Origin: Kordia jejudonensis
GTDB lineage: Bacteria > Bacteroidota > Bacteroidia > Flavobacteriales > Flavobacteriaceae
Direction of reading: 5' to 3'
Assembly (NCBI RefSeq): GCF_001005315.1
Contig: NZ_LBMG01000025.1
Span: 37,966 to 101,965 of the forward strand
Length of the DNA: 64,000 nucleotides
In this document: piece by piece, positions 1 to 64,000 of the stretch
How positions within the stretch are numbered: position 1 is the first letter of the stretch
Layout: every line of letters starts with the position of its first letter
Notes under the pieces: generated by a model
The model's input: only the letters and a program-made list of their open reading frames with translations
Database searches by the model: none
Told to the model about the DNA's origin: nothing
Translations under genes and position numbers: made by a program

Positions 1-66
1 TTGTTCTGCACAAGAAAATAGCATTCCTGCGGCTAACGCTAATCCTGCAATTGATTTTAATTTCAT
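1..66 (-). CDS. N-terminus of a lipoprotein (partial, runs off the window)
   Basis: Only the first 22 codons are inside the window. They encode a lipoprotein signal peptide: MKLK, a hydrophobic stretch, then the lipobox MLFSC with Cys19, followed by AEQ. The mature protein is outside, so its function cannot be told. It was chosen because a basic start, hydrophobic core and lipobox in 22 codons is a strong combination. A possible promoter -7 box for this strand lies at 212-219. Confidence 0.7.
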   Translation of the reverse strand, partial: MKLKSIAGLALAAGMLFSCAEQ

Positions 67-211
67 TTGTTTGATTTTATTGTTTTTGTTTGGTCCGTTG
101 ATACATTCATCATCTTTTTTAAATGTTGAATGCTTCGTGTGTAATTCATTCGATTTTTAGAAATCTAAAAAATAAAGCATCTTTTTATGTAAAATCGCTA
201 TTCTTTTGCCA

Positions 212-219
212 CAAATGTA
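212..219 (-). promoter_or_regulatory. Candidate -7 box for the lipoprotein gene
   Basis: Read on the minus strand this is TACATTTG, a match to the Bacteroidota -7 element TAnnTTTG, about 145 bases before the lipoprotein start. No clear -33 TTG was found at the usual distance, so this is tentative. Confidence 0.3.
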
Positions 220-283
220 AACAATTCACTAAAACATTAAAAATTTGTACATTAGCATTACTAACTTAATTAACCGAAACAAT

Positions 284-1330
284 ATGAAAATCTTAAAGTA
301 TTTACTTTTACTACTCTTAGTAGTACTTGTAGCAGGCGCCATTTATGTTGCCACACGACCTAATGACTATGATGTGGCACGAAGCAAAGTTATCAATGCT
401 CCCGTAGAAAGCGTGTTTAATAACATCAATGAATTTAAAAATTGGGAAGCTTGGGGACCTTGGCATGATGAAGATTCTACAATAGTGGTTACGTATAATG
501 AACAAACTTCTGGAGTAGGTGCCAATTATTCATGGACTAGTAAAGATGGTCCTGGAAAGATGAAAACCGTTGCTATAGTACCGAACACATCTATACAGCA
601 AGAAATGCAGTTTGGAGATTATGAACCAACAGACATTTATTGGACTTTTGAGAAAGTTCCTGAAGGTACAAAGGTAACTTGGCGTATGAAAAGTGATGAT
701 ACAGCATTTATTTTTAAACTTTTTGCTGCCATCGGTGGCGGAATGGATAAAATGTTGGGCGATATGGAAGAAAAAGGACTAAATAATATAGAACGTGAAG
801 TGTTAGCCGATTTGGAGAAGAATCCGCCAGGAAAATTCCGTTTAGGAGACGTTTCTCAACATGACCAAGAAGCGAAACAATTCATTGGATATTTCCAAAA
901 AACAAGTACGGATGCAGCTATGCAAGAAATGACACAGCTTTTTATGCAGTACATGCCAAAAGCAGGTCAATATGCCGCCGTAAATGCGCTAGAAAACTAT
1001 GTTCCAAGTTCTTTATATATGAAATGGGATGAAGAAACTAAAGAAGCCGAATTCTATATCGGATTGATGGTAAACAGTACCGAAGCACTCCCAAAATCAG
1101 ACGGAATGGTTACAACTCCTATGCCAGCAGGAACAGTTGTCAAAATTTCAAAATTTGGCGCATATGGCGTTGGAGATATGGAAGCACACGGAAAAATTGC
1201 AGAATTTATGGCTAAAAACAAACTGGTACAAGCAGGTCCTGTTTGGGAATTATATGTAAACGATCCAGCAAACGTAAAACCTGAAGACATACAAACTGAT
1301 ATATATTATGCAGTAAAAGCTGCGGAGTAA
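284..1330 (+). CDS. SRPBCC / GyrI-like domain membrane-anchored protein
   Basis: 348 residues from the ATG at 284. An upstream TTG at 245 would add 13 residues in front of a good signal-anchor (about residues 4-23), so the ATG is preferred. After the membrane segment comes an SRPBCC (polyketide cyclase/START-like) ligand-binding domain, about 30-165, recognised by the VINAPVESVFNNINEFKNW pattern. The C-terminal half (about 205-347) resembles the GyrI/AraC effector-binding fold, with PMPAGTVVKISKFGAYG. Such proteins bind small hydrophobic molecules; the ligand is unknown. Single gene, closed by a terminator at 1351-1401. Confidence 0.75.
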   Translation: MKILKYLLLLLLVVLVAGAIYVATRPNDYDVARSKVINAPVESVFNNINEFKNWEAWGPWHDEDSTIVVTYNEQTSGVGANYSWTSKDGPGKMKTVAIVPNTSIQQEMQFGDYEPTDIYWTFEKVPEGTKVTWRMKSDDTAFIFKLFAAIGGGMDKMLGDMEEKGLNNIEREVLADLEKNPPGKFRLGDVSQHDQEAKQFIGYFQKTSTDAAMQEMTQLFMQYMPKAGQYAAVNALENYVPSSLYMKWDEETKEAEFYIGLMVNSTEALPKSDGMVTTPMPAGTVVKISKFGAYGVGDMEAHGKIAEFMAKNKLVQAGPVWELYVNDPANVKPEDIQTDIYYAVKAAE

Positions 1331-1350
1331 ACAGTATAAAACTTTTAAAG

Positions 1351-1401
1351 AAGATTGTCTGAACAGTAAGAATGATTACTTTTAGACAATCTTTTATTTT
1401 T
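1351..1401 (+). terminator. Intrinsic terminator
   Basis: Perfect 10-base arms AAGATTGTCT (1351-1360) and AGACAATCTT (1384-1393), followed by a T-rich stretch. Confidence 0.75.
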
Positions 1402-1412
1402 ATAAATTACAC

Positions 1413-1784
1413 ATGAAACAACTCTTTCTCGTTTTTATTGGTGGCGGATTTGGAAGTGCTTTGCGATTTCTCTTAGGGAAATACCTAAACAGCGCAACAA
1501 CAGGAATTCCCTATGGAACCTTTGCTGCCAATATTTTAGGAAGTTTACTAATTGGAATCATTTTAGGAATGGCAGCCAAGAATGAAGCCATCAGTCAGCA
1601 ACACACATTACTACTTGCTACCGGTTTTTGTGGCGGATTCACTACCTTTTCTACGTTTGCCTACGAAAACCATGTCTTTTTAAAGTCAGGAGATTTCATG
1701 ACCTTCTTCCTGTACACGATTGCCAGTTTTATCATCGGTTTCTCAGCCGTATTTTTAGGAATGTATCTTGTAAAATATTTCTAA
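1413..1784 (+). CDS. crcB: Fluoride ion channel / exporter CrcB (FluC)
   Basis: 123 residues, the normal length for Fluc. These small four-helix proteins work as antiparallel dimers in the inner membrane and let fluoride leak out of the cell. Visible signatures are GGGFGSALRF near residues 10-19, the conserved Asn40 in GTFAANILGS, and the TM3 motif GFCGGFTTFSTF (71-82), which carries the polar track and Phe residues lining the fluoride path. The ATG at 1413 is the only sensible start. No fluoride riboswitch was recognised upstream. It stands alone between a terminator and the glnB-amt pair. Confidence 0.93.
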   Translation: MKQLFLVFIGGGFGSALRFLLGKYLNSATTGIPYGTFAANILGSLLIGIILGMAAKNEAISQQHTLLLATGFCGGFTTFSTFAYENHVFLKSGDFMTFFLYTIASFIIGFSAVFLGMYLVKYF

Positions 1785-1794
1785 TTTTTACATT

Positions 1795-1924
1795 TACCCT
1801 TAAAAATCATTAGAAGAATTTCAAAAAAAGTACCTTTTAAAAATTATACCCTTAAAAAAATAGGGGTAAAATATAGATTTTCACAAAAATAAATCCTTCT
1901 ACCCTATTTTAAAACACACCTAAC
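1795..1924 (+). promoter_or_regulatory. Candidate operator region upstream of glnB-amt
   Basis: TACCCTTAAAAA occurs twice in the same orientation (1795-1806 and 1847-1858). An inverted repeat follows: AAATAGGG (1858-1865) and CCCTATTT (1912-1919). The right arm ends just before a -7-like box at 1925-1932. The ordered repeats next to the nitrogen-sensing pair suggest a binding site for a regulator. This is inference. Confidence 0.4.
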
Positions 1925-1932
1925 TATCTTTA
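1925..1932 (+). promoter_or_regulatory. Candidate -7 box for glnB-amt
   Basis: TATCTTTA, one mismatch to TAnnTTTG, 23 bases before the glnB ATG. It directly follows the inverted-repeat arm at 1912-1919. Confidence 0.4.
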
Positions 1933-1954
1933 GCCTATAAAATATTTTTTTTAG

Positions 1955-2293
1955 ATGAAAAAGATAGAAGCAATCATTCGCAAATCTACATTTGAAGATG
2001 TCAAAGATGCTCTTCATGAAATTGAAGTAAACTTTTTTACATATTGGGACGTCACAGGAATCGGAAACGAAAAAAAAGGACATGTATATCGCGGTGTCAG
2101 TTATAGCACACGCGATATTGCTCGTCGTCATATTTCTATTGTGGTTTCTGATCACTTTTTACAAAAAACCATTGATGTGATTCTAAAACATGCATACACT
2201 GGAGAAGTCGGTGATGGAAAAATATTTGTTTCTACTATAGAAGAAACATACAGAATTAGAACGAAAGAAAAAGGAACCTCATCACTTCAATAA
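1955..2293 (+). CDS. P-II nitrogen regulatory protein (GlnB/GlnK type)
   Basis: 112 residues, the canonical P-II length. P-II trimers bind ATP/ADP and 2-oxoglutarate and dock on AmtB to gate ammonium uptake. The N-terminus MKKIEAIIRK, the T-loop GHVYRGVSY (residues 42-50) and the B-loop TGEVGDGKIFV are clear. A tyrosine (Tyr50) sits where uridylylated Tyr51 of E. coli GlnB lies, but no GlnD is in the window, so modification is not shown. The part after the T-loop (STRDIARRH) differs from the proteobacterial EYMVDFLPK. It lies 6 bases before amt, the usual glnK-amtB pairing, so a GlnK-like role is likely. Confidence 0.93.
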   Translation: MKKIEAIIRKSTFEDVKDALHEIEVNFFTYWDVTGIGNEKKGHVYRGVSYSTRDIARRHISIVVSDHFLQKTIDVILKHAYTGEVGDGKIFVSTIEETYRIRTKEKGTSSLQ

Positions 2294-2299
2294 ACGGAC

Positions 2300-3532
2300 A
2301 TGGACACTTCATTATTTACCGCAAACAATTTATGGATGATGCTTTGCATCGCCTTGGTTTTCATTATGCACTTAGGATTTTCTTTTTTAGAAATTGGATT
2401 GACACGTGCAAAAAACACCATTAATATATTATTCAAAAACATCATCATTATCATCATCGGATTGCTAACATATACAGTCATCGGATTTAGTATCATGTAT
2501 CCTGGCGAAGCTTTTGAAGGCAGCTGGATTGGTTTCAAATCATTTGGACTGGTACTTCCTGAAGATGGATTGGCAATTAGTTACGCCGAAGGAAAATATA
2601 CATATTGGACAGAGTTTTTATTTCAAGCTATGTTTGCCGCTACGGCTGCTACTATTGTTTCGGGCGCTGTCGCAGAACGTATAAAATTAGGAAGTTTCAT
2701 TCTGTTTTCTTTGGTCTATGTTGGATTGATATATCCAATTGTTGGCATGTGGAAATGGGGAGGCGGATTTTTAGAAACCTTAGGTTTTTATGATTTTGCT
2801 GGTTCTACCATTGTGCATTCTGTAGGCGGTTGGGCAGCATTGATGGCGGTAATTTTATTAGGTCCACGAATTGGCAAATTCAAGAAAGGTATTTCAGGTG
2901 TAATTCCTGGTCATAACTTACCGCTAGCTACAGCTGGTGTATTTTTACTTTGGTTTGGATGGTTTGGATTTAATGGTGGCTCTGTACTTTCCGCGGAACC
3001 TGGCGCAACATCGTTAGTCTTAGTTACTACATGTTTGGCGGCTGCGGCTGGCGGATTGGGCGCATTTACGTTTTCATACATAAAGTATAAAGAAAATGAT
3101 TTATCAATGCTGCTAAATGGAATTTTAGGAGGATTGGTTGCTATAACTGCTGGTGCTGACCAAATGGGCGTTTTAAGTGCTATTGTCATCGGTTTCTTTG
3201 CAGGAATTTTAATTGTATTCGCCGTTGTTTGGCTCGATAAATTAAAACTTGATGATCCTGTAGGCGCCATTTCTGTACATTTAGTTTGTGGAATTTGGGG
3301 AACGCTAGCCGTTGGACTTTTTGGAGCTTTGGCAAGTTGGTCACAGTTCTTACATCAAGTATATGGAATTTTAATTGTTGCGGCATTTTGCTGTGCGACT
3401 TCATTCGGAATTCTTTTTCTCATCAAGAAAACGATGGGCATTAGAGTTTCAAAACGAGAAGAAATTGAAGGATTAGACATTCACGAACATGGAATGCAGG
3501 CATATGCAGATTTTAGACTAAACGAACACTAA
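2300..3532 (+). CDS. amt: Ammonium transporter Amt
   Basis: 410 residues with about 11 membrane helices. It forms trimers in the inner membrane that take up ammonium when it is scarce. The twin pore histidines are visible as H173 (STIVHSVGG) and H327 (AISVHLVCGIWG), with the family aspartate D165 just before the first. Other signatures are the AKN of TM1 and the GAVAERIKL segment. Its start lies 6 bases after glnB, so the two are co-transcribed and P-II probably gates this channel. A bidirectional terminator follows at 3580-3608. Confidence 0.96.
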   Translation: MDTSLFTANNLWMMLCIALVFIMHLGFSFLEIGLTRAKNTINILFKNIIIIIIGLLTYTVIGFSIMYPGEAFEGSWIGFKSFGLVLPEDGLAISYAEGKYTYWTEFLFQAMFAATAATIVSGAVAERIKLGSFILFSLVYVGLIYPIVGMWKWGGGFLETLGFYDFAGSTIVHSVGGWAALMAVILLGPRIGKFKKGISGVIPGHNLPLATAGVFLLWFGWFGFNGGSVLSAEPGATSLVLVTTCLAAAAGGLGAFTFSYIKYKENDLSMLLNGILGGLVAITAGADQMGVLSAIVIGFFAGILIVFAVVWLDKLKLDDPVGAISVHLVCGIWGTLAVGLFGALASWSQFLHQVYGILIVAAFCCATSFGILFLIKKTMGIRVSKREEIEGLDIHEHGMQAYADFRLNEH

Positions 3533-3579
3533 GTTGTTACTTCGCTAACGACAATACTACCATACTTTTGACATAAAAA

Positions 3580-3608
3580 AAGCTTCAATCGGTTGATTGA
3601 AGCTTTCT
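3580..3608. terminator. Bidirectional terminator between amt and ndk
   Basis: Perfect arms AAGCTTCAATC (3580-3590) and GATTGAAGCTT (3595-3605), with an A-run before and a T-rich stretch after. It can serve both converging genes. Confidence 0.85.
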
Positions 3609-3633
3609 TATATAGTATTATTGAAAATTTCCC

Positions 3634-4053
3634 TTAGAAAATCTCTCTTCCTGCAAAATGGAAAGCACCTTCAATAGCTGCATTTTCGTCACTATCAGAA
3701 CCGTGAACTGCATTTTCTCCAATAGAAGTTGCATATAAATTTCTAATAGTTCCTTCTGCTGCTTCTGCAGGATTTGTAGCTCCAATTAATGTTCTGAAAT
3801 CGCTAACTGCATTGTCTTTTTCTAAGATTGCTGCAACAATTTGTCCTCTTGTCATGAATTCTACTAACTCACCAAAGAAAGGTCTTTCGTTATGAACTGC
3901 ATAAAATTCTTCTGCATCACGCTTACTTAATTGTGTTAACTTCATTGCAACAATTTTGAATCCTGAAGCAGTAATTTTTTCTAAAATAGCACCGATGTGT
4001 CCGTTTTCAACAGCATCAGGCTTAATCATGGTAAAAGTTCTTTTTCCAGCCAT
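3634..4053 (-). CDS. ndk: Nucleoside diphosphate kinase
   Basis: 139 residues, full length. It transfers the gamma-phosphate of ATP to nucleoside diphosphates through a phosphohistidine. The catalytic histidine is H117 in NAVHGSDS. K11 in TMIKPDAV, R87 and N114 of the nucleotide site are also in place. Single gene with its own promoter (4115-4144, minus strand). It converges on amt. Confidence 0.97.
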
Positions 4054-4114
4054 TTGTGGTATGTATAAATAATTATAAGTTCGTGTTTTGTAAAATCAAT
4101 GTTGATTTTCGGTG

Positions 4115-4144
4115 CAAAAGTACACAAATACAATTTATTTGCAA
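4115..4144 (-). promoter_or_regulatory. Promoter of ndk
   Basis: On the minus strand this reads TTG (4142-4144), 19 bases, then TACTTTTG (4115-4122). That is a perfect TTG-N19-TAnnTTTG promoter about 60 bases before the ndk start. Confidence 0.7.
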
Positions 4145-4239
4145 CTCTATTTTAGTATATTAGCCACCTATGAAAAAAGAAGTAGCTATTTCAACGCTAT
4201 TTTTATAGTTGTTAGATACATATAAGAGAACCCAAACGA

Positions 4240-5253
4240 ATGAACGAAGTTGATATAAAAGCCATTAAAACCTTACTTCAAACGCCTAAGAATATTGTTA
4301 TTATTCCGCACAAAAATCCAGATAGCGATGCTATTGGTTCTACATTGGCACTATGGCATTACTTGAAAAATAAAGGACAAGAAGCAATTATTGTGGCACC
4401 AAATGATTATCCTGATTTTTTAAAATGGATGCCTGGCGAAACCGAAATTGTAAAGTTTGATACCCAAAAAGAAGAAGCTGAAAAATATATTGAAGCTGCC
4501 AATGTTATTTTTACGTTAGATTTTAACGATTTGAGTCGAATTGGCGAAATGGCAAGTACAGTTTCAAAAAGTGATGCTACATTCATTATGATTGATCATC
4601 ATCAACAACCTGCCGAATACGCTACCTATACGTATTCTGACACCAGCATGAGTTCAACATGTGAAATGGTGTATAATTTTATTTGTTTTTTAGAAGATGA
4701 AGATGACATTACACCTGAAATGGCTTCTTGTTTGTATTCTGGAATTATGACTGATACAGGATCGTTTCGTTTTTCGGCAACTACAAGTACTACACATCGC
4801 GTTATTGCCAACTTGATGGATAAAGGTGCAAACAACTCAGAAATTCACAATGCAATTTATGATACCAATAGTCCAACCAAATTACAATTATTAGGTTGTG
4901 CGTTAAAAAACATGGTTGTTTTGGAAGCATATAATACGGTATATATTACGCTATCTAAACAAGAACTTTTACAATACGATTTTAGAAAAGGAGACACAGA
5001 AGGTTTTGTAAATTATGGTTTATCATTAAAAGGCATTAAATTTGCGGCAATTTTTATAGAAAATTTACAAGAACCTTATATTAAAATGTCATTGCGTTCA
5101 AAAGGCGATTTTTCGGTAAACGAATTTGCACGAACACATTTTAATGGTGGCGGACATACAAATGCTGCCGGCGGAAGAAGTGATGATTCTATGGAAGATA
5201 CTGTTAAAAAATTTAAAGAAATTTTAACTGCGTACAAAAACGAATTGAACTAA
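4240..5253 (+). CDS. DHH-family phosphoesterase, NrnA-type oligoribonuclease / pAp phosphatase
   Basis: 337 residues. It has the DHH domain with HKNPDSDAIGS (24-34), the acidic DFND near 94-97, and the DHH motif at 119-121 in IDHHQQP. These bind the two catalytic manganese ions. The C-terminal DHHA1 domain carries the GGGHTNAAGG substrate loop. The family degrades short RNA, and many members remove the 3' phosphate of pAp. Its stop codon is directly followed by the gldI ATG, so the two are translationally linked. Confidence 0.85.
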   Translation: MNEVDIKAIKTLLQTPKNIVIIPHKNPDSDAIGSTLALWHYLKNKGQEAIIVAPNDYPDFLKWMPGETEIVKFDTQKEEAEKYIEAANVIFTLDFNDLSRIGEMASTVSKSDATFIMIDHHQQPAEYATYTYSDTSMSSTCEMVYNFICFLEDEDDITPEMASCLYSGIMTDTGSFRFSATTSTTHRVIANLMDKGANNSEIHNAIYDTNSPTKLQLLGCALKNMVVLEAYNTVYITLSKQELLQYDFRKGDTEGFVNYGLSLKGIKFAAIFIENLQEPYIKMSLRSKGDFSVNEFARTHFNGGGHTNAAGGRSDDSMEDTVKKFKEILTAYKNELN

Positions 5254-5820
5254 ATGATGTACAGAAAAATAATTCTTTTTAGTAATATTCTTATATTGAT
5301 CGTTTCGTGTTCGCAACAAGAAGCGCGGAGACCTATTACACAAAGTTCGGGTACTTTTATCAAAGAATCAGTTGATAGAAATAAAGCCTTAATTGCACAA
5401 GAAGAAGCTCAAATTCAAGAGCTTATAAAAAAAGATTCTGTACATGAATATACTGCTTCAGAAAATGGATTTTGGTATTTTTATAATAGTACTTCTCCAG
5501 CAGAAACATACACGCCAAAAAAAGGAGATACGCTACGTTTTGAATATAATGTAGCAAAAATTACTGGCGAAACTATTTACACAAAAGAAGAAATTGGCAT
5601 CCAAGAATATGTTGTGGATAAACAAAAAATGATTCCTGGATTTCGATACGCTTTACAATTGATGAAAAAAGGAGAAACGGCAACGTTTTTGTTTCCATCA
5701 CATGTTGCCTTTGGATATCACGGAGATACAAAAAAAATAGGATCCAATGTTCCTATTCAATCTACAATAACATTACTTTCAATTAAAACAAATCAAAAAA
5801 ATCTAGAAACAAAAAATTAA
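5254..5820 (+). CDS. gldI: Gliding motility lipoprotein GldI, FKBP-type peptidyl-prolyl isomerase
   Basis: 188 residues. A lipoprotein signal peptide (lipobox LIVSC, Cys19) is followed by an FKBP domain in the C-terminal half, with MIPGFRYALQLMKKGETATF and SHVAFGYHG. In Flavobacterium johnsoniae GldI is required for gliding, probably by helping fold periplasmic parts of the gliding/T9SS machinery. The gene abuts the DHH phosphoesterase and lies 13 bases before a second isomerase, so the three form an operon. Some FKBP active-site aromatics are not obvious, so catalytic activity is not certain. A T9SS cargo protein at 17.6-19.8 kb fits the presence of this machinery. Confidence 0.88.
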   Translation: MMYRKIILFSNILILIVSCSQQEARRPITQSSGTFIKESVDRNKALIAQEEAQIQELIKKDSVHEYTASENGFWYFYNSTSPAETYTPKKGDTLRFEYNVAKITGETIYTKEEIGIQEYVVDKQKMIPGFRYALQLMKKGETATFLFPSHVAFGYHGDTKKIGSNVPIQSTITLLSIKTNQKNLETKN

Positions 5821-5833
5821 AATACATTTTATC

Positions 5834-7036
5834 ATGAAGAAAATCACGATACTTATTGCAATCATAGCAATTGGATTTACATCTTGTAACAGTTCAAAAT
5901 ATCCAGATTTGGCAGATGGACTCTACGCTGAAATAGAAACTACAAAAGGAAACATATTTTTAGAATTAGATTATAAAAATACGCCTACAACTGCTGCAAA
6001 CTTTGTTGGTTTAGCAGAAGGAACACATCCGTTATTAGCTGACGATAAAAAAGGAAAACCATTTTATGACGGTATTATTTTCCACAGAGTTATGGAAAAC
6101 TTTATGATTCAAACAGGAGATCCATTAGGAAGTGGAATGGGAGATGCTGGTTATAAGTTTGATGACGAAATTGTAGAATCATTAAATCATAATCAGGCAG
6201 GAACGTTAGCGATGGCAAATTCAGGTAAAAATACCAATGGAAGTCAATTTTACATTACGCACGTACCTTATCCTTCATTAAATGGTGGATATACTGTTTT
6301 TGGTAAAGTTGTCATTCATCCTGAAGATAAAAAAGCATTGATGGCTAAAAACTTAGACGAAAAAGCAATGCAAAAAGCGATTGATTCTGTAAAGATGGTA
6401 ACTGTTGATTTGATTGCAAAAACGCCTGTTACAAAAACGCCACAAGCGATGAATCGACCTGTAGATACGATCAAAATGAATAAAGTTCAAATTATTCGTC
6501 AAGGTTCTGAAGCGCGCGCTTTTGATGCGCCTAAAGTTTTTGAAGAAAAAACAACAGAAGCAAGATTAGCGAAAGAAGCTGCTGAGCAGAAGAGAAATGA
6601 AATCACCGCTGCAACCTTACAAAAATTCACTGAGTTGAAGGCAAAAGCTACTGATTTACCTTCTGGTTTAAAGTATATTGTGACTAAAAAAGGAGACGGA
6701 AAAAAGTTAACGGCAAACTCTAAAGTTGATGTGTATTATGCTGTTTACTTTGCTGATGGAAATTTATTGCAGACAAACAATTTAAAAACTGCAGAAGCGT
6801 TAGATGCTGTGAATCCACAAATGAAAGCTGCTGGACGTTATGCGCCTATGCCTGCAGACTTAAGTCCTGATGCTGCAATGATTCCTGGCTTTAAAGAAGG
6901 AATTCAGCAATTAAGTGTTGGCGATGAAGCAACATTATTTTTACCATATCACTTAGCCTATGGAGAAAGAGGTTCACGTGGAATTCCACCAAAAACAGAT
7001 TTAGTTTTTGAAATAGTAGTTGTTGCAGAGAAATAA
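5834..7036 (+). CDS. Two-domain peptidyl-prolyl isomerase lipoprotein (cyclophilin + FKBP fusion)
   Basis: 400 residues. A lipobox (FTSC, Cys18) anchors the protein. Residues about 30-205 are a cyclophilin, with FHRVMENFMIQTGDP and NTNGSQFYITH holding the catalytic Arg and Gln/Phe. Residues about 275-400 are an FKBP domain, with MIPGFKEGIQQLSVGDEATL and HLAYGERGSRGIPP. A charged, probably helical linker joins them. Both enzymes turn X-Pro bonds, so this is a dual foldase for exported proteins. It follows gldI in the same operon and ends at a strong terminator. Confidence 0.9.
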   Translation: MKKITILIAIIAIGFTSCNSSKYPDLADGLYAEIETTKGNIFLELDYKNTPTTAANFVGLAEGTHPLLADDKKGKPFYDGIIFHRVMENFMIQTGDPLGSGMGDAGYKFDDEIVESLNHNQAGTLAMANSGKNTNGSQFYITHVPYPSLNGGYTVFGKVVIHPEDKKALMAKNLDEKAMQKAIDSVKMVTVDLIAKTPVTKTPQAMNRPVDTIKMNKVQIIRQGSEARAFDAPKVFEEKTTEARLAKEAAEQKRNEITAATLQKFTELKAKATDLPSGLKYIVTKKGDGKKLTANSKVDVYYAVYFADGNLLQTNNLKTAEALDAVNPQMKAAGRYAPMPADLSPDAAMIPGFKEGIQQLSVGDEATLFLPYHLAYGERGSRGIPPKTDLVFEIVVVAEK

Positions 7037-7062
7037 GAAACCAATTGCACTAACATATATAA

Positions 7063-7097
7063 AAGCTCATTACAGATTTGTAATGAGCTTTTTTTAT
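7063..7097 (+). terminator. Intrinsic terminator of the gldI operon
   Basis: Perfect arms AAGCTCATTAC (7063-7073) and GTAATGAGCTT (7080-7090), followed by a run of seven T. Confidence 0.9.
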
Positions 7098-7199
7098 GAT
7101 CGTAAAACCAAACGAAGTAGTACACACTTTAACGATTTTATCAAAAAGGGGCATTTACACTAGGAAAAACACCTTATCCTTTTCATCTATTTTCCCGTT

Positions 7200-7228
7200 T
7201 TGAAAAATTCATACATGAAAGATATTTG
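7200..7228 (+). promoter_or_regulatory. Promoter of precursor peptide 1
   Basis: TTG (7200-7202), 18 bases, then GATATTTG (7221-7228), one mismatch to TAnnTTTG, 23 bases before the ATG. The same GATATTTGCA occurs 28 bases before the next precursor (7573-7580). Confidence 0.5.
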
Positions 7229-7251
7229 CATCGAAACAAAAAACACATATC

Positions 7252-7461
7252 ATGAAAAAACAATTGAAAACTTTAGGATTAAAAAAGCACACCATTTCTT
7301 CGTTAGAGGAAACATTATTGAAAGGTGGCGCGCCAACAACACATAGTTTAATTACGATGCACGCAGGTTGCGTAAGTCAGCAAGGCTGTAATCCAGTACC
7401 GCAAGATCCAAGACCACAAACTGGAACTTCTGTCTGCATTAAATGTGGAACTTGGTTGTAA
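7252..7461 (+). CDS. Lanthipeptide-type precursor peptide 1
   Basis: 69 residues. The leader has the Bacteroidota class I lanthipeptide pattern: MKKQ, then LGLKKHTISSL (8-18), ending in GG at 25-26. The core (27-69) has four Cys (40, 46, 62, 65) and eight Ser/Thr, the raw material for thioether rings. The match to the family is by leader pattern. No LanB, LanC, protease or exporter lies nearby, so maturation would be in trans. It has its own promoter and terminator (7482-7509). A disulfide or unmodified peptide is the alternative. Confidence 0.72.
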   Translation: MKKQLKTLGLKKHTISSLEETLLKGGAPTTHSLITMHAGCVSQQGCNPVPQDPRPQTGTSVCIKCGTWL

Positions 7462-7481
7462 AAAATAATACTAAAAACAAT

Positions 7482-7515
7482 GAAAAGCTCCTCAATGTAG
7501 GGGCTTTTCTTTTAG
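7482..7515 (+). terminator. Terminator of precursor 1
   Basis: GAAAAGC (7482-7488) pairs with GCTTTTC (7503-7509). The stem continues partly inward (TCC/GGG region) and is followed by a T-rich stretch. Confidence 0.65.
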
Positions 7516-7608
7516 GGAAAACACGGTAAGAATTCTATTGCTTTCACGGTATCTTCACTATCAATATTCTATGATATTTGCACCATCATAAACCAATAAA
7601 ACAATATC

Positions 7609-7841
7609 ATGAAAAAACAAAAAATCTCTTTGCAATTGCGCAAGCAGAAAATTTCTTCATTAGCTTCAAACCAAACACAAGGAGGAGTGTGTATACGTAT
7701 ACACGCGTAATAGAAAGATGCAGAATTACTGAAATTACACAATGCGGACAAATAACCTGTAATACAGTGATTATTACAACAACAGACCTCACTAACGACA
7801 TTTCTAAAGTATGCTTTCAGAGCAGACTTATGTTGTGCTAA
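7609..7841 (+). pseudogene. Frameshifted lanthipeptide-type precursor peptide 2
   Basis: The leader (MKKQKISLQL, RKQKISSL, GG at 25-26) is intact and almost identical to that of precursor 3. The frame stops at codon 34 (TAA, 7708-7710) after GGVCIRIHA. The -1 frame over the same bases continues to a TAA at 7839-7841 and encodes a typical core with Cys/Thr blocks: RCRITEITQCGQITC, then KVCFQSRLMLC. This resembles precursor 3 (QTYCGIECQTT, ELSRLVC), so it is the displaced core. A one-base deletion or a -1 slip would join the halves. A 16-base perfect palindrome, GTGTATACGTATACAC (7689-7704), lies at the likely break. No classic slippery heptamer was seen. Confidence 0.7.
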
Positions 7842-7963
7842 TCTGATTTTGAGAAAGATTTTTTTCAAAAAAAAGAAGCATTTTTGACGGCTTTACCGTA
7901 ATTCTGTGACAGCTTCTTAATGTATCTTTATGATAAGAATATAACCTAAAAATTAATCGTATC

Positions 7964-8167
7964 ATGAAAAAACAAAAAATCTCATTACAATTAGGGAAAC
8001 AGAAAATTTCGTTAGTTGCTCAAAAAACAGCTTCCGGTGGAAGAAACTATCAAACAAACAATCCGTATCAATGTGTTACATTACAAACGTATTGTGGAAT
8101 TGAATGTCAGACAACACTATTGACAAATCAAACAGGATGCTGCGAACTTTCAAGATTGGTTTGTTAG
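7964..8167 (+). CDS. Lanthipeptide-type precursor peptide 3
   Basis: 67 residues. Leader MKKQKISLQL, GKQKISLV, GG at 25-26. The core (27-67) has six Cys (37, 44, 48, 59, 60, 67) and eight or more Ser/Thr. It is a paralogue of the broken precursor 2: both leaders are nearly the same and both cores show CGxxC followed by a Thr-rich run and an SRLxxC end. The core ends in Cys, as in several lanthipeptides. No enzymes are adjacent. The bidirectional terminator at 8191-8217 is shared with pepD. Confidence 0.72.
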   Translation: MKKQKISLQLGKQKISLVAQKTASGGRNYQTNNPYQCVTLQTYCGIECQTTLLTNQTGCCELSRLVC

Positions 8168-8190
8168 TAAACGCCATTTTAATACAAAAA

Positions 8191-8222
8191 AAAGCTCTTC
8201 AGAAAATGAAGAGCTTTTGTGT
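8191..8222. terminator. Bidirectional terminator between precursor 3 and pepD
   Basis: Perfect arms AAAGCTCTTCA (8191-8201) and TGAAGAGCTTT (8207-8217), with an A-run before and a T-rich stretch after. Confidence 0.88.
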
Positions 8223-8244
8223 TTTTTTGAAATATGTTCAAAAA

Positions 8245-9708
8245 TTATTTCTTTGGAATGTTCTTTAAGATTTCCAATACGTATTTCCAATATTTTTGAG
8301 TAGAAGAAATTCCTGCACGCTCGTCTGGCGAATGTGCTCCACGAATATTTGGTCCAAAACTAATCATTTCCATTTCTGGATAGTTGGTTCCTAAAATCCC
8401 ACATTCCAATCCTGCGTGACAAGCGGCAACATGTGGTTCTTCTCCATTGTTTAATTTCTTATACAAATCGACCATAACAGGCAATATTGAAGCATTCATA
8501 TTTGGTGCCCAACCTGGATACGAACCAGAAAATTCTACCTCGCAACCTGAAAGCTCAAAACTTGCTCTCAACTTTGTAGCCAAGTCCATTTTTCCACTTT
8601 CAACAGAAGAACGCGTTAAACATCCAATCTTAATTTCACCATCTTTTACAATCACTCGCGCAATATTATTTGATGTTTCTACCAAATCTTCAATATCTGG
8701 ACTCATACGAAATACACCGTTGTGCGCAGCATATATAGAACGTGTAATACCTTCTTGCACACCTAACTCTACTACACCTTCTGGCATTTCAGTAGGCGTA
8801 CATTCAATAGCTAAATCAGCTTCTATGCTTGCAAATTCTTTTTTGATTGTATCAATCTGTATGTTCATTTCAAACTCAAACGCTTCTTTGTGTACTTTAT
8901 CAACCACAACGGTTGCTACACTTTCACGTGGAATTGCATTTCGCAAACTTCCGCCATCGATTTCAGCAATGCGTAATCCGTAATTTTCAAATCCATCAAA
9001 TAACAAACGATTCATCAACACATTGGCATTTCCAAATCCTTTATGAATATCCATTCCACTGTGTCCACCTTGCAATCCATTAACCACAATTTTGTAGGCT
9101 ACAACGGCTTCTGGAGTTTCTTCAACAACATACGAACGTCGCGCCGTTACATCAATTCCTCCTGCACAACCAATTCCGATTTCGTCATCTTCTTCCGTAT
9201 CAAGATTCAACAGAATTTCGCCTTTTAGCAAACCGCCTTTGAGTCCCATAGCGCCTGTCATACCTGTTTCTTCGTCAATTGTAAACAATGCTTCCAAAGC
9301 AGGATGCGCAATGTCATTACTTTCTAAAACTGCCATAATGGTGGCTACTCCAAGTCCATTATCGGCTCCAAGTGTCGTGCCTTTAGCTTTTACCCAATCG
9401 CCATCCACAAACATTTCAATTCCTTGCGTATCAAAGTCAAAATCTGTATCTGCATTTTTTTGGTGTACCATATCTAAATGCGATTGCATTACGATCGGTT
9501 TTCTATCTTCCATTCCTGCCGTAGCTGGCTTTTTAATAATCACATTTCCAACTTCATCTATCACAGTTTCCAAGCCTAAATCTTCTCCAAATTTCTTCAT
9601 AAAAGCGATGACGCGTTCTTCCTTTTTGGAAGGTCGTGGTACTGCGTTTAAATCTGCAAATTTATTCCAAAGTCCGTTAGGCTCTAAAGTTCTTATTTCT
9701 TGACTCAT
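8245..9708 (-). CDS. pepD: Aminoacyl-histidine dipeptidase PepD (M20 family)
   Basis: 487 residues, typical for PepD. It is a cytosolic two-zinc peptidase that cleaves Xaa-His dipeptides such as carnosine. Metal-site motifs are QSHLDMVHQK, LGADNGLGVA (bridging Asp), DEETGMTGA (catalytic and ligand Glu) and NLDTEEDDEI. GGHSGMDIHKGFGNAN belongs to the dimerisation/substrate lid. The start is supported by a TACCTTTG box on the same strand (9742-9749). It is a single gene converging on the precursor peptides. Confidence 0.93.
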   Translation of the reverse strand: MSQEIRTLEPNGLWNKFADLNAVPRPSKKEERVIAFMKKFGEDLGLETVIDEVGNVIIKKPATAGMEDRKPIVMQSHLDMVHQKNADTDFDFDTQGIEMFVDGDWVKAKGTTLGADNGLGVATIMAVLESNDIAHPALEALFTIDEETGMTGAMGLKGGLLKGEILLNLDTEEDDEIGIGCAGGIDVTARRSYVVEETPEAVVAYKIVVNGLQGGHSGMDIHKGFGNANVLMNRLLFDGFENYGLRIAEIDGGSLRNAIPRESVATVVVDKVHKEAFEFEMNIQIDTIKKEFASIEADLAIECTPTEMPEGVVELGVQEGITRSIYAAHNGVFRMSPDIEDLVETSNNIARVIVKDGEIKIGCLTRSSVESGKMDLATKLRASFELSGCEVEFSGSYPGWAPNMNASILPVMVDLYKKLNNGEEPHVAACHAGLECGILGTNYPEMEMISFGPNIRGAHSPDERAGISSTQKYWKYVLEILKNIPKK

Positions 9709-9741
9709 TCTATTTTATTTATGGATTGAATTAATTGTTTG

Positions 9742-9749
9742 CAAAGGTA
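9742..9749 (-). promoter_or_regulatory. Candidate -7 box for pepD
   Basis: Minus-strand TACCTTTG, a perfect TAnnTTTG, about 34 bases before the pepD start. No well-spaced -33 box was seen. Confidence 0.45.
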
Positions 9750-9903
9750 AATGTTTGACGGCAAAATTGCGCGCTCTTTTTTACGAAATAGCTTCTAAAC
9801 TATGACATACAATAAAAATATGGTTGCATTTTAGAAATAATGCTATAGTTTTTTTACATTAGCTCAGTATCATTTTCCCGAATGATGTTCAAATGTATTG
9901 CCT

Positions 9904-10977
9904 ATGACCAAGAGAACAAAACTATTGATTGCAGTATCTTTTCCTATACAATTTATTGCTATTAAGATACTTGCAAGATATCCTGAATTTGTAGAAACCT
10001 ATTACAGCAACGGTTTTTATCCTATAATTTCAAAAATTTTTAGAGTAATTTTTGGTTGGATTCCGTTTTCTATCGGAGATATTTTCTATACAATTGCTGG
10101 AATTTTAATCATTCGATACATTTACAAAAACTTTCGTTTAGTTAAAACAGAATATAAGCGAATTTTGTTGGATACCTATATTGTCATTACACTGACGTAT
10201 TTTACTTTTCACTTACTTTGGGGAATGAATTATTACCGATTGCCACTTTATAAATCACTTGATTTAGATCGAAAATACACCACAGAAGAACTTGTAGATT
10301 TTACCGAAAGAGTCATCGCGAAAGCAAACAAAATTCAATATCAAATTACACAAAATGATACGGTAAAAGTTGAAATTCCATACAAAACGAGTGAAATTTT
10401 CGAGAAAACATACAACGGATATGATAATTTTAGCGCAACACAACCACAATTTGCATTTACGCATCGAAGCCTAAAAAAGTCTATCTACAGTGGTTTTTTA
10501 ACAATTATGGGATTTAGCGGATATCTCAATCCGTTTACCAATGAAGCACAAGTCAACAGTAAAATTCCTATGTACAAATTTCCAGTAACGGCAAGTCATG
10601 AAGAAGCGCATCAAATTGGGTTTTCTGCTGAAAATGAAGCGAATTTCATTGGTTGTATGGCTGCCTTACACAATGACGATATGTATTTTAAATATGGCGC
10701 GTACAACTTTATGGCGTGGCACTGTTTGAAAGAGGTTTACAACCGAAATCCTGAGGAATACGAACGCCTAAAAGCAACTTTACATCCTGGAATTCAGAAA
10801 AATTATGATGAAGTTCGTGCGTTTTGGAATGCACATAAAAACCCATTGAAACCGATGTTTAAGTTTACGTTTGATCAGTTTTTAAAGGCAAACAATCAAG
10901 CAAGTGGAATTCAGAGTTACAGCTACGTGGTTTCTTTATTGGTCAATTATGACAAAAAATATCGTATGGATTTCTAA
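9904..10977 (+). CDS. DUF3810 membrane protein, putative zinc metallopeptidase
   Basis: 357 residues from the ATG at 9904; an in-frame TTG two codons earlier is less likely. There are about three membrane helices in the first 110 residues. A soluble part follows with HEEAH (about 232-236), an HExxH zinc-binding motif, and ENEANF downstream supplying a likely third ligand. These are features of the DUF3810 family of Bacteroidota, whose substrate is unknown. The next gene, 33 bases downstream, is a lipoprotein with a possible cysteine-peptidase fold, so the two may act together at the cell surface. Confidence 0.8.
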   Translation: MTKRTKLLIAVSFPIQFIAIKILARYPEFVETYYSNGFYPIISKIFRVIFGWIPFSIGDIFYTIAGILIIRYIYKNFRLVKTEYKRILLDTYIVITLTYFTFHLLWGMNYYRLPLYKSLDLDRKYTTEELVDFTERVIAKANKIQYQITQNDTVKVEIPYKTSEIFEKTYNGYDNFSATQPQFAFTHRSLKKSIYSGFLTIMGFSGYLNPFTNEAQVNSKIPMYKFPVTASHEEAHQIGFSAENEANFIGCMAALHNDDMYFKYGAYNFMAWHCLKEVYNRNPEEYERLKATLHPGIQKNYDEVRAFWNAHKNPLKPMFKFTFDQFLKANNQASGIQSYSYVVSLLVNYDKKYRMDF

Positions 10978-11010
10978 ATACGAAAGCAGTCATTTTTTCG
11001 TTTGTACTAC

Positions 11011-11793
11011 ATGAATAAAGCAATACTTATGTTCGCGTTTTTAGGTTGTATCGCTTGCGCGAAAGAACACAGAACTACTTCAAAATCTGTAACTTCCTCG
11101 CAAAGTGCTGAGCAACCAACGACCATTTCTCCCCATCCGAACGTGCTTGATTCATTAAAGTTAGCGATCAACTTTATACCCAAAGGAAATTACAATACCA
11201 TCAAACAAACTATTCGACATGATCGGGAATACTTTGCAAGACAATTACTGCGAAACGAAGAAAAAGCGCTGGATTCGGCTTCAAAATATATTTACGACAA
11301 ACTCATCAACGAATTAGTGCCACATTGGTATGGAACACCTTGGGATTTTAATGGACATACCGACATTCCAAATAATGGCGAAATTGCCTGTGGTTATTTT
11401 GTTTCCACAACCTTAAAACATCTTGGTTTTCAACTCAATCGTTACAAAATGGCGCAAGAAGGTGGCATGAACGAAGCCATAACATTACAACCGCGTTCGG
11501 AGTTAAAAATTTTCCGAAACATTTCGCAAAGTGAACTTAAAACAGCGTTGACCAAAACGTATACAGATGGCATTTATTTTGTTGGATTGAGCAATCATGT
11601 TGGCTACGTGCTCATCAAAAATAAAGAACTCTACTTTTTACATTCGAGCTATTACGATGACAAAGTACTCATTGAAAAAGCAGAAATTTCTCCTTGTTTT
11701 CAAAGCGATATATATGTCTTTGCAGAAATTACTACGAATCGGAAGCTCATTCAGAAATGGATTCAAAAAACACCAATTCCAATTCATAAATAA
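11011..11793 (+). CDS. Lipoprotein, possible NlpC/P60-like cysteine peptidase
   Basis: 260 residues from the ATG at 11011; a TTG nine bases upstream is also in frame. The lipobox CIAC gives Cys16 as the lipidation site. After a spacer, PWDFNGHTDIP and GEIACGYFVSTTLKHLGF place a Cys (about 127) at the start of a helix. SNHVGYVLIK (His about 196) and LYFLHSSY follow. That order, a helix-leading Cys then a strand His, is what papain-like NlpC/P60 or amidase folds show, but overall identity to a named family was not recognised. The catalytic call is inference from motif order only. Confidence 0.5.
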   Translation: MNKAILMFAFLGCIACAKEHRTTSKSVTSSQSAEQPTTISPHPNVLDSLKLAINFIPKGNYNTIKQTIRHDREYFARQLLRNEEKALDSASKYIYDKLINELVPHWYGTPWDFNGHTDIPNNGEIACGYFVSTTLKHLGFQLNRYKMAQEGGMNEAITLQPRSELKIFRNISQSELKTALTKTYTDGIYFVGLSNHVGYVLIKNKELYFLHSSYYDDKVLIEKAEISPCFQSDIYVFAEITTNRKLIQKWIQKTPIPIHK

Positions 11794-11838
11794 ACGTTAA
11801 AAAATCCACAACAAAACCAATAAAGTCCATTGATACCT

Positions 11839-11846
11839 TATCTTTA
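11839..11846 (+). promoter_or_regulatory. Candidate -7 box for the amidohydrolase pair
   Basis: TATCTTTA, one mismatch to TAnnTTTG, 40 bases before the ATG at 11887. Confidence 0.35.
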
Positions 11847-11886
11847 GAGTTAAAACTAGATCAACCTAAATTTAACACTAAAAGCA

Positions 11887-14850
11887 ATGAGAAAATCGTA
11901 TTTGCTGCTGTTATTAGTTTTATGTAGCCTACCAACATTTGCTCAGGATTACTTTCCTAAAAATGATGGTGTAAAAACAGAACAACATACCATAACAGCA
12001 TTCACAAACGCTAAAATTTACGTCACGCCCACTCAAGTGATTGACAATGGAACTCTTTTAATACAAGATGGTAAAGTATTACAATCGGGAGCCAACATTT
12101 CTATTCCAAAAAATGCTACTGTAGTAGATTTGACAGGAAAAAGTGTGTATCCTTCTTTTATAGATCCGTTTTCAGATTTTGGACTTAAGAAACCCAAAAG
12201 AAACGGAAATTGGAGAGCTGCTCCACAATACGACGCTGGTCGTGAAGGATATTACTGGAACGATCATATTCGTCCAGAAACAAATCCAATACAAAGTTTC
12301 GTGTTTGACACCAAAAAAGCAACCAACTTATTAAAAGCTGGTTTTGGAACTGTAAACACACATTTACAAGATGGAATTGTCCGCGGAAACGGAATGCTCG
12401 TTGCACTAAATACTAAAGATGACAACAGTATTCGAATTTTAGACAATCGCTCAGCGCAATACTTATCATATCAAAAAAGTAATGCTTCAAAACAATCGTA
12501 TCCTACGTCGCTTATGGGAAGCATGGCATTAATTCGTCAAATGTATCACGATGCAGATTGGTACGCAAAAGGAAATGCTAAACGACAAGATTTAGCGCTA
12601 GAAGCACTGATAGCCAATAAAAACTTAGTACAAATATTCCATTCTGGAAATAAACATAATAGTATTAAAACGGATGCTATTGGAGACGATTTTGGAATTC
12701 AATATGTATTAGTTGGCGATGGAACTGAATACGAAAATATAAATGCAATGAAAGCTACAAATGCGGCTTTTATTATTCCGATTAACTTTCCAAAAGCCTA
12801 CGATGTTTCTGATCCGTATGCGGCAGATCTTGTAGAATTAGAAGCGATGAAACACTGGAATCAATCGCCTTCAAATCCGAAAGCATTGGCGGATAAAGGA
12901 ATTATGTTTAGCTTTACAATGCATGATACAAAAACACCTAAGGATTTTAAAAACAATCTACTAAAGGCAATTTCGTATGGCTTAGATAAAACAAAAGCTT
13001 TGGAGGCTTTAACGACAATTCCTGCAAAATTATTGAAGCAAAATGATAAAATTGGAACGCTTCAAAAAGGAAAACAAGCTAACTTTTTAATTACTTCTGG
13101 TGATATCTTCGAAAAGAAAACCATCATTTATGAAAATTGGGTTCAAGGGAATCCGACGGTTTTTAACGATAAATCTATGAAAGACGTTCGCGGAAAATAT
13201 GATGTTACAGTTGCTGGAGATACGTACAATGTTACAATTTCAGGCACACCAGAAAAACTTAAAGCACAAGTACAAAAAAATGCTTTAAAACTAGGTTCTA
13301 AAATTTCATACAAAGACAACTGGTTGCAATTGCAATTTACAACACCTGACACGACAAAAACTGAGTTTATTCGTTTGATTTCTCGTGTTAATACTGCTAC
13401 TTATTTTTCTGGAAAAGCCATTTTAGCCAATGGAGTTGAAACTACATTTACGGCAACACAAAAAGAAGTATCTACCACAAAAGCCAAGGATGATAAAAAG
13501 GAAAATACACCAACTGTAATGCCTATCTCCTATCCTAATGGCGCATTTGGCTCAAAAACACTACCGCAACAAGAAGATGTATTGTTTAGAAATGCAACCG
13601 TTTGGACGAATGAAAAAGATGGTATTCTGCAAAATACAGATGTATTGGTAAAAGATGGTAAAATAGTTCGCATTGGCAAAAACCTCAGCGCAGGAAATGC
13701 TAAAGTGATTGATGCTACTGGAAAACACTTAACAGCTGGAGTTATTGACGAACATTCGCATATCGCGGCTTTTGCTATTAATGAAGCAGGACACAACTCA
13801 ACTGCCGAAGTAAATATGGCAGATGTAGTTGATCCGGAAGATGTAGACATTTATAGAAACTTAGCTGGTGGTGTTACTACAATTCAATTATTGCACGGTT
13901 CTGCCAATCCGATTGGTGGACGCTCCGCAATTTTAAGCTTACGTTGGGGACGCACAGCTGACGAAATGCTGTTCAAAAATGCAGATGGATTCATCAAATT
14001 TGCTTTAGGAGAAAATGTAAAACAAAGCAACTGGGGCGATACCGAAACGACACGTTTTCCACAAACGCGTATGGGAGTTGAGCAAGTATTTACCGATTAT
14101 TTCCAGAGAGCAAAAGAATACGAAGCACAAAAGAAAACAGGAAAGTATCGTTATGATATAGAAATGGAAACGATTCTTGAAATTATAAACAGTAAGCGTT
14201 TTGTTTCCTGTCATTCATATGTTCAAAGTGAAATAAATATGTTGATGAAAGTGGCAAACAAGTTTGGATTTACAATCAACACGTTTACGCATATTTTAGA
14301 AGGTTATAAAGTGGCTGATAAAATGAAAGAACATGGTGCTGGTGGATCAACATTCTCAGATTGGTGGGCTTACAAATATGAAGTAAATGATGCAATTCCG
14401 TACAATGGCGCTATTATGCATAGTCAAGGTGTTGTTGTAGCGTTCAACTCGGATGATGCTGAAATGTCTCGTAGATTGAATCAAGAAGCGGCAAAAGCAG
14501 TAAAATACGGAGGTGTTTCAGAAGAAGAAGCATGGAAGTTTGTGACCTTGAATCCTGCAAAATTATTACATATTGATGATAAAGTAGGAAGTATCAAAAC
14601 TGGAAAACAGGCAGATTTAGTTTTGTGGAATACACATCCAATGTCAGTATATGCAAAAGCAGAAAAAACAATGATTGAAGGAACATTTTATTTTGATATA
14701 GAACGTGATGTAGCATTGCGAAGACAAATTAAAGAAGAACGAAACGAGTTGATAAATATGATGCTGTTAGAAAAGAACAAAGGCATGAAAACACAACCCG
14801 CAAAGAAGAAAGATAAAGTACATAATCACTGTGATACCGTAAACTTTTAA
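11887..14850 (+). CDS. Exported double-domain amidohydrolase
   Basis: 987 residues with a cleavable signal peptide (LPTFAQ). Two amidohydrolase-like halves are fused. The C-terminal half keeps the metal-site pattern: HSH at 623-625 after AGVIDE, later histidines at about 776 (SCHSYVQ) and 802 (FTHILEG), and Asp856 in FNSDDAEM. In the N-terminal half the HxH position reads FIDPFSDFG, so the metal ligands are lost and that half is probably structural. The family cleaves amide bonds of cyclic or N-acyl substrates; the substrate is unknown. It is followed after 11 bases by a related single-domain gene. Confidence 0.85.
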   Translation: MRKSYLLLLLVLCSLPTFAQDYFPKNDGVKTEQHTITAFTNAKIYVTPTQVIDNGTLLIQDGKVLQSGANISIPKNATVVDLTGKSVYPSFIDPFSDFGLKKPKRNGNWRAAPQYDAGREGYYWNDHIRPETNPIQSFVFDTKKATNLLKAGFGTVNTHLQDGIVRGNGMLVALNTKDDNSIRILDNRSAQYLSYQKSNASKQSYPTSLMGSMALIRQMYHDADWYAKGNAKRQDLALEALIANKNLVQIFHSGNKHNSIKTDAIGDDFGIQYVLVGDGTEYENINAMKATNAAFIIPINFPKAYDVSDPYAADLVELEAMKHWNQSPSNPKALADKGIMFSFTMHDTKTPKDFKNNLLKAISYGLDKTKALEALTTIPAKLLKQNDKIGTLQKGKQANFLITSGDIFEKKTIIYENWVQGNPTVFNDKSMKDVRGKYDVTVAGDTYNVTISGTPEKLKAQVQKNALKLGSKISYKDNWLQLQFTTPDTTKTEFIRLISRVNTATYFSGKAILANGVETTFTATQKEVSTTKAKDDKKENTPTVMPISYPNGAFGSKTLPQQEDVLFRNATVWTNEKDGILQNTDVLVKDGKIVRIGKNLSAGNAKVIDATGKHLTAGVIDEHSHIAAFAINEAGHNSTAEVNMADVVDPEDVDIYRNLAGGVTTIQLLHGSANPIGGRSAILSLRWGRTADEMLFKNADGFIKFALGENVKQSNWGDTETTRFPQTRMGVEQVFTDYFQRAKEYEAQKKTGKYRYDIEMETILEIINSKRFVSCHSYVQSEINMLMKVANKFGFTINTFTHILEGYKVADKMKEHGAGGSTFSDWWAYKYEVNDAIPYNGAIMHSQGVVVAFNSDDAEMSRRLNQEAAKAVKYGGVSEEEAWKFVTLNPAKLLHIDDKVGSIKTGKQADLVLWNTHPMSVYAKAEKTMIEGTFYFDIERDVALRRQIKEERNELINMMLLEKNKGMKTQPAKKKDKVHNHCDTVNF

Positions 14851-14861
14851 ACAAAACAGAC

Positions 14862-16160
14862 ATGAAAAAACATATTTATATCTATACATTATGCTTAACT
14901 GTTTTGTGTAGCAGTTTAAGTTTTGCACAACAAACGCCTGCGTCCGAACAAAAGGAAACAATTTCTATTGTTGGTGCTACGGCACATATTGGAAATGGGC
15001 AAGTAATTGAAAATGCAGTCATTGTATTTGAAAACGGAAAAATTATACGAATTGGCGCTGCTGGAACTACACAAACCGCAGGAAAAGTAATTGACGCCAA
15101 AGGAAAACATGTATATCCAGGATTTATTGCACCAAATTCTACATTAGGTTTGGTAGAAGTTGATGCGGTACGTGCTTCACGCGATCAACAAGAAACAGGA
15201 AGTATCAATCCGCATGTACGTAGTTTAATTGCGTACAATACAGAATCGAAAGTAATTGAAAGTTGTAGACCAAATGGTATTCTAACGGCGCAAGTTACAC
15301 CTAGAGGTGGACGCGTTTCAGGAACGTCATCTATTGTACAATTAGACGCTTGGAATTGGGAAGATGCAGTTATTAAAGAAGATGACGGAATTCACATGAA
15401 CTGGCCAAGAAGTTCAAGTCGTGGTCGTTGGTGGCTGGGAGAACCAAGAGGTTTGCGTCCTAATAAAAATTACGCAAAGCAACTACAAGACATTCAAGAT
15501 GTATTTAATAATGCTGTAAGCTATTTGAATGGCACTAAAAGTCCAAAACATTTACCTTTTGAAGCAATGGCAGGTTTACTAAACGGAACTCAAAAACTGT
15601 TTGTTCATGTCGATTCGGAAAAAGGAATTTTAGATGCAATTTCATTTGCCAAGAAAAACAATTTGAAATTAGTGATTGTCGGAGGTTATTCTGCACACAA
15701 AGTTGCAACGACATTACGTCAAAACAATGTTCCTGTGTTGTTGCACAGAACACATTCGGTACCAAAAACGGACGACGAAGATTATGATTTGTCGTATAAG
15801 AAAGCAAAAATCTTAACAGATGCTGGTGTTTTGGTAGGTTTAGAGAATAGCGGACAAATGGAACGTATGAACACGCGTAATTTGCCTTTCTTGGCAGGAA
15901 CTGTTGCTGCACAAGGTTTAGACAAAGAAAAAGCATTGCAATTAATTACGTCTAACACGGCTAAAATTTTAGGAATTGACGATCAACTTGGAACGTTAGA
16001 AGTTGGAAAAGATGCCACACTTTTTATTAGTGAAGGCGACGCTTTAGACATGCGTACAAATATTTTAACATATGCCTTCATTCAAGGGCGAATGCTGAGT
16101 TTAGAGACGCATCAAACTAAATTATGGAAGCGCTATATGAATAAATTCGAAGGAAAATAG
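14862..16160 (+). CDS. Exported amidohydrolase-like protein lacking the HxH motif
   Basis: 432 residues with a signal peptide ending near SLSFAQ. It resembles the N-terminal half of the preceding 987-residue protein: a composite beta-sandwich start (GKIIRIGAAG), then YPGFIAPNSTLGL where active amidohydrolases have HxH. The end, GIDDQLGTLEVGKDATLFI, is the usual C-terminal amidohydrolase signature. With metal ligands missing it is unlikely to be an independent hydrolase and may pair with its neighbour as a non-catalytic subunit. The two form an operon (11-base gap). Confidence 0.8.
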   Translation: MKKHIYIYTLCLTVLCSSLSFAQQTPASEQKETISIVGATAHIGNGQVIENAVIVFENGKIIRIGAAGTTQTAGKVIDAKGKHVYPGFIAPNSTLGLVEVDAVRASRDQQETGSINPHVRSLIAYNTESKVIESCRPNGILTAQVTPRGGRVSGTSSIVQLDAWNWEDAVIKEDDGIHMNWPRSSSRGRWWLGEPRGLRPNKNYAKQLQDIQDVFNNAVSYLNGTKSPKHLPFEAMAGLLNGTQKLFVHVDSEKGILDAISFAKKNNLKLVIVGGYSAHKVATTLRQNNVPVLLHRTHSVPKTDDEDYDLSYKKAKILTDAGVLVGLENSGQMERMNTRNLPFLAGTVAAQGLDKEKALQLITSNTAKILGIDDQLGTLEVGKDATLFISEGDALDMRTNILTYAFIQGRMLSLETHQTKLWKRYMNKFEGK

Positions 16161-16209
16161 TAACTTTAGATAGAAGTTTGCTACTCATAGCATATTAAAC
16201 AGATTTATT

Positions 16210-16623
16210 ATGAAAAATATAACACAATTCGCGTTCTTATTATTTTTGGGTGTTACGTTACAGATTTCTGCACAAGAAGTCACACAAGAAACACCTATTG
16301 TTTTCAATGATATTGAAGATTTCGAACTGCCGACATTTTCAAAATTATCTGCTGATATTGCAAGCGAATACGTATCAGTTGTAGAGTCATTACCAAATTT
16401 GACGACTATTGGACCTTTTGTTGATAAAGAATTAAGACGATCTTTTATTGATGAAAATAGTACTGTATATACGGTTCGAAACTTTACAGAGCCAAATTCA
16501 ATACTTCCGAATATCAGTCCAAAACGGTTTGAATTACGAAATAGTTTAAACACTATTATGTTTACTGGTTTTGATATTACACAGTTACATTGTAATAATG
16601 CTTTTAGAGCAACAGGAAATTAA
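16210..16623 (+). CDS. Exported protein of unknown function
   Basis: 137 residues. It begins with a clear signal peptide (MKNITQFAFLLFL to ISAQ) and the mature part is about 115 residues, acidic near its start, with a lone Cys near the C-terminus. No family was recognised. It lies 49 bases after the amidohydrolase pair, on the same strand, with a weak TAACTTTA box at 16161-16168, and ends at a bidirectional terminator. Confidence 0.6.
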   Translation: MKNITQFAFLLFLGVTLQISAQEVTQETPIVFNDIEDFELPTFSKLSADIASEYVSVVESLPNLTTIGPFVDKELRRSFIDENSTVYTVRNFTEPNSILPNISPKRFELRNSLNTIMFTGFDITQLHCNNAFRATGN

Positions 16624-16645
16624 AAACGTAAATATTTACATACAA

Positions 16646-16680
16646 AAAAATCCTCTTCGTGTTGAAGAGGATTTTTCTTT
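16646..16680. terminator. Bidirectional terminator
   Basis: Perfect arms AAAAATCCTCTTC (16646-16658) and GAAGAGGATTTTT (16664-16676). It ends both the exported protein gene (plus) and the DUF6503-like lipoprotein gene (minus). Confidence 0.9.
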
Positions 16681-16705
16681 TCCATATAATTCTTACTCAT
16701 ATCTC

Positions 16706-17509
16706 TTATCCTTTTGGAACAATGACAGCTCCTTCTGGACGTGAATACATTTTAGTTTCCATTGGTTTATTGGTCAAGACTACATTTATAAATTCTACTG
16801 AATTGCGCACTTCGGTTACTTTGTTATCTTCACTTTTATACCATGTTAATGTTTTAGGTAATACGACTCCATTAACTTTTTGCCAATCGCTGTAACGGAT
16901 GTAGCTAATTTTTGTACTTGGCGCACCGTTAAAATACGTTACTGTATATCCCAACCATTCCATTTGATAGTTTTCGGGATTGTAATAAATGAAGTAATTG
17001 TCTTCTGGCGAGTCTCCTACTCCATCTCCATATGAAATTTTATATCCAGGATATTGTACATCTTCAAACGATAAACTTTCAACCTCATCATATGTAATTC
17101 CATCATCGCCTAATACAAAAGGCATCGCATAGAAATAAAAGTATAAATTATGATAAAAACGGGCATTTCCTTTGAAGGCAGTTGTATCTTTTTGAGCTAA
17201 CCAAACATCTTTTCCATCATAACCAATGGTGAAGTTTTCTCCTTCCAATCGAGTTTTACGTGAATGCAAATCGGTAATATGCTTTTCCGTTTGCTTCGGT
17301 TTTACCATTTCGTAAATTAAGGTTTGTGCAGCATTCCAGTTGTCGATTCCGCCATGAGCATCAAACACTTTTTGTAGCTTTTCAGGATATTTTTTAGTTT
17401 CTTTTTTTACTTCTTCTTGCGGTATATCTGCTGTTTTCGCATCTTTTTTTTCGCTTTTACAAGCAACCATTAAGAACAATCCTAATAGGATTAGCGTAAT
17501 TTTTTTCAT
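16706..17509 (-). CDS. DUF6503-like (LolA-fold) lipoprotein
   Basis: 267 residues. The lipobox LMVAC gives Cys17 as the anchor and is followed by a charged linker (KKDAKTADIPQEEVKKE). The body starts with the pattern LQKVFDAHGGIDNW, typical of the DUF6503/LolA-like group in Bacteroidota, and is rich in aromatic beta strands (YHNLYFYFYAMPF, YFIYYNPENYQMEW). Related folds bind lipids or lipoproteins, but no substrate can be named. Single gene on the minus strand between two terminators. Confidence 0.68.
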   Translation of the reverse strand: MKKITLILLGLFLMVACKSEKKDAKTADIPQEEVKKETKKYPEKLQKVFDAHGGIDNWNAAQTLIYEMVKPKQTEKHITDLHSRKTRLEGENFTIGYDGKDVWLAQKDTTAFKGNARFYHNLYFYFYAMPFVLGDDGITYDEVESLSFEDVQYPGYKISYGDGVGDSPEDNYFIYYNPENYQMEWLGYTVTYFNGAPSTKISYIRYSDWQKVNGVVLPKTLTWYKSEDNKVTEVRNSVEFINVVLTNKPMETKMYSRPEGAVIVPKG

Positions 17510-17575
17510 GAATTAGTTTGTTTTAGTTGTATTTCTGTCGAACAGAACGCTTTAAAATTACAAAGTATTCAAAAT

Positions 17576-17620
17576 AAAAAATCCAATAACAGAATGATGT
17601 CGGTTATTGGATTTTTTTAG
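17576..17620. terminator. Bidirectional-looking terminator
   Basis: Arms AAAAATCCAATAAC (ending 17590) and GTTATTGGATTTTT (17603-17616) with a 12-base loop, downstream of the T9SS cargo gene on the minus strand. Confidence 0.85.
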
Positions 17621-17635
17621 TTTGCAGGTTAGCGT

Positions 17636-19771
17636 TTACTCTACAATAAACTGTTTCGTAACAACTGTATTTTCTGTTGATTTTATGCGTAATACATAGA
17701 AACCTGATGCAAATTCACTAACATCCACTGTGATCGTGTCACTTTGTGAAGTCATTTTTTGTGCATGTACCAAACGTCCTTCAACACTATATATTTCTAT
17801 ATGTTGAATACGTACGCTTGCATTGGTTTCAATAGTAAATTTGTCTTTTACAGGATTTGGATACATGCGTATATTATTGGTTGTAAACTCCGTTACACTG
17901 AGGAAAACCGTATTGTCTAAATAATCAGGAATGTTATTATTGTTGGTATCGTCATCTTCAGGATTGTTGTTTCCGTTGTAATCTTCATCAACAGTCAATG
18001 TTCCATCGCCGTCATCATCATTGTCTCTGTGATTCGGAATTTGATCGTTATCAGTATCTAAGAAACCATTTTCTGGCAAACCTGTTGCAGTATTAACTAG
18101 TTCTAAATTCGTCAACACATAATCGCCGTCATCATCTTCATCAATAAAATCAGGAATTCCGTCACCGTCGGTATCATCGTTTCCTAAATTTCCATCTTGA
18201 TTTACATCTTCATCTAGCGTAGCTACACCATCTAAATCATAATCTTCCGCACATGATATTCCTGCAAGTGTTACCGTTTTTATCGTCACTTCGTTGGTTG
18301 TCGTATTTATAATACTAGCATATATTTTTTGCGCATTCGTGATATTGGTATATAATTGAGGCAATGCATTTGTATTGTTAATTGCATCATTTTCAGAAGC
18401 GAAATACGATACGGTCCCAGTGACACCATCTAAAAGGTCAGGATTGATACTTTGCAAATCGAACTCCACAAATCCGTCTAAATCTGAATCACACAACACA
18501 GAAAATATATTTTCATAGTCGTTTGTCGGTCTAAAACGATGTCCTTCATCAAAAGCATCCCACATTCCAGTGTTTCTTCCTACGGGAGCATATCCTTCTG
18601 TTGCCGTGATATTTTGAATACCTAATATTCCAAAGCCACCATTCCAATCAATACAAGAAATCTTCTGTGCTATTTGCACATCTATAATATTAAAAGTTTC
18701 ATATAAAATAATTTGTGAGGTAGAATGATCATCGCAAGAGCCTCCAAATTGATTGATATCGTCAAAGAAAACAACCATTTTTCGAAAAGGCGCTTCTCCT
18801 ATCACTCCATAACCAAGTGCTCCTGATTCCGTATTCAGAAGATCGTGGTATACTCCAAAAATTGAATTTTCATATAAACTAGCATCTGGGATAAAATCAG
18901 TGCTATTGATCGCCCAAGCACAATATCCATTAGCATTTGTAAGATCAAAGGAAATTAATCCATTCGTTCCTATAGTAAATTGATTGTATGTATATTCAAA
19001 AAAGTCAAAATCAAAAGGTAAGTTGATTACATCTGTAAAAACATCGTCCAAGTTTCCTGTATTCGTTGCATTTATAGTATACAAATTAAATGGGATGGCT
19101 TCAACTTCATAAGAATCTACAGGTGGAGGATTGTTGCATGCAGCTGTTGAAGTAAATAATTCTAGTGTTGTGGTTTCATAGCAACCTGTTATAGGATTAT
19201 TGCCAACTCTTGCGGCTCTTACGTAAAGTATTTGTGCAAACGGCGATATATTTCCATAGACAAGATTTACAGGCGAATTTCCTGTATCTGCATCTGCTTG
19301 CGTTTCATGAAAAGTAACAATTCTGTTGGTGTATGGACCACCTGTTATTTCATCTATTTTGGTAGCCAAATAAAACACTCCAAAGCCATCTACATTATCA
19401 TCACATCCCATTAAAGGCGTTGGCTGATTGGCTGGCGTATTGATTGCGTAAATTATAAAATCTAACTGTGTTATTGTGCTATTCACAGTATTTTCAAGTC
19501 GTACATATATTGTATCAATTTGAGAACTTGAACAAAAGTTTGATGTATTTGCAATGGCATTTGTACCATTGTTTGCATTAGTGAAGCTTTCGTGAAATGT
19601 GACAACATGCTCCGTTGGATCTAATCCTGCCAGAATTTCTGGGAGTTTTGATGTTAAATCAACACAAACTGATCCGTCATTGTCGTCATCGCAAAGAACA
19701 ATATCTGTTAGTTGGTATGCAAGAGAAGTATGAGCAATTAAAAGGAAGGTACATAGTAAAAATTTCTTCAT
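17636..19771 (-). CDS. T9SS type A sorting-domain protein with calcium-binding aspartate repeats
   Basis: 711 residues. A signal peptide (to SLAY) is followed by several repeats that start like DIVLCDDDNDGS or GCDDNVDGFG, then a beta-rich central domain. Residues about 515-625 hold Asp-rich thrombospondin-type-3-like repeats (DTDGDGIPDFIDEDDDGD) expected to bind calcium. The last ~80 residues are a type A T9SS C-terminal domain (MYPNPVKDKFTIE, YSVEGRLV, SGFYVLRI), which targets the protein across the outer membrane. Function beyond a surface or secreted structural/adhesive role is unknown. Confidence 0.88.
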   Translation of the reverse strand: MKKFLLCTFLLIAHTSLAYQLTDIVLCDDDNDGSVCVDLTSKLPEILAGLDPTEHVVTFHESFTNANNGTNAIANTSNFCSSSQIDTIYVRLENTVNSTITQLDFIIYAINTPANQPTPLMGCDDNVDGFGVFYLATKIDEITGGPYTNRIVTFHETQADADTGNSPVNLVYGNISPFAQILYVRAARVGNNPITGCYETTTLELFTSTAACNNPPPVDSYEVEAIPFNLYTINATNTGNLDDVFTDVINLPFDFDFFEYTYNQFTIGTNGLISFDLTNANGYCAWAINSTDFIPDASLYENSIFGVYHDLLNTESGALGYGVIGEAPFRKMVVFFDDINQFGGSCDDHSTSQIILYETFNIIDVQIAQKISCIDWNGGFGILGIQNITATEGYAPVGRNTGMWDAFDEGHRFRPTNDYENIFSVLCDSDLDGFVEFDLQSINPDLLDGVTGTVSYFASENDAINNTNALPQLYTNITNAQKIYASIINTTTNEVTIKTVTLAGISCAEDYDLDGVATLDEDVNQDGNLGNDDTDGDGIPDFIDEDDDGDYVLTNLELVNTATGLPENGFLDTDNDQIPNHRDNDDDGDGTLTVDEDYNGNNNPEDDDTNNNNIPDYLDNTVFLSVTEFTTNNIRMYPNPVKDKFTIETNASVRIQHIEIYSVEGRLVHAQKMTSQSDTITVDVSEFASGFYVLRIKSTENTVVTKQFIVE

Positions 19772-19877
19772 AGTTTTCGGTTTTGATTGTGTAAGTTACT
19801 AATTACAGATGTAAAGATTGTCAAATAGTTGCGTCAAAATTGAATAAAAATTACAAACCGCTTTAAAAAACCGTCAT

Positions 19878-19905
19878 TTTGTATCATATTGCTTTACTAT
19901 ATTTG
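19878..19905 (+). promoter_or_regulatory. Promoter directly abutting the TrmH-family gene
   Basis: TTTG (19878-19881), 16 bases, then TATATTTG (19898-19905), a perfect -7 box. It ends only four bases before the ATG at 19910, so transcription should start at or next to the start codon. Confidence 0.6.
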
Positions 19906-19909
19906 CAAC

Positions 19910-20716
19910 ATGTACAAACAGATTTCCAGCACGCAAAATGCTACCGTAAAACATGTTCTTCAACTGCAAGAAAAATCAAGAATTCGCAAAAAAGAAGGAA
20001 AATGCATTTTAGAAGGTTTTCGCGAGTTAACGCTTGCGCTAGATGGAAATTACATCATAAACACCTTATTATTTTATCCTGAAATTTGTTCACACGAACG
20101 CGTGCAAGAGTTGTTAAAAAACACTACAAACGCGCCTGAATGTATAGAAATTTCAAAAGAAGTCTACCAAAAAATAGCCTATCGCGAAAGTACAGAAGGT
20201 GTTTTGGCAATTATGCAAACCAAAGCACATTCGTTAAAAAACATCACGTTTCACAACCAAAATCCCTTAATTTTAGTAGCGGAAGCTCCTGAAAAACCTG
20301 GCAATATTGGTGCATTGCTTCGTACAGCAGATGCCGCCAATGTAGATGCTGTTTTTATCGCCAATCCGAAAACCGATTTGTACAACCCTAATATTGTACG
20401 ATCAAGTGTAGGATGCGTTTTTACTACACAAGTTGCTATGGGAAGTACAACAGAAATCATCTGTTTCTTGCAAGAAAACCAAATCGGCATTTATTGTGCG
20501 GCGTTGACTGCTTCTGAAAATTATCACACACAAAATTTCAAAAAAGCAACAGCCATTGTTGTTGGTACAGAAGCCACAGGATTGCGTGATGAATGGTTGC
20601 AAAATGCTACCCAAAATATCATCATTCCGATGCAAGGAAAAATAGATTCCATGAATGTTTCTGTAGCAGCCGCTGTTTTAATCTTTGAAGCCAAACGACA
20701 AAGAGATTTTAAATAA
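19910..20716 (+). CDS. TrmH/SpoU-family RNA 2'-O-methyltransferase
   Basis: 268 residues from the ATG at 19910; earlier in-frame codons lie inside the promoter. The N-terminal part is the SpoU substrate-binding domain (SRIRKKEGKCILEGFREL). The SPOUT catalytic domain has motif 1 EKPGNIGALLRTADAA, motif 2 VVGTEATGLRDEW and motif 3 IPMQGKIDSMNVSVAAAVL, which form the knotted AdoMet site. Family members methylate ribose 2'-OH in rRNA or tRNA; the exact target cannot be read from sequence. The stop is three bases from the end of the converging Cys-rich peptide gene. Confidence 0.9.
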   Translation: MYKQISSTQNATVKHVLQLQEKSRIRKKEGKCILEGFRELTLALDGNYIINTLLFYPEICSHERVQELLKNTTNAPECIEISKEVYQKIAYRESTEGVLAIMQTKAHSLKNITFHNQNPLILVAEAPEKPGNIGALLRTADAANVDAVFIANPKTDLYNPNIVRSSVGCVFTTQVAMGSTTEIICFLQENQIGIYCAALTASENYHTQNFKKATAIVVGTEATGLRDEWLQNATQNIIIPMQGKIDSMNVSVAAAVLIFEAKRQRDFK

Positions 20717-20718
20717 TA

Positions 20719-20904
20719 CTATTGCGGACAACTAAATAAAAGCAAACATCTGCCGCCTCCATTTGCAAATGGTACACAAACCCAACAATCTGGCGTTCCG
20801 CAATCTGAAGTTTGCGAACAAGGACCAAATCCACCTCCTGTAATTCCTCGTTGCTCGTTTTTACTTAAAATTTGAATTTCTGAAATGTTTAAAATCGTTT
20901 TCAT
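20719..20904 (-). CDS. Double-glycine leader peptide with six-cysteine core
   Basis: 61 residues. The leader MKTILNISEIQILSKNEQRG ends in a GG motif (23-24), as in peptides cleaved by C39-peptidase ABC exporters. The core has six Cys (29, 35, 40, 43, 53, 59) in the pattern C-x5-C-x4-C-x2-C-x9-C-x5-C. With only four Ser/Thr it looks like a small disulfide-knotted peptide, not a lanthipeptide. It could be a bacteriocin or signal peptide. No exporter or immunity gene is next to it. The start follows from the leader pattern. Confidence 0.65.
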   Translation of the reverse strand: MKTILNISEIQILSKNEQRGITGGGFGPCSQTSDCGTPDCWVCVPFANGGGRCLLLFSCPQ

Positions 20905-21074
20905 GATGTATAATTTAAAGGTTCAATTATAATATAACAAATTCAAGCGTATTCACTGTAAAACAAACACATACGATTACTACGGGAATACATTACTATC
21001 GTAAGTTTCACTTATTTTTTTAAATTCATTCGACATACTTGTTTCTTCCATTTCTTTAGCTTAATTTTAATTCT

Positions 21075-23288
21075 ATGGCAGAAATTGATATTGAAAAAGA
21101 AAATGCAGCGATAGCAAGGCAGTACAAAGAACTGTTGCGAATTAGCTATCAAATCCTTTCCGATGACGATAAAAAAATCATCCGAAAAGCTTTTGATGTA
21201 GCTGTTGATGCGCACAAAACTCAGCGAAGAAAAAGTGGCGAAGCATACATTTTTCATCCGATTGCTGTTGCCAAAATTGTAGCTTCTGAAATTGGACTAG
21301 ACGCGACGTCTATTGTTGCAGCACTACTTCATGATGTCGTTGAAGATACCGAATATACGTTGGAAGATATTGAGCGTATGTTTGGCATTACGGTTGCTAA
21401 AATTGTAGATGGCTTGACCAAAATTTCACATCTTAAGAAAGACAAAGATGTGTCGATGCAAGCGGAAAATTTCCGTAAAATGCTGCTAACTATTCATGAT
21501 GATGTGCGCGTAATCATCATAAAAATTGCCGATCGTTTGCACAATATGCAAACCATGGGTTCCATGCCTGCGCACAAACAAGTCAAAATTGCTTCTGAAA
21601 CACTATACATTTATGCGCCGTTGGCACATCGTATTGGACTGTATAATATTAAAACAGAACTGGAAGATTTAGGCTTAAAATACACAGAACCAGAAGTTTT
21701 TAATGATATTCAAAATAAAATTGAAGAAAGCAAAGAAGAACAACAAGTATATATTGACAACTTTGCTGCCATTATAAAAAATTCGTTAGACAAAGAAGAT
21801 TTTAAATATGATATCAAAGGCCGTTTTAAATCTATATTTTCTATTCGTAGAAAAATGGTCAAACAAGGCGTTACATTTGATGAAGTGTATGATAAGTTTG
21901 CCATCAGAATCATTTATGAAACGGCGATCCCTGAAAACGAAAAATTTATCGCTTGGAAAATATATTCCATCGTAACTGACCACTTTAGACCAAATCCGGT
22001 ACGATTGCGCGATTGGATTTCCTCTCCAAAATCTACAGGTTACGAAGCTTTGCACATTACCGTTATGGGACCAAAAGGTCGTTGGGTTGAAGTGCAAATT
22101 CGATCGCATCGTATGCATGAAATTGCAGAAAAAGGCTATGCGGCACATTTTAAATACAAGCAAGGAGAACAAAAAGAGCAAGGTTTAGAACCGTGGTTGA
22201 ATAAACTACAAGAAGCACTCGAAAATCAAGAAGCCAATGCGGTAGATTTTGTTGAGCAATTCAAATTGAATTTGTATGCGAAAGAAATATTCGTATTTAC
22301 ACCAACGGGCGATTTACGGTCGTTGCCAAAAGGAGCCACTCCACTCGATTTTGCATTTAGCATTCATACACAAGTAGGATATCATACACGTGGCGCCAAA
22401 GTAAACGGAAAATTAGTACCGCTGAGTCACGAACTAAAAAGCGGCGATCAGGTAGAAATTATTACGTCTGAGAAATCGAAACCAAATGCAAACTGGTTGG
22501 ATTATGCCACAACTTCCCGCGCACGTTCTCGGATAAAATCTTCATTACGCGAGGAAAAGAAAAGTATTGCCGAAGATGGAAAAGAAATTTTACGCCGAAA
22601 ACTAAAGCAGTTAAAAATCACACTTGATGAAAAATCAATCAATGAAATGGTCAATCATTTCAAATTGAAAACAAGTTTAGATCTTTTCTATCGTGTAGGA
22701 ATTGGCACCATTGACAATCAAAAATTAAAAGAATTTGCATCACAACGAAGCAATAGTATCTTTAAATTCTTTAAAAATAAAATTCGTAGAGCGCCAAGCA
22801 TTCCTACGGAAGAAATCAATCAACCAGAAGTTTCCAATCGCTACGATTTAATTGTTTTTGGGAAAGAAGAAGAAAAGCTCAATTACAAACTAGCCAACTG
22901 TTGCAACCCAATTCCTGGCGATGCTGTTTTTGGATTTGTAACGGTGAATGAAGGTATAAAAGTGCATAAAAAAGATTGTCCAAATGCTGTGAGTTTACAA
23001 GCAAACTATGCATACCGAATTATGACAGCAAAATGGATTGATTCTTCTCAGGAGGAATTTACCGCATTGCTCGAACTTACAGGAATTGATAATATGGGAC
23101 TCGTAAATGATGTTACTAAAGTCATTTCCAATAATATGCACGTTAATATTAGAAACATCAGTTTTGAAACCAATGACGGCATATTTACAGGACGCATTAC
23201 GGTAATTGTAAAAAACAACAATATTTTAAAACGCTTGATTACCAATCTTACAAAAATCAATGGAATTGAAAAAGTAACGCGTGCTTAA
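21075..23288 (+). CDS. rel: Bifunctional (p)ppGpp synthetase/hydrolase (RelA/SpoT family)
   Basis: 737 residues, the full long-RSH length. Domains in order: HD hydrolase with H86-D87 and the ED pair in LLHDVVEDTEYT; synthetase with GRFKSIFSIRRKM, ISSPKSTGYEALH and EVQIRSHRMHEIAEKG; TGS (VFTPTGDLRSLPKGATPLDFA); a zinc-finger/helical region with NCCNPIPGD and HKKDCPN; and a C-terminal ACT domain. Both catalytic sites look intact, so it should make and break the stringent-response alarmone. Bacteroidota often carry this as the main RSH. Single gene ended by the hairpin at 23318-23362. Confidence 0.95.
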   Translation: MAEIDIEKENAAIARQYKELLRISYQILSDDDKKIIRKAFDVAVDAHKTQRRKSGEAYIFHPIAVAKIVASEIGLDATSIVAALLHDVVEDTEYTLEDIERMFGITVAKIVDGLTKISHLKKDKDVSMQAENFRKMLLTIHDDVRVIIIKIADRLHNMQTMGSMPAHKQVKIASETLYIYAPLAHRIGLYNIKTELEDLGLKYTEPEVFNDIQNKIEESKEEQQVYIDNFAAIIKNSLDKEDFKYDIKGRFKSIFSIRRKMVKQGVTFDEVYDKFAIRIIYETAIPENEKFIAWKIYSIVTDHFRPNPVRLRDWISSPKSTGYEALHITVMGPKGRWVEVQIRSHRMHEIAEKGYAAHFKYKQGEQKEQGLEPWLNKLQEALENQEANAVDFVEQFKLNLYAKEIFVFTPTGDLRSLPKGATPLDFAFSIHTQVGYHTRGAKVNGKLVPLSHELKSGDQVEIITSEKSKPNANWLDYATTSRARSRIKSSLREEKKSIAEDGKEILRRKLKQLKITLDEKSINEMVNHFKLKTSLDLFYRVGIGTIDNQKLKEFASQRSNSIFKFFKNKIRRAPSIPTEEINQPEVSNRYDLIVFGKEEEKLNYKLANCCNPIPGDAVFGFVTVNEGIKVHKKDCPNAVSLQANYAYRIMTAKWIDSSQEEFTALLELTGIDNMGLVNDVTKVISNNMHVNIRNISFETNDGIFTGRITVIVKNNNILKRLITNLTKINGIEKVTRA

Positions 23289-23317
23289 GATAAAATTTTA
23301 AAGTATCCACAAAAAAA

Positions 23318-23362
23318 GAAAGCTGCCTGTACGATATCATTAAAAATATCTAGGCAGCTTTC
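23318..23362. terminator. Bidirectional terminator between rel and the precursor pair
   Basis: Perfect arms GAAAGCTGCCT (23318-23328) and AGGCAGCTTTC (23352-23362), with further pairing of GATAT and ATATC inside. An A-run precedes it. Confidence 0.75.
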
Positions 23363-23390
23363 GAGTTACAATAACTAGTAGTAACTTAAA

Positions 23391-23636
23391 TTATTCTGTA
23401 GTAGTGGCAGGTACAGGCGTCGATGTTGTAACACCAGTCATCGTACATTCTGTAGCATCTGTCGTTCTACAAATACGCGGATCTGTAACGTATTCTGTAA
23501 GAATCTTAACCGTTGTAATAATAACATATGTAGTAGTTCCGACAGAATCCGTACCACCTTGAATGTGTTGTTCTTGTAAATTGGAAATGACTTGTTTTCT
23601 TAATTTAAGATTGTTGCTAAAGTCTCTTTTTTTCAT
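23391..23636 (-). CDS. Lanthipeptide-type precursor peptide 4 (Thr-rich, two Cys)
   Basis: 81 residues. Leader MKKRDFSNNL, KLRKQVISNL, GG at 27-28. The core (29-81) is very rich in Thr/Ser (over 20) but has only two Cys (56 and 64), so at most two thioether rings could form. The surplus of Thr would give dehydrobutyrines or stay unmodified. It shares GGTD and RIC with precursor 5 directly upstream, so the two are tandem paralogues in one transcript (22-base gap). No modifying enzyme is adjacent. Confidence 0.68.
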   Translation of the reverse strand: MKKRDFSNNLKLRKQVISNLQEQHIQGGTDSVGTTTYVIITTVKILTEYVTDPRICRTTDATECTMTGVTTSTPVPATTTE

Positions 23637-23658
23637 GATCTATTGGTTTTTTAAAGGT

Positions 23659-23910
23659 TTAATTTGAACAAGCTTCCGTATGACAAGCGTCCATACATGT
23701 TGGCGGAATAGTAGTAACTCTAGTGGTATCTATAGGACAAACATCTTCTGTATCGCCGCCTGTACAAATACGTTTATCTGTCCATTTAATGGTTGTAATT
23801 TGAATAGGATCAGACACTGCATCGGTTCCACCAAAAAGGGTGCGTTGCTGTAAATTGGAAATTACTTTCTTCCCTAAATTAAGTCTATGAGTGAAGTCTT
23901 TTTTTTTCAT
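23659..23910 (-). CDS. Lanthipeptide-type precursor peptide 5
   Basis: 83 residues. Leader MKKKDFTHRL, NLGKKVISNL, GG at 27-28. The core (29-83) has five Cys (49, 58, 72, 76, 81) and many Thr. It is the first gene of a two-gene unit with precursor 4 and has a perfect promoter (23943-23972, minus strand). Same leader family as the other precursors in this window, with a clearly different core. Confidence 0.72.
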   Translation of the reverse strand: MKKKDFTHRLNLGKKVISNLQQRTLFGGTDAVSDPIQITTIKWTDKRICTGGDTEDVCPIDTTRVTTIPPTCMDACHTEACSN

Positions 23911-23942
23911 GATATATAAAATAGTTACGTTAAAATGCGTTC

Positions 23943-23972
23943 AAACCTACACCAAAAAGGCGTTCATCGCAA
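23943..23972 (-). promoter_or_regulatory. Promoter of the precursor 5-4 operon
   Basis: On the minus strand: TTG (23970-23972), 19 bases, TAGGTTTG (23943-23950). That is a perfect TTG-N19-TAnnTTTG promoter, 33 bases before the start of precursor 5. Confidence 0.7.
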
Positions 23973-24156
23973 TACTATTTATATCATATTCAGGAGAGTA
24001 TATATTTCTGATAATCAAAAACATATTGAATAAATGTACACTTTTAAATATAAAAAAACAAAACTAATCTTATGAACAGTTGTTAAAATTGTGAAACATT
24101 TCACATGGTTTTACATTCCGATACGTTTTTGTATCCAAAAATTTCAAAAATAAGTG

Positions 24157-24164
24157 TAACTTTG
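24157..24164 (+). promoter_or_regulatory. -7 box of the Fur-family gene
   Basis: TAACTTTG, a perfect TAnnTTTG, 21 bases before the ATG at 24186. It lies inside the longer in-frame ORF that begins at 24105, which argues for the later start. A TTG at 24129-24131 is 25 bases upstream, slightly far. Confidence 0.55.
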
Positions 24165-24185
24165 TCACTTAAATCTTCAGCTAAG

Positions 24186-24635
24186 ATGCAACAACAAACG
24201 GAGGAAAATAACCAAGATATTGTAAAAAACGTTTTTACAAAGTTTTTAGAAGATAACGGACATCGAAAAACTCCAGAACGCTTTGCCATACTTCAAGAAA
24301 TATACGAAAGCGAAGAACACTTCGATATCGAGTCTTTGTACATTAAAATGAAAAATAAAAACTATAGAGTCAGCAGAGCAACACTGTACAACACTATAGA
24401 ACTTTTATTGGAAAGCAACTTAGTTCGTAAACATCAGTTTGGACAAAACCAAGCGCACTATGAAAAATCATATTTTGATAAACAACACGATCATATCATC
24501 CTCACAGATTCAGGAGAAGTGATGGAATTTTGCGACCCGCGAATTCAAATTATCAAAAAAACCATCGAAGAAATATTTGACATTGACATACACAATCATT
24601 CACTCTATTTCTACGCTACCAAAAAAGACAAATAA
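24186..24635 (+). CDS. Fur-family transcriptional regulator
   Basis: 149 residues from the ATG at 24186. Winged helix: [16 protein letters not shown] and [23 protein letters not shown] (recognition helix and wing). The dimerisation/metal domain has [20 protein letters not shown] and [11 protein letters not shown], which supply His/Glu ligands. The CxxC pairs of structural zinc sites are missing (one Cys only). Iron, zinc or peroxide sensing cannot be decided from sequence. purA follows 33 bases downstream on the same strand and may be co-transcribed. Confidence 0.88.
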
Positions 24636-24668
24636 CAAACAACACACTAACTCAATTATACAACTACA

Positions 24669-25940
24669 ATGGCAGTAGATTTACTACTCGGACTTCAATG
24701 GGGAGACGAAGGCAAAGGAAAAATTGTTGACGTTCTTACCGCCAACTACGATATTATTGCTCGTTTTCAAGGTGGACCAAACGCAGGACATACATTAGAA
24801 TTTGACGGAATTAAACACGTACTCCGCACCATTCCTTCAGGAATTTTTCATGAAAATGCCACAAACGTTATCGGAAATGGCGTCGTGATCGATCCTGTAG
24901 TCTTTAAAAAAGAATTAGACGGTTTGGCACAGTTTAATATGGATATTAAAACCAAATTGATCATTTCTAGAAAAGCGCACCTTATTCTTCCAACACATCG
25001 CTTATTAGATGCAGCTTCGGAAGCATCCAAAGGAAAAGCTAAAATTGGTTCTACACTAAAAGGTATTGGACCCACATATATGGATAAAACGGGAAGAAAC
25101 GGAATTCGCGTTGGAGACTTAGAATTAGATAATTGGAAAGAAAAATATCGTGCGCTGACAAACAAGCACGAAGCCATGATTAATTTCTACAACGTAGATG
25201 TTCAGTACGATTTAAAAGAAATGGAAGCTGAATTCTTTGAAGCGGTAGAAGTCTTGAAATCATTGCAATTCATTGATAGTGAAGAATATTTACACCAAGC
25301 ACAAAAAGGTGGAAAAACTATTTTAGCCGAAGGTGCGCAAGGTTCGTTACTAGATATCGATTTCGGAACGTATCCGTTTGTAACTTCTTCTACCACAACA
25401 GCGGCTGGCGCATGTACAGGTTTAGGCGTTGCACCTAACAAGATAAAAGAAGTTTTCGGAATTTTCAAAGCCTATACGACTCGCGTAGGTTCAGGTCCGT
25501 TTCCAACAGAATTATTTGATGAAGTTGGTGCCGATATGGCGCGTATTGGACACGAATTTGGTGCCGTAACTGGAAGACCAAGACGTTGCGGATGGTTAGA
25601 TTTAGTTGCCTTAAAATACACCGCACAAGTAAATGGTGTCACACAATTAATGATGATGAAAGGCGATGTACTTTCAGGGTTTAAAACGCTAAAAGTATGT
25701 ACCGCATATAAATACAAAGGAGAAACAATTTCACATCTTCCATACAATATTGAACCTGAAAATATAGAGCCAATCTATACAGATTTCAAAGGATGGAAAG
25801 AAGATTTGACGAAAATGACAGATCCTTCACAATTTCCAAAAGAACTCAACGATTACATTGATTTCTTAGAAAAAGCACTCGAAATACCGATTAAAATTGT
25901 GTCTGTCGGACCCGATAGAACACAAACAATACACAGATAA
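24669..25940 (+). CDS. purA: Adenylosuccinate synthetase
   Basis: 423 residues, full length. It joins IMP and aspartate with GTP to make adenylosuccinate, the first committed step to AMP. The signature GLQWGDEGKGK is at the N-terminus with the catalytic Asp and Lys. FQGGPNAGHT, GSTLKGIGPTY, EGAQGSLLDIDFGTYPFVT and TTGR-type TRVGSGPFPTEL motifs follow in normal order. The ATG at 24669 starts three residues before the conserved core. A terminator follows. Confidence 0.97.
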   Translation: MAVDLLLGLQWGDEGKGKIVDVLTANYDIIARFQGGPNAGHTLEFDGIKHVLRTIPSGIFHENATNVIGNGVVIDPVVFKKELDGLAQFNMDIKTKLIISRKAHLILPTHRLLDAASEASKGKAKIGSTLKGIGPTYMDKTGRNGIRVGDLELDNWKEKYRALTNKHEAMINFYNVDVQYDLKEMEAEFFEAVEVLKSLQFIDSEEYLHQAQKGGKTILAEGAQGSLLDIDFGTYPFVTSSTTTAAGACTGLGVAPNKIKEVFGIFKAYTTRVGSGPFPTELFDEVGADMARIGHEFGAVTGRPRRCGWLDLVALKYTAQVNGVTQLMMMKGDVLSGFKTLKVCTAYKYKGETISHLPYNIEPENIEPIYTDFKGWKEDLTKMTDPSQFPKELNDYIDFLEKALEIPIKIVSVGPDRTQTIHR

Positions 25941-25948
25941 TCACGAAA

Positions 25949-25976
25949 AAAGCTTCCAAATGGGAGCTTTTTTTAA
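25949..25976 (+). terminator. Intrinsic terminator of purA
   Basis: Arms AAAGCTTCC (25949-25957) and GGGAGCTTT (25962-25970), one mismatch, with a T-run after. Confidence 0.75.
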
Positions 25977-26040
25977 TTTTCCTCAACATCATTTTAACAA
26001 TTTTTATAGCTTTAGGAATGGTTTTTGTTTACTTTTTAGG

Positions 26041-26048
26041 TAACTTTG
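26041..26048 (+). promoter_or_regulatory. -7 box of the mutL-rhomboid operon
   Basis: TAACTTTG, a perfect TAnnTTTG, 25 bases before the first gene of the operon at 26074. Confidence 0.5.
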
Positions 26049-26073
26049 ATATAAACTTAAAATAGCAATTATT

Positions 26074-26331
26074 ATGTTAGGTGGCTTCTTTAAATCTCGA
26101 AAAAATAGAACATTCAATTACATACCTCAATATTACGAACGTGAGGCAGAACGTCAATTACCTGAAAATAATTTTGCTAAGTATAGAAAAGCTTGGGAAG
26201 AGGCAGGAAAAGCAAGTAGAACTAAAAAAAATGCAGAAGTATCTATACGTTTAGTGATCATATTTGCAGTACTCGTTTTTATCGCCCTCTATTTTCTTGA
26301 TTTCGACCTATCAATTTTTACTAGAAAATAA
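26074..26331 (+). CDS. Small single-pass membrane protein preceding mutL
   Basis: 85 residues. The soluble basic N-terminal part (RKNRTFNYIPQYY to KASRTKKNAEV) is followed by one membrane helix (about 58-78) and a short tail. In related flavobacteria a similar protein next to mutL is often named riboflavin synthase beta subunit, but nothing here resembles lumazine or riboflavin synthase and I do not use that name. It is the first gene of a tight operon with mutL (3-base gap), two rhomboids and an EEP-family protein. Confidence 0.72.
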   Translation: MLGGFFKSRKNRTFNYIPQYYEREAERQLPENNFAKYRKAWEEAGKASRTKKNAEVSIRLVIIFAVLVFIALYFLDFDLSIFTRK

Positions 26332-26334
26332 TAC

Positions 26335-28200
26335 ATGGCAGACATAATAAGGCTTTTACCCGATCATGTTGCAAACCAAATTGCCGCAGGAGAAGTAGTA
26401 CAGCGCCCTGCATCAGTGGTAAAAGAACTACTTGAAAACGCGATTGATGCAAAAGCTTCAGAACTAAAACTTATTGTAAAAGAAGCTGGAAAAACTCTTA
26501 TACATGTGATTGACAATGGCTTTGGAATGAGCGAAACAGATGCGCGACTTTCCTTTGAACGTCATGCAACATCCAAAATTCAAGCCGCAGAAGATTTATT
26601 CAATTTAAGCACGAAAGGATTCCGTGGGGAAGCTTTGGCGTCTATTGCCGCAATTGCCCATGTAGAATTACAAACAAAAAAAGCAGCTGCCGAACTTGGC
26701 ACACGCATCAAAATTGAAGGAAGTACTGTCGTAACGCAAGAAGTAGTAACAACACCAACAGGAACTTCCATCGCAGTAAAAAATCTGTTTTATAACATTC
26801 CCGCACGACGAAACTTTTTAAAGTCAGACACAGTAGAACTACGTCACATTATTGATGAGTTTCAACGTGTGGCTTTAGCTCATCCAGATATTTCATTTGT
26901 GTTGTATCATAATGGAAATGAACTCTTTAATCTTCCGAAAAGTAATGTACGACAACGGATCGTTAATATTTTAGGAGGAAAAACCAATGAAAAGTTGGTT
27001 CCTGTTGAAGAAGATACAGACATTGTAAAAATTAGTGGTTTTGTCGGAAAGCCAGAATTTGCAAAGAAGAGCAGAAACGAACAATTTTTCTTTGTCAACA
27101 ACCGATTTATCAAAAGTCCGTACTTACATCACGCCATTAACGCAGCGTTTGAAGGGTTACTGAAAGAAAAGATGCAACCGAGTTATTTTATCTACTTAGA
27201 AGTAAATCCTGAAACGATTGATATCAACATTCATCCTACAAAAACAGAAATAAAATTTGACGATGAACATTCGTTGTACGCCATGTTGCGCGCAACGGTA
27301 AAACATAGTTTGGGGCAATTTAATATTGCGCCTGTGCTCGATTTTGAACGTGATGCAAATTTAGACACACCATACAATTACAAAAACAAACAAGCGGCTG
27401 TTCCAAATATTCAAGTCGATCGTAGTTTTAATCCGTTCGCAGACGAAAAGAAAAGTACAGGAAATACTGCAACTGCACCACGATATACGAACTTTAAAAA
27501 AGAATCTACAGAAGGTTGGGAAAGTTTGTATGTTGGTTTAGAATCTTCTAAAAATGATACAACTCGATATTCTGGAGAACATATCGAATTTGAATCGGAA
27601 GAAGTAACGAGTTCACTGTTTACAAATGATGAACCAAGAGAAACCTTAACGTATCAATTACACAGAAAATACATTGTAAGTTCTATAAAATCAGGCATTG
27701 TAATTATAGATCAACACCGAGCACATCAACGTGTATTGTATGAGCAATTATTAAAAAATATAACCGTAAGCGAAGCCGTAAGTCAACAATTGTTATTTCC
27801 CGTGACGTTTACGTTTTCAACGAGTGAAATTGCATTGCTAAAAGAAGTCAAAGAAAGTTTAGAAAACATTGGCTTTATGTTTAGTGCGATCACAGATGAA
27901 ACGATTGAACTTTCTGGAATTCCATCAAATATTTCGGAAAGTGAGTTGCAAATTATCATTGAGCAAATGCTAAACGATTTTCAGGGAGAAATTCCAGATA
28001 CAGGATTCAGTCAAACAGATGTTTTGGTAAAATCATTGGCAAAAAGCATGGCAATTCGCACCGGAAAAAAATTAGAAATAGCAGAACAAGAAGCATTGGT
28101 AAATAATCTTTTTGCGTGCAAAGAACCTATGATTTCACCTTTTCAACGAACCATTTTCATCACTCTTAGCGTAGATGATTTAGACAAAAAATTTATATAA
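26335..28200 (+). CDS. mutL: DNA mismatch repair protein MutL
   Basis: 621 residues. The GHKL ATPase domain has ELLENAIDAKA, DNGFGMSETDARLS and STKGFRGEALASIAAI. The middle transducer domain and a C-terminal dimerisation domain follow. Where endonuclease-type MutL has DQHAxxExxxxE, this protein reads DQHRAHQRVLYE. The final CPHGRP-type zinc motif is replaced by SPFQRTIFI. Nicking activity is therefore doubtful, though dimer and matchmaker roles should remain. It is second in the operon, 3 bases after the small membrane protein and 3 before the first rhomboid. Confidence 0.95.
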   Translation: MADIIRLLPDHVANQIAAGEVVQRPASVVKELLENAIDAKASELKLIVKEAGKTLIHVIDNGFGMSETDARLSFERHATSKIQAAEDLFNLSTKGFRGEALASIAAIAHVELQTKKAAAELGTRIKIEGSTVVTQEVVTTPTGTSIAVKNLFYNIPARRNFLKSDTVELRHIIDEFQRVALAHPDISFVLYHNGNELFNLPKSNVRQRIVNILGGKTNEKLVPVEEDTDIVKISGFVGKPEFAKKSRNEQFFFVNNRFIKSPYLHHAINAAFEGLLKEKMQPSYFIYLEVNPETIDINIHPTKTEIKFDDEHSLYAMLRATVKHSLGQFNIAPVLDFERDANLDTPYNYKNKQAAVPNIQVDRSFNPFADEKKSTGNTATAPRYTNFKKESTEGWESLYVGLESSKNDTTRYSGEHIEFESEEVTSSLFTNDEPRETLTYQLHRKYIVSSIKSGIVIIDQHRAHQRVLYEQLLKNITVSEAVSQQLLFPVTFTFSTSEIALLKEVKESLENIGFMFSAITDETIELSGIPSNISESELQIIIEQMLNDFQGEIPDTGFSQTDVLVKSLAKSMAIRTGKKLEIAEQEALVNNLFACKEPMISPFQRTIFITLSVDDLDKKFI

Positions 28201-28203
28201 GTT

Positions 28204-28971
28204 ATGATGCGAATTACGGAAACGGTAAAACATTTAATTATCATCAATGTTATATTTTGGATCGCTACATTAGCGTTAGCCGAAAGAAATATTGACTTGG
28301 TTTCACTTTTTGCGCTGTATTTTCCAGAAAATCCGACCTTTAAATTTTGGCAGCCTGTAAGTAGCATGTTTATGCATTCGGTTTCGAGTCCAATGCACAT
28401 TCTTTTCAATATGATTGGTTTGTGGATGTTTGGTTCGGCGCTAGAAATGCGTTGGGGAAAAGTAAAATTCCTATGTTTTTACATGATTACAGGCGTTGGC
28501 GCAGCTTTAGTTCATACATTGGTAAATTATTACGGTTTGTACAGCAACATGAATATTTTAGTAGAAGCTGGATTTAGTCAAACAGAAATTTTAGATTTGC
28601 TTAAAGAAGGCATGTACAATCCCAATTGGAAAAATGTACTTACCGATGCGCAATTTAATACTATGGTAGAATCCTTTTTAGTTCCCGCTTTAGGAGCTTC
28701 AGGAGCGTTGTATGGTGTGTTGGTTGCCTTTGGTATGTTGTATCCAAATATGGAACTAATGATGCTTTTTATACCTATTCCGATAAAAGCAAAATACTTT
28801 ATTCCAGGATTGTTAGTATATGACTTTATTTCAGGAATTGCAGGAAGTACAGGACTATTTGGCGGTGGAAATATTGCCCATTTTGCTCACTTAGGAGGCG
28901 CATTGTTTGGCTTCTTATTGATGTGGTATTGGAACAAAACACAATTTAATCAAAATCGTTGGGATAGATAA
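28204..28971 (+). CDS. Rhomboid family intramembrane serine protease 1
   Basis: 255 residues with six or more membrane segments. The catalytic dyad is visible: Ser in GASGALYG (about residues 173-180) and His in NIAHFAHLGGALFGF. The HxxxN-type oxyanion region is SPMHILFNMIGLWMFG. An extra loop of about 40 residues sits before the active-site Ser. It cleaves membrane proteins within the bilayer; the substrate is unknown. A second, diverged rhomboid starts 2 bases after its stop. Confidence 0.88.
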   Translation: MMRITETVKHLIIINVIFWIATLALAERNIDLVSLFALYFPENPTFKFWQPVSSMFMHSVSSPMHILFNMIGLWMFGSALEMRWGKVKFLCFYMITGVGAALVHTLVNYYGLYSNMNILVEAGFSQTEILDLLKEGMYNPNWKNVLTDAQFNTMVESFLVPALGASGALYGVLVAFGMLYPNMELMMLFIPIPIKAKYFIPGLLVYDFISGIAGSTGLFGGGNIAHFAHLGGALFGFLLMWYWNKTQFNQNRWDR

Positions 28972-28973
28972 CT

Positions 28974-29852
28974 ATGGGATTATTGGATGATATAAAATAT
29001 AGATATGCACGACTCGGATTTATCGGAAAGTTGATTGCGATTAACGTGACGATATTTTTAAGTTTGTATATACTTGAATACTTATTTAAGAGTAATTTAA
29101 TTTCACGATGGTTGTATCTTCCAAAGACATTTGGCGATTTCTTTTTGCAACCTTGGTCTATTCTGAGCTATTCATTTTTGCATGGCAATTTGCTACATTT
29201 AGCGTTTAACATGATTGCGCTGTACTATATTGGACGTTTATTTTTATCCGTTTACAACACCAAACGTTTCCTAAATGTCTACTTTTTAGGTGCTATTGTT
29301 GGTGGTTGTTTTTTCCTGTTGAGTTATAACATTTTTCCAGCGTTTATAGAACGTACGCCGCCTTTGGTTGGAGCTTCTGCCGCAATTATGGCAATCTTAA
29401 TTTTTATTGCTACGATTCGTGCCAATATGATGATTCAAGTTTTTACATTCCGATTAGAATTATGGAAACTCGGAGCATTTTTTGTCATTTTAGATTTGAT
29501 CAGAATTCCGATGAATGATGGCGCCAATGCAGGTGGATTCATTTCGCATTTGGGCGGTGCATTGTTGGGATATATATATGCTAAGCGACTGCAAAAAGGA
29601 AGCGATATTGGTAGCGGATTTGAAAAAATTATGGACATGTTCGTGAGTTATTTTACACCAAAAAAGAAATCTCCGCTAAAAACGGTATACAAAAACAAGC
29701 AAAAAAGCCGTTCTACACAAACGTCTGTTTCATCGCCAACCGAAAAACAACGTAAAATTGATGGAATTTTAGACAAAATTAGCAAGTCGGGTTACGAAAG
29801 TCTGACCAAAGAAGAAAAAGATTTTCTGTTCAAAGCAGGAAAGGAAAATTAA
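28974..29852 (+). CDS. Rhomboid family intramembrane serine protease 2
   Basis: 292 residues. Dyad residues: Ser in LVGASAAIMAI (GASG has become GASA) and His in GGFISHLGGALLGY, with HGNLLHLAFNMIALYYIG as the oxyanion loop region. A charged C-terminal tail of about 85 residues (KKSPLKTVYKNKQKS to KEEKDFLFKAGKEN) lies in the cytosol. It is a tandem neighbour of rhomboid 1 but clearly diverged, and shorter in the membrane part. Fourth gene of the mutL operon. Confidence 0.86.
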   Translation: MGLLDDIKYRYARLGFIGKLIAINVTIFLSLYILEYLFKSNLISRWLYLPKTFGDFFLQPWSILSYSFLHGNLLHLAFNMIALYYIGRLFLSVYNTKRFLNVYFLGAIVGGCFFLLSYNIFPAFIERTPPLVGASAAIMAILIFIATIRANMMIQVFTFRLELWKLGAFFVILDLIRIPMNDGANAGGFISHLGGALLGYIYAKRLQKGSDIGSGFEKIMDMFVSYFTPKKKSPLKTVYKNKQKSRSTQTSVSSPTEKQRKIDGILDKISKSGYESLTKEEKDFLFKAGKEN

Positions 29853-29855
29853 TAT

Positions 29856-30893
29856 ATGGCTGAGCAGCAAAAAAAATTAGGTTTTTTTGGTAGAATTGTC
29901 TTCTTCTTCAATTCGGTATTCGCCGCATTACTCCTACTTTCGTATATTTTACCTTATGCTGTTCCTAAAAGTTTTCCAATTCTTTCAGTACTGAGTTTGT
30001 TAGTGCCTGTATTTATCATTATCAATTTTATCTTTTTGATTTATTGGATTTTGAATGTGCGAAAACAATTTCTCCTTTCACTTTTCGTGTTGGTTATTGG
30101 CTATTCGCATGTGACTTCTTTATATAAATTTTCAGGAAATACAACAGAAGCTGCGGAACATTCAATCTCTGTAATGAGTTATAATGTACGCTTGTTTAAT
30201 ATTTACGATTGGATAAAAGAGGCGCATGTAGACGATAAAATTGTAGATTTGGTTCAAACGGAATCGCCTGATGTTATTGCGTTTCAAGAATTTCACAAGA
30301 AACAAGAAGCCGATTTTACAGCGTATCCGTACAAACATGTTTCATTAAAAGGAAAAAATAAAAATACGGGACAAGCTATTTTCTCAAAAATTCCAATCAT
30401 ACATAAAGGTTCTTTGCAGTTTCCAAATACGCCAAACAATGCAATTTATATTGATATTGTACTGCAACAAGATACTGTTCGCGTGTACAACTTACATTTG
30501 GAATCGTTACGTATCAATCCGAAAGAAGAAGAGTTTTCACAAGAAAATTCAGAACGTTTGCTGAAACGTATGGCTAATACTTTTAAAATGCAGCAATCGC
30601 AGGCGGAATTATTTGAGTTGAATCGGAAAAACTGTCCGTACAAGAAAATTATTTTAGGCGATTTTAACAATACACAATTCTCAAACGTATATAAAACCAT
30701 CAAAGGAACTATGAAAGATGCTTTTGTAGAAGCTGGAAGCGGTTTTGGAAAAACATTGGATTATCCTTTCTTTCCAATGCGAATTGATTTCATTTTGACT
30801 GATGAAAATTTTACCATTCATAAATTTCAAACCTTCTCACAACACTATTCTGATCACTTTCCTATAAAAAGTGTCATTTCTTTAAGTGAATAA
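29856..30893 (+). CDS. Membrane-anchored endonuclease/exonuclease/phosphatase-family protein
   Basis: 345 residues. Two or three membrane helices lie in the first ~95 residues. An EEP (DNase I-like) domain follows with SVMSYNVRLFN (metal Asn), DVIAFQEFHKKQ (catalytic Glu), LGDFNNTQFSN (Asp/Asn) and SQHYSDHFPIKSVI (catalytic Asp-His). All catalytic residues look present. The family includes nucleases and lipid or sugar phosphatases, so the substrate is open. Last gene of the operon, 3 bases after rhomboid 2. Confidence 0.87.
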   Translation: MAEQQKKLGFFGRIVFFFNSVFAALLLLSYILPYAVPKSFPILSVLSLLVPVFIIINFIFLIYWILNVRKQFLLSLFVLVIGYSHVTSLYKFSGNTTEAAEHSISVMSYNVRLFNIYDWIKEAHVDDKIVDLVQTESPDVIAFQEFHKKQEADFTAYPYKHVSLKGKNKNTGQAIFSKIPIIHKGSLQFPNTPNNAIYIDIVLQQDTVRVYNLHLESLRINPKEEEFSQENSERLLKRMANTFKMQQSQAELFELNRKNCPYKKIILGDFNNTQFSNVYKTIKGTMKDAFVEAGSGFGKTLDYPFFPMRIDFILTDENFTIHKFQTFSQHYSDHFPIKSVISLSE

Positions 30894-31375
30894 CGTGAGT
30901 TAGATATAAGTTTATTATAGTAAAATTTCTAACTCATATTTAGAAATATCAATAAACACTTGATTTTCATTTAATTATTTACTATTTAGCTCATATGTTT
31001 TCTATTTTATTAAATAAGAATTCGTGAATCTTCGATGTCTTTGCTCGCACAAAGAAAAGTAACAAAAGAAAGTGCGCTTTTAGCTCATGTCATTTATATT
31101 TTAAATTATGGTATTCATGAATGTAAACATTTCCAGAGGTATTTTTAGTTTTTCTTTTTGGAAAAAAACTAAAACCGCATAGATTTTTCTAAATTTTCTC
31201 CAAGGATTCGAAAATTTTTAACGAAAAATCTCTGCTATACTGCGGAAAAGTTAAAAAATACTCTTGACTTTTATATCGAACTGACGTTAAATAACTTTTT
31301 ATGGATTTGTCAATTCATTCTGCTTTTTATTCAAAAAAAAGATACGCTATTTACTAATTATAAACGCTAGTAACG

Positions 31376-31498
31376 TTTTATCGGATTTTACTAGTTCTTA
31401 CTTTTATACTGTACAACGTAGCATTCCAAACACGTAATTAAGCACTTATTTTTCTTACAACGTTTGTAAAATCAGGCAAGTAATCTTTTATCGGATTT
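31376..31498 (+). promoter_or_regulatory. Repeated TTTTATCGGATTT boxes upstream of precursor 6
   Basis: Two exact copies of TTTTATCGGATTT (31376-31388 and 31486-31498), each inside a longer match AGTAA-N2-box-yACT. A related box (ATTTATCGG) precedes precursor 7 at 31938-31946, and an inverted copy is at 31801-31809. Their position just upstream of the -33 region suggests a regulator site. Inference. Confidence 0.45.
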
Positions 31499-31501
31499 CA
31501 C

Positions 31502-31530
31502 TTTGTGCCTATTTCTTTTTCATTCTTTTG
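31502..31530 (+). promoter_or_regulatory. Promoter of precursor 6
   Basis: TTTG (31502-31505), 17 bases, TTCTTTTG (31523-31530), one mismatch to TAnnTTTG, 26 bases before the ATG. Confidence 0.5.
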
Positions 31531-31556
31531 ACTCATAAACAATTAAAACCACTGTT

Positions 31557-31772
31557 ATGAAAAAGAAAAAAACTACATTATTACCGCTAAACAAAAAGTC
31601 TATTTCAAAACTTCAAAACACTGCTATTTCAGGTGGAAATGCTGAAAATTTCGGGTATTTAACAAGTATAGGCTATTGTAAAACAAGATGCTGCTCATCT
31701 AAATACTATCAAGATTGTACTGTTACGTACGAAGCGTGCATTACAGAACCAAGATTTTGTGGCATGTTTTAA
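31557..31772 (+). CDS. Lanthipeptide-type precursor peptide 6
   Basis: 71 residues. Leader MKKKKTTLLPLNKKSISKL, GG at 26-27. The core (28-71) has six Cys (41, 45, 46, 54, 61, 68) and the local pattern GYCKTRCCSS. It is the paralogue of precursor 7, 237 bases downstream: both leaders have LNKKSISK and both cores have YCKxxCC. Even the upstream DNA is duplicated. No modifying enzyme lies nearby. Confidence 0.72.
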   Translation: MKKKKTTLLPLNKKSISKLQNTAISGGNAENFGYLTSIGYCKTRCCSSKYYQDCTVTYEACITEPRFCGMF

Positions 31773-32009
31773 GAAATAAGACTACGTACAAAGTAATATG
31801 CCCGATAAATCGGACTGGATTCAATTTTCTATACTGATTGAAAATAAGCATCGTACCTAGAAAGGTAGACAAAATCATGTACAATGTATATCTGCACTAA
31901 TTTTCTTGTTACCCTATACATTTTCTCTTAAGTAATCATTTATCGGGGTTTACTTACTGTTTGCTATTATTTCATTCTTTCGTTGTATAAACAATTAAAT
32001 AATCACATT

Positions 32010-32183
32010 ATGAAAAAGAAAGCTACATTACTAGCACTAAACAAAAAATCAATTTCGAAGTTTCAAAATGAAGCTGCTTTAGGAGGCGCTTATTACACAA
32101 ACGAATTGGTTACGAGCTTCCGCTATTGTAAATCAAAATGTTGCACTCAGGGCAACACGTGTTGCGGAAGTACTTATCATTAA
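32010..32183 (+). CDS. Lanthipeptide-type precursor peptide 7
   Basis: 57 residues from the ATG at 32010; an in-frame upstream start at 31983 is not supported because the leader pattern begins at MKKKATLLAL. Leader LNKKSISKF, GG at 25-26. The core (27-57) has five Cys (40, 44, 45, 51, 52) and RYCKSKCC, matching precursor 6 at YCKxxCC. The core is shorter and ends in STYH. It is a tandem copy with duplicated upstream DNA, followed by a strong hairpin terminator. Confidence 0.72.
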   Translation: MKKKATLLALNKKSISKFQNEAALGGAYYTNELVTSFRYCKSKCCTQGNTCCGSTYH

Positions 32184-32189
32184 TCGTTA

Positions 32190-32216
32190 ATACCAATTAA
32201 ATTATAAAATTGGTAT
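32190..32216 (+). terminator. Hairpin after precursor 7
   Basis: Arms ATACCAATT (32190-32198) and AATTGGTAT (32208-32216). AT-rich and without a clear T-run; the stronger terminator is 23 bases further on. Confidence 0.45.
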
Positions 32217-32238
32217 AATTTAAATTTGTGTAACATAC

Positions 32239-32279
32239 TATCGATCAAATCTTTTAAAGGTTTGATCGATATTTTTTTT
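32239..32279 (+). terminator. Intrinsic terminator after precursor 7
   Basis: Perfect arms TATCGATCAAA (32239-32249) and TTTGATCGATA (32261-32271), with extra pairing in the loop and a run of eight T. Confidence 0.88.
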
Positions 32280-32288
32280 GTTTGTGAG

Positions 32289-32538
32289 ATTCTGAATCAA
32301 GTTCAGAATGACGTAAATAGTACCAAATAAAAGTCTAAATTCTAACAGCGTAAGCGGTCTAACATCTAACAGCGTAGCTATCTCCATTTTTCTACTAAAA
32401 TATGAATCAAGTTCAGAATGGTGTAATTAATACCTAACAAAAGTCTAACATCTAACAGCGTCAGCGATCTAACATCTAACAGCGTCAGCGATCTAACATC
32501 TAACAGCGCCAGCGATCTAACATCTAACAGCGTAGCGA
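32289..32538. repeat. Minisatellite of 24-base units and duplicated hairpin element
   Basis: Four head-to-tail copies of a 24-base unit lie at 32444-32538. The unit is TCTAACA twice, then GCGTCAGCGA; the last copy is 23 bases. Two diverged copies lie at 32334-32380. Each block is preceded by the same element containing GAATCAAGTTCAGAATG (32294-32310 and 32404-32420), where CTGAA/TTCAG can pair in the first copy. The whole 367-base gap between precursor 7 and the DUF6122 gene is otherwise empty. Confidence 0.85.
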
Positions 32539-32550
32539 TCTATTTTCAAT

Positions 32551-32859
32551 CTACATCATCCAACAATCTACCGTATCTGCTAAAATGTGAAGTAACAAAC
32601 CTATGCCTAAAACACGTGTTTTGTTGAAAAATAAAAATCCTACATACACAGCCATAGCATAATAGGTATGCAATGGATGAAAGTTGATACTACAACGATT
32701 TGGATCAAATATTGGAGTTACCAACAAATGATCAAGATCAATAAGCATGACTAATACAAATATAAAATACGTAGTTTTCCATTGCTTACGGTAGATAAAT
32801 AACGCAATGAGTAACGGGAAAATAAAATGCAATCCGTAATGTACAATCGTCCGAAGCAT
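32551..32859 (-). CDS. DUF6122-like small membrane protein
   Basis: 102 residues with three or four membrane helices. Polar motifs LIDLDHLL, INFHPLHTYYA and LLHILADTVD resemble the D-x-D-H and H-H patterns of the YdjM-type membrane hydrolases, so a metal site in the membrane is possible. I name it by resemblance to DUF6122 of flavobacteria. The ATG overlaps the wbqC stop by one base, which points to coupled translation. Confidence 0.65.
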   Translation of the reverse strand: MLRTIVHYGLHFIFPLLIALFIYRKQWKTTYFIFVLVMLIDLDHLLVTPIFDPNRCSINFHPLHTYYAMAVYVGFLFFNKTRVLGIGLLLHILADTVDCWMM

Positions 32860-33479
32860 TATAAAATGGTTTGTTGCTCTAAATAGCTAAGTGCGTTGGT
32901 GCCTTCATTGAAGAGTAAGTCTAAAATGCTCAAATTTGGAATGTAACCATGTTTGTCTTCAAATACTTGGGTATATGTTTCAAAACCAAAATCAGGTTCT
33001 TTTTTTACATCAACTAATTTTCTATGATCTTTCATTTGTACAATATTCCGAAGATATGCATCGGTTTTAGACGTTTTAACAGCTAACTGCAAACAATCGT
33101 TGATCAATTGAAAGCTTTCCAAATTTACATCCATTAAAAACTCATAACGCTTTTCGAATAATGAGCGCAATTCATCTTCGTAATATTCAAAAAAGGGAGA
33201 GGTTCTGTATGCCGATTCTAACGATTTCCAATGCAAACGTTGCCAAGCTGTTTCATTTGCAATTCTGATATCTTTATACTTTTGATTCTTGTCTTTTTTA
33301 GAATGTCGCACCGGAACATTCAACATTAGTTTTCCGTTTGCGCCATATATATATGTACGATTTCGGTAGGTTTGTTTCTGAAAATTGTCTTCCATTTCAA
33401 ATACAATCGCTTCCGCTTTCGCAAAAACTACATAATGCGAAATACTTGGGAAATATGTTGGATGGAGAATGGTTTTCAA
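32859..33479 (-). CDS. WbqC-like family protein
   Basis: 206 residues. It begins KTILHPTYFPSISHYVVFAKAEA and has RTYIYGANGKLMLNVPVRHSK and RLHWKSLESAYRTSPFFEYYEDEL, the conserved features of the WbqC family. Some members are linked to O-antigen or nucleotide-sugar pathways; the reaction is not established. The start codon is TTG: in-frame codons upstream run into a 7-base tandem repeat and a stop, with no ATG. The repeat array ends six bases before the start codon. Coupled to the DUF6122 gene. Confidence 0.83.
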   Translation of the reverse strand: MKTILHPTYFPSISHYVVFAKAEAIVFEMEDNFQKQTYRNRTYIYGANGKLMLNVPVRHSKKDKNQKYKDIRIANETAWQRLHWKSLESAYRTSPFFEYYEDELRSLFEKRYEFLMDVNLESFQLINDCLQLAVKTSKTDAYLRNIVQMKDHRKLVDVKKEPDFGFETYTQVFEDKHGYIPNLSILDLLFNEGTNALSYLEQQTIL

Positions 33480-33484
33480 TTTTT

Positions 33485-33575
33485 GAATTATGAATTATGA
33501 ATTATGAATTATGAATTATGAATTATGAATTATGAATTATGAATTATGAATTATGAATTATGAATTATGAATTAT
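33485..33575. repeat. Heptanucleotide array GAATTAT x13
   Basis: Thirteen perfect copies of GAATTAT (91 bases), directly upstream of the TTG start of the wbqC-like gene. On that gene's strand it reads ATAATTC. Confidence 0.97.
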
Positions 33576-33679
33576 GAAGATTCTTTTTCAGTAATAAAGT
33601 ATCAAATGAACTATATTAACAAATCGTCAAATTATCAAATTAACACATTGCTACATTGCTATATTTTCACATTAAATAT

Positions 33680-35248
33680 TTATTTAGCTGCTGCTTTCTT
33701 TTTCTTTCTAAAGTGATTGAACACAAACCAACCAGCTAATAAGATTAAGAAATATTTAAAGTATGAAACGGGCGCGCCTTCTCCACTAACAGTTGTAAAT
33801 AGTCGATTCCAACGTATTTTGTTAAGTCCAGTAGCTTTTGTATCCCAACTAAACCAAACGAATACTGGCTTTCCTAAAACGTGATCAAACGGTACAAATC
33901 CCCAACTTCTAGAATCTTGCGAATTTCCTCTGTTGTCTCCCATCATCCAGTAATAATCTTGATTGAAGGTATATGAAGTTACCACTTTTCCGTCAATTAA
34001 AATTTGATCGCCTTCTACTTTCAGATTTTGTCCTTCGTATTCAGAAATCGCGCGTTTGTATAATGGTAAGTTTTCCTTTGTTAAGTTAACTGTAGTACCT
34101 TTTGCAGGAATGTTTAGTGGACCAAAGTTGTAATTATTCCACTCATAATTTTTAGCATGAGGAAATACAGATACATCTCTCAAATCTTTTGGTTCAAGAT
34201 ATTTTTCGACAGTCCTTACATTTGGATGATTTTTAAGTTCTTCCGCAGTGGTTTCCGTTAAACCAAAGAATATATATACATTTGGATTATCAGAAGACGG
34301 TCCAAATGCATCTGTAATATCATAACGATCGTGTAGATATTGCGCATTAAAACCTTGTCCCTTTGTACGTACAATATATTTAAACTGCAACTTGGCTCTA
34401 TCTGGCAAATCGTTTTGAATTCCGTTTGTATACACAAATCCATCACGCACTTCTAACTTATCGCCTGGTAAACCTACACAACGTTTTACATAGTTCGATC
34501 GTTTGTCTAACGGTTTGTATAATGTTGGACTATTTGCATCATCTATAACACTTAACGTATCCGCCGGCCAGTTGAATACCACGATATCATTTCGCTCAAT
34601 CGCTTCAAATCCTGGGAATCTAAAGTATGGCAATTGTGGTTTAGACATGTATGATTTTAATCCTATAAATGGAATGGCATCGTGTACCATTGGCGCGGCA
34701 ACAGCTGTCATTGGCGTTCTTGCTCCGTAATGTATTTTACTCACAAATAAGAAATCGCCCACTAATAAGGTTTTTTCTAAAGATGAAGATGGAATTACAA
34801 ATGGTTGCATCACATACGTATGTACTAATGTTGCTGCAACAACTGCAAAAAGTATAGAGGCAATCCACTCGCCTGCTGAAGTTCTTGGCTTTAAGCTTCT
34901 ATCTTCTACATATTCCACATCTAACATGTAGTTTACATAATAAATATAAAAACCTAAAGTGACGACAACTGCAATAGTTTCATAACGTTCTGTACGTCCG
35001 AAACTACGAATTGTTTCTACCCAAAGTACTGGAAATACAATCAAGTTAATGATCGGAATGAATAACAAAATTACCCAATACCATTCTTTTGGTCTGTTGA
35101 TAATTTGCATCAATACATACGCGTTGTATATTGGAACTGCTGCTTCCCAAGCTTTTCTTCCTGCTTTAATGTAGAGCTTCCACGTTCCTAAGAAATGAAC
35201 AACTTGAACGAATAAGAAAAATAGTAATAATGCTTGCGTAAAGGTCAT
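33680..35248 (-). CDS. lepB: Signal peptidase I
   Basis: 522 residues, the long Bacteroidota form with several N-terminal membrane helices. The protease starts near VMQPFVIPSSSLEKTLLVGD, where the nucleophile Ser lies in SSSLEKT (Leu replaces the usual Met). The general base Lys is in NYVKRCVGLPGDKLEV. The last box is GDNRGNSQDSRSWGFVP. A further membrane helix closes the protein. It removes signal peptides of exported proteins. A perfect promoter box lies upstream (35306-35313), so it can be made apart from dapB. Confidence 0.94.
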   Translation of the reverse strand: MTFTQALLLFFLFVQVVHFLGTWKLYIKAGRKAWEAAVPIYNAYVLMQIINRPKEWYWVILLFIPIINLIVFPVLWVETIRSFGRTERYETIAVVVTLGFYIYYVNYMLDVEYVEDRSLKPRTSAGEWIASILFAVVAATLVHTYVMQPFVIPSSSLEKTLLVGDFLFVSKIHYGARTPMTAVAAPMVHDAIPFIGLKSYMSKPQLPYFRFPGFEAIERNDIVVFNWPADTLSVIDDANSPTLYKPLDKRSNYVKRCVGLPGDKLEVRDGFVYTNGIQNDLPDRAKLQFKYIVRTKGQGFNAQYLHDRYDITDAFGPSSDNPNVYIFFGLTETTAEELKNHPNVRTVEKYLEPKDLRDVSVFPHAKNYEWNNYNFGPLNIPAKGTTVNLTKENLPLYKRAISEYEGQNLKVEGDQILIDGKVVTSYTFNQDYYWMMGDNRGNSQDSRSWGFVPFDHVLGKPVFVWFSWDTKATGLNKIRWNRLFTTVSGEGAPVSYFKYFLILLAGWFVFNHFRKKKKAAAK

Positions 35249-35305
35249 TTGTTGTATTTTTTGTAATTCAGTAGTGCATAAATACTGAATCTTGTTGGTT
35301 ATTCA

Positions 35306-35313
35306 CAAATATA
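35306..35313 (-). promoter_or_regulatory. -7 box of lepB
   Basis: Minus-strand TATATTTG, a perfect TAnnTTTG, 57 bases before the lepB start, in the 96-base gap after dapB. Confidence 0.5.
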
Positions 35314-35344
35314 TACTGTGAAAATTAATCTATTTTTATGTTTA

Positions 35345-36046
35345 TTAAATGTTTAACACGTCTTTCATTGTGTAAACACCTTCTTTATGTTGAATCCATT
35401 CTGCTGCTACAACTGCACCCAAAGCAAATCCTTGACGATTGTGCGCTTCGTGCTGAATAGCAATCGTATCAATGGAAGAACTATAGGTAATTTGATGTGT
35501 TCCAGGTACTTCAGGAATTCGTTTTGCTACGATTGGAATTTCAGTTTCCTTTGTCGTTTCTGCAAGTTTCCAATCGGTATAGTGTGTATTTTGAATGATT
35601 CCTTCTGCCAATGTAATTGCCGTACCACTTGGTGCATCAAGCTTTTTGGTATGATGAATTTCTTCAATATTCACCTTATAATCTTCCAATTGCGACATCA
35701 TTTTTGCCAAGTAGGCATTCATCTCAAAGAAAATATTGACACCTAAACTAAAATTTGATGCATATATGAATGCTCCTTTTTCAGTTTTACACAGCGAAAC
35801 AATTTCTTCATAACGATCTAACCAACCTGTCGTTCCTGAAATGACAGGAATTTGATGTAAAATACAATGTGATATATTTTGAAAAGCCGCAGATGGAATG
35901 CTAAAATCTATGGCAACATCTACCGTAGTGAAGTCATAGTTTTCAATGTCTTTCGCTATTTTATGAATGATTGTATGTCCACGCTGTAGTGCGATTTTTT
36001 CAATCTCCTTCCCCATTCTACCATAACCGAGCAATGCAATATTCAT
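35345..36046 (-). CDS. dapB: 4-hydroxy-tetrahydrodipicolinate reductase
   Basis: 233 residues. It reduces the dihydrodipicolinate precursor in lysine and meso-diaminopimelate synthesis. Motifs: the short Rossmann start LGYGRMGKEIEKIA, VDVAIDFSIPSA, SGTTGW, the catalytic IEEIHHTKKLDAPSGTA (His-His and Lys) and QGFALGAVVAAEWI. This is the shorter form found in Bacteroidota. It is part of parA-parB-DUF5683-dapB. The next lysine-pathway gene in the window, dapD, is at 60.2 kb. Confidence 0.94.
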   Translation of the reverse strand: MNIALLGYGRMGKEIEKIALQRGHTIIHKIAKDIENYDFTTVDVAIDFSIPSAAFQNISHCILHQIPVISGTTGWLDRYEEIVSLCKTEKGAFIYASNFSLGVNIFFEMNAYLAKMMSQLEDYKVNIEEIHHTKKLDAPSGTAITLAEGIIQNTHYTDWKLAETTKETEIPIVAKRIPEVPGTHQITYSSSIDTIAIQHEAHNRQGFALGAVVAAEWIQHKEGVYTMKDVLNI

Positions 36047-36078
36047 AAGTATACTTTTTTGAATCTACGTGAAGTGCG

Positions 36079-36693
36079 CTAAAATTTGAAATTTAATGTC
36101 AAACCTAAATTTCGATTGAAATCAATTTCATTTTGATCAATGTGTGGACGAAACGATAAATCGTCACTTACGTTAAATTGTAATAAATGCGCGTCAACAT
36201 TGGCATCTACAATATTTAACACATACGCAACAACCGTGAGTAATAGTGATAAATCTCTGTTTCGTTGGTAAAATTCTTGTGCGTCAATCAGCGCGTTTTC
36301 ATCTGGCACCAACAAGCTAAATTCATCTTTCACACCAGCCAAACGCTGTTTATACGCCGTTCGATAGCGATTGTATTGCTTGTTATTGCTGATGTAGAAA
36401 TAAATTCCTGTTCCCATCGCTGCATATACAATAGGAATTTTCCAATACTTTTTATTGTAAGCTTGTCCTAACCCTGGCAAAATTGCCGAATAGAATGCTG
36501 CTCTTGAAGGTGACAACGGATCGATGCCTTTTTTTTCCTCCACAACGGTTGCATTTTCAATTTTTAAAGGCGCTTCTTCTGCTGTATTTGTTTTTTCCTC
36601 TGTTTTTTCAGGTTTCTTCTCTTCTTCTGTTTGCGACCATGTATTGGTTACAAAACATAAGCAACAGAGTAATATGATGATTTTATTTCCCAC
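36079..36693 (-). CDS. DUF5683 exported/membrane protein
   Basis: 204 residues with a GTG start that overlaps parB by 11 bases. A signal peptide (IIILLCCLCFVTNTWSQ) is followed by an acidic Glu/Lys linker. The DUF5683 core follows: PSRAAFYSAILPGLGQAYNKKYWKIP, a hydrophobic segment YAAMGTGIYFYI and NKQYNRYRTAYKQR. Function is unknown. The gene sits between parB and dapB, an arrangement kept in flavobacteria. Confidence 0.82.
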   Translation of the reverse strand: MGNKIIILLCCLCFVTNTWSQTEEEKKPEKTEEKTNTAEEAPLKIENATVVEEKKGIDPLSPSRAAFYSAILPGLGQAYNKKYWKIPIVYAAMGTGIYFYISNNKQYNRYRTAYKQRLAGVKDEFSLLVPDENALIDAQEFYQRNRDLSLLLTVVAYVLNIVDANVDAHLLQFNVSDDLSFRPHIDQNEIDFNRNLGLTLNFKF

Positions 36694-37588
36694 TTTTCAG
36701 TAATTTTTTGATTCGTGCAAAATCTTGTTCGGAATGAAATGGAATGGTTATTTTTCCTTTTCCATTAGCGCTTAGTTTGACATCTACATTGTGTCCAAAA
36801 TATTCTGAGAAATCGCGAATTCCTTTTTTGATATATTTTGGAACATCCGAAGTTTCTTTTTTTGGCGCTTCAATGGTATGCTCTTTTTTATAATTTTTCA
36901 CCAATTCTTCTGTTTCACGAACAGATAATGATTTGGTCAAAATCATCTCATAGATTTCTAATTGATCGTTTGTATTTTCAACATTTACCAACGTACGTCC
37001 GTGTCCCATACTTAAAAAACCATCACGCATGCCTGTTTGTACAATAGGATCGAGTTTTAGTAAACGTAAATAGTTTGCAATGGTAGAACGTTTTTTTCCA
37101 ACACGCTGACTCATTTCTTCTTGTGTTAGGCTAATTTCGTCAATTAAACGTTGGTATGATAATGCAATTTCTATTGGATCTAGGTCAGAACGTTGAATGT
37201 TTTCTACCAATGCCATTTCCAACGATTCTTGATCGTTTGCAATTCGCACGTAGGCAGGAATTGTTTCTAAACCTATTAATTTGGAAGCTCTGTAACGGCG
37301 CTCTCCAGAAACCAATTGGTATTTTTCAAATCCTAGTTTACGAACCGTTATAGGCTGAATAACGCCTAATTCTTTGATAGAAGAAGCCAATTCGCGCAAT
37401 GTTTCTTCATTGAAATTGGTTCGTGGTTGAAACGGATTTACTTCAATCGTATCAATTACTAATTCTACTATATTTCCAACGACTTTGTCAGCATTTTTAT
37501 CCGAAACTGATGAAATATCATTTTCAGGATCTTTTAGTAATGCGGACAATCCTCTTCCTAGAGCTTGTTTTTTTGTTGCCTTCGCCAT
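36683..37588 (-). CDS. parB: Chromosome partitioning protein ParB
   Basis: 301 residues. It is a CTP-dependent clamp that loads at parS and organises the origin region. Motifs: IEVNPFQPRTNFNEETL, the CTP-binding LVSGERRYRASKLIG, VENIQRSDLDPIEIALSY, the helix-turn-helix LTQEEMSQRVGKKRSTIANYLRLL and a C-terminal dimerisation segment. It starts 5 bases after parA and overlaps DUF5683. I did not find a convincing parS site in the window. Confidence 0.95.
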   Translation of the reverse strand: MAKATKKQALGRGLSALLKDPENDISSVSDKNADKVVGNIVELVIDTIEVNPFQPRTNFNEETLRELASSIKELGVIQPITVRKLGFEKYQLVSGERRYRASKLIGLETIPAYVRIANDQESLEMALVENIQRSDLDPIEIALSYQRLIDEISLTQEEMSQRVGKKRSTIANYLRLLKLDPIVQTGMRDGFLSMGHGRTLVNVENTNDQLEIYEMILTKSLSVRETEELVKNYKKEHTIEAPKKETSDVPKYIKKGIRDFSEYFGHNVDVKLSANGKGKITIPFHSEQDFARIKKLLKSGK

Positions 37589-37593
37589 AAATC

Positions 37594-38364
37594 TTATTTC
37601 CCACTATTTTTTTTAATCACTTCGTGTGCTAAACTTAAATAATTGCTTGCACCTTTGCTTCCTGCGTCATAGTTAATGATACTTTCGCCATAACTTGGTG
37701 CTTCGCTCAATCGTACATTTCGTTGAATGATGGTTGAAAAAACCATATCATTGAAATGTTTTTGTACTTCTTCTACCACTTGATTTGATAAGCGTAAGCG
37801 CGAATCGTACATGGTCAGTAATAATCCTTCAATATCTAATGCAGGATTGTGTATTTTTTGAACACTTTTTATAGTGTTTAATAGTTTTCCTAAACCTTCT
37901 AACGCGAAATATTCACATTGTATCGGAATCATCACTGCATCAGCGGCTGTCAATGCGTTTAATGTTAGCAATCCTAACGACGGCGCACAATCTATCAAAA
38001 TATAATCGTATTGATCTTTGATGGGTTTGAGTGCTTTTCGCAACATATATTCACGTTGATCTTTGTCGACCAATTCTATTTCAATGGCTACCAAATCGAT
38101 ATGTGCTGGAATGATGCTCAAATTTGGTGAACTTGTTTCTACAACTACATCGGCTGCGTTTGCGGTATGCTCTAATACTTGGTAGGTTCCTTTTTCTACA
38201 GCTTCCACGTCAATTCCTAAACCAGAAGTTGCGTTTGCCTGCGGATCAGCATCAATCAATAAAACTTTCTTTTCCAGAACGCCTAAAGATGCTGCTAAAT
38301 TTACAGATGTTGTAGTTTTTCCTACGCCACCTTTTTGATTTGCTATAGCAATTATTTTGCCCAT
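37594..38364 (-). CDS. parA: ParA-family chromosome partitioning ATPase
   Basis: 256 residues from the ATG at 38364. A longer in-frame start would add 25 hydrophobic residues before the strand that leads into the P-loop, which is not normal for ParA. Walker A deviant motif KGGVGKTTTSVNLAA, VLLIDADPQANATSGLG (Walker A') and LIDCAPSLGLLTLNAL (Walker B) are clear. Works with ParB in segregation. First gene of the minus-strand cluster. Confidence 0.95.
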   Translation of the reverse strand: MGKIIAIANQKGGVGKTTTSVNLAASLGVLEKKVLLIDADPQANATSGLGIDVEAVEKGTYQVLEHTANAADVVVETSSPNLSIIPAHIDLVAIEIELVDKDQREYMLRKALKPIKDQYDYILIDCAPSLGLLTLNALTAADAVMIPIQCEYFALEGLGKLLNTIKSVQKIHNPALDIEGLLLTMYDSRLRLSNQVVEEVQKHFNDMVFSTIIQRNVRLSEAPSYGESIINYDAGSKGASNYLSLAHEVIKKNSGK

Positions 38365-38468
38365 GTTTTGTTTGAGGATTTTAAGCGATAAAAATACAAT
38401 TATTATTGAGTTAATGAAATGAAAATTATTAACAAACATGATAATGTTTCGTTAAAACGAAGCATAAA

Positions 38469-38500
38469 AAAACCGCTTAGAAATTTCCAAGCGGTTTTCA
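38469..38500. terminator. Terminator after the M16 peptidase gene
   Basis: Arms AAAACCGCTT (38469-38478) and AAGCGGTTTT (38489-38498), perfect, with A-runs on the left that give a T-run on the minus strand. Confidence 0.85.
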
Positions 38501-38514
38501 TGGTTTATAGACTT

Positions 38515-41367
38515 CTATTTCTCAGGATTATGAATTCCTAAAATATAATCGCCATTTGCGTATTTTTTAGCTACTTTTTGAATGTCAGCTGCCGTAATTT
38601 CATTGACAGATGCTTCAAATTTTAAAATTCTGTTTACATCTCTGTTCATGTAATCGGAGTTGGATAAGTAACGTAACCAAAAGTTGTTCTTTTTTATATC
38701 TTCTTTGTTTTCCAACAAGTTCGATTCTTTTACTTTGTTTACATCTTTTTCGGTAGGTCCATTGTCAATAATCGCTTGCAATTCTGCCAATGCCGCAGTT
38801 GTTAATTTGTCAACATTTTCAGGTCCACATGGAAACGAAATTCGCAAACTGTACCAACCATACGGATACGAACGCATGCTTCCATTAGCGCCTGCACCAT
38901 AAACGCCACCTTCTTGTTCGCGTAATTTTTCAATGAGTTTAATGCTTAGAATTTCTCCTAAAAATTGCATGGCTCTTGCTTCTTTCCCATCATAGGTAGT
39001 TTCTCCATTGAATACAATTTGCACCGAACTTTTTGGATCTTCTCCTTTTTCGATTACTTTTTTATGTTTTCCAGTTAATGGTCGGAATGAAGATAGTTTT
39101 GGTTGCTCGTTTGAGTTTTTCCCTGGTAAACTTGCCAAATATTTAGTTGCAAATGCTTCTAATTTTTCCTCGTCAACATTCCCCACAAAGTAAAAATTGA
39201 AATCGCCCGCATCAGCAAAACGTTCTTGGTATTTTTCATATGCTAAATCGTAATCGCTTGCATCCATCATTTCAGGTGTTGGAAAACCTTGATATCTTGG
39301 ATTTTTGCCATTCATAAATTCTCCCATTTTAAACTGAAAGTAAAATTGTGGACTTTTCATGATGTTGGTTAAGAATCCTTTTTGTTTTGAAACATACGAA
39401 TTGTACGCCTTTTCGTCTTTGTTCAATTTTGTAAAGTATAAATGTGTCATTTGAAATAGTTCTTCCAAATCTTTTGGAGTAGCACTTCCGTTAAATCCTT
39501 CTCGATACGAACCAATATAAGGAGTTACACGTGCAATTTTTCCTGACATCATTTTTTGAATGTCTACTTTTGAAAATCCATTGACACCAGCTTGCGCTAA
39601 TCCTTGATTTGCAAAACCAATGGCTTTAAATTCTTCATCAGAATATAATGACGAACCGCCAAAACTGAAAGCTGAAAATAATACTTCATCATTTTTGAAG
39701 TCTGTTTTCTTGTACGTGATTTTTGCGCCGTTACTTAGCGTTAAAGTCGTTACACCAATTTCATCATTCGTTGTTCTGCTTACAATTGTTCCTGCTGGCG
39801 GAAGATTTGAGATTAAAGAACTTGCAACTTCAGTGTCTTCATAAGGCTTTATTTCTTTAGATTTTACGTTGTTCACTACAGCTAAAACTTCCGCTTCTGT
39901 GATTTTTGGCGTGTCTTCTTTTTCAGGACCTGTCAACACGATTACTCTATTGGTATCGCGTAAATATTCGTTGATGAGTGTATTGACTTCTTCCAATTGT
40001 ATTTTTGGCAATTCTTCTTTATAGAAATTATACGACCATTCTACACCTGGAATTGGACTTCCTGACAAGAAGTTTCGTATGTATTGTCCAGCATATCTGC
40101 TTGATTCTACCTTTGTTCTATCTTTATATGCTTTTTCAAGTCGTGCAATGACACTTTTTTTAGCACGTTCAAATTCTCCTTTTCCAAAACCATATTTACG
40201 AACACGTTCATTTTCTTCTAATAAGGTAGATAAAGCTGTCAATTGTCCATCTGCCGCAGACATTGCCATCGATTGATATGCTTCTTTGGTACGCGCCCAT
40301 GTTCCGCCATGAAAGCTTGAACCAAATACAAATGGTGGATTTTCGGCTTCTGCCAATTCGCCCAAACGATTGTTGATCATTTGAGAAAATAATCCTTTGA
40401 TTACTTGATTTCTGTAATCATCTGTAGTTTTCATTTTTTTTGAAGTTCCCAAATCTTTAAACATCACTTGTACTTGCGTAAATGACGCTTCTTTGTCGGT
40501 TTCAATGGCAACAAACGTTTCATCATGGTTTTTTACATCATGTGTCACTCTTTCTCTTGGATTTTCAGCTGCTGGAATCTTGCCAAAGTGCGATTTTATT
40601 TTTTCTTCTAACACAGCAACATCAACATCACCAATAGCAATAACTGCCATTAAATCTGGACGATACCAATCGTTGTAAAATCTGCGTAAGCTTTCGTATG
40701 TAAAGTTTTCTAAGTTTTCTTTTGTTCCAATTGGCAAGCGTTCAGCATATTTAGAACCGTACATTATTTTAGGCAAGTATTTTTGAAGCATGCGTTCGTT
40801 AGCTCCTTTTCCTAAACGATATTCTTCTAAAACGACACCTCTTTCATTGTCAATTTCTTCTTCGGTTAGTAAAGCATTGTGCGCCCAATCTTCAATAATT
40901 TGAAATCCTTTTTCAAGTTTTTCTGGATCATCACTTGGAATTGGTAAAATGTACACCGTTTCATCAAAACTGGTATACGCGTTTAAATGTGCGCCAAATT
41001 TTACTCCAATACTTTGTAGGTAATCTACAAGTTCGTTCTTTTTAAAATTTTTCGTTCCGTTGAAGTTCATATGCTCCATAAAATGCGCCAATCCTAGTTG
41101 ATCGTTATCTTCTAAAATAGAACCTGCATTGACTACCAAACGTAATTCAACTTTGTTTTCAGGTTTTCCGTTATTTCGGATGTAATACGTTAATCCATTT
41201 GAAAGTTTTCCAATTTTCACATTAGGATCGGTTGGAATCTCATTTCCATCTACCGTAGTGATTTTACTATCGTTCTGAATACTTTGTTTTGATTGCGCAG
41301 TTGCTTGATACGAACTGCCTAGACTCACGATAAAAGCGAGTCCAAAGAGAAGAATGTATTTTTTCAT
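38515..41367 (-). CDS. Exported M16-family zinc peptidase
   Basis: 950 residues with a signal peptide (to ATAQ). Two tandem M16 halves. The first has the inverted zinc motif HFMEH (95-99) in LAHFMEHMNFNGTKNF and the downstream Glu in NERGVVLEEYR. The second half (about 500-950) has no HxxEH and is the usual non-catalytic partner. It has the form of a periplasmic pitrilysin/insulinase-like peptidase that degrades peptides inside a closed chamber. Single gene with its own terminator. Confidence 0.92.
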   Translation of the reverse strand: MKKYILLFGLAFIVSLGSSYQATAQSKQSIQNDSKITTVDGNEIPTDPNVKIGKLSNGLTYYIRNNGKPENKVELRLVVNAGSILEDNDQLGLAHFMEHMNFNGTKNFKKNELVDYLQSIGVKFGAHLNAYTSFDETVYILPIPSDDPEKLEKGFQIIEDWAHNALLTEEEIDNERGVVLEEYRLGKGANERMLQKYLPKIMYGSKYAERLPIGTKENLENFTYESLRRFYNDWYRPDLMAVIAIGDVDVAVLEEKIKSHFGKIPAAENPRERVTHDVKNHDETFVAIETDKEASFTQVQVMFKDLGTSKKMKTTDDYRNQVIKGLFSQMINNRLGELAEAENPPFVFGSSFHGGTWARTKEAYQSMAMSAADGQLTALSTLLEENERVRKYGFGKGEFERAKKSVIARLEKAYKDRTKVESSRYAGQYIRNFLSGSPIPGVEWSYNFYKEELPKIQLEEVNTLINEYLRDTNRVIVLTGPEKEDTPKITEAEVLAVVNNVKSKEIKPYEDTEVASSLISNLPPAGTIVSRTTNDEIGVTTLTLSNGAKITYKKTDFKNDEVLFSAFSFGGSSLYSDEEFKAIGFANQGLAQAGVNGFSKVDIQKMMSGKIARVTPYIGSYREGFNGSATPKDLEELFQMTHLYFTKLNKDEKAYNSYVSKQKGFLTNIMKSPQFYFQFKMGEFMNGKNPRYQGFPTPEMMDASDYDLAYEKYQERFADAGDFNFYFVGNVDEEKLEAFATKYLASLPGKNSNEQPKLSSFRPLTGKHKKVIEKGEDPKSSVQIVFNGETTYDGKEARAMQFLGEILSIKLIEKLREQEGGVYGAGANGSMRSYPYGWYSLRISFPCGPENVDKLTTAALAELQAIIDNGPTEKDVNKVKESNLLENKEDIKKNNFWLRYLSNSDYMNRDVNRILKFEASVNEITAADIQKVAKKYANGDYILGIHNPEK

Positions 41368-41753
41368 AATTTTGGTTTTGATTACTTCATATGTTTGAAA
41401 ACAACCTATAATGTTACATACATAATTTTACAATTTTAAAGGTTTTAACATTAAATTGTGAGTGAAGAATTACAAAACAACATGATTTTCAGTGATTTGC
41501 TATTCGATTTTCAAGTTAACACAACAACTAATTACCAGTTAAAAAATAGAAATATTTTGAAGTTTCCTCATAAAAATATATTCACACAATCTTTATGCAA
41601 TTTCGTTGTCAACTATAACTCATGCAACGTCTACGAAGTTAAAAAATCACAAATTTCAAACATTACTAGCAAAAAAGTTTATTTTTGAGCGAATTTTTAA
41701 TCATAGTATATTTAAAAAATAATTATGATTACAGATACTAGCGTAACATTTAT
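41368..41753. other. 386-base divergent intergenic region
   Basis: Lies between the M16 peptidase (minus) and the OstA-like gene (plus) and must hold both promoters. I found no perfect TAnnTTTG box, RNA structure or repeat. A 76-codon GTG frame here has no recognisable features and is not called. Confidence 0.4.
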
Positions 41754-43481
41754 ATGAAAAAAATATTCATCTTATTTTTCTTAGTACAGATCGCATTTGG
41801 GCAAAATCCGACTTCCAAAAATGGAGAAACTGTCATCAAAATTATTTATGGTGGCGATTTGAAAGTGGATGAAAATAAATTTCCTGGTGCTAAGATATTT
41901 TCTAAAACCAAAACAGGTCAAGTTCGTTTTGAACACGAAGGAATGGACATGTGGTGTGATAGAGCTGTGCTTTTTCAAGATAGAAACTGGGTAAAAGCTT
42001 ATGGAAATGTGTTTATTCAACAGGGCGATTCAGTGGAAATGACAAGCGAATATATTGAATACGATGGCGATACAAAATTAGCTGTTTCCAAACGGAATGT
42101 ACGATTGCAAAATACAGATATGACGCTTACTACAGATACGTTGTATTTTGATAGAAATCTGCAAGAAGCCTATTTTACCACCAAAGGAGTTGTAAAAGAT
42201 AGTGCTACAACGCTAACAAGTATTGAAGGTCGCTATTTTATGCCAAAAAATAAATATCAGTTTCTAAAAGATGTAGAAATTGTGAATCCTGAATACACGG
42301 TCAATTCGGCACAATTAGATTATTACACAGATTCAAAACATGCCTATATGTACGGACCTTCTACCATAAAAGGGGAAGAATATACTATATTTTGCAAACG
42401 TGGATTTTACAATACGATTACTGAAAAAGGCTATTTTGTAAAAGAATCACGGATTGATTATGACAACCGAATTATCAATGGAGATAGTTTATACTTTGAA
42501 AAAAGTACCGAATTTGCTTCCGCCACCAACAATATAAAAATTACGGACACCATTAATAATATGATCTTAAAAGGTCATTATGGCGAAGTGTACAAAGCAA
42601 AAGATTCCGCATATATTACCAAACGAGCCGTCGCGATTAGTTTGGTAGAAACAGACTCCATGTACATTCACGGAGATCGTTTGTTGGTTACTGGACCACC
42701 AGAAAGCAGAGTAATTCGTGCGTATAATAATGTAAAGTTTTTTAAAACAGATATGAGCGGAAAGTGCGATTCACTTTTTGCAGATAACAAATCTGGAATT
42801 ACCAAAATGTTGCGTAAACCTATTCTATGGAATGGCGACAGTCAAATGACGGGCGATACTATTTTCTTAATTTCCAATGTGAAAACTGAAAAATTAGACT
42901 CGTTAAAGGTGATCAATAATTCTTTTATTGTACAAAAAGATACGCTTGGCGAAGGATACAATCAAGTGAAAGGAAAAAACTTGTATGGAAAGTTTGAAGA
43001 CAACAAATTGTATGAAGTCGATGTTGTCAAAAACACCGAAGTTGTCTACTTTATGTACAATGATGCAAATGAATTTATTGGAATTGACAAAACCATTTGT
43101 AGTGCCATTAACTTGAAACTCAATAACAATCAAATAGAAGATATTACCTTTTTTACACGACCTGATGGCGTTATTTATCCAGACAAAGATTTACCAAAAA
43201 ACGCTCGTAAACTGCGCGGTTTTATTTGGCGTGGCGATGAACGTATGTATACTAAGGATGACATTTTTGATGAAGATGATAACAATATTGTGTTGCCTGT
43301 AATTCGCGGTGTCAATAATGCAATGGATCCGTTGGAAGAAGAAAACGATTCTGACGAAGAAAAAGACAAAACTGTCTCAAAAGCAAAAGCAATTCCTCCA
43401 AAAAAAGAAAAAGTATCTCAAAAGAAAAAGTTGGTTGCACAGCCTGTTGTGAATGAAAAAAAGAAGTTAGAAAAACAATAG
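41754..43481 (+). CDS. OstA-like protein (LPS transport family)
   Basis: 575 residues with a signal peptide (LVQIAFGQ). The body is a long run of beta-jellyroll repeats of the LptA/OstA type: RAVLFQDRNWVKAYGNVFI, SEYIEYDGDTKLAVSKRNV, DTLYFDRNLQEAYFTTKGVV and similar. These proteins form a periplasmic slide for lipopolysaccharide. The C-terminus is a charged Lys/Glu tail (about 520-575), low complexity. A broken STM3941-like gene follows. Confidence 0.88.
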   Translation: MKKIFILFFLVQIAFGQNPTSKNGETVIKIIYGGDLKVDENKFPGAKIFSKTKTGQVRFEHEGMDMWCDRAVLFQDRNWVKAYGNVFIQQGDSVEMTSEYIEYDGDTKLAVSKRNVRLQNTDMTLTTDTLYFDRNLQEAYFTTKGVVKDSATTLTSIEGRYFMPKNKYQFLKDVEIVNPEYTVNSAQLDYYTDSKHAYMYGPSTIKGEEYTIFCKRGFYNTITEKGYFVKESRIDYDNRIINGDSLYFEKSTEFASATNNIKITDTINNMILKGHYGEVYKAKDSAYITKRAVAISLVETDSMYIHGDRLLVTGPPESRVIRAYNNVKFFKTDMSGKCDSLFADNKSGITKMLRKPILWNGDSQMTGDTIFLISNVKTEKLDSLKVINNSFIVQKDTLGEGYNQVKGKNLYGKFEDNKLYEVDVVKNTEVVYFMYNDANEFIGIDKTICSAINLKLNNNQIEDITFFTRPDGVIYPDKDLPKNARKLRGFIWRGDERMYTKDDIFDEDDNNIVLPVIRGVNNAMDPLEEENDSDEEKDKTVSKAKAIPPKKEKVSQKKKLVAQPVVNEKKKLEKQ

Positions 43482-43564
43482 TTTGATGGTTTAGATGGAT
43501 AGATTCTTAGAAGTTGGCATCACTAAAATCTTCGTTTCAATATTTTAATTCCTGATGTCTAAAT

Positions 43565-44089
43565 ATGAAAGATCAAATTGAAATTCATTTCAGCAAGAAA
43601 AAAATGATACTTCTAGCATTCGGTTGTCTCATGTTTGTCATTGGTGGTGTATTCATATTTTATTCAATCTTCACTAATGAAACCGATAAAAGTGATACTC
43701 CTGCTATAGTTCTTGGTATTGCCTAAGTATCTTTTTTTGGTCTCGGACTCGTAATAGCGATCGTAAAATTAATTAGTTCCAAAGCGGCATTAATCATCAA
43801 TGAAGAAGGAATTACAGACAATTCTACACTTACAAATGTTGGTTTTATTCCTTGGAAAGATGTCACAGATTTTCAACCTTTCAAAATTGCATCTAATAAC
43901 TTTTTAATTATCCATGTAAAGAATCCCAAAACATATCTTAAAAAAGCAAAAAATAGTATTATCAGGCAAAGTTTAATGTATAATTTCAATCACTATGGCT
44001 CTCCAATAGCTATAAATACCTCATCACTCTCCAAAAAAATAGAAGAAATTGAACAGCTATTGCTTACTGCTTCAGAAAAGTATTCTTAG
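43565..44089 (+). pseudogene. STM3941-like membrane protein interrupted by an in-frame stop
   Basis: Reading from the ATG at 43565 to the TAG at 44087-44089 gives one continuous frame of 175 codons with a single TAA at codon 54 (43724-43726). Before it: MKDQIEIHFSKKKMILLAFG and a membrane helix. After it: a second helix (VSFFGLGLVIAIVKLI), then LIINEEGITDNS, VGFIPWKDV and FLIIHVKNPKTYL, the pattern of STM3941-family proteins. The rest is unbroken, so the stop is recent, a sequencing error, or read through. Function of the family is unknown. Confidence 0.75.
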
Positions 44090-44122
44090 TGTTTATTACG
44101 TTAGATTGAACAATTAACTTCG

Positions 44123-44130
44123 TATCTTTG
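44123..44130 (+). promoter_or_regulatory. -7 box of the aminotransferase gene
   Basis: TATCTTTG, a perfect TAnnTTTG, 28 bases before the ATG at 44159. An AAGGAG (44146-44151) ribosome site, rare in this window, lies 7 bases before the ATG. Confidence 0.55.
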
Positions 44131-44158
44131 CAAACAGTTTTTTTGAAGGAGATTGTAC

Positions 44159-45340
44159 ATGAAAGAAGATTTTTTCACATATCAAGCACAAACCACGCCG
44201 CATCCGTTAGCAATGGAAATTTCCCATGCAGACGGAAGCTACATTTATGATGCAAACAACAAAGCCTATTTAGATTTTGTTGCGGGCGTTTCTGCCTGTA
44301 GTTTAGGACACAAACATCCGAGAGTTGTCAATGCAATCAAAGCGCAATTAGACAAATATTTGCATGTAATGGTATATGGAGAATATGTGCAAAAAACTGC
44401 CGTAGAATTTACAAAGTTACTCGCTTCGCAATTACCAAAACCATTAGAAAAAACATATTTAACAAACTCAGGAACGGAAGCCATTGAAGGCGCCATGAAA
44501 CTTGCCAAACGTGCGACAGGTCGCTCAGAATTAATTGCTGCCAAACACGCGTATCACGGAAATACGCAAGGCGCGATGAGCATTATGGGTTTTGAAGAGC
44601 GCAAAAGTGCTTTCAGACCTTTGTTACCTGATATTAATTTTATTGAATTCAATAACGAAGCCGATTTAGCAAAAATTACCTCCAAAACGGCTGGTGTCAT
44701 TTTAGAAACCATTCAAGGTGGCGCAGGATTCATTGAACCAACAAACAACTATTTACAAAAAGTAAAACACCGTTGTGAAGCAGTTGGTGCATTACTCATA
44801 TTAGATGAAATTCAACCTGGATTTGGTCGCACAGGAACACTATTTGGCTTTCAAAACTATGACGTTGTTCCTGATATTGTAGTCATGGGAAAAGGTATGG
44901 GCGGCGGAATGCCCGTTGGTGCTTTTACAGCTTCAGCCGAACTTATGGATCGTTTACAAGACCAACCAAAACTTGGACACATCACCACATTTGGTGGGCA
45001 TCCAGTTATTGCCGCGGCAAGTTTAGCAACCTTACAAGAAATTACGGAAAGTGATTTAATGGTACAAACGTTAGAAAAAGAAACACTATTTAGAAACTTA
45101 TTACAACACAAATACATCGAAGAAATTCGTGGAAAAGGACTCATGCTTTCACTAATTGTGAAAAATTCAGACATTGCAAATCAAGTCATTCTAGGTTGTC
45201 AAGATGAAGGATTAATTCTATTTTGGCTACTTTTTGAACCAAAAGCCGTTCGAATTACGCCACCTTTAACCATTTCTGAGGAAGAAATACGACAAGGTTG
45301 TGCCATTATTATGAAAGTTTTACAGCGTATTGAAGACTAA
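44159..45340 (+). CDS. Class III pyridoxal-phosphate aminotransferase (acetylornithine/ornithine type)
   Basis: 393 residues from the ATG at 44159, with a Shine-Dalgarno-like AAGGAG in front; a TTG two codons earlier is less likely. Motifs: TNSGTEAIEGAMKLA (phosphate binding), KHAYHGNTQGAMSIMG, ILDEIQPGFGRTGTLFGF (Asp for the cofactor ring) and VVMGKGMGGGMPVGAF, which carries the Schiff-base Lys. The family moves amino groups from omega-amino acids such as acetylornithine or 4-aminobutyrate. The exact substrate is not clear, and no arginine genes are adjacent. Confidence 0.9.
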   Translation: MKEDFFTYQAQTTPHPLAMEISHADGSYIYDANNKAYLDFVAGVSACSLGHKHPRVVNAIKAQLDKYLHVMVYGEYVQKTAVEFTKLLASQLPKPLEKTYLTNSGTEAIEGAMKLAKRATGRSELIAAKHAYHGNTQGAMSIMGFEERKSAFRPLLPDINFIEFNNEADLAKITSKTAGVILETIQGGAGFIEPTNNYLQKVKHRCEAVGALLILDEIQPGFGRTGTLFGFQNYDVVPDIVVMGKGMGGGMPVGAFTASAELMDRLQDQPKLGHITTFGGHPVIAAASLATLQEITESDLMVQTLEKETLFRNLLQHKYIEEIRGKGLMLSLIVKNSDIANQVILGCQDEGLILFWLLFEPKAVRITPPLTISEEEIRQGCAIIMKVLQRIED

Positions 45341-45534
45341 ACAACTCCCGTATTCGTTATATATACTGATCTAACCAACCATAAAAAACAACCAATTCAA
45401 AATCAAATAGTTGTCAATCAAGCAACTATAATTATTGTTGATTATTTTGTTGAAAACAAAAATGATTTCATTTCAAAACAACAGAATGTTCAACTACATT
45501 TAAAGTAATAGAAAACTAAAAACGCGTATTGCCT

Positions 45535-46935
45535 ATGCTATTTAGCGCTAATGAAGATCAAAACTTTGCGTTATCGAAATTTGAATCGATGTTGAAAACG
45601 AATAATGTTTTCTTTTTCGATTCTGCTGAATTTGAAGAAATCATTCATCATTATCTCGATACTGGAAAAGTAGGTTTGGCAAAAAAAGCCATCAAAATTG
45701 GATTGGAACAACATCCGAGTTCTGTGAATTTAAAACTCATGGAAATCGAATTGATGGTGTTTGAAAACAAACTAGATGAAGCCGAAAAACTACTAGACGC
45801 ATTGTACCTCCTAGAAACATCAAATGCAGAAATATACATTCAGAAAGCTAATATTCTTTCCAAACGCGATCAGCATTACAAAGCAATCGAATTGCTAAAA
45901 ATGGCGCTGGAATACAGCAATGATTTAGCAGATGTAAACTCGTTAATTGGAATGGAATACCTTTTCATCGACGACTTTAAGGAAGCGAAAAAATACTTTA
46001 TGAAGTGTATTGAACTTGATATTGATGATTATTCTTCGTTATACAACGTTATTTACTGCTTTGAATTTTTAGAAGATATTGACGGCGCTATCAGTTATCT
46101 TAACGAATATATTGACAAAAATCCGTATTCAGAAGTTGCGTGGCATCAACTCGGAAAGCAATACTACATCAAAAAAATGTATGTAGAAGCATTGGCAGCA
46201 TTTGACTTTGCTATCATTGCAGACGATCATTTTATTGGCGCATATCTTGAAAAAGGAAAAGTTTTAGAAAAATTAGGAGAATATAAAGAAGCAATCCATA
46301 ATTATAAAACCACGTTAGAATTAGACGATCCAACTTCATTTGCCTACTTACGCATGGGAAAATGCTACGAAAAACTAGGTCAAAAAGACTTGGCCGTAAA
46401 ATTCTATTACAAAACGGTACATGAAGATCCATTATTAGATAAAGGCTGGACAGCCATTACTGATTTTTATGTAAAGGAAGAAAACTTTCAAAAAGCATTA
46501 TATTATATCAACAAAGCCATCAATATTGATACAGAAAATGTTTCGTATTGGAAACGCAGTGCCGAAATTCACAGAGCGTTACAATTGTATGAAGAAGCAG
46601 ACATAGCGTATCAAAAAACAGTAGAACTTGGAAACTATGAACTAAATACTTGGCTTGCTTGGGCAGATATTTTAAAGCTTTTAGGCGAATATGAAAATAC
46701 CACACATGTACTATTGCAAGCGTTGGAGTTTTATCCAGATCATGCAAAAATAGAATACCGATTGGCAGGTATCTATTTCATTCTTGGCGAACAAAACAAA
46801 GGCACATTTCACTTAAAAAATGCATTGCGAAATAACTTTAAAATGCACTTACAATTTCAAAAACTGTTTCCAGGTGTATTCATGAGAACTTCGGTAAAAA
46901 ATATTATTTCAGAATTTAAAAAATCGTCCACATAA
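45535..46935 (+). CDS. Tetratricopeptide repeat protein
   Basis: 466 residues from the ATG at 45535 (TTG two codons earlier is possible). No signal peptide is seen. It is an array of about ten or more TPR helix pairs, for example AEIYIQKANILSKRDQHYKAI, GAYLEKGKVLEKLGEYKEAI and SFAYLRMGKCYEKLGQKDLA. It should act as a protein-binding scaffold in the cytosol. The partner is unknown. It precedes the DUF368 pair, as in other flavobacteria. Confidence 0.85.
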   Translation: MLFSANEDQNFALSKFESMLKTNNVFFFDSAEFEEIIHHYLDTGKVGLAKKAIKIGLEQHPSSVNLKLMEIELMVFENKLDEAEKLLDALYLLETSNAEIYIQKANILSKRDQHYKAIELLKMALEYSNDLADVNSLIGMEYLFIDDFKEAKKYFMKCIELDIDDYSSLYNVIYCFEFLEDIDGAISYLNEYIDKNPYSEVAWHQLGKQYYIKKMYVEALAAFDFAIIADDHFIGAYLEKGKVLEKLGEYKEAIHNYKTTLELDDPTSFAYLRMGKCYEKLGQKDLAVKFYYKTVHEDPLLDKGWTAITDFYVKEENFQKALYYINKAINIDTENVSYWKRSAEIHRALQLYEEADIAYQKTVELGNYELNTWLAWADILKLLGEYENTTHVLLQALEFYPDHAKIEYRLAGIYFILGEQNKGTFHLKNALRNNFKMHLQFQKLFPGVFMRTSVKNIISEFKKSST

Positions 46936-46942
46936 AATTCCA

Positions 46943-46950
46943 TACTTTTG
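46943..46950 (+). promoter_or_regulatory. -7 box of the DUF368-aroE operon
   Basis: TACTTTTG, a perfect TAnnTTTG, 71 bases before the ATG at 47022 and 8 bases after the TPR stop. Confidence 0.5.
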
Positions 46951-47021
46951 CGTGTGTATTCTTTCTATGAAAATCAATTCAAAGTAAAGAATCGAATAAA
47001 ACTCATAACACATCGCAACAT

Positions 47022-47963
47022 ATGAATAGAAGTCTATTCGATTACGTAATAATTACGCTTAAAGGACTCGCCATGGGCGCGGCAGACGTTGTTCCTGGCG
47101 TTTCAGGTGGTACAATTGCCTTTATTTCTGGAATTTACGAAGAACTCATCACATCTATAAACAATGTAAATTTAGACTTGCTAAAAACATTAAAAAATGA
47201 TGGTTTCAAAGCCGCTTGGACGCAACTCAACGGAAACTTTTTATTTGCATTACTCATCGGAATCGGAATCAGTATTCTATCCTTAGCAAAACTCATCAAA
47301 TCTTTACTCAACAGCGAACCGATATTGCTTTGGGCGTTTTTCTTTGGTTTGGTAGTTGCAAGTATTCTATTCATCGGAAAACAAATAAAAGCTTGGAATT
47401 GGAAAACAATTTTTGGCTTCACGCTTGGCGCAATAGTTGCCTACTACATTACCACCTTACCTGGTGGAGAAGAAAGTGTAAGCGCTTCATGGTTTATATT
47501 CTTAGCAGGTGCATTGGCAATTTGTGCCATGATTCTCCCTGGTATTTCTGGCGCGTTCATCTTAGTACTTTTGGGCGCTTATGAACCTGTTTTAACTGCA
47601 ATTGACAACAGAGATTTTAAAACCATTGCCATTTTTGCCGTTGGTGCAATCATCGGATTATTATCATTTTCAAAACTCTTAAAATGGTTATTCAACAACT
47701 ATAAAAATCTAACATTAGCCATCTTAACAGGTTTCATTTTAGGTTCTTTAAACAAAATTTGGCCGTGGAAAGAAGTACTAACAACACGTACAAACTCTCA
47801 TGGAGTTGAAGTTCCGTTTTTAGAAAGAAGCATTTTACCAAATACGTTTGAAACGCTCACACAAAAAGATTCGCAACTTCTTTTGGCAATTGTGTTGATG
47901 GTTGTCGGATTTCTGACTATTTTTATGATGGAGAAATTCGCTACCAAAAAACAAGCTAACTAA
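47022..47963 (+). CDS. DUF368 membrane protein, undecaprenyl-phosphate translocase family, copy 1
   Basis: 313 residues with about eight membrane helices. The N-terminal signature KGLAMGAADVVPGVSGGTIA and the second CAMILPGISGAFILVLLGAYEP are the paired re-entrant motifs of DUF368. Members in Vibrio and Staphylococcus (PopT) return undecaprenyl phosphate to the inner face for cell wall and glycan synthesis. A related second copy starts 19 bases downstream. The call to transport undecaprenyl phosphate is by family. Confidence 0.85.
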   Translation: MNRSLFDYVIITLKGLAMGAADVVPGVSGGTIAFISGIYEELITSINNVNLDLLKTLKNDGFKAAWTQLNGNFLFALLIGIGISILSLAKLIKSLLNSEPILLWAFFFGLVVASILFIGKQIKAWNWKTIFGFTLGAIVAYYITTLPGGEESVSASWFIFLAGALAICAMILPGISGAFILVLLGAYEPVLTAIDNRDFKTIAIFAVGAIIGLLSFSKLLKWLFNNYKNLTLAILTGFILGSLNKIWPWKEVLTTRTNSHGVEVPFLERSILPNTFETLTQKDSQLLLAIVLMVVGFLTIFMMEKFATKKQAN

Positions 47964-47982
47964 TGTTCAATAGGTAAAACAA

Positions 47983-48999
47983 ATGCAAAGCACTCGAACG
48001 CTCAAAGACAAAATTTTCCTTATCATCAAAGGATTGGCAATGGGCGCGGCAAACAAAGTGCCTGGTGTTTCAGGTGGCGTCGTAGCATTTGTAGCTGGCT
48101 TTTATGAAGAATTTATCTTTTCGCTACAACGAATCAACGGAAAAGCCTTCAAATTACTATTTAATGGACGTTTTAAAAGTTTTTACCAATACGTAAACGG
48201 ACGATTTTTAGGATTGCTCATCTTAGGTATGCTAATCAGTTACTTTAGCGTTTCCAAAATCCTAGATTATTTCATACAACACTTTCAATTGTACGTTTGG
48301 TCTGCTTTTTTTGGAATGATTCTAGGTTCTATCTATTACATCGGAAAAGATTTTAAACATTGGAATCGTGCTACAATTTTAAGTTTAGTTGTCGGAACTG
48401 CCATCGGAATCGCCATCAGTTTAATGAATCCTGCCAAAGAAAATGATCACTTAGCATTTGTGTTTGTTTGCGGAATCATTAGTGTTTCAGGCATGACATT
48501 ACCTGGACTTTCAGGTTCGTTTATACTAATTCTTTTAGGAAATTACGTATTACTTTTAGTAGATTCTGTAAATGCATTGTTTGATACTTTTGCAGACATG
48601 TTTCAAGGAGATTTTTCATTTACAAACAATCCTGAACGCATTCGAGATTTAAAAATTCTTGCCGTATTTACAGCTGGTTCTACGGTAGGTTTGGTGACAC
48701 TTTCACATCTATTAAACTACGTTTTAAAACATTATAAAAACATCACAACTGCGCTCATTATTGGGTTCATTTCTGGTTCACTTGGAGTCGTGTGGCCATG
48801 GAAAGAAACCATTTATAAAACTGATGAAGCAGGTATATTTTTACTCGATTCAAACAATAAACAAATCATTCAGAATTACAAACGTATGATTCCAGATTTT
48901 GCCAATAGCGAAACTTGGATTGCCATCTTTTTTATTCTGATTGGAATCTCAATTGTATTAGCCTTAGATTGGTATGGAAAACGAACTCGAAACATATAA
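47983..48999 (+). CDS. DUF368 membrane protein, copy 2
   Basis: 338 residues. Same two signatures: KGLAMGAANKVPGVSGGVVA and VSGMTLPGLSGSFILILLGNYV. The first motif has Asn-Lys where copy 1 has Asp-Val, and an extra loop carries charged residues (MFQGDFSFTNNPERIRDL). This change in a motif facing the substrate suggests different specificity or a heteromeric pair. Its last codons overlap aroE by 26 bases, so translation is probably coupled. Confidence 0.84.
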   Translation: MQSTRTLKDKIFLIIKGLAMGAANKVPGVSGGVVAFVAGFYEEFIFSLQRINGKAFKLLFNGRFKSFYQYVNGRFLGLLILGMLISYFSVSKILDYFIQHFQLYVWSAFFGMILGSIYYIGKDFKHWNRATILSLVVGTAIGIAISLMNPAKENDHLAFVFVCGIISVSGMTLPGLSGSFILILLGNYVLLLVDSVNALFDTFADMFQGDFSFTNNPERIRDLKILAVFTAGSTVGLVTLSHLLNYVLKHYKNITTALIIGFISGSLGVVWPWKETIYKTDEAGIFLLDSNNKQIIQNYKRMIPDFANSETWIAIFFILIGISIVLALDWYGKRTRNI

Positions 49000-49738
49000 T
49001 TCTCTTTTCGGATTGCTCGGAAAACACATTGCATATTCGTTTTCTAGAGGATATTTTAAAGAAAAATTTAAAGCATTACAGCTTTCCGATTATCATTATA
49101 CAAATTTTGATATTCCTACGATTGAAGATTTCCCAAAAATCATCAAACAGTATCCCAATCTCAGAGGAATGAACGTAACGATTCCGTACAAAGAAGACGT
49201 AATTCCGTTTCTTGATGACGTCCACAAAAAGGCGAAAAAAATTGGCGCTGTTAATACGATCAAAATTCGAAAAGATGGAAGCCTAAAAGGATATAATACT
49301 GATTGTTATGGTTTCAAAAAATCGATCAAACCGTATTTAAAAAGACATCATAAAAAAGCACTAATTTTAGGAACTGGTGGCGCATCTAAAGCAATTGCTT
49401 TTGTGTTTGAAGAATTAAATATTGAGTACAAATTTGTTTCGCGAAAGCCAAAAAATGAACAATCGATTTCGTATCAAGATTTAAGTGAAAAAATCATGAA
49501 ATCGCATCCCGTAATTGTCAATTGCACACCATTGGGCACATTTCCAAAAATTGAAGACTGTCCAGACATTCCGTACAAGTATGTTTCTAAAGACTTTTTA
49601 TTGTTCGATTTGATTTACAATCCGTCTGAAACTACCTTTTTAAAACTCGGTCGTTTGCAAGGTGCGCAAATTGCAAATGGTTACAAAATGTTGGAATTTC
49701 AAGCAGAAAAAGCTTGGAAAATCTGGAATTCTCACTAA
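48974..49738 (+). CDS. aroE: Shikimate dehydrogenase
   Basis: 254 residues. It reduces 3-dehydroshikimate with NADPH in aromatic amino acid synthesis. Catalytic Lys is in MNVTIPYKEDV and Asp in YNTDCYGFKK. The cofactor loop is ILGTGGASKAIAF, with FVSRKP downstream and NGYKMLEFQAEKAWKIW at the end. The substrate-binding Ser pair near the start reads YSFSRGYF (His-Ser is more usual). It begins inside the DUF368 copy 2 gene. Confidence 0.92.
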   Translation: MENELETYNSLFGLLGKHIAYSFSRGYFKEKFKALQLSDYHYTNFDIPTIEDFPKIIKQYPNLRGMNVTIPYKEDVIPFLDDVHKKAKKIGAVNTIKIRKDGSLKGYNTDCYGFKKSIKPYLKRHHKKALILGTGGASKAIAFVFEELNIEYKFVSRKPKNEQSISYQDLSEKIMKSHPVIVNCTPLGTFPKIEDCPDIPYKYVSKDFLLFDLIYNPSETTFLKLGRLQGAQIANGYKMLEFQAEKAWKIWNSH

Positions 49739-49857
49739 AACCTATATTTTTTCCTCATTTTAATGCAGTTTCCCATCTGTAAAACTTTGTCGTTTTGTTT
49801 GTTGTTAGTATATTCGGACTTTAAAGCTTGAAAAAGAACGAACCCAAACATTTCTTA

Positions 49858-51897
49858 ATGATGTTAGAAGACAAAAATGATAACCTGCCAGAAGCAGAAG
49901 GAAATTTAGAATCACAGCCAACTCCAGAAACAGAAACGAACCCTGAAATTGAGGCGGAAACGACTGAAAAAGTTGAAGCAGCAGTTGAAATTGAAGCAGA
50001 AACAACTGAGAAAGTGGAAGCTGAAATAGAGAGTGACGTAGAAACTGTTGAAGCGGTAGCAACTGAAAATGAAGCGACTGAAGATGTAGATGAATCAGAG
50101 CAAACTATTGAGGAACACCAAGAAGCTGTAAATGAAGTTCATGAAAATGTTGCCGAAGAAGCAGAAGATGACAGTGCTAATGTGCGACATAAAATTCCTG
50201 TACTAGATTATCATTCCATGACCATGGACGACTTAGTTGCTGAGTTGGAAAAATTGGTTCAAAATGAAAAAGTTCAAGCGATAAAAGATCATGTTGACGG
50301 CATTAAAACGGAATTCAACCTAAAGTTTAACGAAGTTTTAGAGCAACGCAAAGAAGAATTTTTAGCAGAAGGCGGAAATATTATTGACTTTCAATTTCAT
50401 CTTCCGATCAAAGGAAAATTTAATGTTGCGTACAATGCATATCGCACAAAACGTACTGACTATTACAAGAGTTTAGAGAAAGATTTACACGCAAATTTAG
50501 AAAAGCGATTGTCTTTAATTGAAGAACTCAAAGGTTTGTTGAACGTGGAAGAAAACATCAACAATACCTATAAACATTTCAAGCAAATTCAGGAAGAATG
50601 GCGTAATGCTGGTTCTATTCCGAAAACACAATACAACAATGTTTGGCGTACATATCATCATCATGTAGAACGTTTTTATGACTTTTTACATTTAAACAGA
50701 GATTTACGCGATTTAGATTTCAAGCACAATTACGCTGAAAAGCAAAAAATTGTAGCACATGCAGAAGAATTAGCGCAGGAAGAAGATGTAATTCACGCTT
50801 TTAGAGAATTGCAAAACTTACACCGAATCTGGAAAGAAGATATTGGTCCTGTTGCAAAAGAACTTCGTGAAGACATCTGGAATCAGTTTAGTGCGGCAAC
50901 GAAAGTTATTCATGATAGACGTCAGGAATATTTCAAGAATATTGATAAAATTTACGAGCAAAACTTAGTCGTAAAAGAAGAAATCATTGAAAAAATAAAA
51001 GAAATTTCTGCTGGATCTTACACCGTTCATAATCAATGGCAAAATAAAATTAAAGAGATTGAAAAATTGCGTGAAGCGTTTTTCAATGCTGGAAAAGTGC
51101 CGTTAAAAGTGAATGAAGCTACTTGGGCAAAATTCAAACAAGCTGTGCGTGAATTTAACGCAAATAAAAATACATTTTACAAATCGTTAAAGAAAGAGCA
51201 GCAAGATAATTTAACGAAAAAATTGGCGCTAATTGAATTGGCTGAATCTTTAAAAGATAGTGACGATTGGGCAACTGTAACGCCACAAATGAAAAAAGTA
51301 CAAGCAGATTGGAAGAAGATCGGACATGTGCCAAAGAAAATTTCTGACAAGGTTTGGAAGCAGTTTAAAAATGCTTGTAATCACTTTTTCGACAGAATGC
51401 ACGCTGAGAAAAACAAAGCTAATGAAGGCGAAGTTGAAGCTTTAGAGAAAAAACAAGCGTTGTTGGAAGCTACGGAAAACTTTGAATTATCTGGCGATAC
51501 TGGAAAAGATGTAGAAACGATCAAAGAGAAAATTGCAGAATGGAAAGGTATTGGAAGAGTTCCGTTTAACAAGAAAAATATTGATCAGAAATTCAATAAA
51601 GTTGTTGATGGTTTATTTAAGAAACTAAACATTGACAAGCAAGAATCTGAATTGATTAAATATAGCAATCGTTTAGAAAACTTAGATGAACATAAAATCA
51701 ATTCGGAACGTATTTTTATTCGTAGAAAAATTGATGACATCAAAGCTGAAATTCGCCAATTGGAAAACAACTTACAGTTTTTCTCTAATTCATCTTCGAA
51801 CAGTCCAATGTTGAAAAAAGTACATCAAGATATTGAGAAACACAAAAGAGCATTAGATACTTGGAAAGCGAAGTTGCAACAGTTGAAATCGTTGTAA
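49858..51897 (+). CDS. DUF349 domain protein with acidic N-terminus
   Basis: About 679 residues from the ATG at 49858; ATG at 49861 or a TTG at 49828 are alternatives. Residues 1 to about 110 are very acidic with an internal repeat (ETTEKVEA twice). The rest is coiled-coil helices in at least four DUF349 modules, each with a pattern such as QIQEEWRNAGSIPK, QKIVAHAEELAQEED or KVQADWKKIGHVPKK. Function is unknown; the family is often found in Bacteroidota after aroE. No signal peptide, so cytosolic. Confidence 0.85.
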   Translation: MMLEDKNDNLPEAEGNLESQPTPETETNPEIEAETTEKVEAAVEIEAETTEKVEAEIESDVETVEAVATENEATEDVDESEQTIEEHQEAVNEVHENVAEEAEDDSANVRHKIPVLDYHSMTMDDLVAELEKLVQNEKVQAIKDHVDGIKTEFNLKFNEVLEQRKEEFLAEGGNIIDFQFHLPIKGKFNVAYNAYRTKRTDYYKSLEKDLHANLEKRLSLIEELKGLLNVEENINNTYKHFKQIQEEWRNAGSIPKTQYNNVWRTYHHHVERFYDFLHLNRDLRDLDFKHNYAEKQKIVAHAEELAQEEDVIHAFRELQNLHRIWKEDIGPVAKELREDIWNQFSAATKVIHDRRQEYFKNIDKIYEQNLVVKEEIIEKIKEISAGSYTVHNQWQNKIKEIEKLREAFFNAGKVPLKVNEATWAKFKQAVREFNANKNTFYKSLKKEQQDNLTKKLALIELAESLKDSDDWATVTPQMKKVQADWKKIGHVPKKISDKVWKQFKNACNHFFDRMHAEKNKANEGEVEALEKKQALLEATENFELSGDTGKDVETIKEKIAEWKGIGRVPFNKKNIDQKFNKVVDGLFKKLNIDKQESELIKYSNRLENLDEHKINSERIFIRRKIDDIKAEIRQLENNLQFFSNSSSNSPMLKKVHQDIEKHKRALDTWKAKLQQLKSL

Positions 51898-51933
51898 GTA
51901 AGTATTGAGAAGTGAGATATTAGTATTGAGAAA

Positions 51934-52003
51934 TGTTGAATGTTGAATGTTGAATGTTGAATGTTGAATGTTGAATGTTGAATGTTGAATGTTGAATGTT
52001 GAA
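51934..52003. repeat. Heptanucleotide array TGTTGAA x10
   Basis: Ten perfect copies of TGTTGAA (70 bases) shortly after the DUF349 stop. It runs on into variable heptamers of the type AAATGTA, AAATACT and AACTTTG up to about 52075. Confidence 0.95.
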
Positions 52004-52260
52004 TGTAAAATACTAAATGTAAAAGTTTTTACTGACGTTGAACATAAAACTTTGAACCTTGAACTTTAAACTTTCATTTGATTGAAGCAAACATATAATA
52101 CACAAAGCCATTTGGGAAACTAAGTGGCTTTTTGTTTTTTTGAATATTGCAAAAAGGTAGTGAGGTTTTAAATGTTGAATTTTAAATGTAAAATGCTAAA
52201 TGTAAAGGTTTTACAACCTTAAACTTTAAACTTTGAACCTTAAATTAAGCGAAGCGTTTC
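52004..52260. repeat. Two diverged copies of heptamer-rich sequence around a terminator
   Basis: The stretch at about 52004-52075 and the one at about 52168-52250 are diverged copies of each other. Both have AAATGTAAAATnCTAAATG and then AACTTTA/AACTTTG/AACCTTx units. They flank the hairpin at 52104-52131. No gene is present. Confidence 0.7.
52104..52140 (+). terminator. Candidate terminator after DUF349
   Basis: AAAGCCA (52104-52110) pairs with TGGCTTT (52125-52131); the inner stem is imperfect and a T-rich run follows. Confidence 0.6.
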
Positions 52261-52274
52261 TAACATTCTGTAAA

Positions 52275-53063
52275 TCAAAGCGAACAGTTATCAAAGCTTT
52301 TTGCTTCTTCCCAAAAAACGTCCATTTCGGCAAGTGTCATATCTGCAAGTTTTTTATTTTTTGACTTTGCTTTTTCTTCTAAATATTGAAAGCGTTTGAT
52401 GAATTTCTTATTGGTACGTTCTAAAGCATTTTCAGGATTTATCTTTAAAAAGCGTGCATAATTAATCATCGAAAATAACACATCTCCAAATTCGGCTTCC
52501 ATAGCTTCTTGATCGCCTTTGGCAACTTCTTCCTGAAATTCTCCTAATTCTTCTTGCAACTTCTCCCAAACTTGTTGTGGTTCTTCCCAATCGAAACCAA
52601 CACCAGCTACTTTATCTTGAATACGATTGGCTTTTACCAACGCAGGCAAACTTTTTGGCACACCTTCTAACACCGATTTTTTTCCCTCTTTGAGTTTTAG
52701 GTTCTCCCAATTGCGTTTTACATCTTCTTCATCATTTACCTCAACATCGCCGTAAATATGCGGATGACGACTGATGAGTTTGTCAGAAATTTCATTGGCA
52801 ACATCAGCAATGTCAAAATCGTTGGTTTCACTTCCAATTTTTGCATAAAAAACAATGTGTAGCAATACATCGCCCAATTCTTTTTTGACTTCTTCCAAAT
52901 CGTTGTCCAAAATCGCGTCGCCCAATTCGTAGGTTTCCTCAATAGTTAAATGACGTAAACTTTGCATGGTTTGTTTTTTGTCCCACGGACATTGCTCACG
53001 CAATTCATCCATTATGGTAAGTAAACGATCAAAGGCGGCTAATTGTGCTTTTCTGGAGTTCAT
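52275..53063 (-). CDS. mazG: Nucleoside triphosphate pyrophosphohydrolase MazG
   Basis: 262 residues, the full two-domain MazG. It cleaves (d)NTPs to NMP and pyrophosphate, cleaning damaged nucleotides. First domain: LREQCPWDKKQTMQSLRHLTIEE (W-D-K and E), EVKKELGDVLLHIVFYAKIG with the ExxD pattern. Second domain: LQEELGEFQEEVAKGDQEAMEAEFGDVLFSMINYARFL. All metal-binding acidic residues are visible. Single gene with a perfect -7 box at 53086-53093. Confidence 0.95.
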   Translation of the reverse strand: MNSRKAQLAAFDRLLTIMDELREQCPWDKKQTMQSLRHLTIEETYELGDAILDNDLEEVKKELGDVLLHIVFYAKIGSETNDFDIADVANEISDKLISRHPHIYGDVEVNDEEDVKRNWENLKLKEGKKSVLEGVPKSLPALVKANRIQDKVAGVGFDWEEPQQVWEKLQEELGEFQEEVAKGDQEAMEAEFGDVLFSMINYARFLKINPENALERTNKKFIKRFQYLEEKAKSKNKKLADMTLAEMDVFWEEAKSFDNCSL

Positions 53064-53085
53064 ATCTGTTTTGTATCAAGATTGA

Positions 53086-53093
53086 CAAAACTA
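53086..53093 (-). promoter_or_regulatory. -7 box of mazG
   Basis: Minus-strand TAGTTTTG, a perfect TAnnTTTG, 22 bases before the mazG start. Confidence 0.5.
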
Positions 53094-53235
53094 CTAATTT
53101 TAGCGGCAATCTCTCCTATTTTTACTGCCGAACACAAATACTATTTCGTTTTTCTGTCGGTTCATTTTCTATTCACTAACTTAGATCAGATTTTAATACA
53201 ACTACGCCAAACTTCTAATTTTATAAAAATAACCT

Positions 53236-53643
53236 ATGACCATTTCAAAAAAGTTGATTACCAAAGGATTTATCATGGCTGGACTCATGAATGCCAGTGT
53301 ATTGCTATTTTCAAGATTTTTTACCAACACTACCATTCCTAAATATGATCCTGAAGTGATGTCAAATTTTGGACTGTTGATGATTTTAATTTGGGGATTG
53401 GCATACATTTCAGTAGCAAAAACGTATGAACATGTGAAATGGTTAGTAGCTGTTTTTGCCCTTGAAAAATTGATTTATGGATATATTTGGCTGCAATGGA
53501 TTACTACTTCTAGTGTTGCTGAAGTGTATCAAGAAGATGCAATGGCAGGAATTTTTTATGCAATTTACGGTGTAAATGATTGGCTTTTTTGTATGTTCTT
53601 TACATATGTATGTATACGTTTATTGAAAACCAAAAACGATTAA
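53236..53643 (+). CDS. Four-helix membrane protein of unknown function
   Basis: 135 residues with four membrane helices (about 12-30, 44-62, 68-88 and 108-128). No family was recognised by name. The next gene, a DinB-like protein, starts one base after its stop, so both are in one transcript. Confidence 0.62.
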   Translation: MTISKKLITKGFIMAGLMNASVLLFSRFFTNTTIPKYDPEVMSNFGLLMILIWGLAYISVAKTYEHVKWLVAVFALEKLIYGYIWLQWITTSSVAEVYQEDAMAGIFYAIYGVNDWLFCMFFTYVCIRLLKTKND

Positions 53644-53644
53644 A

Positions 53645-54085
53645 ATGAAAACTTCCATTACAAAATTATTTATACGAGAAATTGATCGGTTAACTTCTGA
53701 AATTGAACAATATCAAGATGAAAGCGCTTTGTGGAAACTTGATAAAAACATTTCTAATTGTGCTGGAAATTTATGTTTACACCTGATTGGAAATCTGAAT
53801 CATTTTATTGGGAAACATATGGGAAATACAAATTATGTTAGACAACGTGAAGCTGAATTTTCCACTAAAAATGTTCCTAAAGCCACTTTACTTTCTGAAA
53901 TAGCCAAAGTAAAAGAAATCGTGATCGCGGCATTGCAGAACTTTCCCGAAGAAAAATTACAAGAACAATATCCAATAGAAAAAAATGGCGAAATTCCTTC
54001 GTATGAATTGATGTTATTACATTTATTATGGCATTTGAGTTATCATGTGGGACAAATTAATTACCACAGACGATTGTTGGATTGA
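53645..54085 (+). CDS. DinB-family four-helix protein
   Basis: 146 residues, a normal DinB length. Three metal-binding His are likely: one in LHLIGNLNHFIG and two in LLWHLSYHVGQINYHRR. DinB-like proteins include thiol transferases (bacillithiol-type) and proteins without known activity; no thiol pathway gene is near. Its stop TGA is also the start of the heptamer array at 54085. Confidence 0.78.
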   Translation: MKTSITKLFIREIDRLTSEIEQYQDESALWKLDKNISNCAGNLCLHLIGNLNHFIGKHMGNTNYVRQREAEFSTKNVPKATLLSEIAKVKEIVIAALQNFPEEKLQEQYPIEKNGEIPSYELMLLHLLWHLSYHVGQINYHRRLLD

Positions 54086-54408
54086 AGAGTCAAGAGCTAA
54101 GATCCAAGAGAAAAGAGAAAAGAGAAAAGACCCAAGAATCAAGAGTAAAGAGTCAAGAGTCAAGAGTCAAGAGTAAAGATCCAAGAGAAAAGAGTCAAGA
54201 GCAAAGAGAAAAGATCCAAGAGAAAAGAGTCAAGAGTCAAGAGCAAAGACCCAAAAACCAAAGAGCTAAGATCCAAAACCCAAGACCCAAGAGCAAAGAC
54301 CTAAGACCCAAAACCTAAAACCCAACACCTAAGACCAAAGAGCCAACACCCAAAAACCCAACACCAAACACCCAAAACCCAAAAACCAACACCCAACACC
54401 CAAAACAT
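54085..54408. repeat. Long variable heptanucleotide array (about 46 units of AAnnnnn)
   Basis: Every seven bases begin AA. Units drift along the array: AAGAGTC, AAGATCC and AAGAGAA first; then AAGACCC and AAAACCC; then AACACCC and AAAACCC. Phase slips of one base occur a few times near the end. There is almost no T on this strand. It begins in the DinB stop codon. An in-frame ORF over it (54082-54318) is a by-product, not a gene. Confidence 0.92.
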
Positions 54409-54466
54409 ATCTCATATATTAAAAAGTGGCACGCTTTATGCCTTTAGGAGTACAAAATGGTACGGA

Positions 54467-54500
54467 TTTGCAATTTTGCTAAAACTATTCCGTATTTTTG
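54467..54500 (+). promoter_or_regulatory. Promoter of the small exported protein gene
   Basis: TTTG (54467-54470), 22 bases, TATTTTTG (54493-54500), a perfect TTTG-N22-TAnnTTTG, 22 bases before the ATG at 54523. Confidence 0.65.
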
Positions 54501-54522
54501 AACTATTAAACGTATAATCATA

Positions 54523-55020
54523 ATGAAAAAAGCACTTATCGCACTATGTATGCTATTTGTAGCATTAACTGTGCAAGCACAAGAAGTTGTTTCTCAAGAA
54601 ACAGAAGCAGAAAAACAAAAAAAAGCTATGGAGCTCATGTCTATTAAAATAGATATGACAATTGACCCTAATCTTTTCATGGAAGTGACGCCTAATACAT
54701 TTGTATCAGAAAGTCCAAAAGCTGTAATTATGGCTATGATTGTTCCTGAAACGTATCAAAATGCTAAAGACAAGTTAGAAAGTAACTTACCACCAGAGTT
54801 TAAAGTATCGGACAAAGGCGAGAAAACAATGAATGGTGTAAATGTAGTTTACTTAGAAGGAAGCAGCAAAGCACAAGGCGTTACCATCAATAGTACTGTA
54901 TATTGCCTAAAACGTGATGCAGAAACTTGTATTATGTTTATGGGAATGTTAGAAGATGGTGCCGATAAAAAGTATGCGGACGCTATTAAAGTAGCAGCAA
55001 ATTCTGTAGTGAAGAAATAA
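54523..55020 (+). CDS. Small exported protein of unknown function
   Basis: 165 residues with a signal peptide (FVALTVQAQ). The mature part is acidic at first (EVVSQETEAEKQKKA), then a compact domain with two Cys in the C-terminal third (VYCLKRDAETC), 8 apart, which could form a disulfide. No family recognised. It has a good promoter and its own terminator, so it is a real monocistronic gene. Confidence 0.68.
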   Translation: MKKALIALCMLFVALTVQAQEVVSQETEAEKQKKAMELMSIKIDMTIDPNLFMEVTPNTFVSESPKAVIMAMIVPETYQNAKDKLESNLPPEFKVSDKGEKTMNGVNVVYLEGSSKAQGVTINSTVYCLKRDAETCIMFMGMLEDGADKKYADAIKVAANSVVKK

Positions 55021-55042
55021 TATCTACGCATAGAATACAATA

Positions 55043-55073
55043 AAAAAATCCAGCAATTTGCTGGATTTTTTTT
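55043..55073. terminator. Bidirectional terminator
   Basis: Perfect arms AAAAATCCAGCA (55044-55055) and TGCTGGATTTTT (55059-55070), with A- and T-runs. It serves the exported protein gene and the DUF5606 gene. Confidence 0.9.
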
Positions 55074-55096
55074 GACTAAACTTATTCGGTGTGTTT

Positions 55097-55510
55097 TTAT
55101 TCTTCTTCGTTAGAAGCTGCTGCAGTAAAATCGGTCATTCCTTTAGAATGCAATAAATTGTACCACTGAATTACCTTTTTAATATCACTTGGATATACTC
55201 TATCTTGATCGTAATCTGGTAAAACTTCTTCAAAGTAATTCGCTAATACTGTTTTAGATTCTTTATGATTTACTGAAGTTGCTGCGCCATTTTCTTTGGC
55301 TTTTACTTTTTCTAATACTTCTGCTAATGGAATTTCTTCTGTATTTGTGTAAATAGCAATTTCAGATAGTAAACTTACATTGTGACGTAAACTTACTGAT
55401 ATCTTTTTTCCGTCAGCTAAAGATTCTGCCACAAAACCATTTCGGGTTTGGGTTTTCAATTCATAAAGTCCTGGTTTCCCAGAGATAGCTAATATTTTTT
55501 CTAAACTCAT
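55097..55510 (-). CDS. DUF5606 domain protein
   Basis: 137 residues. The N-terminal half MSLEKILAISGKPGLYELK and GFVAESLADGKKISVS is a small beta-barrel-like domain; the C-terminal half is helical. Members are conserved across Bacteroidota beside def and ruvX. Function is unknown. A perfect -7 box lies at 55538-55545 on the same strand. Confidence 0.8.
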   Translation of the reverse strand: MSLEKILAISGKPGLYELKTQTRNGFVAESLADGKKISVSLRHNVSLLSEIAIYTNTEEIPLAEVLEKVKAKENGAATSVNHKESKTVLANYFEEVLPDYDQDRVYPSDIKKVIQWYNLLHSKGMTDFTAAASNEEE

Positions 55511-55537
55511 ACTGTATTTTTTCTAACTTTAGGATGG

Positions 55538-55545
55538 CAAATATA
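55538..55545 (-). promoter_or_regulatory. -7 box of the DUF5606 gene
   Basis: Minus-strand TATATTTG, a perfect TAnnTTTG, 27 bases before the DUF5606 start. Confidence 0.5.
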
Positions 55546-55597
55546 CATATTGTACCTATTGCATCACTTTTTTTAACTTAGTTTTTATATTTTTTAC

Positions 55598-56188
55598 TTA
55601 ACGTATTTTTTTAGCATCAGGAAAACGCATTTTGTAATCTACTTTAATGCGTCCACGAGAAATGTTTGCCAAGCGTCCTTTTAATAAACGACGTTTTAAC
55701 GGAGATAGTTTATCTGTAAACAAAATTCCTTCAATATGATCGTATTCGTGTTGAATAACTCTCGCTGCCAACCCATCATATTCTTCTACATGCTTTTCAA
55801 AGTTTTCATCCATGTATTCAATTTTGATACTTTCCTGACGGAATACATCTTCGCGAATATCTGGAATACTCAAACAACCTTCATTAAATACCCAAGGATC
55901 ACCATCGCGCTCTACAATTTTTGCATTGATAAACACTTTTTTCATGCCTTCTAATTGCTTTCTTTGTTCAGCATCAAGTTCCTCATCTTCTGCAAAACCA
56001 GTAGCATCTACCATAAATAAACGGATTGGTAAACCTATTTGTGGAGCAGCCAAACCAACGCCATATGCATTGTACATGGTTTCAAACATATTTTCGAGTA
56101 ACGTATCTAAGTTTGGATAATCTGGTGTAATATCCGTTGCTACTTTTCGTAAAACTGGATCGCCAAAAGCGACAATTGGTAATATCAT
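55598..56188 (-). CDS. def: Peptide deformylase
   Basis: 196 residues. It removes the formyl group from the N-terminal Met of new proteins. All three motifs are present: GVGLAAPQIG, EGCLSIP with the metal Cys, and HEYDHIEG with the two metal His and catalytic Glu. An insertion after the first motif (ATGFAEDEELDAEQRKQLEG) is longer than in E. coli. It starts 7 bases after ruvX, so they are in one operon. Confidence 0.96.
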   Translation of the reverse strand: MILPIVAFGDPVLRKVATDITPDYPNLDTLLENMFETMYNAYGVGLAAPQIGLPIRLFMVDATGFAEDEELDAEQRKQLEGMKKVFINAKIVERDGDPWVFNEGCLSIPDIREDVFRQESIKIEYMDENFEKHVEEYDGLAARVIQHEYDHIEGILFTDKLSPLKRRLLKGRLANISRGRIKVDYKMRFPDAKKIR

Positions 56189-56195
56189 ATTCGTA

Positions 56196-56603
56196 TTATT
56201 TGTATAGATAAGATTGCAAAATTATGGTTGCACTTATTTCATCTATTAAACCTTTATTTTGACGTTGTTTCTTTTTTAGTCCGCTATCAATCATGGTTTG
56301 AAACGCCATTTTTGATGTAAAACGCTCGTCAACACGTTTTATTGGAATTGTCGGAATTGCCTTGGTTAGCAAACGTATAAATTCTTTGATTAACACTTCA
56401 CTTGATGAAGCTTCATAATTCATCTGTTTTGGTTCTCCTACTAAGAACAATTCTACATTTTCTTTCGCTACATATTCTTTTAAAAAATTGATCAAATCGT
56501 GCGTTCGAACTGTCGTTAAACCAGATGCAATTAGTTGCATTTCATCGGTTACGGCAATTCCCGTTCGTTTCTTTCCATAATCAATTGCAAGAATGCGAGC
56601 CAT
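56196..56603 (-). CDS. ruvX: Putative pre-16S rRNA nuclease / Holliday junction resolvase RuvX (YqgF)
   Basis: 135 residues from the ATG at 56603; an upstream in-frame start would add five residues before the first strand. RNase H fold: ILAIDYGKKRTGIAVTD (first catalytic Asp), FLVGEPKQMN (Glu) and VDERFTSKMA (Asp-Glu). E. coli YqgF trims the 5' end of 16S rRNA. A minus-strand TATTTTTG box is at 56616-56623. Followed by def. Confidence 0.93.
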   Translation of the reverse strand: MARILAIDYGKKRTGIAVTDEMQLIASGLTTVRTHDLINFLKEYVAKENVELFLVGEPKQMNYEASSSEVLIKEFIRLLTKAIPTIPIKRVDERFTSKMAFQTMIDSGLKKKQRQNKGLIDEISATIILQSYLYK

Positions 56604-56615
56604 ATAAAATTTTGG

Positions 56616-56623
56616 CAAAAATA
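56616..56623 (-). promoter_or_regulatory. -7 box of ruvX-def
   Basis: Minus-strand TATTTTTG, a perfect TAnnTTTG, 12 bases before the ruvX start. Confidence 0.45.
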
Positions 56624-56721
56624 AGGTTTATATTTCAATGTGTATAAAAATTAAAAGAATTATTACTGTAAGGATGGGAATTGGGTTTAATTAGACAGCT
56701 TAGACACACAGGACTTGCTAG

Positions 56722-57228
56722 ATGTATTTCGTTACGGAAAACCGTATTGAAATCAATTTCAGATCAAGTATTTTGATGAAATATAATTTCATATTTATGG
56801 TACAAACAATAGAACTAGAAGAAGTAGTAATTTACATAACAGAACTAAAAAGAAAAACAGAGCCAAAACCACTGGAATGCAACTATTGGAAATTTACCAT
56901 TAAAAATATTAGTAACCACGAGATATCATCTGTAGTATTTCATTTTAAAAGTTTACAAAAAGAAATTACCAAACATAAGTATACAAGAAGTACTGTGAAT
57001 CTTGAACCCAATGAAATTGTAGAATTATCCGTTGTTCCTAATAGCAAGAAATATATTGAGATTTTACAATCTATTTATATTGAAAAAAATAATTATCCTG
57101 CCAAAGTTTACGATCAAAATGTTATTCTTGGAAAACGAAAAGAAATCATTCCTCTTTGGTATTCTGCTATTTGGTATACGATATATATCGCGATATTTTT
57201 CTATTTATGTAAGTACTTCTTTAGTTGA
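56722..57228 (+). CDS. Hypothetical protein with C-terminal membrane helix
   Basis: Up to 168 residues. The start is uncertain: ATG at 56722, 56776 or 56797, the last giving 143 residues beginning MVQTIELEEVVIYITEL. The middle is beta-rich (TIKNISNHEISSVVFHFK), like a small immunoglobulin-like or DUF-type domain, followed by one membrane helix near the end (SAIWYTIYIAIFFYLCKYFF). No family recognised. Gene-level confidence is moderate. Confidence 0.5.
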   Translation: MYFVTENRIEINFRSSILMKYNFIFMVQTIELEEVVIYITELKRKTEPKPLECNYWKFTIKNISNHEISSVVFHFKSLQKEITKHKYTRSTVNLEPNEIVELSVVPNSKKYIEILQSIYIEKNNYPAKVYDQNVILGKRKEIIPLWYSAIWYTIYIAIFFYLCKYFFS

Positions 57229-57314
57229 GAATAAAAATTTAAATTATTTTCTAAAATCACTATTCATTTCAAATAAAAATAAGAACTTGGTATTTCTATA
57301 TTTAACGATAAATC

Positions 57315-58484
57315 TTGCTAAAAACTGCTCGCATACATTCACTCGATTCTTTACGCGCCATCATGATGCTGCTTGGTTTGGTATTGCATTCCGCATTGAC
57401 GTATAATGTAACGTATCATGGAAGTGTTTGGAGTATAAAAGATACAGCATCCACAACTATTGTAACCGATTTTTTAGTATTGATGATTCACTCGTTTCGC
57501 ATGCCCGTCTTTTTTTTAATTGCAGGATTTTTTGGCGCAATGCTGTTTTATGAACGAAAACCATGGAAAATGATTCACAATAGAATTTCGCGTATTGTGT
57601 TTCCATTCATCGTATTTTTAATCATCCTTACTCCTATAGTGCAGTTTTCTTTTGGTTATGCTAGCAAAATTTTTGAAGGAAATGAAAACGCGTTGACAAC
57701 TAGCTTAGCGCCTTTTTCAGATTTCTACTTTTATATACCCAAAAGCACTTCGCATTTGTGGTTTTTATATTATTTAATCTACGCGACAGCTTTTGCAGTA
57801 GTACTAGCATTTTTATTGAAGCAAACACCAAAAGTAACCTCTAAAATAAAAAGAATTGGCAATTGGATTTTTCAAAAACCGCTTGTTCGAATTTTGGTCT
57901 TTTCAGCAATTACCTTTATACTTTTAACACTGTTACAAACGCCAATGATTGCTTCCTCTACAGCATTAGTGCCAGACACAAACACGTTTGTACATTATAC
58001 TTCTTTCTACCTTGTCGGATGGATCTTATATACGTCCAAGGAACATTTGGAAACACTTAAAAAATATGATTGGTTAAGCACCATTCTTGCCGTTTTACTA
58101 GTGATGAGTCAAGGAGTTATTCTTGAATATACAAATCTTGGTTTGAAACCGAATAGTTTTTCTTTTCTACTAATTTCTTTTAATTCACTGACTGTTTGGT
58201 TGTTTATCTTCGGAATTACAGGCCTTTTTATTCGGTATGGAAGCAACTATTCAAAGCGAATGCGTTACATTTCTGATGCTTCATATTGGGTATATTTAAT
58301 TCATTTGCCACTGACAGCTTTGTTTCCGATACTATTGAGAAACATACCAATTGGTGGAATTCCAAAATTTTTGATCGTTACCACAGCCACAGGAATTGTT
58401 TGTTTTGTAACATATCATTTTTGTGTACGAAATACATTTATTGGAAAGTTTTTGAATGGAAGAAAATATCCTTCACAACGTTAA
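57315..58484 (+). CDS. Acyltransferase 3 / OpgC-like membrane protein
   Basis: 389 residues with about ten membrane helices. It starts RIHSLDSLRAIMMLLGLVLHSAL, the signature of acyltransferase-3 enzymes, with the catalytic His in VLHS. MPVFFLIAGFFGAML, RISRIVFPFIVFL and YWVYLIHLPLTALFP also fit. The start codon is TTG, bounded by an upstream stop with no ATG before the conserved motif. Such enzymes O-acylate surface sugars or glucans; the substrate is unknown. Confidence 0.82.
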   Translation: MLKTARIHSLDSLRAIMMLLGLVLHSALTYNVTYHGSVWSIKDTASTTIVTDFLVLMIHSFRMPVFFLIAGFFGAMLFYERKPWKMIHNRISRIVFPFIVFLIILTPIVQFSFGYASKIFEGNENALTTSLAPFSDFYFYIPKSTSHLWFLYYLIYATAFAVVLAFLLKQTPKVTSKIKRIGNWIFQKPLVRILVFSAITFILLTLLQTPMIASSTALVPDTNTFVHYTSFYLVGWILYTSKEHLETLKKYDWLSTILAVLLVMSQGVILEYTNLGLKPNSFSFLLISFNSLTVWLFIFGITGLFIRYGSNYSKRMRYISDASYWVYLIHLPLTALFPILLRNIPIGGIPKFLIVTTATGIVCFVTYHFCVRNTFIGKFLNGRKYPSQR

Positions 58485-58560
58485 TCGCTCTTATTCCTTC
58501 CATTTTTCTTTTGGATTAATAATTATTCTATATGAGGAAACTGAATTTCTACGCTTCCCG

Positions 58561-58568
58561 TAATTTTG
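58561..58568 (+). promoter_or_regulatory. -7 box of the SDR gene
   Basis: TAATTTTG, a perfect TAnnTTTG, 21 bases before the ATG at 58590. Confidence 0.5.
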
Positions 58569-58589
58569 TAAAAAATAAATAACTCATAC

Positions 58590-59366
58590 ATGAAGAAGAC
58601 AGCGTTAATTACAGGAGCAAGCAGTGGAATTGGAAAAGAATTTGCAAAAATACATGCAGAAAAAGGCGGCGATTTAATTATTGTGGCTCGAAGCGAAGAC
58701 AAACTCAACGAATTAAAAAATGAACTTCAACAAGCGCATAATGTGCAGGTAATTGTTATTGCAAAAGACCTCACAGATACAAACGCTCCGAAAGAAATAT
58801 ACGAAGAACTCAACGCTGCAAATATTGAAGTAGATTATCTGATTAACAATGCAGGTTTTGGTGGAATTGGTCGTTTTGACAAACGTGATTTGGAGAAAGA
58901 CCTTTCAATGATTCAGTTAAACATTACTGCGTTAACTGCTTTGACACACTATTTTCTACAAGATTTTGTCGCAAGAAATACAGGGAAAATATTGAATGTT
59001 TCTTCTACGGCGAGTTTTATGCCTGGTCCGATGCAAGCGGTTTATTATGCCACAAAAGCATATGTAACTTCGTTTAGCAATGCCATTGCGGAAGAACTGC
59101 ACGATACAAACATTTCTGTGACAACTTTAATGCCTGGTGCTACCGAAACTGACTTTGGAAAAACTTCAGGAATGGACAAAACAGAATTGTTTGAAAATAC
59201 GGCAAGTCCAAGAACAGTGGCAGAAGATGGTTATAATTCGATGCTAGAAAGCGATTTAGATGTCATATCTGGAATTACATTTTCTCAAAAAATACTCATG
59301 AAGTTATTACCATTTATTCCTAAGAAAACTATGTTGAAACGCATTCGAAAAATGCAAGAAGTATAA
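58590..59366 (+). CDS. Short-chain dehydrogenase/reductase
   Basis: 258 residues. Cofactor loop TGASSGIGKEFA (8-19), LINNAGFGGIG, catalytic Ser in NVSSTASF, and YYATKAYV with the catalytic Tyr and Lys. The C-terminus (FSQKILMKLLPFIPKKTMLKRIRK) is basic and amphipathic, as in the DltE/YqjQ-like SDRs. NADPH preference is suggested by the Arg in VARSEDKL. The substrate is unknown. Single gene, followed by the inverted-repeat element at 59405-59524. Confidence 0.9.
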   Translation: MKKTALITGASSGIGKEFAKIHAEKGGDLIIVARSEDKLNELKNELQQAHNVQVIVIAKDLTDTNAPKEIYEELNAANIEVDYLINNAGFGGIGRFDKRDLEKDLSMIQLNITALTALTHYFLQDFVARNTGKILNVSSTASFMPGPMQAVYYATKAYVTSFSNAIAEELHDTNISVTTLMPGATETDFGKTSGMDKTELFENTASPRTVAEDGYNSMLESDLDVISGITFSQKILMKLLPFIPKKTMLKRIRKMQEV

Positions 59367-59404
59367 CAACATTATCTTTCAAAAGATAAAAAACATATAA
59401 AAAA

Positions 59405-59524
59405 GAGACTGTCCAAAAAGTTAATTTTTCGTAGTACCGAACTTCATTCGGTTTCTCATAATCATTGAAAATCAAGATAATGAGATTCAAGATAACGATT
59501 TTAATTAGTTTTTTAAACAGTCGC
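59405..59524. mobile_element. MITE-like inverted-repeat element (about 120 bases, no ORF)
   Basis: The left end GAGACTGTCCAAAAAGTTAA and the reverse complement of the right end, GCGACTGTTTAAAAAACTAA, match over about 27 bases with a few changes (59405-59431 against 59496-59524). The match extends into flanking A/T bases. Inside is a hairpin (ACCGAA/TTCGGT). GAGACTGTCC-like ends are typical of Bacteroidota insertion sequences. No transposase fragment was seen; it may also stop transcription from both sides. Confidence 0.5.
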
Positions 59525-59546
59525 TTTTATGTTTAAATTGGTATGA

Positions 59547-59762
59547 CTATTGTGCACCACCTATAACATCTTCCAAACATTTTATTGATGAGCATATTGC
59601 TCCATTTGTACAGTCGATAGTTGGGCAAGATAAACATGACCAACATGAAATTGCTGTTATTGTTACACTTGCAGCAGCTCCTGCCTTGATGTTTTTCTTA
59701 CTTAAATCAGAAATTGATCTTTTGTTTAATTTTAGATTTTTTTTAATGTCTCTTTTTTTCAT
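59547..59762 (-). CDS. Lanthipeptide-type precursor peptide 8
   Basis: 71 residues from the ATG at 59762; a longer in-frame start would add 25 residues in front of the leader motif. Leader MKKRDIKKNL, KLNKRSISDL, then KAG at 26-28 where the others have GG. The core has six Cys (40, 43, 46, 51, 57, 62) in the run CWSCLSCPTIDC, plus many Ser/Thr. No enzymes nearby. Same start context ATCATGAAAAA as precursors 1-5. Confidence 0.7.
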   Translation of the reverse strand: MKKRDIKKNLKLNKRSISDLSKKNIKAGAAASVTITAISCWSCLSCPTIDCTNGAICSSIKCLEDVIGGAQ

Positions 59763-60000
59763 GATTTCTACTATTTTATATGTTAAACGTTGATCAATAT
59801 TATGTAAATACTTAACAACGTGCAACTTAAGTATCACCGTATTTATAAATACGTTGTTGCTATTTTCTAAATGTGAACCGCAACAAAATTGATGGGAAAC
59901 TCATTAATTACAACTGAAATTGACCTATTTGCACATCGCACTACTCAAGAATTTGTATCGTTTTTTGTTGTATTTATAAAATTATGTTAGATGTGTAAAT

Positions 60001-60035
60001 TTTGATAAATAATCCATTGGAAGATTTTATATTTG
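60001..60035 (+). promoter_or_regulatory. Promoter of the structured leader and dapD
   Basis: TTTG (60001-60004), 23 bases, TATATTTG (60028-60035), a perfect -7 box. Transcription should start near 60040, at the first hairpin of the leader. Confidence 0.65.
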
Positions 60036-60038
60036 TAC

Positions 60039-60131
60039 ATGTCTAATGATGCAGACATTTCGTGCGAAGGATAGCAACGGCATCCTCCCGTTTTTTTTAC
60101 GGGAGATATAGTGAATAGCCTGTTAACGCAC
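60039..60131 (+). ncRNA. Structured RNA leader upstream of dapD (candidate cis-regulatory or Flavo-1-like RNA)
   Basis: Four pairings are visible. ATGTCT (60039-60044) with AGACAT (60053-60058). An outer stem GTGCG (60062-60066) with CGCAC (60127-60131). Inside it AGGAT (60068-60072) with ATCCT (60082-60086), and CTCCCGT (60085-60091) with ACGGGAG (60099-60105). Unpaired bases such as AGCAACGGC and GAATAGCCTG look like those of a repeated flavobacterial structured RNA (I recall Flavo-1, not verified). The next gene is dapD, 38 bases on. Confidence 0.6.
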
Positions 60132-60169
60132 CCAAAAAAATATACAAAAGCTACAAAATTTATAAAAAC

Positions 60170-60985
60170 ATGATCGCATTACAAGAAGCTATTGAAAATG
60201 CTTGGGACAACCGAGATTTATTGAAAAAAGAAGATACACAAGCCGCAATTCGGAAAGTAATTGACTTGTTAGATGTTGGCGAATTGCGCGTTGCCGAACC
60301 AACTACAGATGGCTGGCAAGTGAATGAATGGGTAAAAAAAGCAGTGGTTTTGTATTTCCCAATTCAGAAAATGGAAACACTAGAAGCTGGAATTTTTGAG
60401 TTTCATGATAAAATTCCGTTAAAACGCGGTTATAAGGAAAAAGGAATTCGTGTAGTACCACATGCCATTGCACGTCACGGAGCGTATGTTTCAAGAGGTG
60501 TAATCATGATGCCAAGTTATGTAAATATTGGCGCGTATGTAGATGAAGGTACGATGGTAGACACGTGGGCAACTGTGGGAAGTTGTGCGCAAATTGGGAA
60601 GAATGTACATTTATCTGGCGGTGTCGGAATTGGTGGCGTTTTGGAACCTTTGCAAGCCGCTCCAGTGATTATTGAAGATAACGCATTTATAGGATCACGA
60701 TGTATTGTTGTGGAAGGTGTTCGTGTGGAAGAAGAAGCCGTTTTGGGCGCAAATGTTGTGTTGACTGCTTCTACGAAAATTATAGATATTACGGGCGATG
60801 CTCCTGTAGAAATGAAAGGAAGAGTTCCTGCACGATCAGTTGTAATTCCTGGAAGTTATACAAAAAAGTTTCCAGCGGGAGAATACCAAGTTCCATGTGC
60901 ATTGATTATTGGAAAACGTAAAGAAAGTACCAATAAAAAAACGTCGTTAAATGACGCATTACGCGAACATGATGTAGCGGTTTAG
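60170..60985 (+). CDS. dapD: Tetrahydrodipicolinate N-succinyltransferase
   Basis: 271 residues, full length. It adds succinyl-CoA to tetrahydrodipicolinate in the succinylase route to diaminopimelate and lysine. The hexapeptide-repeat coil is clear (YVNIGAYVDEGTMVDTWATV, GKNVHLSGGVGIGGVLEP). VPHAIARHGAYVSRGVIMMPS covers the active-site region. It complements dapB at 35 kb. Transcription runs through the structured leader, so its expression is likely controlled there. Confidence 0.96.
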   Translation: MIALQEAIENAWDNRDLLKKEDTQAAIRKVIDLLDVGELRVAEPTTDGWQVNEWVKKAVVLYFPIQKMETLEAGIFEFHDKIPLKRGYKEKGIRVVPHAIARHGAYVSRGVIMMPSYVNIGAYVDEGTMVDTWATVGSCAQIGKNVHLSGGVGIGGVLEPLQAAPVIIEDNAFIGSRCIVVEGVRVEEEAVLGANVVLTASTKIIDITGDAPVEMKGRVPARSVVIPGSYTKKFPAGEYQVPCALIIGKRKESTNKKTSLNDALREHDVAV

Positions 60986-61004
60986 TTTCTAGACTACTTG
61001 GATG

Positions 61005-61074
61005 TTTAGATGTTTGGATGTTTGGATGTTTGGATGTTTGGATGTTTGGATGTTTGGATGTTTGGATGTTTGGA
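61005..61074. repeat. Octanucleotide array TTTGGATG (about 8.75 units)
   Basis: Starts with TTTAGATG, then seven copies of TTTGGATG and a partial one. It lies 20 bases after dapD. Confidence 0.95.
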
Positions 61075-61130
61075 AAATAAATACAATTGGCGAACTGAGG
61101 AAATCGAGGTTCGCTTTTTTTATTAAATTA

Positions 61131-61197
61131 TGGATTCCTGCCTGCGCAGGAATGACAATGTAGAACACTGAATACCGAATACCGAATACCGAATACT
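61131..61197. repeat. Palindromic GATTCCTGCC element and GAATACC array
   Basis: GATTCCTGCCTGCGCAGGAA (from about 61133) is an inverted repeat (TTCCTGC/GCAGGAA) with GATT before and TGACA after, a form common as a dispersed repeat in bacteria. At 61170-61197 GAATACC occurs three times and GAATACT once, another heptamer array. Confidence 0.75.
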
Positions 61198-61201
61198 AAA
61201 A

Positions 61202-61963
61202 TTACTTCTTCTTTTTCAAGTATTTCTTTTTCAAATATTTTTTGCGATTGATTTTTCGCTTGAAGTTTTGACTGTGTTTTAGCAATACATCTTGGACTTC
61301 GTGCAGTTCTTTGTTTGCCAATTCTGCATAACGCTTGCTAATGATGTGAATCATTTGTTTGGACAACCAAAGTCGTTTTAGGTTTTCCATACGTTGATCA
61401 AGATTTAACGGTTCAAAACGCATTCGGTTGAGATCAATTAAATAGAAATCGTAATGATGGTCACGCTTTACAATCAAAGTATTTCCTGGTGAATGGTCTA
61501 AGAAATTGACATTGTTTTCATGCAATTGAAAGCAAAATTCGGCAAACTGTTCTAAAATGTTTCTTCGATCTTCAAATAACGGATCGTGAATGAGCGCACG
61601 AAAATCAAAATCGTACTCAATATGCTTGCTAATGTAGTAACTTTCTTTGAGACCAAGTGCTGTATGATTTTCCACATATGCAATTGGCGTTGGCGTTCGA
61701 ATGGCATTTACAGCTAATCGTTCGGCGTATTCATAAGAGCGTTTTGCTTTGGAAGGTCTTAGAAATTTATACACAAAACTATTGGCATTTTTTGGCACTT
61801 TGAACGATTTTATATTAATCGTTTCGCCATCTAAATCGAAGGATTTAATCACGTTTCGTTCGCCTTGGGTTACATATTCTCCTGTAGTATCAAAAGCATT
61901 TACAAAATGGAGGATTTCCTCTTTTTTTGCTTCATAGTGAGCGTTAATGTGTACGACTTGCAT
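61202..61963 (-). CDS. Kdo/lipopolysaccharide kinase (InaA/KdkA-like) family protein
   Basis: 253 residues, a small eukaryotic-like kinase fold. Key pieces: SFKVPKNANSFVYKF with the ATP-binding Lys, NFLDHSPGNTLI (catalytic loop with Asp and Asn) and DFYLIDLNRMRF (metal Asp). The C-terminus is a run of Lys-rich repeats (KKYLKKK). The family phosphorylates Kdo or heptose in LPS. A heptosyltransferase-like gene begins 157 bases away in the opposite direction. A TATCTTTG box precedes it (61981-61988). Confidence 0.85.
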   Translation of the reverse strand: MQVVHINAHYEAKKEEILHFVNAFDTTGEYVTQGERNVIKSFDLDGETINIKSFKVPKNANSFVYKFLRPSKAKRSYEYAERLAVNAIRTPTPIAYVENHTALGLKESYYISKHIEYDFDFRALIHDPLFEDRRNILEQFAEFCFQLHENNVNFLDHSPGNTLIVKRDHHYDFYLIDLNRMRFEPLNLDQRMENLKRLWLSKQMIHIISKRYAELANKELHEVQDVLLKHSQNFKRKINRKKYLKKKYLKKKK

Positions 61964-61980
61964 GATGGATGATTATTTTT

Positions 61981-61988
61981 CAAAGATA
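61981..61988 (-). promoter_or_regulatory. -7 box of the Kdo-kinase-like gene
   Basis: Minus-strand TATCTTTG, a perfect TAnnTTTG, 17 bases before the start. Confidence 0.5.
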
Positions 61989-62119
61989 TATGAAATGATG
62001 ATAAATAACATATTTTTTTAATTTTTGACATTAAAAAATCAAATACATGAAGTGAAATTTTAATAACAGCCGAAAAAATAATATTTTGCACCAACCGCCT
62101 GTATTTATAAGAAAACTAC

Positions 62120-63184
62120 ATGAAAAAAATATTAATTATACAGAATAAACGTATTGGAGATGTATTGATTAGTTCTGTAATTGCCAATAATATTAAAAAA
62201 TTATATCCTGAAAGTCGTGTAGATTTTATGGCGTATGATTTTACGACAGGCGTCATTGAACACAATCCGAATATTGATACGATTATTCCGATTAATGAAA
62301 AGGAATTGAAAAAGATTCCAAATTTGATCAAAATGATTCGTAAAGTACGAAAAGAACGTTACGATATTATTTTCGATCCGTATTCTAAATTACAAAGTCG
62401 CTTGATTTGTTATTTTTCAAAAGCGAAATACCGTATTGGAAATAAACGAAAGCATAAAAAATTACCGCTTCCCTTCTACTCACATCCGATTAATTTATTG
62501 GATGAAAAAACACAACCGTGTGGAAAAGCCATTGAAGACAGAATCAATTTAATAACGTCTGTTTTTCCGTTAGGAAACCCTGATTACGAACCAAAAATTA
62601 CGCTGCTAGAAGAAGAGAAAGTATATCCAAAACTTAAAGCATACGAACATCCTGTTGTAATGTTGGGGATTTTAGGAAGTACGCCGCAAAAATCAATGCC
62701 GTACGAATATATTGCTCAAATTGTAGATTATATTACTTCAAATTACAAGGTTCATATTTTATTTAATTATGCGCCAAAGCAAAAAGCGGAAGCTGACAAA
62801 ATCTATCAAATGTGCTCACAAAAAGAAAATATCATTTTAGATATTTATGAAGATAGTATTCGTGGTTTTGTACGACTGATGCATGCATGCGACGTTATGG
62901 TTGCAAATGAAGGTGGAATTGTTCACATTGCAAAAGCGCTGAACAAACCAACGTTTACGATATTTTCGCCATATGTTAATAAAGACCATTGGGCGAGTTT
63001 TGAAGATAGAAAACAGCACGAATCTATACATTTATTAGAGGAAAAACCCGATTTATTTGATACTTTTACATTTGAAGAGCGCAAAAAAATTGAGGAAAAT
63101 CCACACGATTTATATAAAAAATTAACGCCAGAAATGATCATTCCAAAATTGGAACAGTTTTTAGCTTTACACTTAAAAAAATAA
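62120..63184 (+). CDS. Glycosyltransferase family 9 (heptosyltransferase-like)
   Basis: 354 residues, GT-B fold. N-terminal IIQNKRIGDVLISSVIANNIKKLYP and C-terminal HACDVMVANEGGIVHIAKALNKPTFTIFSP (nucleotide-sugar binding) are family signatures. Residues VMLGILGSTPQKSMPYEYIA fit the donor domain. GT9 enzymes build the LPS inner core from ADP-heptose. It is followed after one base by a methyltransferase, an apparent surface-glycan operon. Confidence 0.9.
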   Translation: MKKILIIQNKRIGDVLISSVIANNIKKLYPESRVDFMAYDFTTGVIEHNPNIDTIIPINEKELKKIPNLIKMIRKVRKERYDIIFDPYSKLQSRLICYFSKAKYRIGNKRKHKKLPLPFYSHPINLLDEKTQPCGKAIEDRINLITSVFPLGNPDYEPKITLLEEEKVYPKLKAYEHPVVMLGILGSTPQKSMPYEYIAQIVDYITSNYKVHILFNYAPKQKAEADKIYQMCSQKENIILDIYEDSIRGFVRLMHACDVMVANEGGIVHIAKALNKPTFTIFSPYVNKDHWASFEDRKQHESIHLLEEKPDLFDTFTFEERKKIEENPHDLYKKLTPEMIIPKLEQFLALHLKK

Positions 63185-63185
63185 C

Positions 63186-63755
63186 ATGAATATTATAGAT
63201 AAATTTCATAATTGGCGCAGAAAACAACGTTGGAATAAACAATACCGCAAAGGTCGTTGGGACAATTTGCGCAAGCCAATTGAAGCAGATCGTTACAAAA
63301 CGATTATCAATTATATTACAACACATGCCAAACAGCAACCAAGTGTGTTAGATTTAGGTGCTGGCGAAGGCGTACTAAATGAATATATGGATGCTGATTT
63401 GTTTAGTTACTTTTTAGGAATGGACTTTTCCGATGTTTCGATTGAAAAAGCAAAAGCAAAAAAGTTTCCAAAAGCCGAATTTGTAACTGCGGATATTCAC
63501 ACCTATACGCCAAGTCAAAAATTTGATGTCATTATTTTTAATGAAGCTTTTTATTATGTGCATGATTCTGAAAAACAAAACGTTTTAGACAGAATGTTAC
63601 ACCATTTGAATGCTGATGGAATTTTGATTGTATCTATTTATCGTGAAGGAATTGGCTGTTGGGAATATTTTGAAAAACTACAACAACTCGATTTTACAGT
63701 TGTGAAAACCGACGAAGAAAAAACGTATTGGAAAATTGGAGCGTATAAGGTTTAG
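63186..63755 (+). CDS. Class I SAM-dependent methyltransferase
   Basis: 189 residues. Motif I VLDLGAGEGVLNEY, then LGMDFSDVSIEKAKAK (acidic end of beta 2), FVTADIHTY, and VIIFNEAFYYVHD in the place of motif IV. A basic N-terminal arm (FHNWRRKQRWNKQYRK) precedes the core. The substrate is unknown; a sugar or lipid of the envelope is likely from its GT9 partner. Confidence 0.85.
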   Translation: MNIIDKFHNWRRKQRWNKQYRKGRWDNLRKPIEADRYKTIINYITTHAKQQPSVLDLGAGEGVLNEYMDADLFSYFLGMDFSDVSIEKAKAKKFPKAEFVTADIHTYTPSQKFDVIIFNEAFYYVHDSEKQNVLDRMLHHLNADGILIVSIYREGIGCWEYFEKLQQLDFTVVKTDEEKTYWKIGAYKV

Positions 63756-63790
63756 GTCTTTGGGTCTTGGGTCTTGGGTCTTGGGTCTTG
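63755..63790. repeat. Heptanucleotide array GGTCTTG (5 units)
   Basis: GGTCTTTG then four copies of GGTCTTG, overlapping the methyltransferase stop by one base. Reverse complement in register reads AAGACCC, a unit also found in the 54085 array. Confidence 0.93.
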
Positions 63791-64000
63791 AAAATACTGT
63801 TTCAAAATTTTATATACAAACGTAAATTACTACACTTACACACATAAACTTCATTTCTAGTTGATTCATATTTTATAATTCAGAGATTTCTCGACTGCGC
63901 TTGAAATTATAAATGTTGAATTCAAAAGTATTTTAACAACGTACGCGAAGTGATCCAAAAGCGAAGGTAGATTCCTGCCTACGCAGGAATGACAAAAGTG
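63791..64000. other. Terminal intergenic sequence with dispersed palindromic repeats
   Basis: No gene seen. It contains GAGATTTCTCGACTGCGCTT (63883-63902) and GATTCCTGCCTACGCAGGAA (from about 63971, arms TTCCTGC/GCAGGAA), both of the short dispersed palindromic type, at the window edge. Confidence 0.6.

Follow-up and report, generated by a model that had tools for sequence, protein, structure and literature searches.

The window, a stretch of 64,000 nucleotides from Kordia jejudonensis, carries eight small open reading frames whose products share a lanthipeptide-type leader, and the question that it raises is which enzymes could act on peptides scattered in this way. A sequence-only reading of the window had proposed that one enzyme set, encoded elsewhere, acts in trans on a dispersed library of substrates. 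All eight open reading frames are found at the places given there, and they are listed below together with two hairpins that follow them.

7252..7461, + strand: lanthipeptide-type precursor, 69 aa, 4 core Cys
7609..7710, + strand: short precursor, 33 aa, 1 core Cys, probably frame-disrupted
7964..8167, + strand: lanthipeptide-type precursor, 67 aa, 6 core Cys
8190..8218, + strand: terminator-like hairpin 3' of the 7.2-8.2 kb precursor group
23391..23636, - strand: lanthipeptide-type precursor, 81 aa, 2 Cys, above the NF038153 cut-off
23659..23910, - strand: lanthipeptide-type precursor, 83 aa, 5 Cys
31557..31772, + strand: lanthipeptide-type precursor, 71 aa, 6 Cys
32010..32183, + strand: lanthipeptide-type precursor, 57 aa, 5 Cys
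32239..32271, + strand: terminator-like hairpin 3' of the 31.5-32.2 kb pair
59547..59762, - strand: lanthipeptide-type precursor, 71 aa, 6 Cys, leader end AG

Alignment of the eight peptides bears out the common leader, with M1, K2, K3, L8, L10, K12, I15, S16 and G26 invariant, and with GG at the leader end in seven peptides and AG in the one at 59547. The number of core Cys residues, given earlier as 2-6, is actually 1-6, because the core of the peptide at 7609 holds a single Cys. This gene looks frame-disrupted, since an alternative frame continues into a Cys-bearing, core-like tail; several other Kordia have longer relatives with the same type of leader at this locus. A ninth "GG peptide" mentioned beside the eight is most likely the open reading frame at 20719-20904 (- strand), the leader of which differs from theirs. 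Upstream of the precursor at 32010, a TTG at 31983 is likewise open.

A loose regular expression for the leader picks 14 open reading frames in the window, the eight included. A stricter one picks exactly the eight in the window; over 621 kb of genome DNA it picks 128, with no match in five Markov-1 resamplings and none in reversed DNA. Seven of the eight peptides match NF038153, the NCBIfam model for class I lanthipeptide leaders, at E≤1, and one of the eight (23391) lies above its cut-off; none of the eight gives a Pfam match to a Nif11-type leader at E≤1.

Searching the whole genome (5.36 Mb in 217 contigs) with leader profiles confirmed that the leader recurs. At least 223 complete precursor genes are present in 121 loci on 55 contigs, 66 of these loci being single genes, and the library is thus about 28 times bigger than the window's share. 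Two precursors are incomplete in the assembly. A leader HMM matches 222 open reading frames at ≥10 bits in 937 kb of genome DNA, and the 223rd gene (8.7 bits) was retained by eye; it should be noted that the HMM was built on 182 of its own 222 matches, and the count partly rests on this self-trained model. Decoys rule out chance similarity of the leaders (1 match among 7111 reversed peptides and 0 among 5162 open reading frames of reversed DNA). Of the 147 places marked by a second leader profile, 146 belong to the set and one was previously known, and 12 hand-picked, match-free 20-kb stretches yielded no precursor. Since the count is restricted to open reading frames, broken copies are under-counted. 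For NF038153, 27 of 146 genome-wide matches exceed the curated cut-off. At E≤0.001 the model matches 5 of 149 genomes of the family, with 18 matches in the window's genome and 1-3 in each of the other four.

The statement that no maturation genes lie near the precursors holds for the families searched, as the window's contig has no match to LanB (PF04738), LanC (PF05147), C39 (PF03412) or SPASM (PF13186). Elsewhere in the genome, where the enzyme genes had been expected, there is one LanB/LanC/C39-exporter operon. A single 12.6-kb stretch carries the Pfam names LanB N, LanB C, LanC, C39-ABC, HlyD, AraC-type regulator and ECF sigma factor; the operon comprises sigma factor, TPR protein, LanC, LanB, LanB_C, regulator, precursors, HlyD and LanT. 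The two LanB domains are separate proteins, namely a 751-aa protein (PF04738, 506 bits) that matches NisB over residues 37-743 and 9g04 over residues 4-743, and an adjacent 305-aa protein (PF14028, 247 bits). The operon LanC (PF05147, 158 bits) has WCYG at 263 and CHG at 314, two motifs that we take to be zinc ligands. Only 3 of the 223 precursors lie inside this operon, and LxLxK is present in these three as well as in the dispersed leaders. The operon is kept in all eight Kordia loci compared.

The genome encodes five LanC-like proteins with open frames of 408-654 aa, none of them of the size of a class II LanM (TIGR03897 has 932 positions), and the LanC of the operon is a protein of its own next to LanB. 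WC(Y/H)G and CHG are present in three of the five, and the proteins on contigs C146 and C156 lack these ligand motifs. Because two LanC proteins with ligand motifs sit outside the operon, on C160 and C2, some peptides may be processed differently. Among three C39 matches, only LanT has both a Cys in the C39 domain and a named ABC part; by eye, the other two have a C39-like part without any Cys and no visible ABC part, and were dismissed as exporters.

The dispersal of the precursors and the presence of one LanB and one C39 exporter can be read directly from the gene anatomy. We consider it likely that the precursors, at least 223 in number, are converted into lanthipeptides in trans by one class I LanB and LanC, with cleavage at GG and export by one C39 transporter. 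As single matching dehydratase and exporter genes share one site, one enzyme set likely makes all the secreted ring peptides. The leader would serve as a docking tag for LanB/LanC and LanT; LanB would glutamylate Ser/Thr and the separate LanB_C would eliminate the glutamate; LanC would then add Cys to give (methyl)lanthionine, and LanT would cleave behind GG and carry the peptide out of the cell. Control of the operon may rest with the ECF sigma factor that flanks it and with the AraC-type regulator. The proposal of the sequence-only reading is supported by the genome tests, while its chemistry remains a prediction.

Other explanations need to be weighed against trans modification by this set. 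The leader may be an export tag only, with the C39 transporter secreting mostly unmodified or disulfide-bonded peptides and LanB/LanC restricted to the three operon precursors, which we regard as unlikely. For core analysis, 219 of the 223 genes could be divided at GG, AG or GA, and the leader end is GG in 204 of the 219, which by itself suits a C39 exporter. This explanation is also favoured by the conservation of LanT (96-98% identity over the eight Kordia loci, the TPR protein having 52-73%), which is the most strongly conserved of the operon proteins in seven loci and shares first place in the eighth, and by core Cys numbers that are slightly more often even (121/219). However, odd numbers in the other 98 fit disulfides poorly, and the spacing of Ser/Thr and Cys is non-random. 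All 219 cores are different, and Cys and Ser/Thr occur together in 218 of them, with Ser/Thr on the N-terminal side of 1068 of 1072 Cys residues. Compared with shuffled sequences, Ser/Thr in 213 non-redundant cores are enriched at -3 and -5 (z about 5) and +2 (z 10) from Cys. Depletion of Ser/Thr at -7, -2, +1, +4 and +5, and the inflation of these z-scores by repeats within cores, count against the lanthipeptide reading. Furthermore, the dispersed leaders, like the operon precursors, carry the LxLxK of Bacteroidetes class I LanAs as given in the available part of PMC7268733.

It is rather improbable that several RiPP systems share this leader, such that subsets serve the class I set, a LanC-nucleotidyltransferase pair and radical-SAM enzymes. 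In its favour, the LanC on C160 lies among precursors and adjoins a nucleotidyltransferase, a pair that is noted for Kordia in the accessible text of PMC11118758, where rSAM-modified Kordia peptides are listed as well, and one of three SPASM-domain proteins has its gene on C145, about 5 kb away from precursors. Nevertheless, three SPASM matches are too few for enzymes that act on adjacent precursors at 121 loci, the window's genome and each of 8 other Kordia have a single LanB (9/9 genomes searched), and the leaders used to build the two profiles give one common consensus. We give hardly any weight to the view that the library consists mostly of decaying remnants of a system that was formerly clustered, with few of the peptides being made. 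The apparent frame disruption at 7609 agrees with it, as does the variation between Kordia species in the presence and number of precursors at a given site. Precursors occur at the place matching 7252 in five other Kordia, and K. algicida, with the same flanking gene pair as 59547, has a gap of ~230 bp without a precursor. On the other hand, dN is below dS for leader and core in all eight ortholog pairs tested (four of them for the 7252 precursor; for the 23659 core and its isolate 396 ortholog, dN is 0.07 and dS 1.69), the upstream start context is similar across 222 precursor genes, and nearly all cores retain Cys and Ser/Thr, this counter-evidence being drawn from open reading frames, with broken copies under-counted.

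With trans modification by one class I set as the preferred reading, the library may be regarded as the class I equivalent of the prochlorosins of marine cyanobacteria, with one set acting in trans on dispersed substrates. In the sections of PMC7268733 available, one promiscuous synthetase is described for the prochlorosins, with similar leaders, diverse cores and many precursors far from the enzyme, and the portion of PMC9872173 at hand gives up to 79 SyncA precursors in one strain. The Kordia precursors likewise have similar leaders and diverse cores and are dispersed away from one enzyme (ProcM or SyncM in those systems). Unlike the Kordia set, prochlorosins and SyncA depend on class II LanM and Nif11-type leaders; Kordia has a class I set (LanB in two proteins, and LanC), an LxLxK...GG leader and at least 223 precursors. 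With its leader motif, its GG site, its C39 protease and the joint presence of LanB, LanC and LanT in one operon, the Kordia system agrees with Bacteroidota class I lanthipeptides, for which the text of PMC7268733, as far as available, gives an LxLxKx5L motif, a GG site and a C39 protease, with pinensins as the isolated example named for the phylum. In that survey precursors are found with C39 proteases in corresponding clusters, in contrast to the few Kordia precursors inside the operon.

The wealth of precursors is already published: in its available part, the TrRiPP survey of the ocean (PMC11118758) gives as many as 176 RiPP precursors per Bacteroidota genome, with Kordia as exemplar and lanthipeptide and rSAM classes. 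What is added here is the single class I set, the dispersal and the turnover of loci; that part of the survey contains no single LanB/LanC/C39 set for a dispersed library, locus synteny or selection. We lean, by a small degree, towards the view that Kordia holds the largest natural one-enzyme lanthipeptide library, above any printed count found, with more than 220 different thioether peptides made by one class I LanB/LanC/C39 set, with an evolutionary origin separate from that of the class II prochlorosins, and with a job for each peptide rather than random chemistry, as single cores are kept between species. If so, combinatorial lanthipeptide biosynthesis arose twice, in cyanobacteria with class II enzymes and in a marine Bacteroidota genus with class I enzymes, and a LanB/LanC pair pre-selected for tolerance of more than 200 substrates would be useful in peptide engineering. 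Mining from the enzyme cluster would reach only its own three precursors. Since the tested orthologous cores are conserved between species, the purpose of such libraries can be tested peptide by peptide.

The same dispersal is seen in K. algicida, with 123 precursor places on one 5.03-Mb scaffold, 2 of them within 50 kb of LanB. Outside Kordia, 11 Flavobacteriaceae loci were inspected up to 10 kb from LanB, and each has 1-7 precursors in that stretch. The library has likely grown by local tandem duplication, with genes also gained and lost at many places in the chromosome. Of 83 K. algicida precursor loci, 3 have a repeat no more than 1 kb away, 7 no more than 2 kb and 13 no more than 5 kb, where 1.2, 2.4 and 5.9 are expected (p 0.11, 0.011 and 0.0055); as this test covers only the 37 repeat copies listed, we draw no conclusion on the repeat as a gene carrier.

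Most precursors had also been credited with a promoter or terminator of their own. Matches to an E. coli-type promoter consensus number 5, 4, 3 and 5 at the four loci, against shuffle means of 4.4, 4.0, 9.1 and 5.2, and thus show no excess, Bacteroidota promoters being outside the reach of this consensus. Terminators fared better, with 5, 0, 3 and 1 hairpins against shuffle means of 0.6, 0.4, 0.5 and 0.2, i.e. a clear excess at two of the four loci, the 5 matches of the 7.2-8.2 kb region being counted on both strands. TAnnTTTG, presumably the Bacteroidota -7 motif, is not enriched upstream of precursors (18.5% of 222 vs. 26.8% of 366 other genes). A free motif search of the upstream regions is dominated by T-runs and the start context; at 9 bits, a trained matrix picks 15/70 and 29/152 held-out precursors, compared with 14/363 and 27/363 other genes and with 1 and 4 shuffled upstream regions.

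The palindrome ATTTATAAAT occurs upstream of 17/222 precursors and 0/366 other genes, and of its 22 copies in intergenic DNA, 16 precede precursors (2.3 expected by area). None of 51 precursors from other Kordia has the exact form; 15 of them have the shorter TTTATAAA, vs. 18/224 in the window's genome. A common regulatory palindrome at the precursors is at this stage a lead only; within the window, a copy of ATTTATAAAT lies 88 bp upstream of the precursor at 59547.

All eight precursor ORFs claimed by the sequence-only reading were found in the window (at 7252, 7609, 7964, 23391, 23659, 31557, 32010 and 59547), and their alignment bears out the common leader, with nine invariant leader positions. 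A loose leader regular expression matches 14 window ORFs. A stricter one picks out 128 ORFs from the 621 kb of fetched DNA, including 8 window ORFs; reversed DNA and five Markov-1 resamplings gave no match. The ORF at 7609 encodes 33 residues and its Cys-bearing tail continues in another frame; therefore, it is probably disrupted. The ninth ‘GG peptide’ of that reading is most likely ORF 20719-20904 (-), whose leader differs from those of the eight. This ORF encodes a Cys-rich GG peptide of a different kind (MKTILNISEIQILSKNEQRGITGGG...), and no NCBIfam family matched it at E<=0.001. Nine neighbours of the window precursors were scanned, namely: a cyclophilin/FKBP-type isomerase, an M20 peptidase, RelA/SpoT, Fur, an endonuclease/phosphatase-family protein, DUF6122, a WbqC-like protein, an SDR and a dapD-type transferase.

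The assembly (217 contigs; 5,356,465 bases) is 99.99% complete by the tool's figure, and the window corresponds to C136:37966-101965 in it. Using the NCBIfam class I lanthipeptide leader profile NF038153, at least 146 matches were obtained at E<=10 among the best 150 of 220 candidates, 27 of them above the cut-off. The weak matches are partly due to chance, as 5 of 14 control genomes also match at E<=10, with none above the cut-off. Seventy stretches were fetched around the NF038153 matches and LanC places; together with the window and L002, the stretch carrying the LanB operon, these gave a first collection of 186 ORFs (128 by the stricter expression, 51 by a leader HMM and 7 by eye). With a 60-leader profile, 150 of 150 scored candidates (the best of 349) fell at E<=1, some of them in new places. 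Once these had been fetched, the genome-wide leader search that had been proposed yielded 223 complete precursor genes at 121 loci on 55 contigs, with 66 loci being single. Two places were left out, as neither gave a complete ATG ORF: C178:28088, close to the end of its contig, and C207:66955. At >=10 bits, the leader HMM has 222 real matches, against a single one in the first of two decoy sets and none in the second; the decoys, rather than the members, are the control because the HMM was built on 182 of the 222. A 46-leader profile, made from leaders unscored by the first profile, returned 147 places among its best 150 candidates, only C178:28088 lying outside the set, and twelve hand-picked 20-kb stretches of large contigs without prior matches contain no precursors. 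Therefore, the precursor set is near complete, each profile search covering the best 150 candidates at most.

A cleavage site could be assigned in 219 of the 223 precursors (GG in 204, AG in 9 and GA in 6). The leaders contain 23% Lys and a single Cys among 5901 residues; the cores (7-73 residues, median 40) contain 11.6% Cys, 12.4% Thr and 1.5% Lys. The cores do differ, as had been claimed: all 219 are distinct, forming 148 families by loose blastp linkage (122 single) and 172 by stricter linkage (147 single). Lanthionine rings require both Cys and Ser/Thr. The 213 non-redundant cores show an excess of Ser/Thr 3-6 residues ahead of Cys and 2-3 residues behind it, and a deficit at -7, -2, +1, +4 and +5; at least one Ser/Thr lies N-terminal of 1068 of the 1072 Cys. 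Odd Cys numbers are common (98 of 219 cores), which makes disulfide pairs a poor fit. Six tandem precursors occur on contig C79 (L047, 505-2837 (-)); in four of them GGFQSWTGTAEPCF follows the leader and the sequences then diverge, making this array a likely place for studying core diversification.

The sole PF04738 match in the genome lies at C143:51044-53011, and the following genes are found there and around it:

ECF sigma factor
TPR protein, in a place commonly taken by an anti-sigma factor
LanC
LanB N and LanB C, two separate proteins
AraC-type regulator with TPR
three precursors
HlyD
L002 2257-4464, C39-ABC exporter (LanT)

From its position, the TPR protein is a candidate anti-sigma factor. 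LanB, LanC and a C39 exporter, for which a genome search had been suggested, are thus present together in one operon, while the window's contig has no LanB, LanC, C39 or SPASM match, in agreement with the claimed lack of maturation genes as far as these families go. Of three C39 matches in the genome, two are above the cut-off. The second and third (539 and 520 residues) were rejected as exporters, their C39-like part having no Cys by eye, so one C39 exporter of the LanT kind remains; the two proteins without Cys in that part (L169, L170) may belong with the other peptide family of ORF 20719-20904. Five LanC-like proteins are encoded, three with the motifs WC(Y/H)G and CHG. A stand-alone LanC with ligand motifs adjoins a nucleotidyltransferase on C160 (L039, G000:C160:15000-33500, 10246-12466), with precursors on either side. 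Elsewhere (L038, G000:C2:1-19000, 542-7522), a HopA1-family protein, an APH-like phosphotransferase and a LanC adjoin a subtilase-type peptidase and a 478-residue Cys-rich-repeat protein (GPTGTQGCTQ...) that may be a giant multi-core substrate; we take this to be a class V-like lanthipeptide locus.

Going by what is known of the family, the leader would recruit LanB and LanC in trans, LanB and its separate C-terminal partner would dehydrate Ser/Thr, LanC would close the rings with Cys, and LanT would cleave at GG and then export the product. This scheme would most likely fail in that some subsets go to the C160 LanC-nucleotidyltransferase pair or stay unmodified.

LanB shares 97% identity with its counterpart in uncultured Kordia isolate 396, and 87-92% with the LanB proteins of seven further Kordia records, among them K. 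algicida, K. zhangzhouensis, K. periserrulae and K. aestuariivivens. Gene order in the operon is the same in 8 of 8 Kordia loci, with identities of 96-98% for LanT, 87-97% for LanB, 72-92% for HlyD, 80-91% for the sigma factor and 52-73% for the TPR protein. LanT (orthologs in L108-L114 and L125) is much better conserved than its HlyD partner or the sigma gene, as if constrained by very many substrates. All 9 Kordia genomes searched have a single LanB, as do 9 of 10 other Flavobacteriaceae. Within 10 kb of LanB, the region covered there, 1-7 precursors occur at each of 11 non-Kordia Flavobacteriaceae loci; a short twelfth non-Kordia record (L126) has none within its stretch. At E<=0.001, NF038153 matches at least 10-30 times per Kordia genome and at least 0-6 times in ten others, among the best 150 candidates. 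Among 149 drawn family genomes, any match occurs in five: at least 18 in K. jejudonensis (best 49 of 153 candidates) and 1-3 in each of the other four. In K. algicida, at least 123 putative precursor places (counted as profile matches) form 83 loci along one 5.03-Mb scaffold, 2 of these places being within 50 kb of LanB, among the best 150 of 242 candidates.

Individual sites vary between species. Beside the M20 peptidase gene there are three precursors in K. jejudonensis (one probably disrupted), isolate 396, K. aestuariivivens and K. zhangzhouensis, two in K. algicida and one in K. periserrulae. Between RelA/SpoT and Fur, the numbers are two in K. jejudonensis, four in isolate 396, five in K. 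aestuariivivens, one in K. periserrulae and none in K. zhangzhouensis or K. algicida; at 31 kb, they are two in K. jejudonensis and K. periserrulae, one in isolate 396 and K. zhangzhouensis, and none in K. algicida or K. aestuariivivens. The SDR-dapD gap that holds 59547 is ~230 bp in K. algicida, without a precursor, and the SDR was not found in the compared stretches of the other four Kordia. One further 10-bit leader match in the compared stretches was judged spurious. For both leader and core, all 8 of 8 ortholog pairs have dN lower than dS; the pairs represent five of the eight window genes, and several dS values are rough, being >1. Thus, loci come and go, while the tested peptides are maintained by selection.

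The LxLxKx5L motif, GG and C39 of Bacteroidetes class I LanAs are described in passages of PMC7268733, as are prochlorosin precursors, many of them far from LanM. Up to 79 SyncA substrates within one strain (PMC9872173) and 484 putative ProcA/SyncA across the genomes studied (PMC10783134) are given. Passages of PMC11118758 report up to 176 RiPP precursors per Bacteroidota genome, with Kordia as the exemplar, and note LanC with a nucleotidyltransferase. Passages of PMC10734526, PMC7477175, PMC13101523, PMC9248904 and PMC12328550, which concern cluster counts or enzyme reviews, do not name a dispersed library of this type, and our literature searches, by title or passages, gave no description of class I precursors dispersed in this way. 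The richness of Kordia in precursors is thus already published (PMC11118758), and the dispersed, single-set class I organisation did not turn up in these titles and passages.

An exact palindrome, ATTTATAAAT, lies upstream of 17 of 222 precursors (e.g. at about 59850 (-) in the window) vs. 0 of 366 other genes, and of 0 of 51 precursors in other Kordia. An interspersed intergenic repeat is located at 31028-31300, just upstream of the 31557 precursor, with 19 blast hits in the fetched DNA of this genome, some being two pieces of one copy or from overlapping stretches. Its copies are many in K. algicida and K. aestuariivivens and fewer in other Kordia, and in K. algicida they tend weakly toward precursor loci.
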